From Mugil cephalus (lineage: Eukaryota; Chordata; Actinopteri; Mugiliformes; Mugilidae), in contig NC_061778.1 of NCBI RefSeq assembly GCF_022458985.1, positions 7,023,501 to 7,087,500 on the forward strand: a DNA stretch of 64,000 nucleotides, given 5' to 3'. The notes under the pieces are model-generated. The model saw only the letters and a list, made by a program, of their open reading frames with translations, did not search any database and had not been told where the DNA came from. Every line of letters starts with the position of its first letter. The first letter of the stretch is position 1. A program made the translations under genes and the position numbers. This document shows positions 1 through 64,000 of this stretch, one piece after another.

Positions 1-294
1 CCCAGCCGGATGCAGCCTGACACATACACAAAAACGGTTTAGAAACAACTCAAAAACATGAAGAACAGCACAAAATGTTGACCTGGCCTCCAAATTCACT
101 AGATCCCAAACTGATCAAGTATCTGTGGGATGCAGCAGAACAAGATGGATCCACAGAGGCCCCTCCCCTCAATCCACAGGACCAAAAGGTCCCCACGTTT
201 GTGGAGCACCCTGAGAAAGCCCGTGTCCATTCTCTGAAGAGTCACAACTGTTTTGGAGGCACAAGTCATAATGTTATGCCAGATCGGTGTATAT
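1..294 (-). mobile_element. Tc1/mariner-like element fragment (inside cadherin intron)
   Basis: The right end reads as the inverted terminus of a widespread teleost Tc1-like element: read on the minus strand it starts TATACACCGATCTGGCATAA and continues into ATTATGAC. The interior matches the copy at 52992-53442, sharing the segment on preferring ATCCCACAGATACTTGATCA. The window begins inside the element, so its other end is not seen. It lies in the intron before the exon at 416. It keeps no transposase reading frame and looks like a non-autonomous derivative. Confidence 0.75.
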
Positions 295-415
295 AGTATC
301 TCCTAGTTTTGTATTTCTGGCCGGCTATTCTTTCTGATCCTTACATAGCAGCATGCTGACTTACTGATCTATCAATAATACTGGCTCTGAACTGTCTTCC
401 TTATTTTTGCAACAG

Positions 416-1731
416 GGTTCACTGGATGCGTGCAGTATTTCAATGTGACCGGTTACACTCTGCCCGTCAGTGGACACAGCTTAATGGCGGACGTATGGCC
501 GAGCTCCACGCTCACCCAGTCCAGCTGCAGCTCTGCAGGCGTTTGCCTCTCCTCTCCATGCTACGAGGAGCACACTGCCAAGAGGACTTGTGGATCTGCT
601 GAGCAGAACAGATCCTGCATCTGTTTACATAACGTCTCGGACCACTCCTGCGATATCTGCATCTCCGCAACAGACACCCAGGATATGTGCTCTGCAATGA
701 AGGGCAGCGTTCCTCTGTGGCTCATAGCTGTGGTTCTTCCTCTTGTCTCCCTCCTGGTGATTATTGGAATGGTTTATATCTTTTACAAGGCGAGGCAGAA
801 GGATGTAAAGTGTCAGAGTGAGAGCTTGACGCAGAAAACCGAGCAAGGGAAAGATAATGTAGCTTTCTGTTTTAATGCCAACACAATGCTCACAGAGGCT
901 CACAGAGTGTCTCCAGAAAAAGGAAAACTACATGAGCCGATGAGCGCAGATCAGCAGGAGTTTTACTGTGATGTCAATCTGCCAAGTGTACAGCCGGTGT
1001 CGAATAGTGAGCTGGAGTATTATGAGATCAGCAGCATCTGTAGTGCATTTCATTCAGACAACACCTCTCTGAAACTCAGCTGGCACAAGCATTTATACAG
1101 CACAAAGTGTGTGGACAACGGTCCTGGGCAGTGGGGAGATTTGAGGATGTTGTTTGCGGGTTTTAAGAAGGAAAGCTCCATCGAAGAAAAACAGACTCAT
1201 AATGTTTCTTTCTTAAACAAACAGTTGCTGACTGAGCTCGACGCAGAGCCAAAGCTACCTTATTATATGAAGCAGTTCATACAACCAGATCTCCTGGAGC
1301 CAATACAGAGTCTTACCTTTGAAGAAATTAGCAAACTGAACACTCCTCTGGAGCAAACGCTGCCACATCAAGCACGGCTGAAGTCTGGGCCCCCGACAGT
1401 GACGGATATCTCATCTGAGAGTGAGACAGGCAGCACATTCACCTGCTCAGAGTCTGATTGTGGGCAGTTTTCTACCAACTGTGGCAGGAAACACACACAT
1501 TACCAGTCATCCATGTTAGCCTGCAACTTAAGGCAGCAAACCTGCCTCTGTGCTGCAGGTCATGTTAGAGCTGCGAGTATATCCACCGATATGTTTGAAC
1601 AGTGGGAACATATTTTAAATTTGCACCTTCCTTTTAGCAGCTACGCTCCAGTCTTTGAGGATATTGCGTGTCTACCCACTGAACCCAGTCACGGCTATGA
1701 TATTCAAAGTGACATAGAGGAAATTATTTGA
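416..1731 (+). CDS. Last exon of a large Fat/Dachsous-like cadherin (partial gene)
   Basis: A pyrimidine-rich tract ending in AACAG at 411-415 gives a splice acceptor, and the exon reads on as GFTGCVQYF. This is the end of a laminin-G domain, so the real gene starts far to the left of the window. About 50 residues later come a cysteine-rich stretch and one membrane segment (PLWLIAVVLPLVSLLVIIGM, about residues 95-119 counted from V430), then a cytoplasmic tail of about 310 residues. Near the C-terminus the tail has W-E-H-I-L-N...APVFEDIACLP, resembling the WxxLLxW...VFxDIAxL motif of Dachsous/protocadherin-16-type tails. Laminin-G next to the membrane points to Fat-like or type III cadherins, so the exact family is unsettled. 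The protein should be a single-pass adhesion receptor at the plasma membrane. The reading frame is intact to the TGA at 1729. Confidence 0.65.
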
Positions 1732-2160
1732 TTGTCAATACACTGGTGTAGCTGATAGGTCAGATGGATTAATGTTTCTTGCACATTAATGAACAACATA
1801 TTTCTAATATAATGATATTGTTGGGGGTGGCATGTGTTGCTGACTGGAGCCTTTCTGTGTGGAGTCTGGACTTGTCCAGAGTGTACCCTGCATCTCGCCC
1901 AATGACAGCTGGGATATGCTCCAGCCCCCCGCTACCCTCCAGAGGACAAGCGGTTACAGAAAATTAATGAATGATATTGTTAAATGCATCTATTGCACTT
2001 GCACTGCAGATGTTTTATACTTTTCATGATGGTCATGTTTATTTTCTTAAGACTTAGCTATTTTTTTTACCTGAACATACAGGATGCTGTTTAATGTACA
2101 TTGCAACATGGCACCTGTTAAGTGGAAAAGGCCAATAAAAAGTTTTGCAAAAAAGTGTTG
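1732..2160 (+). other. 3'UTR of the cadherin-like gene
   Basis: The stretch after the stop has no further coding potential. An AATAAA signal lies at 2134-2139, followed by a GT-rich run, so the transcript probably ends near 2155-2165. A fragment of a common teleost interspersed repeat (about 1850-1965, with the words CCAGAGTGTACCCTGC and CAGCTGGGATATGCTCCAGC) sits within the UTR. Confidence 0.5.
2134..2139 (+). terminator. Polyadenylation signal AATAAA
   Basis: This is a canonical hexamer about 400 bases after the cadherin stop codon and is followed by GT-rich sequence. It is the only well-placed signal before the MITE at 2185. Confidence 0.5.
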
Positions 2161-2184
2161 TTAACGCAAAATAAATCACCAAAT

Positions 2185-2976
2185 AGAGGGTATGCATTGA
2201 CGTCACTTCCTCCCCGGGGCCACGCCCCCCTAAGTGGCAAAAAAAAACGTGATGAAATCTAGCAGTAAACACAGCAAGACTGGGAAAAATGTGCATTATC
2301 AAATCAAATTAAGGATAAATGTACTCGACAACGATCCACACGAACTAGCATGTCTTTGGAAAAGTGGACTGGCCTCCGTTTCAGTTAGCGTAAGTCAGTT
2401 TTAGATCACTTCAGTTATGATAAATGTAGCTAACTAAAAGATGCTAACGCTAGCGGAGCTTTACTGAGAAGTAACGTTAGCCATAAAATACTGTGGCGTC
2501 CGACCGGACGTTAAAAGGATGACGAGTGAAATAGTTACTGCCGACCGTAACTACGCCAAAGCAACATCCATAAACTTATCTGACAGCCCTCTGGAACGTA
2601 AAGTATAAGGTATGACTTCATCAAAAAAATATGCAGCATAAATTAATATTACCTGGCACAAAATGTGAACCACAACACCAGGTTTCGGTGCCTGGACTCC
2701 AGTTGTTTCTTAGTAACAGCGATCCATTTATTTCTCTTTCCTTTGGCAGTCGGAGATATCGGTGAAAATATATCTCTGACTGCTTTTCATATCTGTTGGT
2801 TCAGTCAATCCCAAAACAGCTCTTCCCTTTTTTAACTTATTTAATTTAAAACTAACCTATTTAGACGCTATTACAGCCTATGATTCAAACTGATGTGGCT
2901 CAACTGTCACTTTTTGCCACTCAGTGGATGTAACCATGGAGACGTCGCTTGTTGTGACGTCACGTGCATACCCTCT
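2185..2976. mobile_element. About 0.8-kb non-autonomous DNA transposon with AGAGGGTATGCA ends
   Basis: The two ends are inverted repeats: AGAGGGTATGCATTGACGTCAC on the left, and its complement (TGACGTCACGTGCATACCCTCT) on the right. Flanking AT dinucleotides are compatible with an AT (ISL2EU/IS4EU-type) or a TA target duplication; the ATA/TAT context makes the two indistinguishable. There is no transposase frame inside. Related copies lie at 11493-11700 (opposite orientation, partial) and 50783-51406 (same orientation, left end lost). Each terminus carries a perfect CRE octamer (TGACGTCA). Confidence 0.7.
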
Positions 2977-2979
2977 ATT

Positions 2980-4198
2980 ACCAGTTGATTTTAAAACAAA
3001 ACACAGACAGATTTATTATTATTGTTGTTGTTGGGGAGTGGGAATTTATCTCTATAAATCTATATAGTATCTTGCAAATCTTTATAAATTCTGATGTCAT
3101 ATACACTTTTACCACAGAGTTGGAAAACCAACTCATTTACCTCTTCTTTCTCAAAACTGTGTCATCTTATGCAATCATAAATAAACATACACTGATGTTG
3201 TAGCTCTATCTAGTGGTCAACTTCAAGGTTACACACTCCTCACAAAAAAGCATCCCTTTATACTGTATGTAAATACGCGAAGGTTATTTGTCCAGGTAGC
3301 TAATCAAAGCCCACAGTAACATTGAAAATAACGTGTAGTTATTTTCAAGTAATAAAACCTTCAAGCGGACCTTTAATCATACTGGGAGCAAAGGAAAAAG
3401 CCAAGTGTATATTGTGTAAAGACTTGTGTTGTGCCTTCTTTAAGCAAGTCAACAGGCTTTGTGTTTTGTATTGTTTTTAACAGAGGAAATTTACACCTGG
3501 AACCATGGTATTAGAATGCAAAGTATTTTATAAAAACTGATTAAAAGTGTTGGAAATTTCCCACATTTGCATTTACAGATGCAAGGTGGAATTATTAATT
3601 AATTGTGGCACAACTGTAACATGGAAAGCCATTCTCTGTCTTTAGAGGGTTTATTTTGCATTTAGGCATGGAATAGATGTAGACAAATACAAGGTACATA
3701 AGACAAAAAGTGAAATCTAAATATCAGATAAACATAAAAAAATAAAAATAAATGAGAACATAAGAACAGAGGGATTCTTGCAGATGTCTCAGTTTTATTC
3801 TGCACACATGAAAATATGTGTACATGTACATTTAAAATATCATATTTAATACAATATATAAAATGCACAATTTGCAAAACAATAAGAAGTGTGTAAAATT
3901 AATAGAATAAAAACTAAAAAATAAGATGACACGAGTTAAATTCAAGAATTTGAATTTTCTTGTTTATCTTGTATGCAGCAAATACCACAGATCTAAGACA
4001 AATGTCGGTTTGCAAAATGTTATTCTGTAATCTGTAGATAGTGACGCTTAAAGACAAAGAAAAAAAGCTCTCAGCCAACTCCACCCTATTTAAATATAAA
4101 TAACTGAATAAAAGTGGGTGGAAATTGAGGAAGTTACAATTTTCCATCCTGTATGATCTTGTTTAGCTGTGGTTTTCCATTACTGGTGAAGAAAAGTA
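2980..4198. other. AT-rich intergenic stretch
   Basis: I see no gene, RNA or clear repeat in this stretch. It probably holds the 3' untranslated region of OR A near its right end. Confidence 0.5.
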
Positions 4199-5176
4199 CT
4201 ACTTAACATTGCGTTTATTATTTATCATACTGCTAACCTTTCCATTATCAAATCTCCTCTTCAAAGCATTTTTAATTTCCGTTATTTTGAAACAGTATAT
4301 TAGGGGATTAACTACAGCAGGTATGAGGCTGTACATCATTGTGATAACGATACGAGCAAGAGGACTGAAACTGTATCCCAAATTGTTGGCAATATAAACA
4401 AAACACCTTGGCACGTAATAGATGCAGGTAATGAAGAGCTGAGGGGCGCACGTAGACAGCACTTTGTGACGCCTCTCAGAGTGAGATATTCTCAGAACGG
4501 CTATGATGATAGAGAAGTAGGAGAGAATGATGAAAGTTAAAGGAACCATGAGGGTGACCATTGCATTTGCAAATGAAACATGTTGAACATATGCACCTCC
4601 ATCGCCACATCCCAGGCGAGTAATTGATATATGATCACAGTAGCACTGCATGATGACATTATGGTCACAGTAAGGCAGAGTTGTGGCATGAAACACAATC
4701 CCCGCCAAGCGTATGAATGTCAAAATCCAGCATAAACTACAAGCTATAGAAACATTCTTGTTGGTAAACAAAACAGGATATCTGAATGGAAACCATATGG
4801 AGACGAAACGATCCAAAGCCATCATCAGCAAAATTAAAGAGTGCACAGCTCCCAGAGAATGCACAAAGTACATCTGTACAAAGCAGGCTTCAAATGAGGA
4901 GATCATGTCATTCCACCAATATCTGGCAATGATTTTTGGAAGAGTCACAGTGCCAAACATTATGTCCGTCATTGCAAGGTGAAAGAATATCAAGTAAGCT
5001 GCCTTGTGAAGGGTCTGCTCACGCACGATAATAAACAAGACAAAAGCATTTCCAAACACGATACAAAGGAAAACGAACAGAAGAAGAACAGACACCGGTC
5101 CGTAATATTCAGGCAGAAGTCCAGGGAACCCGGTGATGATGAAGTCTTTAATGTTTGTAACATTCATGTATTTCAT
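4199..5176 (-). CDS. Olfactory receptor A (fish class-I-like OR)
   Basis: An intact single-exon seven-transmembrane odorant receptor of 325 residues, the usual OR length. It starts with ATG at 5176 (MKYMNVTNIKDF); the second ATG at 5167 is equally possible. An N-glycosylation site (NVT, residues 5-7) precedes GFPGLLPEYYG, a signature shared with genes B and C. Other OR hallmarks are GNAF in helix 1, MALDRFVSI at the end of helix 3, CYCDH in extracellular loop 2, VLSTCAPQL at helix 6 and VVNPLIYCFK in helix 7. Oddities: the usual LHKPMY before helix 2 reads LHKAAY, and the usual CHPLRYP after the DR motif reads WFPFRYP. It should couple odorant binding to Golf in olfactory sensory neurons; the ligand is unknown. 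It is first of a minus-strand trio spaced about 4 kb apart. Confidence 0.93.
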   Translation of the reverse strand: MKYMNVTNIKDFIITGFPGLLPEYYGPVSVLLLFVFLCIVFGNAFVLFIIVREQTLHKAAYLIFFHLAMTDIMFGTVTLPKIIARYWWNDMISSFEACFVQMYFVHSLGAVHSLILLMMALDRFVSIWFPFRYPVLFTNKNVSIACSLCWILTFIRLAGIVFHATTLPYCDHNVIMQCYCDHISITRLGCGDGGAYVQHVSFANAMVTLMVPLTFIILSYFSIIIAVLRISHSERRHKVLSTCAPQLFITCIYYVPRCFVYIANNLGYSFSPLARIVITMMYSLIPAVVNPLIYCFKITEIKNALKRRFDNGKVSSMINNKRNVK

Positions 5177-6132
5177 AATGACATGTACAGAAAATCAGCC
5201 TTGACTCAATAAACAGGGGAAAAGACGCCTGGAAGCTTAAATAGAAAAAGCACTTTCAATACTGTTGAGATAATATCAGATAAAAGATAAACACAAGTAG
5301 TGTCTGAAGAATATCACAAAAGTTAGAGCAATGATCACTTTGCCCTGCATGTCACACATCATCAATACATCTCACCTGTGAAGCTCTAACTGAGCCGGGT
5401 GTCAGAGGCAGTTTATATTCAAAATGTTTCCAGCAGAGTCTGGCCTAATGAGTGTGGACAAGAAAACTCAGAGGACCCATCTCCCATTTGCACTCAAAAG
5501 CGTCTCACTGCCGACGTTATGGAATACACAGTAAACAATTTCAGGTCAGTAATGGGGTTGACACTAAGCTTCTCTGTGTAATGCTGACGATGAGCCATGT
5601 TTATTGCATCTAACAACACAATCTGGAATAAGTTTGTCAAGAAGATGTTTGACTGACACATGTGACTGAAAAAGGGACAATTTTAGTTTGTGTGCCTGTG
5701 ATATGTGCATAAAATGCCATATTTTTGTTTTTATTGGTAGAGCCTCTTAGGGATCTTAAATATTCTGGCAAATGTTGCATGCAGTCAATAAGCATGGGAC
5801 ATTATTTTATTCTCAGTCATATATTTCATTCATGTCAGGGGTCAAATTAAATTATTCTGCTTTCCTGCAAGGAAAGAATATGGTCGGAACACTATATATT
5901 TACAGACGCCCATCAACATGTCTGAAATGAGCAGATAGGTTGATTCATGGCTATATGTGTGTGGTATAATATACTATGTATAGTCATCTTTAACAATGAT
6001 TTACTATTTTTGTGTGCTTAGAGGGAATCCTTATTTCTTTTTATACATAATAACACAATCCCCACAAAGCCCTCTAGGTTGCACTGCCATGTTTTTATGG
6101 TAACTTAGAAAGGGGCCAACACAACCTTACAT
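5177..6132. other. Upstream region of OR A
   Basis: No coding sequence is apparent. It should contain the OR A promoter and any 5' exon, but I found no convincing TATA box or splice pair to place them. Confidence 0.4.
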
Positions 6133-6356
6133 CAGGAGTGTCAAACATACATTGCGGGGGCCTAAATTGGCCTTAAATGGGTTCTAATCTGGCCCGTGGG
6201 ATTAATTTGCTTTGTAAAAGGAGAGTTACAGAATAAACATTTTCAAAATGTACTTCCTTGCACTAAAAAACACCAGTTTCATTTAAATTTGTGTGTTTGG
6301 ATGACCCTGCCATCACTGCAAGTTCCCTCCGAACTAATATGAGTTTGACACCCCTG
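6133..6356. mobile_element. hAT-type MITE
   Basis: The ends are inverted repeats, CAGGAGTGTCAAAC on the left and GTTTGACACCCCTG on the right. The 8-bp flanks CCTTACAT and GCTTCCAT match at six of eight positions, as expected for an aged hAT target duplication. The interior has the GGCCCG-type sequence usual in this family and no reading frame. Confidence 0.8.
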
Positions 6357-6467
6357 GCTTCCATGATTCCATGCAAGGGGAATTCATTTCGTTGCAATAT
6401 GCAGACACACCACTAGATGTCACTAAATCTTACACATAGGACCTTTTAAGCACAATGTCCTTTCAAC

Positions 6468-6715
6468 TTGTATTACTGCTTATCCTCGCTGGGGTCACAG
6501 GGGTTAGGAGCCTATCCCAGCTGTCATCGGCCAAGATGCGGGGTACACCCTGGACAGGTAACCAGTTTATCGCAGGGCTAACACAGAGACAAACAACCAT
6601 TCACAAACTCCACCCAGAAAGGTCTGAGCCACTCGGACCTTCTCCCTGGGAGGCATCATTGCTAACCACAGAGCTACTGTGCTACTGTGCTTTCATGTTT
6701 AGGTCTCCTTCATGG
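6468..6715 (+). repeat. Common teleost interspersed repeat
   Basis: The order of words 'GGGTACACCCTGGACAGGT', 'AAACTCCACCCAGAAAGG' and 'GGAGGCATCATTGCTAACCA' is that of a repeat dispersed through fish genomes. Related pieces are at 1850-1965, 9440-9680, 18630-18850 and 33845-34050. I cannot settle from sequence alone whether it is a SINE or a LINE tail. Confidence 0.6.
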
Positions 6716-8010
6716 CACAACATGTAAATATTACTGTACTTATTAGTACTATACAGCAGATTCACATTTAACGTATGTTCTATCAGAAACAATTATGTTA
6801 TGTGCAACTGCATTGTATTTCCTGTAGATTCGTAATGTTCATAATATGTAAATCTTGTATATTATTTGCTTATACTTATACAGTATTTTCTTATTTCATG
6901 TTTTATTTCATTTCATGTTATTTCATTTTTATTTTGTATGATTGTGTTTTATTAATTGATTTATTTATCTTTAACTATCTTACACCTACTGTGACCAATT
7001 TCACTTGTGGATCAAAAAAGTCTAACATTGTCCTACATTGCAGACACTTTACTGCTGGGTTTGCAATTCAGTCACACTCACAGTCACACCCACACAGTGG
7101 GTTAAAACTATTTTTTTCTGCTCTTATTAGGCAAGTGATGGCTACAACACAAACCTTCCCCTTCCTGAAACAAAGTCACTTGAAATGGGAGATTAGCTGC
7201 ACATAGTTAACAGCAGCAGCACCGACACTCACAAAGTGAAGATTAAGACACTTAAACATACTTGCAGAGTAATTACCCTCAAAACAAGAGCAATATTTGA
7301 TCTGAAGTCAGATGCCACCCTGAAAACTGTTATCTGTGATTGTGGAGTCTGGTCAAATTTACCTTACATGTATGTTTCTGTGATACAGGTATTACTTTGA
7401 CCTGTTTCTGCAGCAGAAGATTTTTCCTGTTTAATTACCTAACCTAAATTACCTCTTTAATTACCTATGGACTGAGAATTAGCACATGTGCTATATACAA
7501 TCAAGCAAAGCATCTGGTCTTTTGACTGGGACAGTCTCAATTTACTTCTGATAGCCATATCAAATAAAATAAACATAACATAACGTACCACAAAATTTTA
7601 TATAAGATGCTGATAGCAACTGTGTTTGTACTTTCATTTAATTTATTTTCACAATCTACCTTGCAGAACTCGTAGAGAAACAACTTATGCAAAACAACGT
7701 ACAAAACAAATTTAAACATGCTTAAAACGCAAACTTGGGCCTCCAGTACAAATGAAATTAAAGATGTGGGATACAGTTCGTTCTGATTTGGCTTTTTAAT
7801 CAAGTAATTTCTGTGGGTGAGAGACCTAAAAAAAGAGTCTCAGTTATCACTATTAATAGAATGTGGTGGTAATGATCTCAGAACCCTGCATTGTTGTTTT
7901 TTATAAATGGAGCGATGCAGTATCATCAAGCAAAAACTTTCATCCAGTGCACATTGCATATTATTTTTTGCACATTTATATTCAGTATTTTTGCAAGATT
8001 TGCCACAATG
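6716..8010. other. AT-rich spacer between OR A and OR B
   Basis: It is low in complexity and TA-rich, with TTTATTTCATTTCATG-like runs near 6890-6960. I see no gene. Confidence 0.45.
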
Positions 8011-8952
8011 TTATTTTTGCATACTAAGAAATTTTCTTTTCAAATTTTCTTTGATGTCCTTGGTCTTGAAACAGTATATTGCTGGGTTGACAGCGGCAGG
8101 CAAAAGACTGTAGAGCATTACAACGACAATCCGAACCGGAACGCTGAATGTGTACCCCACTATGTTTGCCAGGTATACAAAGCATCTCGGCATGTAAAAG
8201 AGAAATGTGATAAGAAGTTGCGGTGTGCAGGTAGACAGCGTCCGAAGACGTTGTTCAGATGCGGAAATTCTCATAACAGCAACAATGATGACAAAATAAG
8301 AGAAGATTATGAAACCCAGAGGCACCATCAAGCTGAACATGGCAAGACTAAATGCAACAAGCTCCACTTCTCGTACATTCATGCATCCAAGTTTTGCTAT
8401 TGATATGTGGTCACAATAGCACTGTACAATTATGTTAGAATTACAAAAAGGTAGAGTAAGAGCATCTAAGACTATACCCACCATCCAGGATAGTGGCATG
8501 AACCACGATATTCCACAAAGCACAGAAACTGTGGTGTTTGTGAAAAGCGATGTGTAACGCAGTGGAGCACAAATCGCAATAAAGCGATCGAGAGCCATCA
8601 CCATCAGAATGAAAGAGTGAGTCGCCCCTACAAAATGAACAAAATACATTTGTGCAAAGCAGCCGTAAAATGAGATGATGCTGTCGTTGAGCCAGTATTT
8701 TGATATAATCTTTGGCAGAGTAACAGTCCCAAACACTAAGTCACTTAACGCCAAATGGCAAAAGATGAGATATGAGGGTTTGTGGAGGGACCTTTCACAT
8801 TTAACAAACACTAAAATGAAAATATTTCCTACAGCTATAGCCATGTAGAGTAGAAAAAGCAGCGCTGACACGGGTCCATAATACTCCGGCAAAAGTCCAG
8901 GAAATCCGAGGATGAAAAAATCTTTTATCCTTGTGACATTAGTGTATAACAT
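8011..8952 (-). CDS. Olfactory receptor B (fish class-I-like OR)
   Basis: An intact OR of 313 residues. I place the start at the ATG at 8952 (MLYTNVTRIKDF). The frame stays open upstream but only from a TTG, and a TTAATTCAG splice acceptor ends at about 8959-8960, six bases before this ATG, so the coding exon probably begins there. Shared OR features: an NVT glycosylation site, GFPGLLPEYYG, SLHKPSYLIFCHLALSD in helix 2, MALDRFIAICAPLRY after helix 3, QCYCDHISI in loop 2, LSTCTPQL at helix 6 and AAVNPAIYCFK in helix 7. It is most like A and C and lies in the same orientation, as expected of tandem duplicates. The ligand is unknown. Confidence 0.93.
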   Translation of the reverse strand: MLYTNVTRIKDFFILGFPGLLPEYYGPVSALLFLLYMAIAVGNIFILVFVKCERSLHKPSYLIFCHLALSDLVFGTVTLPKIISKYWLNDSIISFYGCFAQMYFVHFVGATHSFILMVMALDRFIAICAPLRYTSLFTNTTVSVLCGISWFMPLSWMVGIVLDALTLPFCNSNIIVQCYCDHISIAKLGCMNVREVELVAFSLAMFSLMVPLGFIIFSYFVIIVAVMRISASEQRLRTLSTCTPQLLITFLFYMPRCFVYLANIVGYTFSVPVRIVVVMLYSLLPAAVNPAIYCFKTKDIKENLKRKFLSMQK

Positions 8953-8958
8953 ATTCAC

Positions 8959-8960
8959 CT
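8959..8960 (-). promoter_or_regulatory. Putative splice acceptor of OR B coding exon
   Basis: On the minus strand GTTATTGTTAATTCAG precedes GTGAATATG, so the AG falls six bases before the chosen start codon. A 5' untranslated exon joined just before the ATG is common in vertebrate OR genes. Confidence 0.5.
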
Positions 8961-9255
8961 GAATTAACAATAACAGTTTTTAAAATGAATAACTTCTTGA
9001 TGATGAATGGTCTACCGCCAAATCCTACTTAACTCTGACTTAAATCATGAGAAAGTGCGTTTACGTTTACTGCATAGGATCTTAAGTGTGTAACTTATAT
9101 CTGCTGCCATGAGCGTTATGGCAACGCTCTATGGTAGGTCCACCATATACTCGTGATGGGATAACTTGCGTAAACATAAAAGTCCCAGTTGGGCCATTTT
9201 CCCAACGGTGCAACTAGTTCTGCCTTACACACACAAAAAAAATGGATCACTATTT

Positions 9256-9432
9256 TATACTGATCATGCATAACATTATGACCACCTAATATTGTGTAGG
9301 TCTCCCTCGTGCCTCCAAAGCAGTTGTGACATCAGAGAATAGACACAGGCCTTCTAGGGGCGTCCTGTGGTCTCTAGCAACACAGTGTAGTTAGTGGGGG
9401 CCTTTGGGTGCTATGAGTTGAGGGGTTGATTA
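9256..9432 (+). mobile_element. Tc1/mariner-like element fragment
   Basis: It begins TATACTGATCATGCATAACA and follows the same consensus as the copies at 1-294 and 52992-53442 (AATATTGTGTAGGTCTCCCT, then TGGGGGCCTTTGGGT). It breaks off where the next repeat begins. Confidence 0.7.
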
Positions 9433-9439
9433 ATTATCT

Positions 9440-9680
9440 CATCTCATCTTTGACATCGGGCAAGAGGCAGGGTACAACCTGGACAGGTTGCCAGCCTATT
9501 GCAGGGCTAAAAGAGAGACAAACAAACATTCGCACTCACACTCACACCTAGAGCCAATTTAGGGTCACCAACGAGCATGTCTTCGGAGGTCGGAGGAAAC
9601 CAGAGCATCAGGAGAAAACTCACGCAGACACAGGGAGAAACATGCAAACTCCACCCAAACCTCTAAACCCGAGCTGGACT
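9440..9680 (+). repeat. Common teleost interspersed repeat
   Basis: It carries CAGGGTACAACCTGGACAGG, CACACCTAGAGCCAATTTAG and AAACATGCAAACTCCACCC in the usual order. It belongs to the family of the copy at 6468-6715 and keeps more of the middle. Confidence 0.65.
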
Positions 9681-11492
9681 CGAACTTATATGTAATTAAG
9701 TTTGTACTTGTGTCCCAAAGGACAAAATAATAAGCTTCATAAATCATTTAAACTACAATTACGTGCCAATCAATCAAGTTGCAGATCATAATATATATAA
9801 TGAAGACTATATGTCAATGCTAATACTAATGCTAATACTATATAGGTATTTTTGTAGAAAATTCTATCAATTTATTTGTTTGTTTTTGGTAACTCTATGA
9901 GTCGGGAGGTGTTTTCTGATGTTTTCAGAAACATAAAACATAAGAGTTTTCTTTGTTGTTTTTTGTTTTGATATTCCCTGTTCTTTTATTATGGCTTTGA
10001 AGGCAATTAGCTTGCAAAGCTGTGAGCCGCGTAACTTCTAGACACCAGCAGTTGCCCAGCAGTGGTCTTCTCACTTCATATGGCTGGTGTTACCACTTCA
10101 CTGCCAAATATTGTGTGTACACGTCTTCCCATGTCATAACAATGAGCTTATAAGTCCCAGTTAAAGGAAATGTGACTAGATGTCTCTGTAACCCTGACCT
10201 TTGACTCATAATTTCTAAACGCTAAAGACTTGAAGACTTTTCCAAACAAACAAACAAAAAAATAATAAAATGCCAAAATGCACAAATGCCAAAAGTCCAG
10301 AATATTAGATCTATATTTACTTTAGTACCATACACATTTTCATGAAAAGCATTAAATTCAAAGCATATAAACCATACAGCAACAAATCACCGCAACTACT
10401 CACATAAAGCTAGTATGAAGCATCATATACTCCATTGAAAGGCCTATAGAGTACTGCATTAATTCTTATTTTTTTATTGCTTCATGAGATGTTTTGAATT
10501 GCTATATCTAATTTGTTTTCAGATAAAGTTAGAAAAAAAATGAGCGCTTATCTTCACCTCGCGACTACAAAGACATTTAATAACTTTAAATCTACAAATA
10601 GCCTGAAGGAGTAGAAGTACTCTGAAGGAGTAGAAGTACTCCTTCAGTCTTTCAGTTTTGTATGCCTAAATAACACTGTTTTTACCTGCAAAATAAAATT
10701 CAGTTGTTTGTGAAACCACCTGATCTGGGAGCAATGAATGGGGTGCATGACCATACATATTATACGTATAGTACGTATTATACGTAGTATGTAAAATACA
10801 GACAGGGATTCGCTGATCTATTGAAATATGTCTGAATGGACGGTCTACCGGCCACATGGTCAAACAAGTGAGCTTGTATGATAGATCGAGCTCACTTGTT
10901 TGCAATAGTGACCGTGGAAGGTGACGGTGAGGTGCTATTAAGTTTGGTGTCAGCTGAGCCAAAGCAGAAAGAACAGTTGAGGGGGGAGGACAGTCAAACA
11001 TGCTGTTGAGCACAGCTGTTAGCGACATGAAGGCTTAACCTACTACGCTGAGAGTTTTATTTCTCACAGGAAAAGTTTGCAATGCGGAATATTTACAGTG
11101 GTAATGTTTTTCAATTGTTACCTTTCTGGCATTTTTAAGCTTTATTTTGTAAACTTGAAATGCCCCTAATAAGCGTACGATACACTAAAATGTAAAAGAA
11201 GTCCACCAGGTGTTAAAACTCATCAATATTCAGTTCTCATATATTTATGATAAAAGTCTGACCAACAATTGTATTTGGTCCGAATAAAATGATTTGCCGA
11301 GCTGCTTCCTGGTTGTCATCCGTCGCCGCGTCCCCTCTAATTGATACCGCTGTCACCTCTCTGGCAGAGACAGAGCGTATTGCTTTGAGACTATAACGTT
11401 TAAGATATAGTTAAAAGAAGAAGAAATAATGTTGAAGCTTAATGTGTGAAGCGTCGAATGCTGAAAAACAACGCATTTGACTGTAAATGAAC
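9681..11492. other. Intergenic spacer with small inverted repeats
   Basis: No gene is supported. Visible structures are a short tandem/inverted repeat of GAAGGAGTAGAAGTACTC near 10603-10646, a TACGTATTATACGTA patch near 10757-10790, and the 14-bp-arm hairpin at 10861-10902. A GC-richer piece at 11290-11350 does not code. Confidence 0.4.
10861..10902. repeat. Perfect inverted repeat (hairpin)
   Basis: CAAACAAGTGAGCT at 10861-10874 and its exact complement AGCTCACTTGTTTG at 10889-10902 are separated by 14 bases. It could be a chance palindrome, a remnant MITE or a structured RNA; nothing nearby decides. Confidence 0.7.
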
Positions 11493-11700
11493 AGACGCAA
11501 ATAGACGCAAATAGTCTCCATGGTTACGGCCACCGAGTGGCAAAAAGTGGCAGTTGATCATGTAGATTAGCAGCATTAGTTTGAATCATAATCTTTAACA
11601 GAGTCTAAATTGTAAACTTTATTTAAAAAAAAAAGGTGAAGAGCTGTTTTGCGATTGATTGTACCAGCAGATTTGAAAAGCGGTCAGAGATATAGATGTA
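11493..11700 (-). mobile_element. Partial copy of the AGAGGGTATGCA element
   Basis: Read on the minus strand it matches about 2755-2945: TATCTCTGACCGCTTTTCAAATCTGCTGGT, then CCACTCGGTGGCCGTAACCATGGAGAC. The extreme terminus is missing. Confidence 0.6.
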
Positions 11701-11710
11701 TATGTACATA

Positions 11711-11726
11711 GAGAGAGAGAGAGATC
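11711..11726. repeat. (GA)n microsatellite
   Basis: A short run of GA dinucleotides lies just downstream of the OR C stop codon. Confidence 0.7.
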
Positions 11727-11746
11727 CTGATTATCAGTCAGCTGTT

Positions 11747-12709
11747 TCATCGAATGTTTAGCTCTATTCCCATCCAAGTCATTTTCATTTTCTTAATCAA
11801 AGTCTGCTTGATATCCTGAGTCTTGAAACAGTATATGAGTGGATTAACAGCAGCAGGAAAGAGACTGTACAGCAATATCAATAAGATTCGAACATCCAAA
11901 CTGAAAGAAAATCCTATTTTGTAAGCCACATACACAAAACACCTGGGTAGGTAAAAGAGACACGTGATGAAAATTTGCGGAGTACAAGTCGATAAGGTTT
12001 TTCTGCGCCCGGTAGCGTTGGACATTTTCAAAATAACCACAATAATAGAAAAGTAGGAAAAAAAGATGAACGTAAGAGGAAGCAACAGGCAAAACATGGC
12101 CACACAGAGTGAAGTGAGTTCAACGGTTCTGACATCCTCTCCACACGCCTGACTCGTTATAGAAATGTGGTCACAGTAGCACTGAGCAATAAGATTTGAT
12201 TTACAGTACGATAAAGAGATCACAAACAGTACAACGGCTACCATCAGAGGCAGAGGTATGAACCAAGCAAAGCCACACAGCACGGTAATGATGTTGTTTG
12301 TGATAAGAACAGGATAACGCAGGGGAATACATATTGCAATAAATCGATCGAGAGCCATTACCAACAAGATGAAAGACGTGGCTGATCCCAAATAATGAAC
12401 AAAGAACATCTGCACCAAACACCCATAAAACGGCACTATGCTGTCGCCAAAAAGGTATTTTGATATGATTTTTGGCAGAGTCACGGTACCAAACGTTAAG
12501 TCATTCAGTGCCAGGTGACAAAAGACCAGATACGTTGGTTTTTGCAGGGACTTCTCGTAGGCTACAAATGCTAAGATGAAGATGTTCCCCGCTGCAATAA
12601 CAAGATAGATGAAAACAAACAAAGCGGCTACGGGTGCATAATACTGTGGAGAAAGTCCAGGGAATCCCAGGATTAAGAAGCTTTTCATCCCTGTGTAATT
12701 GGCAACCAT
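11747..12709 (-). CDS. Olfactory receptor C (fish class-I-like OR)
   Basis: An intact OR of 320 residues. The start is the ATG at 12709 (MVANYTGMKSFLILGFPGL); the frame extends further upstream only from a GTG, and homology with A and B begins here. It has a glycosylation site (NYT), GFPGLSPQYYA, GNIFILAF in helix 1, SLQKPTYLVFCHLALND in helix 2, MALDRFIAICIPLRYP after helix 3, QCYCDHISI in loop 2, LSTCTPQI at helix 6 and AAVNPLIYCFK in helix 7. It completes the A-B-C trio. An odorant-binding GPCR of olfactory neurons; the ligand is unknown. Confidence 0.93.
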   Translation of the reverse strand: MVANYTGMKSFLILGFPGLSPQYYAPVAALFVFIYLVIAAGNIFILAFVAYEKSLQKPTYLVFCHLALNDLTFGTVTLPKIISKYLFGDSIVPFYGCLVQMFFVHYLGSATSFILLVMALDRFIAICIPLRYPVLITNNIITVLCGFAWFIPLPLMVAVVLFVISLSYCKSNLIAQCYCDHISITSQACGEDVRTVELTSLCVAMFCLLLPLTFIFFSYFSIIVVILKMSNATGRRKTLSTCTPQIFITCLFYLPRCFVYVAYKIGFSFSLDVRILLILLYSLFPAAVNPLIYCFKTQDIKQTLIKKMKMTWMGIELNIR

Positions 12710-12754
12710 AATTTTGAACCAAGATATGAATGAAGACCTTAACGTTGAAAGCAC

Positions 12755-14218
12755 TGGTTAAGCTTTAAAATGTTAAAATACTGTAGAAGTTATGAGAAAT
12801 CACTAAAAATACAGATATGTCCTCTATGTGAAATTATTTAACACATGAAAAAAAAAAAACTATACTGAATGCAGCCCTCTCTAGATTGCAGTGGGTATTG
12901 AAATCTAATTACAATTTGTGGATGGCAGCTAGTATCAGCCTTATATGAAGTCCGACCCGACGTATTCTCAGAGGATCATAATGTGAATCAGTGAATTTTC
13001 TAAGGTTGTATGTCACATCATAAAGAGAGTTTTCTTTCTGTTGCTTCTAATCTTTCAGACTAGGCCAGTAAATGCATCTCCCACACTGTATTAGCGAGTA
13101 GATATTCATATTAAATGTGTGTGTTTAATATTTATTGTAAATGTATAGATGTTATTCACTCAAACCTGGACACTATAAATAATGAATATATAGCTCCTGA
13201 TTAAAAGTCCTCATCTTCATTTGGTGAAAGAGGCCCATTTTTGATTATTAGAATAATGACCTTTCAGTAACTCAACTTGGAGGGGACGTGGTTTGTTTCT
13301 GTTGTTCTAGTGGCTGTACTTAAACTTACAGCAGAACACTCGTCAGTTAAGTTTGTAGTAAAAATATGAAAAACAAAGTGCTGAAACCTGTAGTTTCATA
13401 AATAGCCAAGGTGCCAATTGATCACCACATCTGCTGGTGGACACCAGCTGTGTATAAAGTTGTTTTTCTGAAGGATGAGAAGATTCAGGATTGGATGGCT
13501 CAGGGGTCTCTGAGCAGCAGGCAGGACTGAACGTTTGCCGTTGGCAAAGAGGAGTTCAGGAAGTCTATGGAGAAGAAATTTTGGTTGGCCTCAAGCAAAA
13601 TAACAGCGCATATCAAAAAGGTCAAAGATCAGTCACTGTGACATCATAATGTTTTGCAAAACCAATTTTACTGAATTCTATCAAAGTCTTCAGTATCTAT
13701 ACTATGTTATACTATACTGTCAGGAAAGACATTGATGTAAGCTCATCAAGTAGAATTCATAGAGACATCCTTGTGTTACCCTTAAAAGTACCAAAAAACA
13801 CAGTAAACCCACTTCATAATTTTCCTATATTCCAGTCAACATCACTCTACTTTTTGGGCCTTAAATTAACACTGTTATTAACGTTAATTTGATCAGTGAG
13901 GAAACATGCTTTCTACTGTAAGGAACACTCACATCCTCAAAGTGGAGGAAAACACTAATTTAATAATGCTAATTGATTCCAAAGCCCTCAGGATTAATCA
14001 CTGCACTGTTACACAAAATCCCAGTGTGTACCCAATTGATACTGGGAATTAAGTGTTGACACCTCGAGTGTTTTAATTTGGTTCTCTCACCATTCCTCAC
14101 AGTTCAACCCTCAAGTTTGAAAGCATAGAGCAAATTGTGAAGCTTGTCGGCTGGATTGGGGAGAAGTTAGCCTGTGGTTTTTAATAGTGGTAAATGAAAA
14201 AAAAGTAGTAATATACAG
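12755..14218. other. Spacer upstream of OR C
   Basis: Mostly unique AT-rich DNA. Around 13540-13640 the plus strand reads KEFRKSMEKKFWLASSKI, faintly like the segment of fish LINE open reading frames that reads FGEAMExDFRxASKRFW. That would be a small LINE relic, but the match is short. No host gene is seen. Confidence 0.35.
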
Positions 14219-15648
14219 TAGGGGTTGTCCTGACTAGTGGACTACCTGCTTTTACTGCTGCTACTTTTACTGAAAATTGAACAACAACAGCAACACGACA
14301 CCTTGGAGAAGACAGGTGAGGAGCCCAGTGGGTCATTGCAGCCATCTAGCAGCGGTCCATCAAGTGGGTGAAAATACTTCATGCAGAATATGTAAGTCAG
14401 TCCTGAATTACAACGTAAGTACTACGGCAGTGCACATTAATCTGAAAAGGCATCTGCTAGCGTTAGCTAGCAGAGTAATGGTTCAAATCCTCTCAGTGAC
14501 AGTCAATTAATAACTTCACCTGTGCTAATAGAGATAAGGAGGCTGCACATCAACTATTTGAGAGTGAATTTCATTGTCAAAGTTATCAGACATTTAGTTG
14601 CTGAACACAGAGGAGGCTTTGGAGAAATACAGCATGCTTTTTGTTCCTCCTGACTATACTGTCCTTGTCAAGGTTCTGTGTCTGTCTTTTATTTTGGGGT
14701 CATGTTTTGATGTTTCCTGTTTTGTTTTGTCAAGTGTCTTAGTTACCTACCTGTCGTGTGTCTTGGTTTTTCATGTTCTGTTCCTGTTTTATTTTCTTAA
14801 GTTTTGGGTTTCCTGTCTTGTGCCTCTTTGTCTCTTGGTTAGTTTGTCTCACCTGCTGTGATTGCCCTGATACGTTTCACCTGTGTCTTGTCAGCCCTGA
14901 GCCCCCTTGCGTATTTATAGCTCTGCCTTCCCTTTGTTCCTTGTCACGTCGTTAATGTCTCCACTACGTGTTTCCATGTCATGTTTCCACATTCACGTTC
15001 CTTGTGTCTATGATTTGTTGCCATGCCATGTCACGATTCTTTTGTGTTTTGTATTTTGCATTTACCTGCCATGCGCAGCTCCCTTTGTTAATTATTAAAT
15101 ACCTTTTTGTTTGGAGTTCCTGTCTCCTCAATAGTCCTGCATTTGGGTCCTGACCTCTACAACCTCTTCCAACCCTGACAATCCTGTCTTGCAGCACGCT
15201 GTGATGCACTATTGAACCCTATTGGCGTTGCTGCTTTATCCAGGCTAAACATATCTGCAGCGCACAGTATTAATAAGCTCACGTTTTTATGTTCAGTTCT
15301 GTTGTGTTCTATTAATTCTTGCTGTGATTTAAGAGTGTGTTTTTTGTTCTTGTCAGTTAATGCACCATTTGAGAGATGGACGTTATGGTATAGATTTCAG
15401 AGTTCACCGAGAGAGAAACGCACATAATTCGTGTCAAATAAACAGTGTTTATGATGTTGCCGTGGGCTACAGCCGATAGCAGCCCATGTTCAGGCTTCAG
15501 TTACCTTACAGAAAATCCTCTCCACCTTCATTTGTGTGAGACGCTAAAATACATATCAGGTCGAGAAGATTTCATGGTTGCAAACGTTACGTGTGACTAG
15601 TCAATCAAATCATATTAGTTGAAGAAATAGGAAACCATTCAACCCCTA
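14219..15648 (+). mobile_element. hAT-like element remnant interrupted by an LTR
   Basis: The left end reads TAGGGGTTGTCCTGACTAGT and the right end is its rough complement (ACTAGTCAATC...TTCAACCCCTA). Inside, at about 14370-14455, the plus strand encodes SCRICKSVLNYN...HINLKRH, which fits a BED zinc finger (Cx2C...Hx5H) of hAT transposases. The rest of the transposase is missing. An LTR-like sequence (14666-15180) sits inside it, so the hAT copy is the older element. Confidence 0.6.
14666..15180 (+). mobile_element. Solo LTR-like sequence (probably Ty3/Gypsy type), fossil
   Basis: The 515-bp segment starts TGTCA and ends TGACA. It is flanked by GTCCT and ATCCT, a 5-bp target duplication with one mismatch. 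It contains a TATTTATAG box near 14916 and an ATTAAATA-type signal near 15090, in LTR order. No internal retroviral region is attached. It is inserted into the hAT-like element at 14219-15648 and looks moderately old. Confidence 0.55.
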
Positions 15649-16494
15649 ATAATTTGCACTTGTTGTATTTTTAGTATAATGTAAGGTGAAAGCAATTACA
15701 GTAGCAGAATCTGGGTAGTAATATTTCTCTAAACAAAGTAAAAGAAACACTAGAGGGTCACCTTGATTTAATCATTTTTTTTAATTATTCAAAGCTAAAC
15801 CAAAGGAAAGAAACTCTGGATGATTGGCCTGCTTTGGTCTGCAATCAGAAAATTACATTAGTTTTTGCTGATTTTGTTTGTATGTGTCACAGGTTTTAAT
15901 TAAAGTGTAAATGTACAAACAATATTTAGAATTCTTAATCATTTAACAAATGGGAGGTAAATGTTTCAGAGCATGTTTTCACTTTGTGCCACTAAGGTTT
16001 ACTTAGTGCATTAAAAAGCATTACTTTTTATTGTTTTATATTGTTAGACTGTCCAAAATATAATTTCTTCTACACATACATTTTACATTTCCACATTTAC
16101 AATATGCAAAAGACAATAGTTCTTTGAGCAAAGGGGGTTGTATTTATTTAACCAGTGGGACAACAAAGACTTCTTGTACAAGTTAGAATTTATGCTGATC
16201 GGGGCATCTGTCTTGTATTTTTTTTATTGCAGTGCAAATAACTTCATAATAAAGGGACGATCATGTTAGATTTGTCATTGGCACTACATGTACTTTACTT
16301 AAATTGGAAACCCATGCGTGTCTTCTTAGATAAAGTACAGCCCAGAATGCAGCTTACATTTTATTAAATTAATTTTGTACTAAAAACCATCACAAATAAA
16401 GATCTGAAATACAGCCATTCTGCACCATCTGTTTCCTTTGTGCTCTGACAGTAAAATAGAAATGTTGACAGATATCCACATCAGTTGCTGAAGT
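15649..16494. other. Intergenic spacer, not part of the tandem array
   Basis: The sequence is AT-rich with no gene. Homology with the 3' flanks of E, F and G begins only at about 16495, so the left boundary of the amplified region falls there. Confidence 0.5.
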
Positions 16495-16588
16495 CAATAA
16501 GAGGAAGAATAGTTTTGCTTTTCTATTAGGATGTTTGGAATTCAGACATATTTTAAGAGAAAAGAAATGCATTGAATATTGAATTCAT

Positions 16589-17566
16589 TTAGCTCTTCTT
16601 AAGAGCTGAAACCTGTCCTTTCTTTGGGATGGTTATTCTGCGGAACTGCTTCAGAAAGCTTTCTCTCATGTCTTTAGCTCTTAGACAGTAAATAAGTGGA
16701 TTGATCATGGGAGGTGCAAGGCTATACAGCATGATGACTACGATTCTCACATCAGCATTAAATGTAATACCGACATTGCTGGCTAAATAAACAAAACACC
16801 TCGGCAGATAATAGAGGGAGATTATTATCAGCTGGGTGCTGCAAGTGGACAGAGATTTTAGGCAACCTTGTGAATGTGCTGTCTTACTTACTGCAACAAT
16901 TATACAAATATATGAGAATATTATAAATGCAAGAGGTCCAAGTAGCGTAACCATTGCAGTTAGAAAAGCAGGGAAGCCATAAGGGGCCCTGTCAGTGCAT
17001 GCCAGCATTGTTATACCAATATGATCACAGTAACAGTGATTGATTATGTTGGAAGCACAGTAAGGAAGAGGATACGCCACAATTACTAACCTTGAACAAA
17101 GTGCACTGGCAATAGTCCATGCACTAATACTGAGAATGAGGATAGTGGAGTTTGTAAGAACATTTGGATATCTGAGAGGATGGCAGATAGCCATATACCT
17201 GTCTAAAGCCATGAGGAACAGAATAAAAGAATTTACTGTGCCAAGACAGTGAACAAAATACATTTGGATGAAGCAAGCAGTGAATGAAATGGCCCCTGAG
17301 TGAAACCAGTACTTACTGATGATCTTCGGTAAAGTGGTCGTGCTAAAGAGAATGTCACATACACTCAGATTTAGAATGATATAATACATCGGCTTATGAA
17401 GGCTACGGTTGGTTGCAAATAAAAAAAGAACAGTGGCATTTCCTACAACAGTCAAGAAATACACAAAGAACAGTACAGCTGAGGTGAGGCCGTAGTACTC
17501 TGGATGAAGTCCAGGGAATCCAGTCAGGATGAATTCAGTCACACTGCTGTGATTTCCCTCTGACAT
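16589..17566 (-). CDS. Olfactory receptor D (array member)
   Basis: An intact OR of 325 residues. The start is the ATG at 17566 (MSEGNHSSVTEF); the frame extends 24 bases upstream only to a TTG, and gene G shares this same start. Glycosylation site at N5; helix 1 about 27-50; helix 2 about 60-80; conserved Cys 98 before helix 3; LDRYMAICHPLRYP at 121-134; loop 2 with HCYCDHIGITMLAC (177-190); helix 6 from KSLSTCSTQL (237); helix 7 with PMINPLIYCLRAKDM (286-300). It is about 95% identical to F by direct residue count, with differences bunched in helices 3-5. Its 5' flank to about 18.5 kb matches that of F. Odorant-sensing GPCR; the ligand is unknown. Confidence 0.94.
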   Translation of the reverse strand: MSEGNHSSVTEFILTGFPGLHPEYYGLTSAVLFFVYFLTVVGNATVLFLFATNRSLHKPMYYIILNLSVCDILFSTTTLPKIISKYWFHSGAISFTACFIQMYFVHCLGTVNSFILFLMALDRYMAICHPLRYPNVLTNSTILILSISAWTIASALCSRLVIVAYPLPYCASNIINHCYCDHIGITMLACTDRAPYGFPAFLTAMVTLLGPLAFIIFSYICIIVAVSKTAHSQGCLKSLSTCSTQLIIISLYYLPRCFVYLASNVGITFNADVRIVVIMLYSLAPPMINPLIYCLRAKDMRESFLKQFRRITIPKKGQVSALKKS

Positions 17567-18340
17567 GATGGAGCAGTTTCCTTCAAACAATGTTAACCGT
17601 ACGACACATTAGATAAAAAAGCAGCAGTACTATAATGTCATTTTGTGAGAATAACGATTACTTGTCTTTGCTCTGTGAACTATTCCATTCTATTTAATTG
17701 ATGAACCATCGTATATTTACTATATCCTGCAATATTATACAATCATTTTAGTAATTTTTCATACAAATCTCGTAACTAAGAGTATGTCTATATTAAATTG
17801 CAGAGACCTTAAAAGTCTTGAATCATAAATGATTTTCCTGAAAAGAAAATTAAAGCATGTTTAAGGCTATAGTTATCTTCGTTTCCCAGTACCTTCCTAA
17901 GCCAAGGAGGTTGTCTACTCTGCTGAGCCGCCTGCTGTTTCACTTCTTAAAAAGACTTCTTGTAGCTTATTTTGTGTGGAAGGTGTGCTATCCACCCTTC
18001 TTGTATTCTCTACGATGAGTCATTCCCATTCTCATAACTCTCAGAACTCAAAAATACCTTGAGGGAATTTCATAAGATTTGTTTCACCCCTTTGGGGTGG
18101 TTTTCAGACACCAATGCTCGGCATGGATTTGTTATAACACATGCCATGCTCAAGCACATGGTAGCTCATACACTGATCAGGCATTGCGTTATGACCACCT
18201 TCCTGACATACATGACAACCACAAAAGATCAGATCGTCCTAAAAATGCCTGGATCGGTCCGAACCAATCTCTTGATACTAGTCAGGACACCCTTAACTGC
18301 AGATTCTGAATTTTCTTCCATTTTACCCCAGTGGATCTTT
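17567..18340. repeat. Duplicated OR 5' flank
   Basis: This stretch matches 31523-32210 plus 33005-33095 (5' of F) almost base for base, and 26891-27510 (5' of E) with one segment missing. It probably carries the shared OR promoter. A scrap at 18168-18210 reads like the end of the Tc1-like element (TGATCAGGCATTGCGTTATG). Confidence 0.75.
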
Positions 18341-18548
18341 CCAAAATAATAATAATAATAATGTATTGATTTTATAAAACATGTTTCCAGATGCTCAAAG
18401 CGCTTACATTTGTTTGCATTATACATTCGCTCAAATGGTCACATCCTGGTGATGGTGAACTACCTCAGTAGTCACAACTGCCCTGGGGCAGGCTGACGGA
18501 AACGTGGCAGCCAGTCTCCGACCACCACCAACATCACTCACTCGCAAT
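18341..18548 (-). mobile_element. tRNA-derived SINE, truncated
   Basis: The (ATT)n tail (read as AAT repeats on the plus strand) and body match the fuller copy at 27511-27872. The tRNA-like head has been deleted together with about 0.4 kb of the following flank that F retains. Confidence 0.7.
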
Positions 18549-18629
18549 GATTGTGAACGAATTTTTTAATGATTGCATCAATACTGTACAAATGTTACAT
18601 GTGTAACATTACATTGTTAAACAGTTAAA

Positions 18630-18850
18630 TGACTCGTCTGTTTATTTTTATTTATTTATTTTATTACATCACACTCATCACATATTACAAGCATGTCTTT
18701 GGAGGGTGGGAGGAACCGAAGTACTCGGGGAAAACCCACATAGACACAGGGAGAACATGCAAACTCCCCCCAGAAAGGAGTCGGACTTGAGCCCGGATCT
18801 TCTCACTGGGAGGCATCAGTGCTAACCACCATGCCACTGTGCCACTCCAT
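18630..18850 (+). repeat. Common teleost interspersed repeat
   Basis: It has GCATGTCTTTGGAGGGTGGG, GAGAACATGCAAACTCCCCC and GGCATCAGTGCTAACCACCA. It is nearly identical to 33845-34050 because both lie in the duplicated unit. Confidence 0.7.
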
Positions 18851-19254
18851 TCCTTCTATCATTTTATCTTTGTTACATGAGCTGGTAGATGAAGAACTCC
18901 TGGTGTCTAATAATAAGCTGTACAACTCTGAATAAAGGCAACTGGACTTGTAGAATTTCTTGAAGATGTTTTGCCACTCTTCTTCAGTTCTGATGGACTA
19001 GTGGGAAATTGAGGTTTAAACAGGAAAAACTCTGTGGATACACCCACCAGACCAGACACGGGTGTCACTATTTCCATAATGGCTGGGTACTTACCTGTTG
19101 TTGAGAGGGGGGGACTGTGTGCCTAGGCTGCTTACTCTATGAATGGAGCTTTACGAGGCTATTGTCAGTGGGAGCCCACAGGGGGGTTAGAAGTCAAAAC
19201 TGAATTGTAAATAGATGGTAAATGAAATCTCAGTCCACCACCTCTGCTACTCCT

Positions 19255-19260
19255 TTTATT
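19255..19260 (-). terminator. Polyadenylation signal of cc1
   Basis: AATAAA on the minus strand begins 13 bases after the cc1 stop codon. The same hexamer is present at 34447-34452 after cc2. Confidence 0.55.
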
Positions 19261-19273
19261 CAATGCCTTTGGA

Positions 19274-22200
19274 TTACCATGACCTGGGTGACTGAAAACC
19301 TTCACAGACTTGGTGTGAAAGTTTCAAGGTCTCAAGCTCATTCCTTGTTTCCTCTTCCTTGTCCATGAGCAGTTGTTTTTCACTTTTTTCATGTGCCAGT
19401 TGAATCCTTGATTCATCCAATTGTTTTTCCATATTGAACCTCAGTGATTGCTCTTTTAAATATTTAGCCCTCTGCTCACCTGAGTAGACCTTTGCTCCAT
19501 GGAGCTCCTTGGTCAAATGTCCTACCTGGTTCCAGAGAGTCTTGTTTTTAAGTTGCTCTGATTCTAGGTTTGCATAGATCTGAGAAATGTGTTCCTTCTG
19601 AAAAAGACTGATCTCCTCTACTCTTTGGAGTTGAGCATTCATCTCATTGGCATCTTTGAGCAGGGCCTCCAGGTTCTTTGTTTCTTCAACTTGCTGTTGA
19701 AGTGTGATTCTCAACAATTGCTCTTCTTCCAGATGCTTTTCTCTCTCCTTGTTGAACTGACTCGTCCGCTCCTCAGAATGAACAAGTTTCTTTGTTAAAT
19801 CTTTTAACTTGATCCAGAGTGACTTGTTTTCTTTCTCCATTGATTCCAGTTTGGCAGAAAGCTGAGAGACATGTTCTTCTGACAAGAAAATGGTCTCCTC
19901 TCCTCTGCTGTTCATCTCCTCAGCATCTTTGAGCTGGGCTTCCAGTTGTCCAATTGGTTCAACTTGTTGTTGAAATTTGATCCGCAATGCTTTTTCCGTT
20001 AAATATTTAGCCCTTTGCTCCTCTGAGTAGACCTTTGCTCCATGGAGCTCATTTGTCAAATATTCTACGTGATTATAGAGAGTCTTGTTTTTACTTTGCT
20101 CCAAATCTAGGTTTCCGGAGAGCTGAGAAATGTGTTTCTTTTGAAACAGACTGATCTCTTTTACTCTATGGAATTGAGCATTCATCTCCTTGGCATCTTT
20201 GAGTTGGGCCTTCAGCTCTCTCGTTTGTTCAACTTGTTGCTGAAGTGTGATTCTCAGTGTTTGCTCTTCTTCCAGACATTTTTCTCTCTCTTTGTGGAGC
20301 TGACTTTTCTGCTCCTCAGAGTGAACATTTGCCCTTTCAAGCTTGTCTTTTAAACCTTCAAACTTGATCTGGAGGGACTGGTTTTCTTTCTCCTTTGATT
20401 CTAGTTTTGCATAAAGCTGAGAGACCTGTTCTTCCTCAAGGAAATGGTCTCCTCTGCTCTTTGGAGCAGAACATCAAGCTCCTCAGTATCTTTGAGCTGG
20501 GCCTCTAATTTCTTTGTTTCTTCAACCACTTGTTGAAGTTTGATCCGCAATGATTGCTCTGTTAAATATTTAGCCCTCTGCTCCTCTGAGTAGTCCTTAG
20601 CTCCCTGGAGCTCATTGGTCAAATAGTCTATGTGGCTCCAGAGAGTCTTGTTTTCATATTTCTGTGATTGTAGGTTTGTAGAGAGCTGAGAGATGCATTC
20701 CTTCTGAAACAGACTGGTCTCCTCTACTCTTTGGAGTTTAGCATTCTTCTCATTAGCATCTTTGACTTGGGCCTCCAGGTTCTTTGTTTCGTCAATTTGC
20801 TGTTGAAGTGTGATTCTCAACATTTGCTCTTCTTCCAGATATTTTTCTCTCTCTTTATGGAACTGACTTTTCTGCTCCTCAGCGTGGACATTTGCTCTTT
20901 CAAGTTTGTCTGTTAAATCCTCTATGTGGACCCAGAAGGACTGGTTTTCGTTCTCCTTTGACTCCAGTTTTGCGGAAAGGTGACAGACCTGTTCCTCCTG
21001 CAAAAAAATGGTCTCCCCTGCTCTTTGGAGTAGAGGGTCAAGCTCCTCAACAACTTTGAGCTGGACCTCCAATTTCTTTGTTTCTTCAACTTGTTGCTGA
21101 AGTTTGAACCGCAATGATTGCTCTTCATCCAGACATTTTTCTCTCTCTTTGTGGAACAGTTTTTTCTGTTCCTCAGCATGGACATTAGCCTTTTCAAGCT
21201 TGTCTTTTAAATCTTCAAACTTGATCAAGAGGGACTGGTTTTCGTTCTCCTTTGACTCCAGTTTTGCAGAAAGCTGACAGACCTGTTCTTCCTGCAAGAA
21301 AATGGTCTCCCCTGCTCTTTGGAGTAAGGGGTCAAGCTCCTCAACAACTTTGAGCTGGGCCTCCAATTTCTTTGTTTCTTTAACTTGTTGTTGAAGTTTG
21401 ACCCGCAATGATTGCTCTTCATCCAGACATTTTTCTCTCTCTTTGTGGAACTGTTTTTTCTGTTCCTCAGTGTGGACATTTGCCCTTTCCAGTTTTTCTT
21501 TTAAATCCTCTACCTGGATCCAGAGGGACTGGTTTTCATTCTCTTTTGATTCTAGTTTTGCAGAAAGTTGAGAGACCTGTTCTTCCTGCGAGAAAATGGT
21601 CTCAAATCCTGTTTGGAGTAGAGTCTCAAACTCCTCAGCATCTTTGAGCTGGGCCTCCAATTTCTTTGTTTCTTCAACTTGCTTTTGGAGTTTGATCCGC
21701 AATGATTGCTCTTCTTTCAGACATTTTTCTCTCTCTTTGTGGAACTGACTTTTCTGCTCCTCAGAGTGGACATTTGCCCTTTCAAGCTTGTCTTTTAAAT
21801 CTTCAAACTTGATCAAGAGGGACTGGTTTTCGTTCTCCTTTGATTCCAGTTTTGCAGAAAGCTGACAGACCTGTGCTTCCTGCAAGAAAATGGCCTCCAC
21901 TCCTCTTTGGAGTAGAGCCTCAAGCTCCCCAACATCTTTGAGCTGGGCCTCCAATTTCTTTGTTTCTTCAACTTGTTGTTGAAGTTTGACCCGCAATGAT
22001 TGCTCTTCTTCCAGACATTTTTCTCTCTCTTTGTGGAACTGACATTTCTGCTCCTCAGAGTGGACATTTGCCCTTTCCAGTTTTTCTTTTAAATCCTCTA
22101 CCTGGATCCAGAGGGACTGGTTTTCATTCTCCTTTGATTCTAGTTTTGCAGAAAGTTGAGAGACCTGTTCTTCCTGCGAGAAAATGGTCTCAAATCCTGT

Positions 22201-23655
22201 TTGAAGTAGAGTCTCAAACTCCTCAGCATCTTTGAGCTGGGCCTCCAATTTCTTTGTTTCTTCAACTTGCTTTTGGAGTTTGATCCGCAATGATTGCTCT
22301 TCTTCCAGACATTTTTCTCTCTCTTTGTGGAACTGACTTTTCTGCTCCTCAGAGTGAACATTTGCCCTTTCAAGCTTGTCTTTTAAATCTTCAAACTTGA
22401 TCAAGAGGGACTGGTTTTCGTTCTCCTTTGATTCCAGTTTTGCAGAAAGCTGACAGACCTGTGCTTCCTGCAAGAAAATGGCCTCCACTCCTCTTTGGAG
22501 TAGAGTCTCAAGCTCCTCAACATCTTTGAGCTGGGCCTCCAATTTCTTTGTTTCTTCAACTTGTTGTTGAAGTTTGATCCGCAATGATTGCTCTTCTTCC
22601 AGACATTTTTCTCTCTCTTTGTGGAACTGTTTTTTCTGTTCCTCAGAGTGGACATTTGCCCTTTCAAGCTTGTCTTTTAAACCTTCAAACTTGATCCAGA
22701 GGGACTGGTTTTCATTCTCCTTTGATTCCAGTTTTGCAGAAAGCTGAGACATCTCTTTTTCCTGCAAGAAAATGGTCTCCTCTGCTCTTTGGAGTAGAGC
22801 ATCAAGCCCCTCAACATCTTTGAGCTGGGCCTCCAAGTTTTTTGTTTCTTCAACCACTTGTTGAAGTTTGATCCGCAATGATTTCTCTTTTAAATATTTG
22901 GCCCTTTGCTCCTCTGAGTAGACCTTTGCTCCGTGGAGCTCCTTGATCAAATATTCTACAAACAGACTGGTCTCCTCCACTTTTTGGTGTTGAACATTCA
23001 TCTCATTAGCCTCCAATGTCTTTGTTTCTTCAACTTGTTGTTGAAGTCTTCTCAATATTCGCTCTTCTTGTTCTAGGCATCTTTCTCTCTCTTTGTGGAA
23101 CAGACTGATCTGCTCCTCAAACTGGATATTTGCTATTACAAGGTCGTCTGTTAAATCCTCTTCGTGGATCCACAGTGACTTTCCGTTCTCCTCTGATTCC
23201 AGAGAGCCCTTTTCTTTCTGCAAGAAAATGGTCTCCTCTACTCTTTGAAGATGAGCATTCATCTCATTGGCATCTTTGAGTAGGGCCTCCTGATTATTTG
23301 TTTCTTCAACTTGTTGTTGAAGTCTGATTCTCAGCATTTGCTCTTCTTCTTTGAAACATCTTTGTCTCTCTTTGTGGAACAGACAGCGGAGCTCCTCAGA
23401 GCAGAGATTTGCTCTTTTGAGCTGGTCTGTCAATTCTTCTATCTGAATCCAGAGTGACTGTTTTTCATTCTCTACTGATTCCAGTTTTGCAGAAAGCTGA
23501 GTGACCTGTTCTTCTTGTGAGAAAATGGTCTCCTCAAGCTCCTGGATATGTTCACGTTGGGTGTTCTTCTCATTCCAGCCAAAAATATGGCAAAACAGCC
23601 TCCTGGCCCAGTTGATGGTGCCCAGGGCTGACACAGTGCACAGTTTTAAAGACAT
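19274..23655 (-). CDS. cc1: long repetitive coiled-coil protein, one frame break
   Basis: The gene starts at the ATG at 23655 (MSLKLCTVSALGTINWARRL). After a non-helical N-terminus of about 35 residues it is almost wholly charged coiled coil. The core is a 98-residue repeat (QLSAKLESKENENQSL...KLERANVHSEEQK...KCLEEEQSLRIKLQQQVEETKKLEAQLKD) whose DNA copies lie exactly 294 bp apart at seven anchor points, 20966-22730. More diverged repeats fill both ends, and the C-terminus is CEGFQSPRSW. The frame is open to about 20435, where cc1 reads TTCCTCAAG against TTCCCTCAAG in both cc2 copies. That one missing base separates a 1084-residue part from the remainder. Counting it, the coding length is 1460 codons. 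I do not recognise the family; golgin- or trichohyalin-like names would reflect composition only. It could act as a filament or scaffold protein, but the sequence does not show which. Confidence 0.75.
20966..22730 (-). repeat. 294-bp coding tandem repeats in cc1
   Basis: The motif AGTTTTGC(A/G)GAAA recurs at 20966, 21260, 21554, 21848, 22142, 22436 and 22730, always 294 bp apart. Types alternate: 21554 and 22142 are one type (AAAGTTGAGAG), 21848 and 22436 another (AAAGCTGACAG with TGTGCTTCC). The middle is thus a 588-bp dimer present twice. Confidence 0.9.
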
Positions 23656-23883
23656 AACTTACCGTTTCCGGAAGATACTCGTACTTATTCACTTGTTGGA
23701 AACAAAATGACGCGACTGAACTCAATTCAATTGAATTGAACTGAAATAAACTAAACTCGGCTAAACTAACTAGCTAAACTAAACTCAGCTAAACTAACGC
23801 AGCTAAACTCCACTTAACTCAACTCAATTAAACTCCACTCAACTCAACTAAACCACTGTACTCGACTCAACTGGAGCTACCTG
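23656..23883 (-). other. ATG-free 5' leader of degenerate pentamers (cc1)
   Basis: From the TATA box to the start codon the minus strand has no ATG. Much of it (about 23709-23880) is made of GAGTT/TAGTT-like pentamers. cc2 has the same leader (about 40890-41070). A leader lacking upstream ATGs supports the chosen start. Confidence 0.5.
23657..23662 (-). promoter_or_regulatory. Consensus 5' splice site directly before the cc1 start
   Basis: The minus strand reads ACG-GTAAGT-T-ATG, a strong donor consensus one base before the start codon. The same occurs in cc2 at 40835-40840. If used, the ATG would be intronic in that transcript form; if not, G at -3 gives a fair initiation context. Confidence 0.35.
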
Positions 23884-23900
23884 TTTATAAAAAGACGTCA
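23884..23900 (-). promoter_or_regulatory. TATA box with adjacent CRE-like site (cc1 promoter)
   Basis: The minus strand reads TGACGTCTTTTTATAAACAG, that is, a seven-of-eight match to the CRE (TGACGTCA) four bases before TATAAA. The start codon lies about 230 bases downstream. The equivalent cc2 site (41072-41088) keeps the TATA but reads TGACATC at the CRE. Confidence 0.5.
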
Positions 23901-23954
23901 TGGTGTTGCCTTTGATCTTTGATGCCTTTGATCTTGTCATATGATGCCTTTGAT

Positions 23955-24040
23955 CTAAATGTCACATGATGTCAACAAGATGACATCGTGATGTCACATG
24001 ATGATGCCGTGATGTCATCATGATGACATCATCATCATGA
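23955..24040. promoter_or_regulatory. Cluster of CRE-like TGACATCA words and a 20-bp palindrome
   Basis: TGACATC/GATGTCA words recur several times, including a perfect 20-bp palindrome GATGTCATCATGATGACATC at 24011-24030. cc2 keeps a shorter version at about 41122-41172 with two central mismatches. ATF/CREB-family binding is a plausible reading, but low-complexity expansion could also produce it. Confidence 0.4.
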
Positions 24041-24045
24041 AAACA

Positions 24046-24540
24046 CCGATTTTGTTTGTTGATCAAGTTGATATGGCCCCTGCAATTAATGCCATTCTGT
24101 CAATTGTCACATATGCAGATTTTCCTTTGCTGTCACTCGTCTGCCATTGGAGAGTCATCGCCGAACCTCTTCAATGGACCACTGTCTGTTTCATTATGTA
24201 AACCTTGTGACATCACTGTATAGAATGCTGAATGCTGACACTGTATAGAATGCTATTTATTTAAAGAGAACTTAGAACTCTGTCTCTTGAGTCACTCTGA
24301 CTAACTTTTGTTTTTTATAGACACATTTAGGTTTGGAGTGTTGTTTTTTGATGTGTTTTGAGTTCAGATAAGGAGATGTGTTTTGTCTTTGTTAAACTTA
24401 ATCATTGAAAACAAGAAACTTTAACAAAAATCCTATCCAGTATGGTTTAATGTTGCTTCCCTCATCCTCTAGCAGAGCTAGACATAAGTTATTTTTCAAC
24501 CTCCTAGGTTGTGGTTCCTTCCTTTCTTTCTTTTGAGCAA
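24046..24540. other. Distal upstream region shared by cc1 and cc2
   Basis: It is nearly identical to 41210-41715. It has a direct repeat (CACTGTATAGAATGCT twice, near 24208 and 24238) and no coding sequence. Confidence 0.6.
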
Positions 24541-24965
24541 AAGGTAAAGCTGAGGGATCATATCTTTGAACATTTTTTGAACAGAGTAAGAATTCTGCTT
24601 TCCTTTATTTTGTCAAGCTTATTCCATAGTGTGGCACCATGAAAGCTATGCATCTGCTCATAGATTGGTGCATGCATTACCTTTATGGAAATAATGTTTA
24701 CATCTGAAATTATATACATCATCCTTTCCAATAAAAAGTTTTTAAATGTTTCCTGGAAGTACCTGTTTCTTTGCTTTGAATAATATTTGAGCAACTTAAA
24801 GCTGTAAATGTCTGTTTGTTTCAAGGTTAGTTTCAACCTTAAAAACATTTGTGTGTTCACGGTATCCGCTGAACACACCCACGTGTCGGCTGATACTGAT
24901 ACAAGTAAAAAATGGAAATACCAGACCGAGATATTGGCCTGATATATCAGCTGATCCCTACTGGA
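24541..24965 (-). mobile_element. Transposon-derived segment with TAGGGATCAGCTGATATATC end
   Basis: Read on the minus strand from about 24961 it starts TAGGGATCAGCTGATATATC, typical of a fish DNA-transposon terminus, and continues through GGCCAATATCTCGGT. The rest (24560-24840) may be LINE-derived (minus strand HGATLWNKLDKIKES). The same block precedes G at 42000-42397. Confidence 0.4.
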
Positions 24966-24973
24966 CAAACAAT

Positions 24974-25680
24974 ACAAACGACCTTTACAAGGAGGCCCAA
25001 AGTTGTCTTCACCTGCTGAGATGACTGAGGTCCTCTGGATTGTGCAGGTCACTATTCAAGACTTTCTATGACCCCGTGGTGTCTCCTGCCATCCTGTATG
25101 CAGTGGTCTCCTGGAGCAGGGGGGGCTCAGAGAGGGACTGGAAGAGACTTAACAAGCCGGCTCTGTCCCGGACTGCTCTCTGGAGTACATCAATCAGGTG
25201 GGTGAGGAGGACATTGGTCAAGCTGACATCAATCATGGACAGCAGCTCCTTGAGCAGCAGACTGCTGCATCCACACTGCAAGAAGGAACGCTACCACAGG
25301 TCCTTCATCCCAACAACACCAGCCTGAGTTAACAATAACTCACACCTTAGACTTGGCTTTGTTTTCATTTTATTACAGAAATTTCTTGGAACAAATCTGC
25401 TTTTTTGCACAGCCTTATGTTGCACAAACTACTACCTCACTGTCTACATTTTATAATCATTCAATGTTATTATATTATCAATTTTTAGCTATTTTAATTC
25501 CCATTCCACAGTTAAAAAAATTTCTTTACATTTCTTTTTTCGTTTATTTATTTTCCAGAGTGTTTTCATTTCACAATTTGTATTGTTGTTGTTTTGTATA
25601 TATTCTTGTCTAATTCCATGATGCTGTGACAAGGAAATTTCCCATACGTGGATAAATAAACAGTGTCTTATATCTTGTGT
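24974..25680 (+). mobile_element. LINE 3' end (reverse transcriptase C-terminus and tail), copy 1
   Basis: The plus strand encodes LFKTFYDPVVSPAILYAVVSW and RLLHPHCKKERYHRSFIPT, typical of the C-terminus of a fish non-LTR retrotransposon, followed by an AT-rich tail with AAGGAAATTTCCCAT and GGATAAATAAACAGTGTC. It is 5'-truncated. Copies at 29590-30300 and 42404-42902 lie in the same position beside F and G, so it was duplicated with the array. Confidence 0.75.
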
Positions 25681-25939
25681 CTCATGTTAAAATGCTTAAT
25701 ATTTTAAACCGTCTTCCTCTGTAGCCTACAACAAAAATCCATTGTTTTAATAACCACGTACATTTTACATAAAAAACAAAACATCAGATATTCTCCCTCT
25801 GTTCATTAATATATATTGAATGGAAGAATAGTTTTGCTTTTCTGTTAGGATGTTTTAAATTCAGACATATTTAAGAGAACTTGAAAAGAAGTGCATTGAA
25901 TGTTGAATTCATTTAGTTCTTCTTAAGAGATGAAACCTA

Positions 25940-26890
25940 TCATTTCTTTGGGATGATTCTTCTGCGGAACTGCTTCAGAACGCTTTCTCTCATGTCTTTA
26001 GCTCTTAGACAGTAAATAAGTGGATTGATCATGGGAGGCCCAAGGCTATACAGCATGATGATTACAATTCTCACATCAGCATTAAATTTAATACCGACAT
26101 TGCTGGCTAAATAAACAAAACACCTCGGCAGATAATAGAGGGAGATTATTATCAGCTGGGTGCTGCAAGTGGACAGAGATTTTAGGCAACCTTGTGAATT
26201 TGCTGTCTTACTTACTGCAACAATTATAGAAGTATATGAGAATATTATAAATGCAAGAGGTCCAAGTAAGACAACCATTGCAGTTAGAAAAGCAGGGAAG
26301 CCATAAGGGGCCCTGTCAGTGCATGCCAGCATTGTTATGCCAATATGATCACAGTAACAGTGATTGATTATGTTGGAAGCACAGTAAGGAAGAGGATACG
26401 CCCTAATTACGAACATTAAACAAGGTGCACAGGCAGTAGTCCATGCACTAATACTGAGAATGAGGATAGTGGAGTTTGTCAGAACATTTGGATATCTGAG
26501 AGGATGGCAGATAGCCATATACCTGTCTAAAGCCATGAGGAACAGAATAAAAGAATTTACTGTGCCAAGATAGTGAACAAAATACATTTGGATGAAGCAA
26601 GCATTGAAAGAAATGGCCCCTGAGTGAAACCAGTACTTACTGATGATCTTCGGTAAAGTGGTCGTGCTAAAGAGAATGTCACATACACTCAGATTTAGAA
26701 TGATATAATACATCGGCTTATGAAGGCTACGGTTGGTTGCAAATAAAAAAAGAACAGTGGCATTTCCTACAACAGTCAAGAAATAAACAAAGAACAATAC
26801 AACTGAAGCGAGGCCGTAGTACTCTGGATGAAGTCCAGGGAATCCAGTCAGGATGAATTCAGTCACACTGCTGTGATTTCCCTCTGACAT
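25940..26890 (-). CDS. Olfactory receptor E (array member, shortened C-terminus)
   Basis: An intact seven-helix OR of 316 residues starting at the ATG at 26890 (MSEGNHSSVTEF). It has the same hallmarks as D (MALDRYMAICHPLRYP, CYCDHIGITMLAC, KSLSTCSTQL, INPLIYCLRAKDM). It ends RRRIIPKK, nine residues before D, F and G, because the codon reading GGA in the others is TGA here. Helix 4/loop 2 reads TTACAPCLMFVIRAYP, distinct from the other three. Its upstream flank lacks about 100 bp present in D and F, which may remove promoter sequence. It is probably still a functional receptor, since the cytoplasmic tail is little conserved in ORs. Confidence 0.92.
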   Translation of the reverse strand: MSEGNHSSVTEFILTGFPGLHPEYYGLASVVLFFVYFLTVVGNATVLFLFATNRSLHKPMYYIILNLSVCDILFSTTTLPKIISKYWFHSGAISFNACFIQMYFVHYLGTVNSFILFLMALDRYMAICHPLRYPNVLTNSTILILSISAWTTACAPCLMFVIRAYPLPYCASNIINHCYCDHIGITMLACTDRAPYGFPAFLTAMVVLLGPLAFIIFSYTSIIVAVSKTANSQGCLKSLSTCSTQLIIISLYYLPRCFVYLASNVGIKFNADVRIVIIMLYSLGPPMINPLIYCLRAKDMRESVLKQFRRRIIPKK

Positions 26891-27510
26891 GATGGAGCAA
26901 TTTCCTTCAAACAATGTTAACCGTACAACACATTAGATACCATTATATATTTACTATATCCTGCAATATTGTACAATCATTTTGATAATTTTTGATACAA
27001 ATCTTGTAACTAAGAGTATGACTGTATTAATTTGTAGAGACCTTAAAAGTCTTGAATCATAAATGATTTTCCTGAAAAGAGAATTAAAGCATGTTTAAGG
27101 CTATAGTTATCTTAGTTTCCCTTTACCTTTCTAAGCCAAGGAGACTGCCTGCTCTGCTGAGCCACCTGCTGTTTCACTTCTTAAAAAGACTTCTTGTCGC
27201 CCACTTTGTGTGGAAGGTGTGCTATCCATCCTTCTTGTATTCTCTACATCCCCTTCTCATAACTCTCAGAACTCAGAAATACCTTGAGGGAATTTCATAA
27301 GATTTGTTTCACCCCTGTGGGGTGTTTTTCAGACGTCAATGCTCAGCATGGATTGGACGCCATGGTCGAGTGCATGGTGGCTCATACACTGATCAGGAAT
27401 TGCATTATGACCACCTTCCTAATAACAACTACAAAGGATCGGATCTATCTCTTGATACCAGCCAGGGCATCCTTAACTGCAGATTCTTCCAATTATTTTG
27501 TATCTTTCCA
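26891..27510. repeat. Duplicated OR 5' flank (E copy)
   Basis: It matches the D and F flanks, except that the segment after ACATTAGATA (about 17612-17710 in D) is missing. Confidence 0.7.
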
Positions 27511-27872
27511 AAATAATAATAATAAATAATAATAATAATAATAATAATAAAAATAATGCATTGGTTTTATATTGTGCTTTTCCAGATGCTCAAAGCACTT
27601 ACAATTGTTTGCATTATACATTCGCACACACAGTCACACCCTGGTGATGGTGAAATACCTCAGTAGTCACAGCTGCCCTGGGGCAGGCTGACAGAAATGT
27701 AGCAGCCAGCCTCCAACCACCACCAACATCACTCACTCGCAATCATACGCCAGGGATCATACACCTAGAGGCTGGGTGTCTTGCCCAAGGACACAACGGA
27801 CAGAATAGGGATAGGGCGGAAACGCCAACCTTTCGGTTATTGGACGACCGCTCTACCTACTGAGCTACTAAT
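27511..27872 (-). mobile_element. tRNA-derived SINE, nearly complete
   Basis: On the minus strand it starts TAGCTCAGTAGGTAGAGCGG (A-box-like), followed by CCGAAAGGTTGGCGTTTCC (B-box-like), a body with CCTTGGGCAAGACACCCAGC and CCATCACCAGGGTGTGACTG, and an (ATT)n tail. This is the order of a tRNA-type SINE. The copies by D and F are truncated. Confidence 0.8.
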
Positions 27873-28275
27873 AGTTGCTAATGATGACTCCTGTTATGGT
27901 ACCCAGGAACAGAGCAGCCTGTTCCGCAAAGAGTGAGCTAAATATTTAAAAGAGCAAATATTATAGATCAAACTACGGCAAAATGTGGAAGACACAAGAC
28001 AGTGAAAGACCAATACTTGCACGTTTTTGCCTATATTCTTGAAAAAACCATATAACCTTCTAGAACGGAGGAAAACCTCGAGTCCTCTCGAATTTCAACT
28101 TGACTTCCACCTGTTAGACTGTTAGAACGGTATAGCTGGCACTTGTGTCACAGTCTGTTAATCCGTTGAAAGCTGGCGAGTCTTCTCCAGGGGACCTGTT
28201 GGGGGATTCTCACCTGCCAGACATCGTTTCTTCTTATAAGTGCTGGCAAAAGGGCTTTTTTTAATGATTGCAAAA
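27873..28275. repeat. Array flank retained by E
   Basis: It matches 33413-33770 next to cc2 (CTTCTAGAACGGAGGAAAACC, then CCAGGGGACCTGTTGGGGGA). Homology stops after TTTTTTTAATGATTGCA at about 28275. Beyond this point F continues toward its coiled-coil gene, whereas E does not. Confidence 0.7.
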
Positions 28276-28694
28276 ATACTGCACTGCAAAAATGAGCAAT
28301 ATAACCAAGTCTTCCAATCTTGTATCCAGCCAAAAAGTCTTTATGATCTTGTTTTGAGAGCAATATACTATGCAAGCACAGAATGTGTAAGATTATTATT
28401 CTTGTTCTGAGAATATTTGTCTTTTTAGTTCTTAGTTAGTAAGTACATCCTAAAACTATATATTTTTCACAGAAAGTAAGCCACATTATGTCAGATTTCT
28501 CTTTCATGACTACTTCCTAGCTTAGAAAACTTGTTTCAAGACCTCCCAATAAGCATTCACACACACTCTGGTCACAGTTGTAACATGTTTATTCACATTC
28601 ATTCCAATGTTTAAGTACAGCAACATCACCAAGATAATATTTTGTCAGAACATACGCAGTAACCTGTCACGTACTGTATATACTTGAGAATAAG

Positions 28695-29256
28695 TCACTT
28701 TACTTTGACTGTGTGTTGAATGCCATAAATCCCCCCAAAATCTCCCATCTTTGTGTTAACATTCTCCATATTTGCTACTTCTGAGACAGGACCCAATTCT
28801 TTCTCATGAAAAAAAGAAATCGGATGCTCCGTACCCATTTCATTTTGACAGCATTGAAAAAGGTCATTTTGTTGCACAAATGACTTACAGACATTTCTGA
28901 AGTTCAATTCAGATGACCACTGTTTGAAAAAACAGTGCTTTGACTCAAATCTCATGCACATGTGTCTTATCATAGGGCCCAGGGAGATGCAACAGGTAAT
29001 GTTGCTTAGGAATTACATTATTCTCAGGAAAACGTTGCTTAAACTGTTTCAGATTCAGTTCACTCATACTTCTCAGTCTTAGTACAGTCTGCACAGATAA
29101 AACAGGAGCAAAAAGTACCTGAACTATCTCAATTAAGTCCAAAACAAACTGAACATACTCATTTTTCTCTATAGTGTTCAGCAGAAAAGGCATGATCTTC
29201 AGCAATATCAGTATTTGCTCTGAGTATTGTTTAAGTTTGTTATCATTTGATGCCAA
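28695..29256 (-). pseudogene. Remnant of a transposon-associated protein ('MRFESKH' type)
   Basis: Two adjoining minus-strand frames read FPENNVIPKQHYLLHLPGP and MIRHMCMRFESKHCFFKQWS...NVCKSF. This order (PKQHY, then MRFESKH, then FKN-like) is one I associate with multicopy, apparently transposon-derived proteins in fish that start with C2H2 fingers. The copy is broken and lacks its N-terminal part. It lies in the only stretch of the array not shared with the other units. Confidence 0.45.
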
Positions 29257-29261
29257 GGTAC

Positions 29262-29585
29262 TGAAACTTATAGGGCAGGGTAAAAGTATGACTTCAGGGT
29301 GAGGTACAGTAGTACTAACAGCGTGGGTATAACAAGTTCACTGACAGACCATGGAGCTGAACCCGCCGCTCACTACCCCCAGAGGACCCGAGCACAGCTG
29401 TCCCAAAGGTGCCATAGCAAAATAATACTTCATGTAAAATATAAAGTAAAATGATGACATAAAATAAAAATCTGTATTTAAACAAACAATGCATGTCTGC
29501 GATCATTTATTATAACGTTATAATAATATTATAATACACAATAAAGCTATGGTTGTAATCTACAACTGGGTTACAGACACACAGC
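29262..29585. other. Short spacer
   Basis: AT-rich, with no gene or repeat that I can name. Confidence 0.4.
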
Positions 29586-29589
29586 AGAA

Positions 29590-30300
29590 ACGCCCTGTAC
29601 AAGGAGGGCCAATGTCGTCTTCACCTGCTGAGATGACTGAGGTCCTCTGGATTGTGCAGGTCACTGTTCAAGACTTTCTATGACCCCGTGGTGTCTCCTG
29701 CCATCCTGTATGCAGTGGTCTCCTGGAGCAGGGGGAGCTCAGAGAGGGACTGGAAGAGACTTAACAAGCCGGCTCTGTCCCGGACTGCTCTCTGGAGTAC
29801 ATCAATCAGGTGAGTGAGGAGGACATTGGTCAAGCTGACATCAATCATGGACAGCAGCTCCTTGAGCAGCAGACCGCTGCATCCACACTGCAAGAAGGAA
29901 CGCTACCACAGGTCCTTCATCCCAACAACACCAGCCTGAGTTAACAATAACTCACACCTTAGACTTGGCTTTGTTTTCATTTTATTACAGAAATTTCTTG
30001 GAACAAATAATCTGCTTTTTTGCACAGCCTTATCTTGCACAAACTACTACCTCACTGTCTACATTTTATAATCTTATCAATGTTATTATATTACCTATTA
30101 TATTACCAATTTTTAGCAATTTTAATTCCCATTCAGCAGTGTACAGAATGTCTTTACATTTCTTTTTTCCTCTCTATATTTTCCAGAGTGTTTTCATTTC
30201 TTGTATAATTTGTATTGTTCTTTTGTATATATTCTTGTCTAATTCCATGCTGCTGTGACAAGGAAATTTCCCATATGTGGGATGAATAAACAGTGTCTTA
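29590..30300 (+). mobile_element. LINE 3' end, copy 2
   Basis: It is close to the copy at 24974-25680 throughout, including the coding tail and the ATGAATAAACAGTGTCTTAT terminus. Confidence 0.75.
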
Positions 30301-30544
30301 TATCTTGTGTCTCATGTTAAAATGCTTAATATTTTAAACCGTCTTCCTCTGTAGACTACAACAAAAATCCATTGCTTTAATAACCATGTACATTTTACAT
30401 AAAAACAAAACATCGGACATTCTCATTCTGTTTATTAACATATATATTGAATGGAAGAATAGTTTTGCTTTTCTATTAGGATGTTTGAAATTCAGACATA
30501 TTTAAAGAGAACTTGAAAAGAAGTACATTGAATATTGAATTCAT

Positions 30545-31522
30545 TTAACTCTTCTTAAGAGCTGAAACCTGTCCTTTCTTTGGGATGATTCTTCTGCGGA
30601 ACTGCTTCAGAAAGCTTTCTCTCATGTCTTTAGCTCTTAGACAGTAAATAAGTGGATTGATCATGGGAGGCCCAAGGCTATAGAGCATGATGATTACAAT
30701 TCTCACATCAGCATTAAATGTAATACCGACATTGCTGGCTAAATAAACAAAACACCTCGGCAGATAATAGAGGGAGATTATTATCAGCTGGGTGCTGCAA
30801 GTGGACAGAGATTTTAGGCAACCTTGTGAATGTGCTGTCTTATTTACTGCAACAATTATAGAAATATATGAGAATATTATAAATGCAAGAGGTCCAAGTA
30901 AGACAACCATTGCAATTACAAAAGCAGGGAAGCCATAAGGGGCCCTGTCAGTGCATGCCAGCATTGTTATACCAATATGATCACAGTAACAGTGATTGAT
31001 TATGTTGGAGGCACAGTAAGGAAGAGGATACGCCACAATTACTAACCTTAAACAAGGTGCACTGGCAATAGTCCATGCACTAATACTGAGAATGAGGATA
31101 GTGGAGTTTGTCAGAACATTTGGATATCTGAGAGGATGGCAGATAGCCATATACCTGTCTAAAGCCATGAGGAACAGAATAAAAGAATTTACTGTGCTGA
31201 GATAGTGAACAAAATACATTTGGATGAAGCAAGCATTGAAAGAAATGGCCCCTGAGTGAAACCAGTACTTACTGATGATCTTCGGTAAAGTGGTCGTGCT
31301 AAAGAGAATGTCACATACACTCAGATTTAGAATGATATAATACATCGGCTTATGAAGGCTACGGTTGGTTGCAAATAAAAAAAGAACAGTGGCATTTCCT
31401 ACAACAGTCAAGAAATACACAAAGAACAATACAACTGAAGCAAGGCCTTGGTACTCTGGATGAAGTCCAGGGAATCCAGTCAGGATGAATTCAGTGACAC
31501 TGCTGTGATTTCCCTCTGACAT
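30545..31522 (-). CDS. Olfactory receptor F (array member)
   Basis: An intact OR of 325 residues from the ATG at 31522. It differs from D at about 16 positions, mostly outside the conserved motifs: YQG for YYG near residue 25, N for T at 97, YLST for CLGT at 107-110, APCLRL for ALCSRL in helix 4, and VI...V for LT...T in helix 5. All hallmark motifs are present (LDRYMAICHPLRYP, HCYCDHIGI, NPLIYCLRAKDM). Its 5' flank matches D apart from a LINE-containing insertion at 32211-33002. Odorant-sensing GPCR; the ligand is unknown. Confidence 0.94.
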   Translation of the reverse strand: MSEGNHSSVTEFILTGFPGLHPEYQGLASVVLFFVYFLTVVGNATVLFLFATNRSLHKPMYYIILNLSVCDILFSTTTLPKIISKYWFHSGAISFNACFIQMYFVHYLSTVNSFILFLMALDRYMAICHPLRYPNVLTNSTILILSISAWTIASAPCLRLVIVAYPLPYCASNIINHCYCDHIGITMLACTDRAPYGFPAFVIAMVVLLGPLAFIIFSYISIIVAVNKTAHSQGCLKSLSTCSTQLIIISLYYLPRCFVYLASNVGITFNADVRIVIIMLYSLGPPMINPLIYCLRAKDMRESFLKQFRRRIIPKKGQVSALKKS

Positions 31523-32210
31523 GATGGAGCAATTTCCTTCAAACAATGTTAACCGTACAACACATTAGATAAAAAAGCAGCAGTACTATAATGTCATTTT
31601 GTGAGAATAACGATTACTTGTCTTTGCTCTGTGAACTATTCCATTCTATTTAATTGATGAACCATCGTATATTTACTATATCCTGCAATATTATACAATC
31701 ATTTTAGTAATTTTTCATACAAATCTCGTAACTAAGAGTATGTCTATATTAAATTGTAGAGACCTTAAAAGTCTTAAATCATAAATGATTTTCCTGAAAA
31801 GAAAATTAAAGCATGTTTAAGGCTATAGTTATCTTCGTTTCCCAGTACCTTTCTAAGCCAAGGAGGTTGTCTACTCTGCTGAGCCGCCTGCTGTTTCACT
31901 TCTTAAAAAGACTTCTTGTAGCTCATTTTGCGAGGAAGGTGTGCTATCCACCCTTCTTGTATTCTATGTCAAGCCATCCCATTCTTATAACTCTCAGAAC
32001 TCAGAAATACCTTGAGGGAATTTCACAAGATTTTTTTCACCCCTATGGGGTGTTTTTCAGACATCAGTGCTCGGCATTGGTTGGTTACAACACACGCCAT
32101 GCTCAAGCACATGGTGGCTCATACACTGATCAGGCATTGCATTATGACCACCTTCCTAATATACAAAACAACCACAAAAGATCAGGTCGTTCTAAAAATG
32201 CCTGGATCGG
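31523..32210. repeat. Duplicated OR 5' flank (F copy)
   Basis: It matches 17567-18250 closely. The homology resumes at about 33003 after the inserted LINE sequence. Confidence 0.8.
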
Positions 32211-33002
32211 ACTTCTAGTTATGCTATGTCAGCAGGAGCTTAGTCTTCAGGTGGGACACCCAAATTGGACAGGTCTGAAGGTGGAGGCCTGACAAAGTGC
32301 AATCCACTTCTCCAGGTTGGCGGTGGACACATAGCTAAAGACCCATTTCAATGAAGAAAGCATTGTTACTATAAGCACAGAAAAATGTGCTGGAGCATGA
32401 TGTGCACACATGCCCCCTTCATATTTCTGACTGCCCCCTCATACATGCATGCCTAGAACCGGGTTTTCAGAAAGGCAGTTTTCCACCCTGCATGAATAGT
32501 GCTTTGATTACTTTATTGCCAAAACCAGGTAAACCTTCTAACAAGTATGAAAACATGAGTCCAATAACTTTGTTAAACTCTGACCTTAAGATACTATATA
32601 AACTGTTGGCAACATGCTTACAAAAGTTAATGCCAAATATTGCTAATAGAGATCAAAATGGTTTACAGCAGGAAGGCAGGGTTTTCACAACCCTGAATGT
32701 TCAGAGTGCTGAACATTATTCATACAAAGAAATGTCGGATGCAGCACTCTTATCATTAGAGGCAGAAAATGCCTTTGATAGGGTCGAATGGCCTTATCTT
32801 TTCAATGTTTTAGAAAGGTTTGGAATTGGAAGTAATTTCATAAAATGGGTTAGGATATATTATATGAAAATTCTACTGCAGAAACCTTGACAAACAGAAA
32901 TATTTCAAAACCAATTCATATAAGTAAAGGGTACTGGCAAGGTTGTCCACTATCTCCTTTATTCTTCATACTAGCAATTGAACCTCTCGCAAGATCCCCT
33001 CT
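32211..33002 (+). mobile_element. L1/Tx1-type LINE fragment inserted in the F unit
   Basis: From 32450 the plus strand encodes reverse-transcriptase motifs: ALITLLPKPGKP, SPITLLNSDLKILYKLLATCLQKL, AENAFDRVEWPYLFNVLERFG and, after a stop at 32888, [17 protein letters not shown]. It is truncated at both ends and dead. The D and E units lack it, and CTGGATC occurs on both sides, consistent with a short target duplication. It therefore inserted after the D/F duplication or was lost from D. Confidence 0.8.
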
Positions 33003-33095
33003 GGATCAGTCCTAACCAATCTCTTGATACTAGTCAGGACATCCTTAACTGCAGATTCTGAATTCTCTTCCATTTTATCCTGGGGATCTTTCCAA

Positions 33096-33413
33096 AATAA
33101 TAATAATAATAATGCATTGGTCTTATATTGTGCATTTCCAGAAGCTCAAAGCGCTTACAGTTGTATGCATTATACATTCGCACACACAGTGACACCCTGG
33201 TGATGGTGAACTACCTCAGTAGTCACAGCAGCCCTGGGGCAGGCTGACGGAAATGTGGCAGCCAGCCTCCGACCACCACCAACATCACTCACTCGCAATC
33301 ATACGCCAGGGATCATACACCTAGAGGCTGGGTGTCTTGCCCAAGGACACAACGGACAGAATAGGAATAGGGCGGAAACGCCAACCTTTCGGTTATTGGA
33401 CGACCGCTCTACC
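33096..33413 (-). mobile_element. tRNA-derived SINE (F copy, head truncated)
   Basis: It matches the copy at 27511-27872 from the (ATT)n tail to GACCGCTCTACC. The last 60 or so bases, including the A-box region, are deleted. Confidence 0.75.
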
Positions 33414-34465
33414 AGCCTGTTACGCAAAGAGAGAGCTTAATATTTAAAAGAGCAAACATTATTGATCAAACTACAGCAAAATGTGGAAGACACAAGACAG
33501 TGAAAGACCCATACCTGCATGTTTTTGCTTATGTTTTTGAAAAACCATTTGACCTTCTAGAACGGAGGAAAACCTCGAGTCCTCTTGAATTTCAACTTGA
33601 CTTTCACCTGATAGACTGTTAGAACGGTATAGCTGGCACTTGTGTCACAGTCTGTTAATCTGTTGAAAGTTGGCGAGTCTTCTCCAGGGGACCTGTTGGG
33701 GGATTCTCACCTGCCAGACATCCTTTCTTCTTATAAGTGCTGGCAAAAGGGCTTTTTTTTAATGATTGCATCAATACTGTACAAATGTTACATGTGTAAC
33801 ATTACATTGTTAAACAGTTAAATGACTCGTCTGCTTATTTTTATTTATTTATTTTATTACATCACACTCATCACATATTACAAGCATGTCTTTGGAGGGT
33901 GGGAGGAACCGAAGTACTCGGGGAAAACCCACATAGACACAGGGAGAACATGCAAACTCCCCCCAGAAAGGAGTCGGACTTGAGCCCGGATCTTCTCACT
34001 GGGAGGCATCAGTGCTAACCACCATGCCACTGTGCCACTCCATTCCTTCTATCATTTTATCTTTGTTACATGAGCTGGTAGATGAAGAACTCCTGGTGTC
34101 TAATAATAAGCTGTACAACTCTGAATAAAGGCAACTGGACTTGTAGAATTTCTTGAAGATGTTTTGCCACTCTTCTTCAGTTCTGATGGACTAGTGGAAA
34201 TTGAGGTTTAAACAGGAAAAACTCTGTGGATACACCCACCAGACCAGACACGGGTGTCACTATTTCCATAATGGCTGGGTACTTACCTGTTGTTGAGAGG
34301 GGGGGACTGTGTGCCTAGGCTGCTTACTCTATGAATGGAGCTTTACAAGGCTATTGTCAGTGGGAGCCCACAGGGGGGTTAGAAGTCAAAACTGAATTGT
34401 AAATAGATGGTAAATGAAATCTCAGTCCACCACCTCTGCTACTCCTTTTATTCAATGCCTTTGGA
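33414..34465. repeat. Array flank and 3' region of cc2
   Basis: The part to 33770 matches 27873-28275. The part 33780-34465 matches 18600-19273 with very few differences and includes the interspersed repeat at 33845-34050. No gene. Confidence 0.75.
34447..34452 (-). terminator. Polyadenylation signal of cc2
   Basis: AATAAA on the minus strand just after the cc2 stop codon, in the same place as in cc1. Confidence 0.5.
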
Positions 34466-37400
34466 TTACCATGACCTGGGTGACTGAAAACCTTCACAGA
34501 CTTGGTGTGAAAGTTTCAAGGTCTCAAGCTCATTCCTTGTTTCCTCTTCCTTGTCCATGAGCAGTTGTTTTTCACTTTTTTCATGTGCCAGTTCTATCCT
34601 TGATTCATCCAATTGTTTTTCCATATTGAACCTCAGTGATTGCTCTTTTAAATATTTAGCCCTCTGCTCACCTGAGTAGACCTTTGCTCCATGGAGCTCC
34701 TTGGTCAAATGTCCTACCTGGTTCCAGAGAGTCTTGTTTTTAAGTTGCTCTGATTCTAGGTTTGCATAGATCTGAGAAATGTGTTCCTTCTGAAAAAAGA
34801 CTGATCTCCTCTACTCTTTGGAGTGAGCATTCATCTCATTGGCATCTTTGAGCAGGGCCTCCAGGTTCTTTGTTTCTTCAACTTGCTGTTGAAGTGTGAT
34901 TCTCAACAATTGCTCTTCTTCCAGATGCTTTTCTCTCTCCTTGTTGAACTGACTCGTCCGCTCCTCAGAATGAACAAGTTTCTTTTTAAATCTTTTAACT
35001 TGATCCAGAGTGACTTGTTTTCTTTCTCCATTGATTCCAGTTTGGCAGAAAGCTGAGAGACTGTTCTTCTGACAAGAAAATGGTCTCCTCTCCTCTGCTG
35101 TTCATCTCCTCAGCATCTTTGAGCTGGGCTTCCAGTTGTCCAATTGGTTCAACTTGTTGTTGAAATTTGATCCGCAATGCTTTTTCCGTTAAATATTTAG
35201 CCCTTTGCTCCTCTGAGTAGACTTTGCTCCATGGAGCTCATTTGTCAAATATTCTACGTGATTATAGAGAGTCTTGTTTTTACTTTGCTCCAAATCTAGG
35301 TTTCCGGAGAGCTGAGAAATGTGTTTCTTTTGAAACAGACTGATCTCTTTTACTCTATGGAATTGAGCATTCATCTCCTTGGCATCTTTGAGTTGGGCCT
35401 TCAGCTCTCTCGTTTGTTCAACTTGTTGCTGAAGTGTGATTCTCAGTGTTTGCTCTTCTTCCAGACATTTTTCTCTCTCTTTGTGGAGCTGACTTTTCTG
35501 CTCCTCAGAGTGAACATTTGCCCTTTCAAGCTTGTCTTTTAAACCTTCAAACTTGATCTGGAGGGACTGGTTTTCTTTCTCCTTTGATTCTAGTTTTGCA
35601 TAAAGCTGAGAGACCTGTTCTTCCCTCAAGGAAATGGTCTCCTCTGCTCTTTGGAGCAGAACATCAAGCTCCTCAGTATCTTTGAGCTGGGCCTCTAATT
35701 TCTTTGTTTCTTCAACCACTTGTTGAAGTTTGATCCGCAATGATTGCTCTGTTAAATATTTAGCCCTCTGCTCCTCTGAGTAGTCCTTAGCTCCCTGGAG
35801 CTCATTGGTCAAATAGTCTATGTGGCTCCAGAGAGTCTTGTTTTCATATTTCTGTGATTGTAGGTTTGTAGAGAGCTGAGAGATGCATTCCTTCTGAAAC
35901 GACTGGTCTCCTCTACTCTTTGGAGTTTAGCATTCTTCTCATTAGCATCTTTGACTTGGGCCTCCAGGTTCTTTGTTTCGTCGATTTGCTGTTGAAGTGT
36001 GATTCTCAACAATTGCTCTTCTTCCAGATGCTTTTCTCTCTCCTTGTTGAACTGACTCGTCCGCTCCTCAGAATGAACAAGTTTCTTTGTTAAATCTTTT
36101 AACTTGATCCAGAGTGACTTGTTTTCTTTCTCCATTGATTCCAGTTTGGCAGAAAGCTGAGAGACATGTTCTTCTGACAAGAAAATGGTCTCCTCTCCTC
36201 TGCTGTTCATCTCCTCAGCATCTTTGAGCTGGGCTTCCAGTTGTCCAATTGGTTCAACTTGTTGTTGAAATTTGATCCGCAATGCTTTTTTCCGTTAAAT
36301 ATTTAGCCCTTTGCTCCTCTGAGTAGACCTTTGCTCCATGGAGCTCATTTGTCAAATATTCTACGTGATTATAGAGAGTCTTGTTTTTACTTTGCTCCAA
36401 ATCTAGGTTTCCGGAGAGCTGAGAAATGTGTTTCTTTTGAAACAGACTGATCTCTTTTACTCTATGGAATTGAGCATTCATCTCCTTGGCATCTTTGAGT
36501 TGGGCCTTCAGCTCTCTCGTTTGTTCAACTTGTTGCTGAAGTGTGATTCTCAGTGTTTGCTCTTCTTCCAGACATTTTTCTCTCTCTTTGTGGAGCTGAC
36601 TTTTCTGCTCCTCAGAGTGAACATTTGCCCTTTCAAGCTTGTCTTTTAAACCTTCAAACTTGATCTGGAGGGACTGGTTTTCTTTCTCCTTTGATTCTAG
36701 TTTTGCATGAAGCTGAGAGACCTGTTCTTCCCTCAAGGAAATGGTCTCCTCTGCTCTTTGGAGCAGAACATCAAGCTCCTCAGTATCTTTGAGCTGGGCC
36801 TCTAATTTCTTTGTTTCTTCAACCACTTGTTGAAGTTTGATCCGCAATGATTGCTCTGTTAAATATTTAGCCCTCTGCTCCTCTGAGTAGTCCTTAGCTC
36901 CCTGGAGCTCATTGGTCAAATAGTCTATGTGGCTCCAGAGAGTCTTGTTTTCATATTTCTGTGATTGTAGGTTTGTAGAGAGCTGAGAGATGCATTCCTT
37001 CTGAAACAGACTGGTCTCCTCTACTCTTTGGAGTTTAGCATTCTTCTCATTAGCATCTTTGACTTGGGCCTCCAGGTTCTTTGTTTCGTCGATTTGCTGT
37101 TGAAGTGTGATTCTCAACATTTGCTCTTCTTCCAGATGTTTTTCTCTCTCTTTATGGAACTGACTTTTCTGCTCCTCTGAGTGGACATTTGCTCTTTCAA
37201 GCTTATCTTTTAAACCTTCAAAATTGATCCAGAGGGACTGGTTTTCATTTTTCTTTGATTCAAGTTTTGCAGAAAGCTGACAGACCTGTTCTTCCTGCAA
37301 GAAAATGGTCTCCCCTGCTCTTTGGAGTAGAGGGTCAAGCTCCTCAACAACTTTGAGCTGGGCCTCCAATTTCTGTGTGTCTTCAACTTGTTTCTGAAGT

Positions 37401-40400
37401 TTGATCCGCAATGATTGCTCTACTTCCAGACAGTTTTCTCTCTCTTTGTGGAACTGAAATTTCTGCTCCTCAGAGTGGACATTAGCCCTTTCCAGTTTTT
37501 CTTTTAAGTCCTCTACCTGGATCCAGAGGGACTGGTTTTCGTTCTCCTTTGATTCTAGTTTTGCAGAAAATTGAGAGACCTGTTCTTCCTGCGAGAAAAT
37601 GGTTTCAAATCCTGTTTGGAGTAGCGTCTCAAACTCCTCAGCATCTTTGAGCCGGGCCTCCAATTTCTTTGTTTGTTCAACTTGTTGTTGGAGTTTGATC
37701 CGCAATGATCGCTCATCTTCCAGACATTTTTCTCTCTCTTTGTGGAACTGACTTTTCTGCTCCTCAGAGTGAACATTTGCCCTTTCAAGCTTGTCTTTTA
37801 AATCTTCAAACTTGATCAAGAGGGACTGGTTTTCGTTCTCCTTTGACTCCAGTTTTGCAGAAAGCTGACAGACCTGTGCTTCCTGCAAGAAAATGGCCTC
37901 CACTCCTCTTTGGAGTAGAGTCTCAAGCTCCTCAACATCTTTGAGCTGGGCCTCCAATTTCTTTGTTTCTTCAACTTGTTGTTGAAGTTTGATCCGCAAT
38001 GATTGCTCTTCTTCCAGACATTTTTCTCTCTCTTTGTGGAACTGTTTTTTCTGTTCCTCAGAGTGGACATTTGCCCTTTCAAGCTTGTCTTTTAAACCTT
38101 CAGACTTGATCCAGAGGGACTGGTTTTCATTCTCCTTAGATTCAAGTTTTGCAGAAAGCTGACAGACCTGTTCTTCCTGCAAGAAAATGGTCTCCCCTGC
38201 TCTTTGGAGTAGAGGGTCAAGCTCCTCAACAACTTTGAGCTGGGCCTCCAATTTCTGTGTGTCTTCAACTTGTTTCTGAAGTTTGATCCGCAATGATTGC
38301 TCTACTTCCAGACAGTTTTCTCTCTCTTTGTGGAACTGACATTTCTGCTCCTCAGAGTGGACATTAGCCCTTTCCAGTTTTTCTTTTAAGTCCTCTACCT
38401 GGATCCAGAGGGACTGGTTTTCGTTCTCCTTTGATTCTAGTTTTGCAGAAAGTTGAGAGACCTGTTCTTCCTGCGAGAAAATGGTCTCAAATCCTGTTTG
38501 GAGTAGAGTCTCAAACTCCTCAGCATCTTTAAGCCGGGCCTCCAATTTCTTTGCTTGTTCAACTTGTTGTTTGAGTTTGATCCGCAATGATTGTTCTTCT
38601 TCCAGACATTTTTCTCTCTCTTTGTGGAACTGACTTTCTGCTCCTCAGAGTGGACATTTGCCCTTTCAAGCTTGTCTTTTAAATCTTCAAACTTGATCAA
38701 GAGGGACTGGTTTTCGTTCTCCTTTGACTCCAGTTTTGCAGAAAGCTGACAGACCTGTGCTTCCTGCAAGAAAATGGCCTCCACTCCTCTTTGGAGTAGA
38801 GTCTCAAGCTCCTCAACATCTTTGAGCTGGGCCTCCAATTTCTTTGTTTCTTCAACTTGTTGTTGAAGTTTGATCCGCAATGATTGCTCTTCTTCCAGAC
38901 ATTTTTCTCTCTCTTTGTGGAACTGTTTTTTCTGTTCCTCAGAGTGGACATTTGCCCTTTCAAGCTTGTCTTTTAAACCTTCAGACTTGATCCAGAGGGA
39001 CTGGTTTTCATTCTCCTTAGATTCAAGTTTTGCAGAAAGCTGACAGACCTGTTCTTCCTGCAAGAAAATGGTCTCCCCTGCTCTTTGGAGTAGAGGGTCA
39101 AGCTCCTCAACAACTTTGAGCTGGGCCTCCAATTTCTGTGTGTCTTCAACTTGTTTCTGAAGTTTGATCCGCAATGATTGCTCTACTTCCAGACAGTTTT
39201 CTCTCTCTTTGTGGAACTGACATTTCTGCTCCTCAGAGTGGACATTAGCCCTTTCCAGTTTTTCTTTTAAGTCCTCTACCTGGATCCAGAGGGACTGGTT
39301 TTCGTTCTCCTTTGATTCTAGTTTTGCAGAAAGTTGAGAGACCTGTTCTTCCTGCGAGAAAATGGTCTCAAATCCTGTTTGGAGTAGAGTCTCAAACTCC
39401 TCAGCATCTTTGAGCCGGGCCTCCAATTTCTTTGCTTGTTCAACTTGTTGTTTGAGTTTGATCCGCAATGATTGTTCTTCTTCCAGACATTTTTCTCTCT
39501 CTTTGTGGAACTGACTTTTCTGCTCCTCAGAGTGGACATTTGCCCTTTCAAGCTTGTCTTTTAAATCTTCAAACTTGATCAAGAGGGACTGGTTTTCGTT
39601 CTCCTTTGACTCCAGTTTTGCAGAAAGCTGACAGACCTGTGCTTCCTGCAAGAAAATGGCCTCCACTCCTCTTTGGAGTAGAGTCTCAAGCTCCTCAACA
39701 TCTTTGAGCTGGGCCTCCAATTTCTTTGTTTCTTCAACTTGTTGTTGAAGTTTGATCCGCAATGATTGCTCTTCTTCCAGACATTTTTCTCTCTCTTTGT
39801 GGAACTGTTTTTTCTGTTCCTCAGAGTGGACGTTTGCCCTTTCAAGCTTGTCTTTTAAACCTTCAAACTTGATCCAGAGGGACTGGTTTTCATTCTCCTT
39901 TGATTCCAGTTTTGCAGAAAGCTGAGACATCTCTTTTTCCTGCAAGAAAATGGTCTCCTCCGCTCTTTGGAGTAGAACATCAAGCCCCTCAACATCTTTG
40001 AGCTGGGTCTCCAAGTTTTTTGTTTCTTCAACCACTTGTTGAAGTTTGATCCGCAATGATTTCTCTTTTAAATATTTGGCCCTTTGCTCCTCTGAGTAGA
40101 CCTTTGCTCCGTGGAGCTCCTTGATCAAATATTCTACAAACAGACTGGTCTCCTCCACTTTTTGGTGTTGAACATTCATCTCATTAGCCTCCAATGTCTT
40201 TGTTTCTTCAACTTGTTGTTGAAGTCTTCTCAATATTCGCTCTTCTTGTTCTAGGCATCTTTCTCTCTCTTTGTGGAACAGACTGATCTGCTCCTCAAAC
40301 TGGATATTTGCCATTACAAGGTCGTCTGTTAAATCCTCTTCGTGGATCCACAGTGACTTTTCGTTCTCCTCTGATGCCAGAGAGACCTGTTCTTCCTGCA

Positions 40401-40833
40401 AGAAAATGGTCTCCTCTACTCTTTGAAGATGAGCATTCATCTCCTTGGCATCTTTGAGTAGTGCCTCCTGATTATTTGTTTCTTCAACTTGTTGTTGAAG
40501 TCTCATTCTCAGCGTTTGCTCTTCTTCTTTCAAACATCTTTGTCTCTCTTTATGGAACAGACAGCGGAGCTCCTCAGAGCAGAGATTTGCTCTTTTGAGC
40601 TGGTCTGTCAATTCTTCTATCTGAATCCAGAGTGACTGTTTTTCATTCTCCACTGATTCCAGTTTTGCAGAAAGCTGAGTGACCTGTTCTTCTTGTGAGA
40701 AAATGGTCTCCTCAAGCTCCTGGATATGTTCACGTTGGGTGTTCTTCTCATTCCAGCCAAAAATATGGCAAAACAGCCTCCTGGCCCAGTTGATGGTGCC
40801 CAGGGCTGACACAGTGCACAGTTTTAAAGACAT
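34466..40833 (-). CDS. cc2: longer paralog of cc1, reading frame broken by single-base indels
   Basis: It has the same start (MSLKLCTVSALGTINWARRL) and end (CEGFQSPRSW) as cc1 but is 6368 bp long. The 98-residue coiled-coil repeat has ten anchor points (37263-39908). A further 1107-bp block is duplicated in its 3' half. Against cc1 or its own internal copies there are eight single-base changes in length: near 38634, 36287, 35900, 35221, 35062, 34985, 34825 and 34792 (six losses, two gains). Their net effect, -4, would make the length 2124 codons, so no other break is needed. Seven of the eight lie in 34.79-36.29 kb. This is either a very young pseudogene or an assembly with residual long-read errors. 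The family is not recognised, as for cc1. Confidence 0.65.
34904..37109 (-). repeat. 1.1-kb tandem duplication within cc2
   Basis: The block 34904-36006 recurs at 36007-37109 (offset 1103 bp, 1107 after allowing for four one-base losses, i.e. 369 codons). cc1 has it once. Both junctions fall in GCTGTTGAAGTGTGATTCTC, a word that recurs in the gene, as expected for unequal exchange. Confidence 0.8.
37263..39908 (-). repeat. Higher-order (3 x 294 bp) coding repeat in cc2
   Basis: Anchors at 37263, 37557, 37851, 38145, 38439, 38732, 39026, 39320, 39614 and 39908 are 294 bp apart (one interval 293). Three monomer types alternate: CAAGTTTTGC, TAGTTTTGC with AGTTGAGAG or similar, and CCAGTTTTGC with TGTGCTTCC. 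They form an 882-bp trimer repeated three times. Confidence 0.9.
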
Positions 40834-41715
40834 AACTTACCGTTTCTGGAAGATACTCGTACTTATTCACTTGTTGGAAACAAAATGATGCAACTGAACT
40901 CGACTGAACTCAATTCAATTAAACTGAACTGAAATAAACTAAACTTGGCTAAACTAACTAGCTAAACTAAACTCAGCTAAACTAACGCAACTAAACTCCT
41001 CTTAACTCAACTCAACTAAACTCCACTCAACTCAACTAAACCACTGTACTCGACTCAACTGGAACTACCTGTTTATAAATAGATGTCATGGTGTTGCCTT
41101 TGATCTTTGATGCCTTTGATCTTGTCATATGATGTCATTGTGATGTCATCGTGATGACATCATCATCATGAAGGCACCGACATCACATGGTAAAATCACT
41201 AGATTTTGTTTGTTTTTTTGTTTGTTGATCAAGTTGATATGGCCCCTGCCATTAATGCCATTCTGTCAGTTGTAACATATGCAGATTTTTCTGTGCTGTC
41301 ACTCGTCTGCCATTGGAGAGTCATTGCCGCACCTCTTCAATGGACCTCTGTCTGTCTCATTATGTAAACCTTGTGACATCACTGTATAGAATGCTGAATG
41401 CTGACACTGTATAGAATGCTATTTATTTAAAGAGAACTTAGAACTCTGTCTCTTGGATCACTCTGACTAGCTTTTGTTTTTTATAGACACATTTAGGTTT
41501 GGAGTGTCGTTTTTTGATGTGTTTTGAGTTCAGATAAGGAGATGTGTTTTGTCTTTGTTAAACTAAATCACTGAAAACAAGAAACTGTAACAAAAATCCT
41601 ATTCATAATGGTTTAATGTTGCTTCCCTCATCCTCTAGCACAGCTAGACAAGTTATTTTTCAACCTCCTGGGTTGTGGTTTCCTTCTTTTTGAGTAAAAG
41701 GTAAAGCTGAGGGTT
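40834..41715 (-). promoter_or_regulatory. cc2 promoter region
   Basis: It is near-identical to 23656-24540: pentamer leader without ATG, TATAAA on the minus strand at 41072-41077, CRE-like words to 41172, and the CACTGTATAGAATGCT direct repeat. The CRE next to the TATA is weaker than in cc1, and the distal CRE cluster is shorter. Confidence 0.5.
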
Positions 41716-41985
41716 GAACATGCTTATATGCTACAGCCAACTCATCTGTACCATGTAAAGAGTTTGCTACTACTTCAGGTGTAGTTTGGTTTCATTTGTG
41801 TCCAAAGAATTTGTACATGTCTCAAATAACATTTATGGTCACATGCCCTCAGTGGTGGACTGTGCATTTCACACCTAGCCTTTCATGCCCTCCAGCTTTA
41901 TTCAAAACACCTCTTAATGCGATCGTTTACAACGCTATAGAAACCCACTGACCTTCCCTTTCCCTTTTTTTAATAGCCAGCAAAT
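41716..41985. other. About 270-bp insertion upstream of cc2
   Basis: In cc1 AAGGTAAAGCTGAGGG is followed directly by ATCATATCTTTGAAC. Here about 270 bp separate the same two sequences. The insert carries CTCAGTGGTGGACTGTGCAT and has no reading frame. It is probably a small transposon relic, or a deletion in the cc1 unit. Confidence 0.5.
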
Positions 41986-42400
41986 ATCATATCTTTAAAA
42001 ATGTATTTGAACAGAGCAATAATTGTGCTTTCTTTTATTTTGTCCAGCTTATTCCATAGTGTCACACCATAAAAGTTATGCATCTGCTCAGAAGATTGGT
42101 GCGTGCATTACCTTTATTGAAATAATATTTACATCTGAAATTATATACATTATCCCTTCCAATAAAAAGTTTTTAAATGTTTCCTGGAAGTACCTGTTTC
42201 TTTGCTTTAAACATTATTTGAGCAACTTTAAAGCTGTAAATGTCTGTTAGTTTCAAGGTTAGTTTCAACCTTAAAAACAATGCATTTGTATGTTCACTGT
42301 ATCCGCTGAACGCACCCACGTGTCGGCCGATACTGATACCAGTAAAAAATGGAAATATCAAACTGAGATATTGGCCTGATATATCAGCTGATCCCTACAA
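41986..42400 (-). mobile_element. Transposon-derived segment (G copy)
   Basis: It matches 24541-24965, ending in the same ATATCAGCTGATCCCTA terminus. Confidence 0.4.
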
Positions 42401-42403
42401 TAC

Positions 42404-42902
42404 AAATGCCCTGTACAAGGAGGGCCAATGTCGTCTTCACCTGCTGAGACAACTGAGTCCTCTGGAGGGGAGCTAATCAGCTCCTTCAGCAGCAGACTGC
42501 TGCATTCACACTGCAAGAAGGCACACTACCACAGGTCCTTCATCCCAACAACACCAGCCTGAGTTAACAATAACTCACACCTTAGACTTGGCTTTGTTTT
42601 TGTTTTATTACAGAAATTTCTTGGAACAGATAATCTGCTTTTTTTGCACTACTACCTCACTGTCTACATTTTATAATCATAGCAGTTATTTTTATATTTT
42701 TGCAATTCTTAGCTATTTTAATTCCCATTCCACAGTGTACAGAATGTCTTGACATTTCTTATTTCCTCTATATATTTTCCAGAGTGTTTTCATTTCTTGT
42801 ATAATTTGTATTGTTTTCTTGTATATATTCTTGTCTAATTCCATGATGCTGTGACAAAGAAATTTCCCATATGTGGGATAAATAAACAGTGTCTTATATC
42901 TT
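42404..42902 (+). mobile_element. LINE 3' end, copy 3 (shortened)
   Basis: It corresponds to 24974-25680 with an internal deletion between GACTGAGTCCTCTGG-like sequence and GAGCTAATCAGCTCC. The tail is shared. Confidence 0.7.
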
Positions 42903-43138
42903 GTGTCTCATGTTAAAATGCTTAATATTTTAAACAGTCTTCCTCTGTAGCCTACAACAAAAATCCATTGTTTTAATAACCACGTACATTTTACATAAAA
43001 ACAAAACATCGGACATTCTCATTCTGTTCATTAATATATATTGAATGGAAGAATAGTTTTGCTTTTCTATTAGGATGTTTGAAATTCAGACATATTTTAA
43101 GAGAACTTAAAAAGAAGTACATTGAATATTAAACTCAT

Positions 43139-44116
43139 TTAACTCTTCTTAAGAGCTGAAACCTGTCCTTTCTTTGGGATGATTCTTCTGCGAAACTGCT
43201 TCAGAAAGCTTTCTCTCATGTCTTTAGCTCTTAGACAGTAAATAAGTGGATTGATCATGGGAGGCCCAAGGCTATACAGCATGATGATTACAATTCTCAC
43301 ATCAGCATTAAATGTAATACCGACATTGCTGGCTAAATAAACAAAACACCTCGGCAGATAATAGAGGGAGATTATTATCAGCTGGGTGCTGCAAGTGGAC
43401 AGAGATTTTAGGCAACCTTGTGAATTTGCTGTCTTACTTACTGCAATAATTATAGAAATATATGAGAATATTATAAACGCAAGAGGTCCAAGTAGCGTAA
43501 CCATTGCAATTACAAAAGCAGGGAAGCCATAAGGGGCCCTGTCAGTGCATGCCAGCATTGTTATACCAATATGATCACAGTAACAGTGATTGATTATGTT
43601 GGAGGCACAGTAAGGAAGTGGATACGCCCTAATTACTAACATTAAAGGGCCTATCTTAGCAATAGTCCATGCACTAATACTAAGAATGAGGATAGTGGAG
43701 TTTGTAAAAACATTTGGATATCTGAGAGGATGGCAGATAGCCATATACCTGTCTAAAGCCATGAGGAACAGAATATAAGAGTTCACTGTGCCAAGATAGT
43801 GAACAAAATACATTTGGGTGAAGCAAGCAGTGAATGAAATGGCCCCTGAGTGAAACCAGTACTTACTGATGATCTTCGGTAAAGTGGTCGTGCTAAAGAG
43901 AATGTCACATACACTCAGATTTAGAATGATATAATACATCGGCTTATGAAGGCTACGGTTGGTTGCAAATAAATAAAGAACAGTGGCATTTCCTACAACA
44001 GTCAAGAAATACACAAAGAACAATACAACTGAGGCAAGGCCGTGGTACTCTGGATGAAGTCCAGGGAATCCAGTCAGGATGAATTCAGTCACACTGCTGT
44101 GATTTCCCTCTGACAT
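43139..44116 (-). CDS. Olfactory receptor G (array member)
   Basis: An intact OR of 325 residues; the frame begins at the ATG at 44116 (MSEGNHSSVTEF), which fixes the start for D, E and F as well. All OR motifs match D. Helix 4/loop 2 reads TIAKIGPLMLVIRAYP, the most divergent of the four, and helix 2-3 has YLF and SYILFLMALDRY variants. Helix 5 combines the F-type VI with the D-type T. Its 3' side (41986-43138) belongs to the array, but its 5' side diverges at once, so its promoter context differs from D-F. It marks the right edge of the array. Confidence 0.94.
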   Translation of the reverse strand: MSEGNHSSVTEFILTGFPGLHPEYHGLASVVLFFVYFLTVVGNATVLYLFATNRSLHKPMYYIILNLSVCDILFSTTTLPKIISKYWFHSGAISFTACFTQMYFVHYLGTVNSYILFLMALDRYMAICHPLRYPNVFTNSTILILSISAWTIAKIGPLMLVIRAYPLPYCASNIINHCYCDHIGITMLACTDRAPYGFPAFVIAMVTLLGPLAFIIFSYISIIIAVSKTANSQGCLKSLSTCSTQLIIISLYYLPRCFVYLASNVGITFNADVRIVIIMLYSLGPPMINPLIYCLRAKDMRESFLKQFRRRIIPKKGQVSALKKS

Positions 44117-44454
44117 GATGGAGCAGTAATTTCCTTAAAATTATGTCAAGCATTAGACAAAACAAATATTCACACACCGTAAACCGTTTTATAGCAGTTT
44201 AACACAACCTTTTGGATCTGTACACGGTATGACTTGCATGAAAACAAAGTGTAAAAGGCTTTTAGTTTACAGGTACCTTTCTCGTCAGTGTGGCAACATG
44301 CTCTGCTGAGTAACCTGTCGCTTCACCACCTTAAAAGAGTTCTTGTAGCCTTGTGAAAAAGGTGTGATTGTCATCTTTTTCTATTCTCTGTGTTGGCCCA
44401 TCCCATTCTGTAATTTCTCAGTTCTCTAGGGAATTTAACATTCATTTAACAATG

Positions 44455-44992
44455 TGTCACACTGCGGTGAGATCAGGTCTTGTTTTGTGTTTTTTTCTCG
44501 TCATTTCTGGTTTTATTTTGAACAGTAACTCTCCTCTCGTTTCAGGTCACTTGCCCTTCCTCATGTGTCACCGGTCATTGTCTTCCCTGATTCCTGATTG
44601 TGTCCACCTGTTCCCACCTCCCCATGTGTTCATATAGTCTGCGTCTCGCTTTGTCTTGTGCCAGTGTGTCGTCCTTGTCGCCATACCAGCCTGTGTCTAC
44701 GATTCCTCCATAGTCAAAGTTTTACCTTGCTTCATGCCTCAAGTTTTTTCCTCATTTTGCGTGAATTTTCTTTGCAACTTTTTAGTCTTACTTTTAGATC
44801 TCAGTTAGGTTTTCTTTTGCTCCCTTTGGAGCGCCTTTTGTTCATTTATGTTATTCTGTGGTATTGTAATATTAAGACAGCGTTTCCCTCCCATTGGAGC
44901 GACTTTTATTTTGTTACTTTTAGTTTACTCTGGAAGAGGTTTGAATAAAGACTCATCTTGCGTCTGAATCCTGCCTCAAGCCCGGCCTAACA
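44455..44992 (+). mobile_element. Solo LTR-like sequence (probably Ty3/Gypsy type), fossil
   Basis: The 538-bp segment begins TGTCAC and ends CTAACA, flanked by CAATG and AAATG (5-bp target duplication with one mismatch). A CATATAG box near 44630 and AATAAAG near 44944 are in LTR order. No internal region is attached. It looks moderately old and resembles the copy at 14666-15180 in layout. Confidence 0.5.
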
Positions 44993-46595
44993 AAATGAGG
45001 CTGTGTTAACATTGCATGCAAAAGTCGTCAAGATCTTATTGTGTAGTTTTTGTGTTTTGTGAAACACACGAATGACATGCAATTAGGTCATTTCCATATA
45101 CATCTCTAAATTAGATATGGGTCATAATCCCACTTCCTGCCCCTAAATCCACATCAACACATCTATTCGCAGAAGTAGAAGCCATTACTACACAAAAAGC
45201 CACAAATCCTCATCCTCGTATTTTGGTCACAGATTTGCTGTTCATGACTGTACATCAAGTTATGAATGTTAATTTAAATGCTGACTTTCATGGTAACTTC
45301 CATACGGCAGGAGGCTGAGTGTGACTTGTTGTTTTGTTTGTGCAGGTCAAATTAGGACCAGTGACCAGTTTTCTTTGTTTTAAATAATGTAAAGGGCCAA
45401 ACAAAAACATTAGATCTTGGCAATGAATCCAGATTTAGAACTAAGGTTTGCTGTGTGAAATAGCTTTAATCTCATTTGTTGCCAAGCACACTGTAGCTGA
45501 CTGTTGATTGTTAATGGACGTTCCAGGTTCTGGATGTTAAATAATCCTCTTGTGTATTTGACACCCTAGTGACAAAAACTTCTTGCTGTCATCGCTGTCT
45601 ACTAGATTCCATTTACAACGGCACCACTTAATGGCGTAAATGTTCGAATAACTGCATGTTTCTATCATTTGTATTCAACCACAAATTTGGTTGAGCAAAA
45701 ACACAGTCTTAACTACTCTGTATTGTATTAGTCTGGACAGGCGTGGGTGTAAACTTAATAGGTCCAAACCATAGACTACAAATAAAGATGGAAAAGTGAA
45801 GCTAAAGCTGGTAAAAAACAGTAAAGTACACGTCAAATATTTTGTGTGTGTGCAACATTCAATTAGTCATTTGGGACATACAATGCAGTCCATGCTTTGC
45901 ATAGCAAGGGACACTCATCTCTTGACAGATTATTAAAAAGACAACTGATTTAACTAACTGATTGTAAATCCCACAAGAGTAAACACTGCATTGAAACAAA
46001 GCCCTTATGTGTTTTTAAATAGATACCGAGGACTGAGTGTCAGCGTCCCCAGTGCTTAATGATGGTCTCTCATCACACAGCAGGTTGGCCACTAATTGTC
46101 ATACAAGATTAAGGATGGTGGTCTTTCTACAAATACTGAAAGTAAAAGGTGCATTAGAGGGTCACTTTAAACTTTTTCAAGAAACTAAAGGAGAAAAGTG
46201 TTGGATAGTGGACCGCAATTAGATAATAAAAAGAGTTATCGATCAAAATAGAAAAAAGAGTATTCCTTTAACACGTTTCCATAATAAATAAATAAATTCC
46301 CCAAAAAGTTTGATGTTTTGTGAGACAAAAATGGCAAATTTGGACAGAAACAGGACAGCAAACACTCAAAACAGGAAATAATAAAATAAGGGAAACAAAT
46401 AAAAAACAAACACTTTATCCAGACAAAAACATAGCTACATTCCCACAAAGCACAACGACAAAGAGAAATAAAACCAAAAAGTCCACCGTGGTTATCCAAA
46501 AAACACCAAAACATCTCATTCAGAGTCAAATTGCATAGTTAATCGTTCTACATGGGAAATAAATGGGCGCCATGTCAAATCAAACTTGGTCACTT
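44993..46595. other. Gene desert
   Basis: AT-rich, with no gene, no RNA and no repeat I can name. An A-rich patch lies at about 46225-46520. Confidence 0.4.
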
Positions 46596-46599
46596 TTTT

Positions 46600-46860
46600 A
46601 AAAAAAAAAACATAACATCACAGATCCATCTGCCAAACGAAGGGGAGCGGTCATTCTTCCAATGTAAAAGAATAAGCCGACGTGCCAGAAGAGAGGAGTA
46701 GGCCATATACAGTAGTTCAATTGTGGCTTTCTGGGGGAAGTATTGTTTATTGCGAATCCAATGAAAGGGCATGAAGACCAGAATGGCCAAAGACATGACC
46801 AAAACGTGTGGTAGAGAGTGGCAGGTGCTTGTTTACACCTAAACATCAGGCCTTTATGTA
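46600..46860 (-). mobile_element. L1-type LINE fragment (C-terminal)
   Basis: The minus strand reads CKQAPATLYHTFWSCLWPFWSS, which fits the CxxC...H...FWxCP motif near the C-terminus of fish L1-type reverse transcriptases. The fragment is short and frame-broken. Confidence 0.5.
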
Positions 46861-47439
46861 CTTTATGTACTTCCTGTCATCACATAGTTCATTTTTCTGC
46901 TTGGCATTACACAGCGCTCATATTGTTTCTTTCCCACGTCCATGGAACTTAACTAAGATGTCAGCTGATGTGCAGGTAAACAGAACCAACACTGCGTTAG
47001 ATTGTTTGGAAATGAGAATTCACAAAGGTACAAAGACCAAGTCAAAGAGGCCTACACATGCACACTAATTACACACCTGAGACCAGTGTTGACTTGAGAC
47101 TCTAATTAGCTTCCTCATGGACCTCCCTTTGTGTTGCTGCTTTTTGGTCTGAAACAAACATGTTACTCTGTCTAACTGACAATACTTTTGGTACCAAGTT
47201 TTTGCTCTGAATACATTACTAGTGTATGTTGTATAGCTTTTATGTTTTCAAGGCCTCCACGATTTCACCAAACAATGAACTACAATATGTTATCACTGAA
47301 CTCCTTTGTCTTTATTGTGTCCTAGGCTTCTAGTTTAAGTCATCTGCAATAGTTATTCATGAATGTGGATACACAGTATTTGGCAATATTAAATAACCAC
47401 TATGCACAGCTAATCAAGATCAGGAGTTTTATCAACATT

Positions 47440-47990
47440 TAACACAGCTCACGTAGCACTACAACACTCTTTGATTTCTCCAGCGCTTTTAACATCATCC
47501 AGTTGATCATACTGAGAGACAAGCTGGTGTACACAGGGATGGGCCACCACCTCACGTCCAGGATATTGGATTAGCTGATCAAAAGAACACAGTATGTGAG
47601 GAAATGGGACTGTGTGTGTGATGTGGTCATCTGCAGCACAGAAATACCTCAGGGAACTGTCCTGGCTCCCTTCCTCTTTTCCCTCTACACTCCAGACTTC
47701 AGACAAACTCTCAACCAGCTGTCTTCTGCAGAAAATCTCTGATGACTCTGCAGAATGGGGAAGACACAGAATACTGATAACTCATCCGAGACTTTGTAGT
47801 CTGGTGCCAGGAAAACTGCCTCCAGCTGAATGTGGGTAAAACCAAGAAGCAGGTGGTGGATTTCCACAGGCACTACTGCACACCACACACACCAGTGAAC
47901 ATCTCTTACTAATACACTCCAAATTACCACTACGTACAAAGAACAGCTCAGTCTGTTTATCAAGCACAGCAAAAAGTCTGGTGGACATAA
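47440..47990 (+). mobile_element. LINE reverse transcriptase fragment
   Basis: The plus strand encodes, across several frames, TLFDFSSAFNIIQ, STEIPQGTVLAPFLFSLYT and IRDFVVWCQENCLQLNVGKT. These are the finger/palm motifs of the same non-LTR family whose 3' end is seen at 24974 (FYDPVVSPAILYAVV). It is a decayed copy. Confidence 0.7.
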
Positions 47991-49480
47991 ATGTGTGGAA
48001 TAAAATCACTCACTGCGTAGTCAAAATTAGTCAAGACCACAAATAGCAGCCCTAAAGTGGTGAAAGTCTGGAGGTTGTCGACTTCTCAGGAAACTGTAGA
48101 CCACTCGATCAACAGAAAATGTTTCCCTCTTGGAGCCCAGTGTGAATTTTATGGATGTTGGAAAGAGTTCAAGACAAGACTTTCAGTCTGGGTTTACATG
48201 CTGTGTAGTTACGATATGATGAGCAGTGACACAATAGCGCACTAAGTGAGCAGTGATCCAGGTCAATAGTTCCACATTTTTTTGAGATAAAGTATATGTG
48301 GGTTTGAGACCATCTGTATCATCCTCTTGCCTGTGTGATATGCATATTTCATATTACCAACTATTGTTCCGTTTCATTTGCTATTTTTGTATTTATTAAA
48401 TGTTTGCTTTACCTTCTCTTGCGTGCACTGTTTAATTAATCAAATTAAATTATATGCTGCTGCCGCACTGCAATTATCTCCACTGTGAGATAAGGTATCT
48501 TAAAGGATTATTTTATTTTATCAGAAACCTTAAGATTGGCTGAATAGTTTTTGTCTTGTAATTCATAATAAAAAGATAACATAAAATTGGACTTTACTGA
48601 TCCACTTTACATGTTACAGTGGCGGAGTAAGCAATGCAAAATACAGATTAAAAATAGAAATAAGATAAGAGTAAAATAAAATAAACAATATATTAAAGTT
48701 ACAATATATATTTATATGGCTCTCCTTCTGGGTGCAGCAGTGCGACTGCATGTAATCGGACAGAGGAAATGGAAGAAATTTTTGCTTTTCCTTTACAAAA
48801 CAAATGCTGCCCATAATAAACACAAATTAAACTCTAATTCGCTGATTGGTGAGACCTTGTGGTTTTATTATTATTAATATTATTAAATTCAGCCAATTAT
48901 GCAAGATGTATATTTCTATAATCTGTCAGATGACTCTCATAGTCAGTGGACAAAATGCTGAAAGCTACATATATCTTGCATGAACATTTAAAATCTTTTC
49001 TTACTGAAACATAATTATAATCAAACTGGAAAATCTAACAACACATAATACAAGTTAGTTTCTAAGTTTGTTCCACAGTGGAAACATCTATATTGTATAT
49101 ATGTGTGTGATTCTGAAAGGAAATGTAAACTAAAATAATAAAATAACAGAGGTAGATATCTGCTCAATTACAAGACAGCTCTGATTAGCATCAACATGAG
49201 CAATGCCATATGTAATTTAATATTCTAATAGGTTCATTTAATGTTGGCATTAAACACGTGGTTAATGATAGCTGAGGAGATATCTGCTCATCAATGTCAG
49301 TGCTGCCATCTGTTGGTGGAAGCAACACAGCTCACCCTTTCTGTCACATTTAAGGATATACCTTATTCAGATTATTCATCCCACAGTGGGACTGTTAAAT
49401 TCTCGTTAACAGCAGACATTCAACATCACGAACAGTGCACATATGGGTGGACTAAAAAATAAAATATAAAAATAAAAAAA
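47991..49480. other. AT-rich spacer
   Basis: No gene. At about 48575-48700 the words TGGACTTTACTGATCC and a following A/T-rich run resemble a reversed LINE tail. Confidence 0.35.
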
Positions 49481-49890
49481 AATTATATTAAGAAGCTATA
49501 TTACAACAAAGAAGGCAGTGTTCAAGTAAAGAAGTGGGTAAGCTTATAAATATAAATGTACATAAATGTTCACACATCTCCTGTTGGCAGGGAGATGCAG
49601 ACAGTGCAAAAAACGGCAGGTATATAAACGAAATATATGTATATGTACGTGTACTTAAGATTGAGAGGAGTATTGCACAAGTATATGTAAGAGATATTGC
49701 ACTAAGTGGGATATTGCACATATGTAGTTGTGGGTCTAATGGGAGCAGACCTGGTTGTAGAGTCTGACAGCAGAGGGGACAAGGGACCTGCGGTACAGCT
49801 CCTTTTTGGGTGAAGAAGCCTGGTGCTGATGGAGCTTTCCAGGGCTCTGACAGTCTCATGCAGGGGGTGGGAGGTGTTGTCCATGATAAA
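49481..49890 (-). mobile_element. LINE 3' end, minus strand
   Basis: The minus strand reads MDNTSHPLHETVRALESSISTRLLHPK, the equivalent of IMDSSSLSSRLLHP in the copies beside E and F. The AT-rich tail follows toward 49481. Confidence 0.65.
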
Positions 49891-50234
49891 CTGTTATTGT
49901 ACTACATATAATTATGCAGGAAATACGAGTAAGTACAGGTACACTGTTACACACTTCACTGGGTTTTTACAGTAAGTTAGATTTACAGTACTATTACTGT
50001 ATTTCACTTTTACTTCACCACTGCTCCTCACTCCAGTTTTTTTTGCATTTTGTTCCTTCTTCTGGATTGATCCTCACAAAGAATCTTCAAACAAGAGAAG
50101 ATTGATAGGAAAAAAAACAAAAACATGTAAGGTACACATTAATATACATCTACATGGCTCGTTACAGCTCAGAGAATGTGAAAGAAATTAACTTTTAATT
50201 AATAGCAACATGGCAAAGAAGAGTAAAAGCACCG

Positions 50235-50530
50235 TTATATGAGTTCTAATAATGCACAAGCAGGCTCCCTGTATTTTATGTTCTGTATGTGCAATCTTAA
50301 ACGAACACACAACAATGAAAAATTATCAAACACATAATCACATCTTTTAACATTGCATTTGAGGTCACCACTATGCTGACACCTGTTTTGTTTCTGTGAC
50401 ACAGCAGGTATGTGATTTCTATGCATGTGAGACTTTAAGGCAGAAAATGTCCTGAAATTGCCAGGACACACATCGATGCCACATGAAAACCTGTAGTTAG
50501 CATGGGTGCAAGAAGTTTTAAAATTGGCGG
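50235..50530 (-). pseudogene. C2H2-finger remnant of a transposon-associated protein
   Basis: The minus strand reads YRFSCGIDVCPGNFRTFSALKSHMHRNH, a C2H2 finger, then CNVKRCDYVFDNFSLLCVRLRLHI, a second decayed finger. CGIDxCP fingers of this kind head the same multicopy fish protein type whose later part is seen at 28695-29256. The copy is broken. Confidence 0.45.
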
Positions 50531-50782
50531 TGACAACTATACATGTTGTCAACACATTGAAAGAGTGTAATGTCACTATGAAGGGCAAAGAAATGCACCA
50601 TTGAACCGTAAGTGAATTTAAAGTCACTAAAACATCAGTTCTCAGTTTTTGGTAACAACTTTTACTCCCCTATTCGTTTATCCATCCAATTTCTCTTTTT
50701 ATTTTTGACTATTTTTATGTGATACGGTTGCATGCACCCCAGGAAAAATAGCTGAGCAAAAACACAGTGAAATGTGCAGTGA

Positions 50783-51406
50783 GACTGGAAAAAATGTGGA
50801 TTATCAGATCAAATAAAAGGACAATCGGACTCGACAATGAGCCATATGAACTAGTGTGGACTTGGAAAAGGGGACTAGCCTCTGTTTCATTTAGTTTAAG
50901 TTAGTTTTAGGTCATTTCAGTTATGGTGAATGTAGCTAAATAAAAGATGCTAACGCTAAGAGCTGTACTGAAAAGTAACATTAGCCATACAATACTGGAT
51001 GACGAGGAGTGATCGCAAAAAATCAGTTTCATTTATTGTTGGAAAATTCTGCATTACTTTATTGTCACTTATTGCTGGAACTGAAATAGTTACTGTCGAC
51101 CTTACCAAAACAACAGCATAGACAGCCCTCCAGAACGTAACTTAAAACATAAGGTATGACTTCATCAAAAAAAAAAAAAAAAAAAAAAAATACAGCATAA
51201 ATTATCGTTAACGTAACGTGGCATAAAACCACAACACCAGGTTTTGGTGCCACTTTTTTTTTAAAGTAAATTTTACAATTTAGACGCTGATAAAGCCTAT
51301 GATTCAAACTAATCTCCATGTTCAACTGTCACTTTTTGCCACTCGGTAGCCGTAACCATGGAGACTATGCTAGCCGTGACGTCACATACATGTATGCAGA
51401 CCCTCT
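50783..51406. mobile_element. Copy of the AGAGGGTATGCA element, left end lost
   Basis: It follows 2263-2976 closely (GTAGCTAAATAAAAGATGCTAACGC-like start, TTGCCACTCGGTAGCCGTAACC near the end). It keeps the right terminus, GACGTCACATACATGTATGC with CAGACCCTCT. A poly-A run lies at about 51169-51190. Confidence 0.65.
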
Positions 51407-52160
51407 ATTATTGTGAACTGACTTATCACGGGCAATAATAACGTTACCGCCGACAGTGTTTCATTTAAATTCATAATTGAAGAGAGCTAATGCTTGCCGA
51501 TATTAACAATAACAGTATTAATCCGCAGTAGTAACGTTAAGTTTCTGCAACAGTTTAAGTTAGCTAACATTGAAGCTAACGCTAACAACGTTACGTAACA
51601 ACGTTAGCTAACGTAAACGGGTTTCTTGGTGGTCGCCATCACTGAAATCCCCCTTTTTGTAAAACCTGTTGGTTCCAAAAGCCCAAATAGTTTCTTATCC
51701 CAAATGTCTGAGTGGGTCTGGTAAAAGGTGCCAAAAGCAGCCCTTAAAAATAAATACATTATCATACATATATATATATTTTTTTAAATATAGTTCACTA
51801 CTATTATTGTGAATGTTATAACTAAAACTTCCCATGATGCAGTGGAAATAACTGTTTATATTACAGATCAGAACAGTGTGTTACGGTATGTAGGAACATG
51901 GTAACCTGTGTGTTTACTTGTTTTTTATTTCAAATTTCTAACAACAGCCATTTCTAAGAATGAGTGTTATGCCCTCTGGGTCTTGGGTATGTGTTTCTGT
52001 TTCCTCTCTGTCTCCAGGCTACAGCCTTCCCATGTTAACCACTGACTGAACCATCAACCAACCAAGAGAGCTGTGCATTGTGTGACCAGCATTAGCTTTT
52101 TGTGAAACCACCGTAGTGTGTGATATAGTGTTATCAGCTCCAGTTTTGTGTGAGAATATC
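51407..52160. other. Spacer rich in GCTAACGTTAGC words
   Basis: Between 51440 and 51620 the palindromic word (A)ACGTTAGCTAACG and variants recur many times. This is a motif common in fish repeat DNA. No gene is seen. Confidence 0.4.
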
Positions 52161-52164
52161 TTAG

Positions 52165-52320
52165 TTTCAGAATCAAAATCAGCTTTATTGGATCAAGTGT
52201 GAGTGCACATACAAGGAATTTGACTTTGGGCACTTTGCTCAATGTTACAAAACAAAGCACTTAAATAAGCATAAAAATAAAAGTGTAAAAAATAGAAAAA
52301 CTGTACAAAATAAATTAGAC
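52165..52320 (+). repeat. LINE-tail-like repeat
   Basis: The sequence AGAATCAAAATCAGCTTTATTGG with ACATACAAGGAATTTGACTT is a teleost repeat, probably a reversed LINE 3' end. Confidence 0.55.
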
Positions 52321-52762
52321 AATCAGAAAAGAGAGAAGTCAATATATACAGTGGACTTGAACAGTAACTATATTTGCTCCAGTTTTTGGTGAGACTATTT
52401 TTTAGTTTGACTATTTTGTGATCAGCCCATTGTGAATTGGCTTTAATTTGCTGGCTCAGATGACATGCGACTGAAGCGTATATTATTAATAGCTTTCAAT
52501 TATCAAAGTCCTATAAATCCCACAAGCTTTAACTTTTCATTTGCGGATGTATTAGTTCAGCACTTGAAGCTGTATGCTGTGAAATAAACCAGTCCTCAAA
52601 GAGAGTGGAGCAGGTGGATTTATATGTCAGTTTTAAGTGTGTTTATCGAACAGATGATAAAATCCCAGGAAAGTGCCTTTTGGCATTAACCAGACTGAAG
52701 ACAGAGAGTTTCCGTTTTAGCTGCTGTTGTCCATCATATATATCAGGTATCCGAGAGATCAG

Positions 52763-52830
52763 CATACACTGATCAGACATAACATTATGACCACCTTCCT
52801 AATATTGTTTGGATCTCCCTTGTCTCCTTG
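52763..52830 (+). mobile_element. Tc1/mariner-like terminus fragment
   Basis: CATACACTGATCAGACATAA followed by TATGACCACCTTCCTAATAT matches the ends at 52992 and 9256. Confidence 0.65.
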
Positions 52831-52991
52831 GATGTGAAGTGTTTTTCTCAATAGCAAAAGGTACATCCAGGATTCACATGAAACACCTACATGGAAATGC
52901 AATGAAATATAAAACAAACACATACTAAACAGCAACCCAAAAGCTGCTCTAATGCAGTAGTCAGCAGATTGCTATTGTGTAAGATAGTGAA

Positions 52992-53442
52992 GATACACGG
53001 TCAGGCATAACATAATGACCACCTTCTTAATATTGTGTAGGCCTCCTTTGAGCCTTCAAAACAGTTGTGACTCATCACAAAACGGACACGGACTTTTTGA
53101 GGGTCCTGTGGTGTTAACAGGATGTTGTTAGTGGGGGCCTTTGGGTCCTGTGGGTTGAGGGGAGGGGCCTCTGTGGACCATCCCACAGATACTTGATCAG
53201 TTTAGTAGTGGATTTGGAGGCCAGATCAACAACTTGTGCTGATTTTATGTTATTTCTTTCTTTCTTTAGTGGTCTATGTGTGCGGGCCTGTGTTAGGCTG
53301 CATCCTGCTGGGGATGGCTGCTGCCATCAAGAAGTGTCATTGCTATGAGGTGGGGGTGTCCGATCTTGTCTAGGTGGGTGGTATGGGATGCAAGATCCAA
53401 AAGTTTCCCAGCTGGTTTAAATGTTGTGGGTGATCAGTGTAT
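52992..53442 (+). mobile_element. Non-autonomous Tc1/mariner-like element
   Basis: It starts ATACACGGTCAGGCATAACA and ends GGTGATCAGTGTAT, so both termini are present. The 451-bp interior is the same deletion derivative seen at 1-294 (GGGGAGGGGCCTCTGTGGA, ATCCCACAGATACTTGATCA). No transposase remains. Confidence 0.7.
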
Positions 53443-54464
53443 TTCACTTCATGGGAGAAATCATTTTTGAAATCGCTATGAAAGTCCAACATATTAATTT
53501 CTAAAATCATCTGATAAAGAGAAAAGTTTAAGTGAACTGAAGACATGCCGCTCTTTGAAGGTATTTTTATTATACCATTTGACTATAATTACTATTAATT
53601 CATTAATGTAATGCATGGGTGGAAAGTAAGATACCATAATGCTAAAGTTATAGCAACTTCCTCAGTTACTGATGGGAATAGATGCACAGGCTTCATTTTC
53701 TTCGAATAAATCAGAATACGTTATTACTCATTATTATCATTATTAAACTTTAACTTATATTTCTTCACAAAGCCCAACATAGAGCCAAGCAACTCTTCAA
53801 CTTTCCCAAACTCCCATGTCTCACTGTTGGAAAACAGGAGCTGTTTACCATCAGCAGTCCCTCTGAGGTTTGTTACAGAGTGCTGAGGATCAGTCACTCT
53901 GGAGGGCTGAGAGTTCCTTACACTTTGTCAACAAAGAGGTCATTAACCTAATGAGCAAAGTTAAGATAAAAACAGTAACCAACTCTTGGTAACCACAACA
54001 CACTGACTACTTGTGTCTCAGTCTAAGTTCAGTGGGACCTGAGATCATCCAATCAGAAGCAAGTAAACATTAATACAAGTCCATTGTGATTCATGTTAAA
54101 TTTCTGTTACAGAAGTTGTTTATCCTTCTTTTTCTAAGCAACATGCGTTACACAGTTCATGTTGTGTACCAGTCTTCATCTCCTTTGCACAAGCTCCAGT
54201 GTCAATTAAAGGCTCAACGTGAAACTCTAAAGCTGACTCAAGATTTAAAATGTTCTATATAAGTCCTGGCCACTCACATATAAGAGCTCGAGTTCAATAT
54301 GTTTTAAAGTAGTTTTTTTTTTTTTTTTTATTGTCTGTGTCTTTGTTCGTTACAGACTGATGCCGTTGCTTTTATTAGACATTCACAGCAGTGATTATAA
54401 ACAGCAATGTGCATTTTGGTTTTAACTGTTTGGTGATGCCCATCAGGCGACTGAGGCTGTAGAC
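53443..54464. other. Intergenic spacer
   Basis: No gene and no repeat I can name. Confidence 0.4.
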
Positions 54465-55318
54465 CAGGGCTATTGCATTAAAAATTCAGTTGGGCCGCAT
54501 TTTAAAACCTAATAGTTCAGCTGGGCCAAACTTTTTCAGTGGCTCATAAGCAGCAGTTAGTGATGAACCAAAAAACATTTGTATTTATTGTTCCCTTTTA
54601 ATATGGTCACATCTGACACAAGCATAGCCTATCAAAAAGTGCAAAAACAAGAGATTTTTGAAAAAAACAAACCAAAAGACAAAAACTATTTGGTCATGTC
54701 TGACCCAGGCCCATCTCAAACTGCATATAAAAACAACAACAAAAAAAATTTGCTATTATTGCACAGACCTATTATAGTAGCCTAGCCAAGATTTTGTTTT
54801 ATATAACTATATATCAGTGTCATCAAAAGTGCTAACAGTAATTAACGCACACATAACCAATGGTCACAAACAAAACATCATCCAGGCCCTACAAGTCAAA
54901 CAACACAAATCATTAGCATTATGTAGCCTACAACACCAAACCTAGTAAACAAACACAGAAAAGGCTAATACCTCTCCCAAACAAAAGGGGAGAGGCAGAG
55001 GAGGGAGCAAAACTTTTGGGGTCGCACAGAAATAAACATCTGAATAAACAAAAACACCTTCCACCTTAACCAAAGGTAACTAGTCAGATATGTAACACAA
55101 TGAAATTATCATACATTGGAGCTCCGGTTATAAGAAGCGACTAAACTTTGTACTTTAGCAGCCCTTTCCTGTGTTCCTTTGGGGAAGTTTGTTTGGAAGG
55201 TGCGGTGTTTTTCAAAGTGGTACCTCCGAACGTTATAATCTTTAAACACCGCAACACACTTGTTGCATAATAAAGTTGTGTTAAAGGTGTTGTTGTTGTT
55301 GTGGATATGAATATTCAC
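54465..55318 (-). mobile_element. hAT-like element remnant
   Basis: The left end reads CAGGGCTATTGCATTAAAAA and TTGGGCCGCATTTTAAAA, as in hAT termini. At the right the minus strand encodes LLCNKCVAVFKDYNVRRYHFEKHRTF...GTQERAAKVQSLVASY, which fits the N-terminal zinc finger of hAT-derived transposases of the GTF2IRD2/ZBED type. The rest of the transposase has been lost, and I cannot place a right terminus. Confidence 0.55.
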
Positions 55319-57662
55319 TGAATTTCCTAAACTGAGCAGCCTTAATTTGGTGTGTTGGATATCATTTGACTCCTAATAAATATGATTAACGTGTCAATAA
55401 AAGCCTAATAAACGCAAATAGATTTTATTAAAGGTTGGAAATAAAACAATAAGAAGATAGTTTGTGAGGTCTCTGTACGGCCATGGAACCAGGTTGTGTA
55501 ATATGAGATTTCACCACTGCATGGAGACAAAGAGTAGTTTTCTCAAGGTAACTGAGAAAGATTATAAAACAATTATTGAGTAAGGAATTGCATTATTTGT
55601 AGTTAATGATTCAGCGGCAGTTCAGCTCTCAAATAATGATTATAAATACTTAAAAAGAAAAGTTAATTGATGTCTGACTTACAGTTTTGAACACCACAAA
55701 CAAGAATAGGGCTGTAGACCAGTTTTTACAACACACAAACATCATTCACTCATTTAGTGGAAATAATTGTTAATCAACTTTATTTGTTGTGTGTAAGTAT
55801 ACAAGGAACCAGTGACAGGTTTTTACTTACAAAACGATAAATTCACACTAAATTGATATAAATGGAGGCATTTTTCATTTAACCTTTATTTAACCAGAAA
55901 GATCCCACTGAGATTGAGAACTAGTTAGAAAACAGACAAAAGACAAATAAAAGAAAAAATGACAAGGAGATCATAATAAAACAAGTGGCGTCAGACTGAA
56001 GTACTCTCAGTTTGGATTAAAAGAGCTCAATGAAATTAACTGTTTCCACACTCTAAAGCTTTACAGCTGTATTAAGTTAGGTTAACTACAATCGTCATGA
56101 CAAGTTTTTTGATACCCAACTCAATATAATAAGTTGTCTAAACTTGAACTTATCCATTATCTTGAGTTTTGTCTGAGGTCCAGGTTCATTTAACACATGT
56201 CTTTAAGTTGGAAAAAGGGGAAAAGGAGGTAAAGAAGGAGGAGGGATGATTTGAATACTGGAAAATATGGAGGCTGCTGCCAGTTGATTTTAGGAGCTAT
56301 TTCACTACTGGGAAGGCATTTCAAAACTAATGATCATTAGTTATAACTTAAAATTATTCATTGATTTACTATTTATTAATTAATCTGGGTTCATGAATTT
56401 ACATCAAATATATACCATCTTTATGATCAGGGCATGTCTATGTATCCTAAGCTAAACAGAACAGCTTAAGTAACATTAAGCAGGTTTCCCTATGGTTTGT
56501 GGATTTGTTTGGGCTGAATAAAACACAACATGTTTTAATGCTTCTTTTTAGTTTTAGTTCACTAACAGTAGAACAATGAAAGCAGCACTAACTGCAACAG
56601 ATACATACAAGTTTGTGAATCCATGGTCTTACTACGTATTTGCTACTGTGAATGAGTTAAGTGTGCAATGGTGCTGCCCTCTTGTGTTTGTATGTACAAC
56701 AACACGTAACGTAAACCCCTTATATTCTGCTTTCTACGTTGCATTTAATATAATGTTGCATATAGTGTTAGACTAGTAAGCTGACATTTTTAGACCATAT
56801 TTACAGAAGAAGAAAAAGGACAATTCAAGTTAATATTTCGTCAGCTGCATACCAGATGATGTAGACCAACCAAAATGAGTCTGCCCTTCATTCTGGACTT
56901 TGAAATATGTAATGTTGTGCATACTTGAATGGAAAAATATATCTTTTAATTAAAATCCTAAAGACCTTTTATTTTTATTTTAACTGTTTTGTTCTCCTGC
57001 TTCTACGCCCAGAACATTACATTTACCTCTTCTATGTCACCTGACAAGCATCAAATCAAAATTCAACTCAGATTTCCTCTGGAAACTGGCAATAGCAGAC
57101 CTTTTCTCGCTTTGGTGGTTAGGCACCTATTTAAAAGTACAAAAAGATAACAACATACAGTATATTTACATGGTATGATCAAACATATGATGCTAATTAG
57201 AAGACAATGTATAAAAACAACAACAGTTTGCATGAATCACACATAGAGAAATGCCAGATTTCTGAATCAAAAGCAGCGCTGAAGTCCTAAAAGTACTCAC
57301 AAACATTATGTTGTATATTTGTAAGAGATGTTTGCATTGAGTGCAGCTACTGTAAGAGAAGTGTTGACATATTACACATTAACTGTAACATGTCAACTTA
57401 TAAAGTTTGCAAGTGATTGTTGCAGCAATAATGACTAGTAACTGTCTTCAAAATGTTTGTCATTACCTTGTACTGTAATTACTTAGTTGTTTTTAGACAT
57501 ACTGCAGTGTAGTTTTCTTATACATTATTTGAAAATTAAGCCTAAGAACATTGTTGTTAATGGAAAGAAAATAGCATTTAACGTTATAAGGGACCAAGAC
57601 AAATAAAATGGCAGGATAAGAAGAAAAAGTTTCAGAATATTGCAACGTGCTGCATAAAGGCA
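55319..57662. other. Gene-free stretch downstream of OR H
   Basis: AT-rich, with no supported gene, RNA or repeat. Confidence 0.4.
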
Positions 57663-58604
57663 TCAACATGGACCGATTTTATTCCTGTAAAACTGCACCA
57701 GCTTTTCTCTGATTTCTTTAGTTTTCAGTCCATAGATTATGGGATTTAAAGTTGGGGGGAAAATTAACGTGGACAGCCCCATTAATCTTCTCAAATGAGG
57801 CGAAATGTTCTTGAGCCTGTAGGAGATGATGGTGAAAAGGCCGAAACACTCCAGCAGAAGAAACACCAGCAGGTGTGTGGCGCACGTCTGCAGAGCTTTG
57901 GCTTTTGTGTCTGATCGTTTAGATCTGAAACAGGCAATGAGTATGTGCAGATACGTGTACAAAACCATCCCGTTGGCCATCAGCTGTGTAAGAGCGCTTA
58001 TGAAAAGCCCATAGATGTTGTTGGGGGTCGTGTCGCCGCAGGCCAACGTCAGCAGAGTTGGGTTGTCGCAGTAGGAGTGCGATATTTCGGATCGACAGCG
58101 GGGTAAACGCAAAAGCAGATAAAAAAGCACACCTATTAAAAGGATACACGCTAACCACACAGTTGTGATAATTCTCATAATGTGTGCAGAGCTCATAACA
58201 GAGTTGTAATGCAAAGGGGTACAGATGGCAATGTATCTATCATACGCCATGGCAGTGAGGATGATCGTGCTGCCTGCTGCGTAGATGTGGATAAAAAAAG
58301 CCTGAGCCACACATGCGGAGTAGTGCATCGTTTGGCTGTTGGTCAAAATTTCTTTGATGACCTGAGGAAAGAGCGCGGACGAGCCGATAATGTCGTTGAC
58401 GGGGAGGTTCAGCAGGATCATGTACATCGGCTGATGCAGGGATTTGTGCAGCACGATGGTGAGGATTAGAGTCAGGTTGCAGAAAAGTATGATCAAGTAG
58501 CTCAGGGTTGCAAAGAGAAATGCGGGGAAGACAGTTTCAGAGGTGAGATTGAAGCCGGTGAGATGTAAAGTAGAAGACGTGTTGTACAGGTTGTCCATTT
58601 TCAT
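57663..58604 (-). CDS. Olfactory receptor H (divergent class-I-like OR)
   Basis: An intact OR of 313 residues from the ATG at 58604 (MKMDNLYNTSSTLHLTGFNL); MDNL at 58598 would give 311. The frame is open further upstream, but that part is intron: the minus strand has a long pyrimidine tract, TTTTGCAG, and the acceptor lies eight bases before this ATG. Hallmarks: NTS glycosylation site, SLHQPMYMILLNLPVND in helix 2, MAYDRYIAICTPLHYN after helix 3, SHSYCDNPTLLTLACGD in loop 2, KALQTCATHL at helix 6 and TLNPIIYGLKTKEI in helix 7. MAYDRY and LPVND set it apart from A-G (MALDRY/F), placing it with gene I in another fish subfamily, perhaps the delta group. Confidence 0.93.
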   Translation of the reverse strand: MKMDNLYNTSSTLHLTGFNLTSETVFPAFLFATLSYLIILFCNLTLILTIVLHKSLHQPMYMILLNLPVNDIIGSSALFPQVIKEILTNSQTMHYSACVAQAFFIHIYAAGSTIILTAMAYDRYIAICTPLHYNSVMSSAHIMRIITTVWLACILLIGVLFYLLLRLPRCRSEISHSYCDNPTLLTLACGDTTPNNIYGLFISALTQLMANGMVLYTYLHILIACFRSKRSDTKAKALQTCATHLLVFLLLECFGLFTIISYRLKNISPHLRRLMGLSTLIFPPTLNPIIYGLKTKEIREKLVQFYRNKIGPC

Positions 58605-58612
58605 ATTCTTTC

Positions 58613-58614
58613 CT
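58613..58614 (-). promoter_or_regulatory. Splice acceptor of OR H coding exon
   Basis: On the minus strand TTTTTCCTTTTTATTTTTGT, then ACTTTTGCAG, precedes GAAAGAATATG. The tract and AG are close to consensus and decide the start codon. Confidence 0.7.
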
Positions 58615-58619
58615 GCAAA

Positions 58620-59620
58620 AGTACAAAAATAAAAAGGAAAAATCGTAGGTTTTCTTATACACAACATTAATTTAGGATGAAATGCACCAAGAGGCAAAAA
58701 AAAAAAAGAATTCAATTATTTATTATACTTTTAAGGACAAAACTTACCAAATAAAAGGCTGTATACATCCAGGCCACTTCACTCCGACTCCGCATAAGTT
58801 TTAAACATCACACATACGATTAAAACAATATAAGTTATAATGTTTTGGATGGATGCAAAAACATTCAGAGGCAGAAAACTGTCATTCACCTCTAAGAGCA
58901 GGAGGCGTCGTATTAAGGAATATATACATTAGCTGTGGCAACACTGGCAGTGACCAAATGGTGAAGTGTGCAGGGAAATTAGTTGCTTTATAGATGAGTC
59001 TTGGCTGAGCAGCAGCTCCCTGGAGTCTTCGGGGGTTATTATAAAGTTTATCTTGACATTGTTATGACAGTGACTCAAGTGCTGATTCACAAGGGGAATT
59101 AGGATGAACGTGAAATGTATTAGTTACGGCACAACAGCACGCTCAAGCATAAACAGTGTCAAAATAATACAACTCACGGATTAATGAAATCAAATAAAGC
59201 GCTCTCTCTTAGTATAAAGATCTTCTATCTTCTAGTAGTTAAGTCGTTTTTTGACTTACTGTTACAATATCAATAAAAAAACTATAACAGGCTAAATTTC
59301 TTGTTTTCTGAAAACGTTAAAATATGAAATATTACGCTATTAGACCAATGTTATGACAAACAATGTGTGACCCGTATGGTTTCCTGAGAGAGAAGCTGGA
59401 CTGACCAAGTTCTCAAAAATACAAGGAGATTTCTAATATATATATATATTATTTCAAAGAGATCTTGATGTTATTTTTGGAATAAATAAAATATTTTGCA
59501 AACTGTTATTGTCGAGGTAATTCAAATGGATCGGCTGACACCATGTTGTCCTACAGCAGCAACTCATAGAAACATGGATTTAGATGAATTTGTTGTCACA
59601 AAATTGCTTCTAAATCATAG
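58620..59620. other. Upstream region of OR H
   Basis: It should hold the first exon and promoter of OR H. I see no confident core promoter and no other gene. Confidence 0.4.
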
Positions 59621-59624
59621 GTCT

Positions 59625-59850
59625 TCAACAGGGGATCCGAGGTACTGCAGGGGGAGGGGTTTAAAAATCTTTGGTTGATTAGACATTTTTTATATATGTT
59701 ATTATATTTACTTCCGCCATTCATTAAATACACATTAATCCAACATATTTTATTGAAGGGACAGCTTAATACTAAATGCAAAATGATAATAACAATGTAT
59801 ATTTACAGGCCGAGTATAGAACACATATAGTAGGTAGGGGGTCCCTACTT
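59625..59850 (-). repeat. Small transposon-like repeat, copy 1
   Basis: Read on the minus strand it matches 63560-63805: GGGACCCCCTACCTACTATA, then ACATTGTTATTATCATTTTG, ending GGATCCCCTGTTGAAGACC. No coding content. Probably a MITE. Confidence 0.6.
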
Positions 59851-62150
59851 AATAAACATCTTATTAACGTATAAATCATCTAACATCTTTTAGGCCAGAA
59901 TGTGTCTTGCCTGGGTTCATGAAATTGTGTATTTTATGTATGCTTTTCATTTTTTTTTTTTTAATAAAATAATATCAGTGGCATGTACATGTCATATACT
60001 TTTCCTGCCTGCCTAAAAAAAAAAAAAACAATCAATCAAACATTCCTGTATTGATGCAAAACACTTTAAAAACACATGGGTTTCTAAATGTTTTACTGAA
60101 GGAATGAACACCTGTGTTTTAAATGGAGTATGGTGCCCAGAATGGGAACGTTGGGTGATATAGTAAAATGATTTAAGGACACAGTAACACACCATTTAAC
60201 ACTAATGTGCTTACATACGCACATATAATAGCAGACAAAGGGTAGAGGATCACGAATAATTAATCTCAAAATGTAGATTATACCATTTTTATTCTCATTC
60301 TACAAAATACACAAAAACACTTAAATCATTAAAAAAATATATATGAATGAATTAAAAACAGGGCCCTGCAGAGTTAATTTAAAATGAATTTAAAATTCTA
60401 AAAAAGTAATTTCTTGCTTTTCATAAATACTGTACATTTGTTCAGTGTCATTGACGCATGATAATACCACAACACCTCCTACAATCTACAAGGATTTGTT
60501 CACTAACAAACATACAGAAGTATATTATTATTATTCTCCTGCTGCTTCCTATACAATAATTCTTAATTTAGTAGAATTCATCTCTGCTTTTTTACACGGA
60601 CATCTTGAAATAAATATTATTGCATCACAATGAATGAGTGTGAGAGCTTCACATTAACACCACATGACCAGGATACAGACATGGCCACGTTCACTTCTTT
60701 ATATGTATTATATGTAGAAAGTATTATTATATTCTTACTCACACATCATTTGTTAAGTATTTTTATGGTTAGGATTTGTGTGCCAACTAAGATAAGTTAT
60801 TCTCAGAACTACTGTACTTTGTTTTATGAGTACAAGTTGACCATCTGTGCTGCTTAACAAACACCATTGAGTCTCAACATTAAAACCAGTTCTGCTGGGA
60901 AACGTTTGAACCTGGCGTTCATTCATATGGACAAAATTAATTTCACATTGAAATAAGACAAGGATTTAAATAGAGAATTTTTGACTGTGTTTTGTTGTGT
61001 AGTTTTTTGAGCATTTTCATAGATATTGGTGCGATGTGAACTGTGGCCTATTGTTATCGTCTCTGGGGGACCCACAGCTGCTGCCTATTTTGGTGATTAC
61101 AAACGCAGCTTATATTAGACACCTGTTATCTGTATAAACCTGATGAAACCATAAGGCGAAATGTGTTGTTTCAGTAAAGTGAACATTTTTATTTTGCATC
61201 TGTTGTGTGCGGCGAAACTCCTTTTTTCCCCTCACATTTTGTGCTGTTTCCTGACTTTGCCTGCTCCAACAGTGGGAGGATCTGAGGTCCAAAACAGAGA
61301 TTAACTTATATCATTATACACTGATTGTCGAGTTATATTGAGCTGTGACAACTTTTAACTTCCGACATCTTCTCAGCCTTTCCGGTGACTGTATATCATA
61401 TATGTCAGGACAATATTAAACACAGTGACATTTGATTTTTTGACTGTTTTTTATTGTCAATAACAAAGCACATATTCTCATTAGGCCTCACAGAAACCCA
61501 GCAAACCTACATTTACTGGGTTGTCAGGGAAATCACGACATTTAAAAACATTGCTTAAAGTACTTTTCTTATTGGTAGTCAGTCATATATCAGCCTCCTT
61601 TTACATTCAATGTTTAGATTCACACACACACATACTACTTTTTGACTATATTTGACAGTGTTTTCATCGTATCATTCAACCATTTTGATAAAGATCTTTT
61701 CTTTGGTTAATCCTCCACTTTATTTTCCTTAACCTGTATTAAAAGTTAGAAGTCCTTATGAGGCTGATGAACAAGAACAAAACTGTCAGTGCTTATAAAC
61801 TTGCTTATAAAGACTGGACAACAGAAATGTGCACATAAGTTAAATTAGAAAATACGTTATCATCAGATGAAGATGTACTGTAGATGTTCACAGGGAAGAA
61901 TGTTTGCTCAGAAACTCTTGAATTTATGAAATAAAAGCTGAATCCTGATGGGAGAAAAAAAAAATTAATTCATTCCTTTTCTGTGCTCGCTTGTCCTCGA
62001 AGGTGCATGCCTACAGCCAACTTAGCATCACCGGTTGACCTCATGAGCATGACATTAGACTGTTGGAGAACATGGACACTCCAAACATAAACCGGCCAGA
62101 GATAGAAAAAACATTAAAATATTAAACAGTACAAACAAAAAGAAAAGTGT
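59851..62150. other. Spacer between the OR I and OR H regions
   Basis: No gene is supported. It includes the direct repeat at 60801-60985 and a piece of common teleost repeat at about 61975-62060 (CTTGTCCTCGAAGG, then GACATTAGACTGTTGGAGAA). The stretch near 61130-61190 (CCTGATGAAACC...GAAATGTGTTG) resembles another dispersed fish repeat, but I could not confirm it. Confidence 0.4.
60801..60985. repeat. Direct repeat flanking OR I, left copy
   Basis: It matches 63821-64000 with few differences (TTGACCATCTGTGCTGCTTA, then AAAACCAGTTCTGCTGGGAA). The copies lie 3.0 kb apart, on either side of OR I. Confidence 0.85.
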
Positions 62151-63089
62151 CTACTTTGTTGAAACCAGATTTCGTTTAAGGAAAATCGTCATGCTATTCT
62201 TAAGTTCCCTGGTTTTCAGTCCATATATGATCGGGTCCAGAAAAGGAGGGAAAATGAGAACAGACACACCGAAAGCCCTTCTCAAAGAAGGGGACGCGCT
62301 TTCAATGCGATGCGTAATGAATGTAAATACTGTGAGAGTTTGTAAGATTATAAAAACTATTAAATGCGTGCTGCACGTCTGAATTGCTTTTCGCCGGGCG
62401 TCTGCGTGATTTGTCACGACACACGTGTACAAGATCTGTGCATACGTGAACACTATTACCAAAAGCGGGCCTCCCATGGTTACAACCGTGGCCAATATCC
62501 CGTAGTAGTTGTTCACTCTGATGTTCTCACAGGCTAGTTTCATCAGAGATGGGTTGTTGCAGTACAGATCCGCTATATGTGTTCTGCACACCTTGAGCCG
62601 CGGAAGCAACGAAAACATTGTGACCATTACTGACAGATTCAATAACCACATCCCAATAATAATTTTGATCAAATTATGTGAGCTCATCAGGGTGTTGTAC
62701 CTCAGTGGGCAACATATAGCTATGTATCGGTCGTACGCCATAGCACTCAAAATCAGTAAGTTTCCCGAGCCATAAACATGAATCAGAAAACCCTGGATGA
62801 TGCACCCGGGATAGGAAATCAATCGGCTCTGTGTCACAATGCTCCCAAGGACTTGAGGAAAAAACGCCGTGGCACCCACTATGTCGCTAATGGGCAAGTT
62901 GAAGAGCAGGATAAACATGGGCTTGTGCAGATTTTTGCTCACAACAATAGTTGACAAGACTAACAAATTGCAAAGCACAATGATCAGATATGTGAGGGTG
63001 CCAAACACAAATGCAGGATAAATGTGTGTGTTCGGTAAGCCCAGAGACGGCAGCATGAGGACACTGCCTGAAGACAAATTGGTAGACAT
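62151..63089 (-). CDS. Olfactory receptor I (divergent class-I-like OR)
   Basis: An intact OR of 312 residues starting at the ATG at 63089 (MSTNLSSGSVLMLPSLGLP). Hallmarks: NLS glycosylation site, NLHKPMFILLFNLPISD in helix 2, MAYDRYIAICCPLRYN after helix 3, ADLYCNNPSLMKLACEN in loop 2 and RKAIQTCSTHL at helix 6. Helix 7 reads FLDPIIYGLKTREL, that is, DPxxY in place of the NPxxY present in the other eight genes. The relation to H is clear (MAYDRY, LPxxD, YGLKT). A splice acceptor 50 bases upstream implies a 5' untranslated exon. The ligand is unknown. Confidence 0.93.
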   Translation of the reverse strand: MSTNLSSGSVLMLPSLGLPNTHIYPAFVFGTLTYLIIVLCNLLVLSTIVVSKNLHKPMFILLFNLPISDIVGATAFFPQVLGSIVTQSRLISYPGCIIQGFLIHVYGSGNLLILSAMAYDRYIAICCPLRYNTLMSSHNLIKIIIGMWLLNLSVMVTMFSLLPRLKVCRTHIADLYCNNPSLMKLACENIRVNNYYGILATVVTMGGPLLVIVFTYAQILYTCVVTNHADARRKAIQTCSTHLIVFIILQTLTVFTFITHRIESASPSLRRAFGVSVLIFPPFLDPIIYGLKTRELKNSMTIFLKRNLVSTK

Positions 63090-63138
63090 ATTTATTCCAG
63101 CTGATATTGTGCTGCTGCCTCCTGGAAACTATCTTCAC

Positions 63139-63140
63139 CT
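63139..63140 (-). promoter_or_regulatory. Splice acceptor upstream of OR I
   Basis: The minus strand reads GAGAACATTTCTTTCAG followed by GTGAAGATAG, 50 bases before the ATG. It fits the split-leader layout of OR genes. Confidence 0.5.
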
Positions 63141-63504
63141 GAAAGAAATGTTCTCATTGACAAGCTGTTTGAAACAAAGTGCACTCATTCAAATGGACCT
63201 GTGGTTTCTCACCTGCTGCAGTGTGCTTCTCTCCCTCACTGTGTCGTAAGTTTTGTCTTTTATAAAAGACACAGATGACCCATGAGACTGGACGTGAGAG
63301 AGCATAGAGAAGCCTATTGCACAAACAGCGCATGTATTTACTTACACATGCGTTACTCACTCACCTTGAATGTAATGTCAATTAGTTTAAAGATGTGGCT
63401 TCTAACTGAAGTTTTTACAGAACAGTCTAGTTTTTAATTGTAGTTCTTATCAACTGCTGCAAGATAAAACTTCTTTGTTTTATATTTTCACATGCATAAT
63501 TATC

Positions 63505-63810
63505 CAGTATGGGTCTTGAACATTTTTCAGGCCAAGGACCCCAAACTGATGGAGAGATTAAGGTGGGACCCCCTACCTACTATAGGTGTTCTAGTGCTAT
63601 TTATATAAATATACATTATTATTATCATTGTGCATTCAATATGAACCTGTCCCTCATCCCTTTACCTAAATATGTTAGATCCACGGTGATGTGTATTTAA
63701 AGAAATCTAAATTTATGGGTAGAAAGTAAAAAAATATATAAGAAAATGTGTAATCAACCAATGAACCCCCCTGCAATGCCTCCATGGATCCCCTAGGGGT
63801 CGCAGATCTC
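63505..63810 (+). repeat. Small transposon-like repeat, copy 2
   Basis: It matches 59625-59850 in opposite orientation and keeps more of both ends (GGGTCTTGAACATTTTTCAG, then CCATGGATCCCCTAGGGGTC). Confidence 0.6.
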
Positions 63811-63820
63811 CTGTTATTCC

Positions 63821-64000
63821 CAGAACTACTGTTCATTGTTTTATGAGTACAAGTTGACCATCTATGCTGCTTATAACAAACACCATTGAGTCTCAACATT
63901 AAAACCAGTTCTGCTGGGAAATGTTTGAACCTGGCGTTCATTAGCATGGACAAAATGAATTTCACACTGAAATAAGAGAAGGATTTAAATAGAGAATTTT
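63821..64000. repeat. Direct repeat flanking OR I, right copy (runs off the window)
   Basis: It matches 60801-60985 and is still matching at the last base, so the duplication may extend beyond the window. Confidence 0.85.

Follow-up and report, generated by a model that had tools for sequence, protein, structure and literature searches.

Two genes of Mugil cephalus, cc1 and cc2, carry 98-residue units in blocks of different order within the window, that is, the whole 64,000-nucleotide stretch of DNA that was analysed, and the repeat pattern as a whole is confirmed. The different higher-order phases that a preliminary description had claimed for the two genes are real, with a dimer in cc1 and a trimer in cc2. 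We consider it probable that cc1 and cc2, which lie within an olfactory-receptor (OR) cluster, are tandem paralogs of recent origin in a dispersed family whose members have a conserved head at the N-terminus and, behind it, a long helical rod of ~98-residue repeats, that they grew by block exchange, and that 98 is an inherited length. Misaligned units within a single open frame would have given rise to the blocks through gene conversion or unequal crossing-over, and the rods would lengthen and shorten through recombination between units. Because such exchange is homologous, exchange of whole units would leave the frame and the local phase of the helix intact at any unit length; 98 = 14 x 7 would accordingly be inherited from one ancestral unit rather than required for growth. 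More tentatively, the product may be a tether formed by a segmented, oligomeric coiled coil and anchored at the head, with a reach that would scale with unit number and a tolerance of phase shifts.

Gene structure and higher-order repeats of cc1 and cc2

The main open frame of cc1 (20401..23655, minus strand, as are the other features located here) encodes 1084 aa from its ATG and contains the head, three diverged units, seven core units and the first tail unit. Its last residues are already past a frame change near 20.44 kb, and the tail is open in another frame (19274..20473; L and S units and the C-terminus) that ends with a TAA at 19274-19276. The conserved head of 40 aa (23536..23655) reads NWARRLFCHIFGWNEKN, and cc2 has the same 40 aa (40714..40833). 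The core array of cc1 (20725..22782) consists of seven 294-bp units in the order C-A-B-A-B-X-Y, including two 588-bp copies of the A-B dimer (copy 1, 21901..22488; copy 2, 21313..21900).

Frame interruptions are present in both genes. In cc2, the first open frame (38437..40833; 798 aa from ATG) has its last residues beyond a frame change within core unit 5, which is 293 bp long; another frame continues the gene (36254..38644; 796 aa from stop to stop), and more, shorter open pieces reach to 34466 downstream. The core array (37022..39960) has ten units, C-(A-B-C)x3, of which the trimer copies occupy 38785..39666 (copy 1, 882 bp), 37904..38784 (copy 2, 881 bp) and 37022..37903 (copy 3), the final unit being a hybrid, of C type up to about base 143 and of Y type beyond it. 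A second duplication of ~1107 bp, or 369 aa (remainder 5 mod 7), is found in the tail, where block copy A (35915..37021) holds four diverged units and copy B (34813..35914) has several 1-bp length differences. The arrays of both genes are bordered by diverged units of other lengths.

The 294-bp spacing and the counts of seven and ten monomers given earlier both hold: Tandem Repeats Finder returned a period of 294 with 7.3 copies at 20757-22889 in cc1 and 10.3 copies at 37054-40067 in cc2, and nhmmer recovered 7 core units in cc1 (22782..20725) and 10 in cc2 (39960..37022). The interval from which they had been described (20966..39908) cuts into both arrays. The twofold 588-bp dimer of cc1 was likewise borne out, with 18/588 bases differing in phase (units 2-3 vs. 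4-5) and 57/588 out of phase (units 2-3 vs. 3-4). For the threefold 882-bp trimer of cc2, the first two copies are as described, as units 2-4 and 5-7 differ at 1/881 bases plus one 1-bp gap, vs. 96/881 out of phase (units 2-4 vs. 3-5), but the third copy is imperfect. Relative to copy 2, its A and B units show 11/587 differences and a 1-bp gap, and the last unit matches 284/294 bases as a C/Y hybrid, compared with 254 as C and 270 as Y.

Clustering of monomers by phase was recovered in part. In the tree of 17 units, in which the X and Y units of cc1 carried no label, type A lay on one side of a branch supported at 95/98 and type B at 100/99, each group spanning both genes, but type C was unsupported (36/25); among 500 label shuffles, 0, 2 and 1 scored as low as observed for A, B and C, respectively. 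A tree of 55 units separated L and S, two old unit types common to the paralogs, at 100/100, with amplified copies clustering within genes. With diverged monomers in fixed order and in-phase copies more alike than out-of-phase ones, these arrays are intragenic higher-order repeats.

Paralogs, coding character and frame breaks

At least eight further copies of the family are present in the M. cephalus genome, four of them with long open frames (C18, C7, C13, and C19), and relic copies lie at C18 14.43 Mb, C22, C3, and C13 12.59 Mb. C7 and C13 have 588-bp two-unit repeats of their own, with identities of 0.853 and 0.899 at lag 588 vs. 0.667 and 0.645 at lag 294, and the core of C18 has no higher-order phase (0.885, 0.865, and 0.873 at lags 294, 588, and 882). 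The repeated block is A-B in cc1, A-B-C in cc2, L-S in C7 and C13, and a single 101-aa unit in C19. By eye, C7 and C13, which may be shortened, are without the C-terminal tail seen in cc1, cc2 and C18.

The head is conserved across the five genes aligned. In 5/5 genes the ATG is immediately preceded by a splice-donor-like GTAAG(T/C), which makes the start codon uncertain. A TATAAA-like element is located 234 bp upstream of the ATG of cc1 (23884..23889) and another 244 bp upstream of that of cc2; neither TATAAA nor TATATA was found within 450 bp before the ATG of C18, C7, or C13. The shared 5′ flank extends for ~730 bp between cc1 and C18, ~550 bp between cc1 and C7, and ~540 bp between C7 and C13, with a direct cc1-C13 match of only ~140 bp. 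Retroposition was considered and is not favoured, given this sharing among cc1, C18, C7, and C13. A functional tie to olfactory receptors is also not favoured: although an OR relic adjoins the C18 copy, no match to three ORs of the window was found at 1e-5 in the ~50 kb surrounding C7 or in the ~50 kb surrounding C13.

The dN/dS ratios over the first 140 codons ranged from 0.17 to 0.64 in ten gene pairs and were lowest for cc2-C18 (p 1.4e-6). Between C7 and C13 the ratio was 0.58 (57/436 synonymous vs. 142/1802 nonsynonymous sites; Fisher p 0.001), and between cc1 and cc2 it was 0.58 over 389 codons and not significant (p 0.35), so that two of the three comparisons tested for significance reached it. 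Together with the long frames in C18, C7, C13 and C19, dN below dS indicates that the repeats sit in coding sequence, as had been proposed, with the frames of cc1 and cc2 themselves broken.

If the frame changes in cc1 and cc2 are real, both genes are pseudogenes. It is possible, although somewhat unlikely, that both are decaying copies in a duplicated olfactory-receptor cluster, with no product and with unit patterns that reflect neutral turnover; the one frame change in cc1 and several in cc2, the relic copies elsewhere, and a cc1-cc2 dN/dS not significantly below 1 are all consistent with such decay. However, the relatives on C18, C7, C13 and C19 are open with dN below dS, and the breaks themselves look like assembly errors. 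Over 1440 bases, the tail of cc1 and tail block B of cc2 are separated by 2 substitutions but by 10 differences in length, nine of which are 1 bp; the corresponding counts are 73 and 2 over 1752 bases for a duplicated OR segment (Fisher p 1e-9 vs. the tails), and 48 and 1 (1075 bases) and 70 and 6 (826 bases) for two more controls. This excess of 1-bp length differences between the tails points to uncorrected sequence errors in near-identical copies, to which reads map ambiguously. Repeat genes like cc1 and cc2 may thus be miscalled as pseudogenes in assemblies.

The same near-identity raises the question of whether trimer copies 1 and 2 and tail blocks A and B of cc2 are duplications made by the assembly, the true arrays being shorter, which we regard as unlikely. 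The two trimers differ at 1/881 bases and the two tail blocks at 1/1024, and the 1-bp breaks are located where near-identical copies exist. On the other hand, substitutions are present in trimer copy 3 (11/587) and the cc1 dimers (18/588), and the like, more diverged patterns in C7 and C13 indicate that the phenomenon does not depend on near-identical copies alone.

Heptad register and unit length

The coiled-coil character of the rod of cc1 and cc2 is supported, and in keeping with an earlier expectation, no register break coincides exactly with the unit borders, across which the cc1 core stays in a single register at shift penalties of at least 6. Coiled-coil propensities followed an approximate form of the MTIDK table of COILS, with a few zero-like entries raised, and the scores are therefore approximate. 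In cc1, cc2 and C18 the core units are 98 aa long with few exceptions, as are the repeated L-S units of C7 and C13. The description of the unit as exactly 14 heptads fits only the homogenised core, and as an unbroken register it is not supported even there. Two opposing, cancelling shifts were preferred over one register in 23/29 units, with two more at the limit, at a 99% level that may be too lenient, as the simulated null is a perfect heptad model and its sequences score higher than the real ones (43 vs. ~23). Three of the 29 are 99-aa first units carrying an insertion, and without them the count is 20/26.

These shifts have a counterpart in the AlphaFold2 model, a single-sequence prediction with pTM 0.32, in which the helix is broken at residues 42-46 of each unit (4/4) and is continuous over unit borders. 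It is thus conceivable, but improbable, that the rod is a fold-back solenoid or bundle in which a turn at NVHSE closes the long helix of each unit, with added units contributing layers rather than length. In 17/29 units, residue 43 or 44 is the site of one of the two best shifts in register, and the 94-aa unit of cc1 and C18 has by eye lost four residues in this turn region (residues 42-46), but the other 94-aa unit, C7 unit 5, has lost four residues elsewhere. Fold-back is also common when an oligomeric coiled coil is modelled as a single chain. Foldseek gave no match at 0.001, and its candidates (doublet-microtubule proteins, F-BAR, and others), at E 0.35 or worse, were not used.

The preliminary description had also taken 98 = 14 x 7 to mean that monomers can be added or removed without loss of register. 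In the strict form of this view, divisibility by seven would be necessary for growth, and a 98-residue unit of 14 unbroken heptads would be favoured as the only kind that can be added without breaking the coil. The near-uniform 98-aa units, the single register through the cc1 core, and the AlphaFold2 helix crossing unit borders agree with this idea, yet it is very doubtful and is largely refuted by C19, whose amplified unit is 101 aa long (101 mod 7 = 3); all three of these units contain a register break, which persists at the highest penalty tried. The 98-aa units are homologous and thus represent a single event that would give a multiple of seven one time in seven; the cc2 tail block is ~369 aa; only 1/11 changes in unit length is a multiple of seven (binomial p 1.0); two-shift models score higher in most units; and shifts remain in the C13 array at penalty 6, although none at 8. 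C19 is a helical repeat that multiplied despite a built-in register break, which counts against a simple multiples-of-seven-only rule.

Family searches and comparison with known systems

Pfam whole-protein scores exceeded the curated cut-offs for G3P_antiterm (34.1 in cc1 and 29.1 in cc2 vs. 27) and, in one piece of cc2, for DUF150_C (32.8 vs. 26.3); in the other paralogs these scores were below cut-off or other families were matched instead. We rejected these and the other Pfam names for the rod because no single stretch passes on its own and the matches sit in the helical repeat and differ between paralogs. No PDB match was found by phmmer for cc1 at 0.001 or for C19 at 0.01. No Pfam or PDB family was convincing, and the function suggested for the rod is drawn from its fold type. 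Among viral contigs, two pattern matches were obtained, neither of which was confirmed. The Pfam library includes an Olduvai model, and the Pfam scan, the sole test of kinship with NBPF genes, gave no Olduvai family among the matches of cc1, cc2, and the paralogs.

Satellite-like block growth is well known at centromeres and in a few human genes. It is a rather unlikely extension of our reading that this coding sequence behaves like satellite DNA, with at least five paralogs each having re-amplified its own block of one to three units, unit number possibly varying between individuals, given two blocks of the window that are ~0.1% apart, and rod length evolving freely, perhaps under selection, while tolerating register breaks. 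The proposal that rod length is the evolving trait is borne out only in the sense of variation among paralogs, not of a selected or population-variable trait. With six paralogs that have long open frames, five of them repeating blocks whose period is one, two, or three units, this one genome is a compact set in which to test how unequal exchange builds proteins.

Nebulin, spectrin and streptococcal M protein are repeat-built rods whose length is altered by whole repeats, as in cc1 and cc2; they are set apart by their unit folds and hosts. Hornerin is an epidermal, non-coiled-coil protein. Higher-order repeats inside genes are already known in NBPF and hornerin, and among the literature matches listed, intragenic higher-order repeats were found and no paper on this rod family. 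According to PMC9584774, Olduvai (DUF1220) triplets of NBPF are 3mer higher-order repeats and hornerin has nested higher-order repeats with a 39-bp primary unit. On that account, NBPF resembles cc2 in that a trimer of three diverged unit types has been amplified within genes, to copy numbers that vary by paralog, but its units are ~1.6 kb, each with two exons plus introns, vs. 294 bp in one open frame here; hornerin shares the nesting of repeats within a gene, with a 39-bp rather than a 294-bp unit. Caenorhabditis synaptonemal-complex proteins, as summarised in PMC8598163, are also coiled coils of fast-evolving sequence; by contrast, their length is conserved and indels are depleted, whereas rod length varies widely between the paralogs described here.

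Higher-order repeats in cc1 and cc2

The paralogous coiled-coil genes cc1 and cc2, on the minus strand of the window (23655 down to 19274 and 40833 down to 34466, respectively), both contain a tandem array with a 294-bp period, in which Tandem Repeats Finder counted 7.3 and 10.3 copies and a profile search 7 and 10 core units. Pairwise identities distinguish three unit types, A, B, and C, and the outer units X and Y; the order is C A B A B X Y in cc1 and C A B C A B C A B C in cc2. The last cc2 unit is half C and half Y, with a switch near base 143; the hybrid matches 284 of its 294 bases, pure C 254, and pure Y 270. In a tree of all 17 core units of both genes together, the five type A units lie on one side of a branch (support 95/98), as do the five type B units (100/99), each type with members from both genes, and type C is without support (36/25). 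Between copies 1 and 2 of the cc2 trimer, 1 of 881 bases differs, and between copies 2 and 3, over the A and B units, 11 of 587, versus 96 of 881 out of phase; the two cc1 dimers are separated by 18 differences in 588 bases in phase and by 57 in 588 out of phase. Therefore, the dimer in cc1 and the trimer in cc2 noticed in the preliminary description are real.

Both arrays are bordered by diverged units, at spacings of 99, 90, 87, and 94 aa among others, and cc2 carries a second duplication, of four tail units as a block (about 1107 bp; copies A and B below). Because cc1 and cc2 are nearly identical across their tails and roughly 0.7 kb of 3′ flank while the 5′ flank shares 93–96% identity (save one 150-column stretch at 73.5%), the 3′ half of the genes has probably been homogenised recently.

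Relatives elsewhere in the genome

A search of the same genome (634.8 Mb in 24 contigs, with the window at C9:7023501-7087500; copy numbers are lower bounds) identified open frames of 1009 aa on contig C18 (L009, with four 98-aa core units), 852 aa on C7 (L011), 769 aa on C13 (L012), and 752 aa on C19 (L039:5185-7443), along with relic copies on C18 (14.43 Mb), C22, C3, and C13 (12.59 Mb). The N-terminal head is common to cc1, cc2, and the C18, C7, and C13 copies (five aligned), and C19 matched the query only downstream of it. The C7 and C13 copies have 588-bp dimers of their own, built of the unit types L and S, with identities of 0.853 and 0.899 at lag 588 versus 0.667 and 0.645 at lag 294. 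In a 55-unit tree, the L versus S split has support 100/100, and like units group within C7 and within C13. No higher-order phase was found in the C18 core (0.885, 0.865, and 0.873 at lags 294, 588, and 882). The best-supported mechanism would be unequal exchange or conversion between units within one open frame, which would have recurred in several paralogs.

Intragenic higher-order repeats are already known, as described for NBPF (3mer) and hornerin (PMC9584774), and the present family adds an unusually rich paralog set. Synaptonemal-complex proteins, as described in PMC8598163, conserve coiled-coil length, whereas this family shows the opposite. All ten gene pairs have dN/dS values below 1 in their first 140 codons (0.17–0.64). 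Significance was assessed in three comparisons: C7–C13 over the whole sequence (0.58, p 0.001), cc2–C18 within those 140 codons (0.17, p 1.4e-6), and cc1–cc2 over 389 codons, where the difference is not significant (0.58, p 0.35). The encoded protein would most likely be a segmented coiled-coil tether that oligomerises and docks through its N-terminal head; its established features are the helical repetitive character and the conserved head. Pfam, PDB, and fold searches gave no convincing match that would name the rod; two Pfam models exceeded their whole-protein cut-offs in cc1 or cc2 only because weak repeats add up, and no single stretch passed.

The C19 relative has a different, acidic C-terminus and sits downstream of another open frame that we take to resemble APBA, for which no Pfam match was found at 0.01.

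Unit length and heptad register

The 98-aa unit had been described as exactly 14 heptads, so that arrays could grow in register. A multiple of seven is not needed for growth, because the C19 units are spaced 98, 101, 101, and 101 aa (units 3 and 4 share 99.0% identity) and each of the three 101-aa units has a register shift that survives even the highest penalty tried (10). Of 11 distinct length changes from 98 across the family (+1, −5, −31, −8, −11, −4, −4, −14, −11, −2, +3; each shared change entered a single time), one is divisible by seven, in line with chance. Since homologous exchange preserves local phase at any unit length, the factor of seven goes back to a single ancestral unit and thus weighs as one event in seven.

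At the unit borders, no register break was seen. Scored with an approximate COILS table, the cc1 core keeps one register end to end at shift costs of at least 6, with opposing shifts in most core units at cost 5. In AlphaFold2 (four cc1 units, 392 aa, single-sequence input; mean pLDDT 74.6, pTM 0.32), predicted helices cross the borders and end at residues 42–46 in all four units. In 23 of 29 distinct units from five genes, two cancelling shifts outdo what 99% of 1000 simulated perfect heptad units reach (9.02), with two more at the limit and four below (20 of 26 without three insertion-bearing units); residue 43 or 44 is one shift site in 17 of the 29. The continuous-register score is about 23, versus 43 for simulated perfect heptads and 9.8 for shuffles. 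The unit thus probably does not consist of 14 clean heptads; because its shifts cancel out, 98 still closes.

Frame breaks and gene neighbourhood

The reading frame changes once in cc1, near 20.44 kb, and several times in cc2. An alignment of the cc1 tail with cc2 tail B (1440 bases) has 2 substitutions and 10 length differences, nine of them single-base; against tail A, the cc1 tail has 1 substitution and 2 length differences (1027 bases), and tail A against tail B has 1 and 5 (1024 bases). In three controls, the counts of substitutions and length differences were 73 and 2 in 1752 bases (duplicated olfactory receptor segment, 16503-18257 versus 30453-32210; Fisher p 1e-9 against the cc1 tail and tail B pair), 48 and 1 in 1075 (second receptor pair), and 70 and 6 in 826 (cc1–cc2 5′ flank). 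Genuine decay is disfavoured because it would add substitutions as well; the excess of 1-bp differences without them, where near-identical second copies exist, suggests uncorrected read errors.

Both genes lie among a minus-strand series of olfactory-receptor-like open frames (two of two scanned match the Pfam olfactory receptor model), interleaved with four similar tandem receptor genes (16589-17590, 25940-26914, 30545-31546, and 43139-44116) whose segments share 93–96% identity. This gene content suggests a fish. Some 2–3 kb downstream of the C18 copy (about 6.956 Mb) is a receptor relic belonging to the same class; because it adjoins that copy, the two may have been duplicated jointly. The first 40 residues of cc1 and cc2 are identical, and a splice-donor-like GTAAG(T/C) immediately precedes the ATG in five of five genes (cc1, at 23656-23662, cc2, C18, C7, and C13). 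Given this motif, the true start may be elsewhere, or an intron may lie in the 5′ UTR.

Short tandem elements resembling TGATGTCATCA, presumably CRE/ATF-like, occur upstream of cc1 (23965-24032) and cc2 (41130-41161), and by eye also 5′ of the C7 and C13 copies. The open frame at 391-1731 (446 aa) combines, by eye, an EGF-like region with a membrane span; its 433-aa form had no Pfam match at 0.001. Another open frame, at 32375-32890, looks by eye like a LINE reverse transcriptase fragment.
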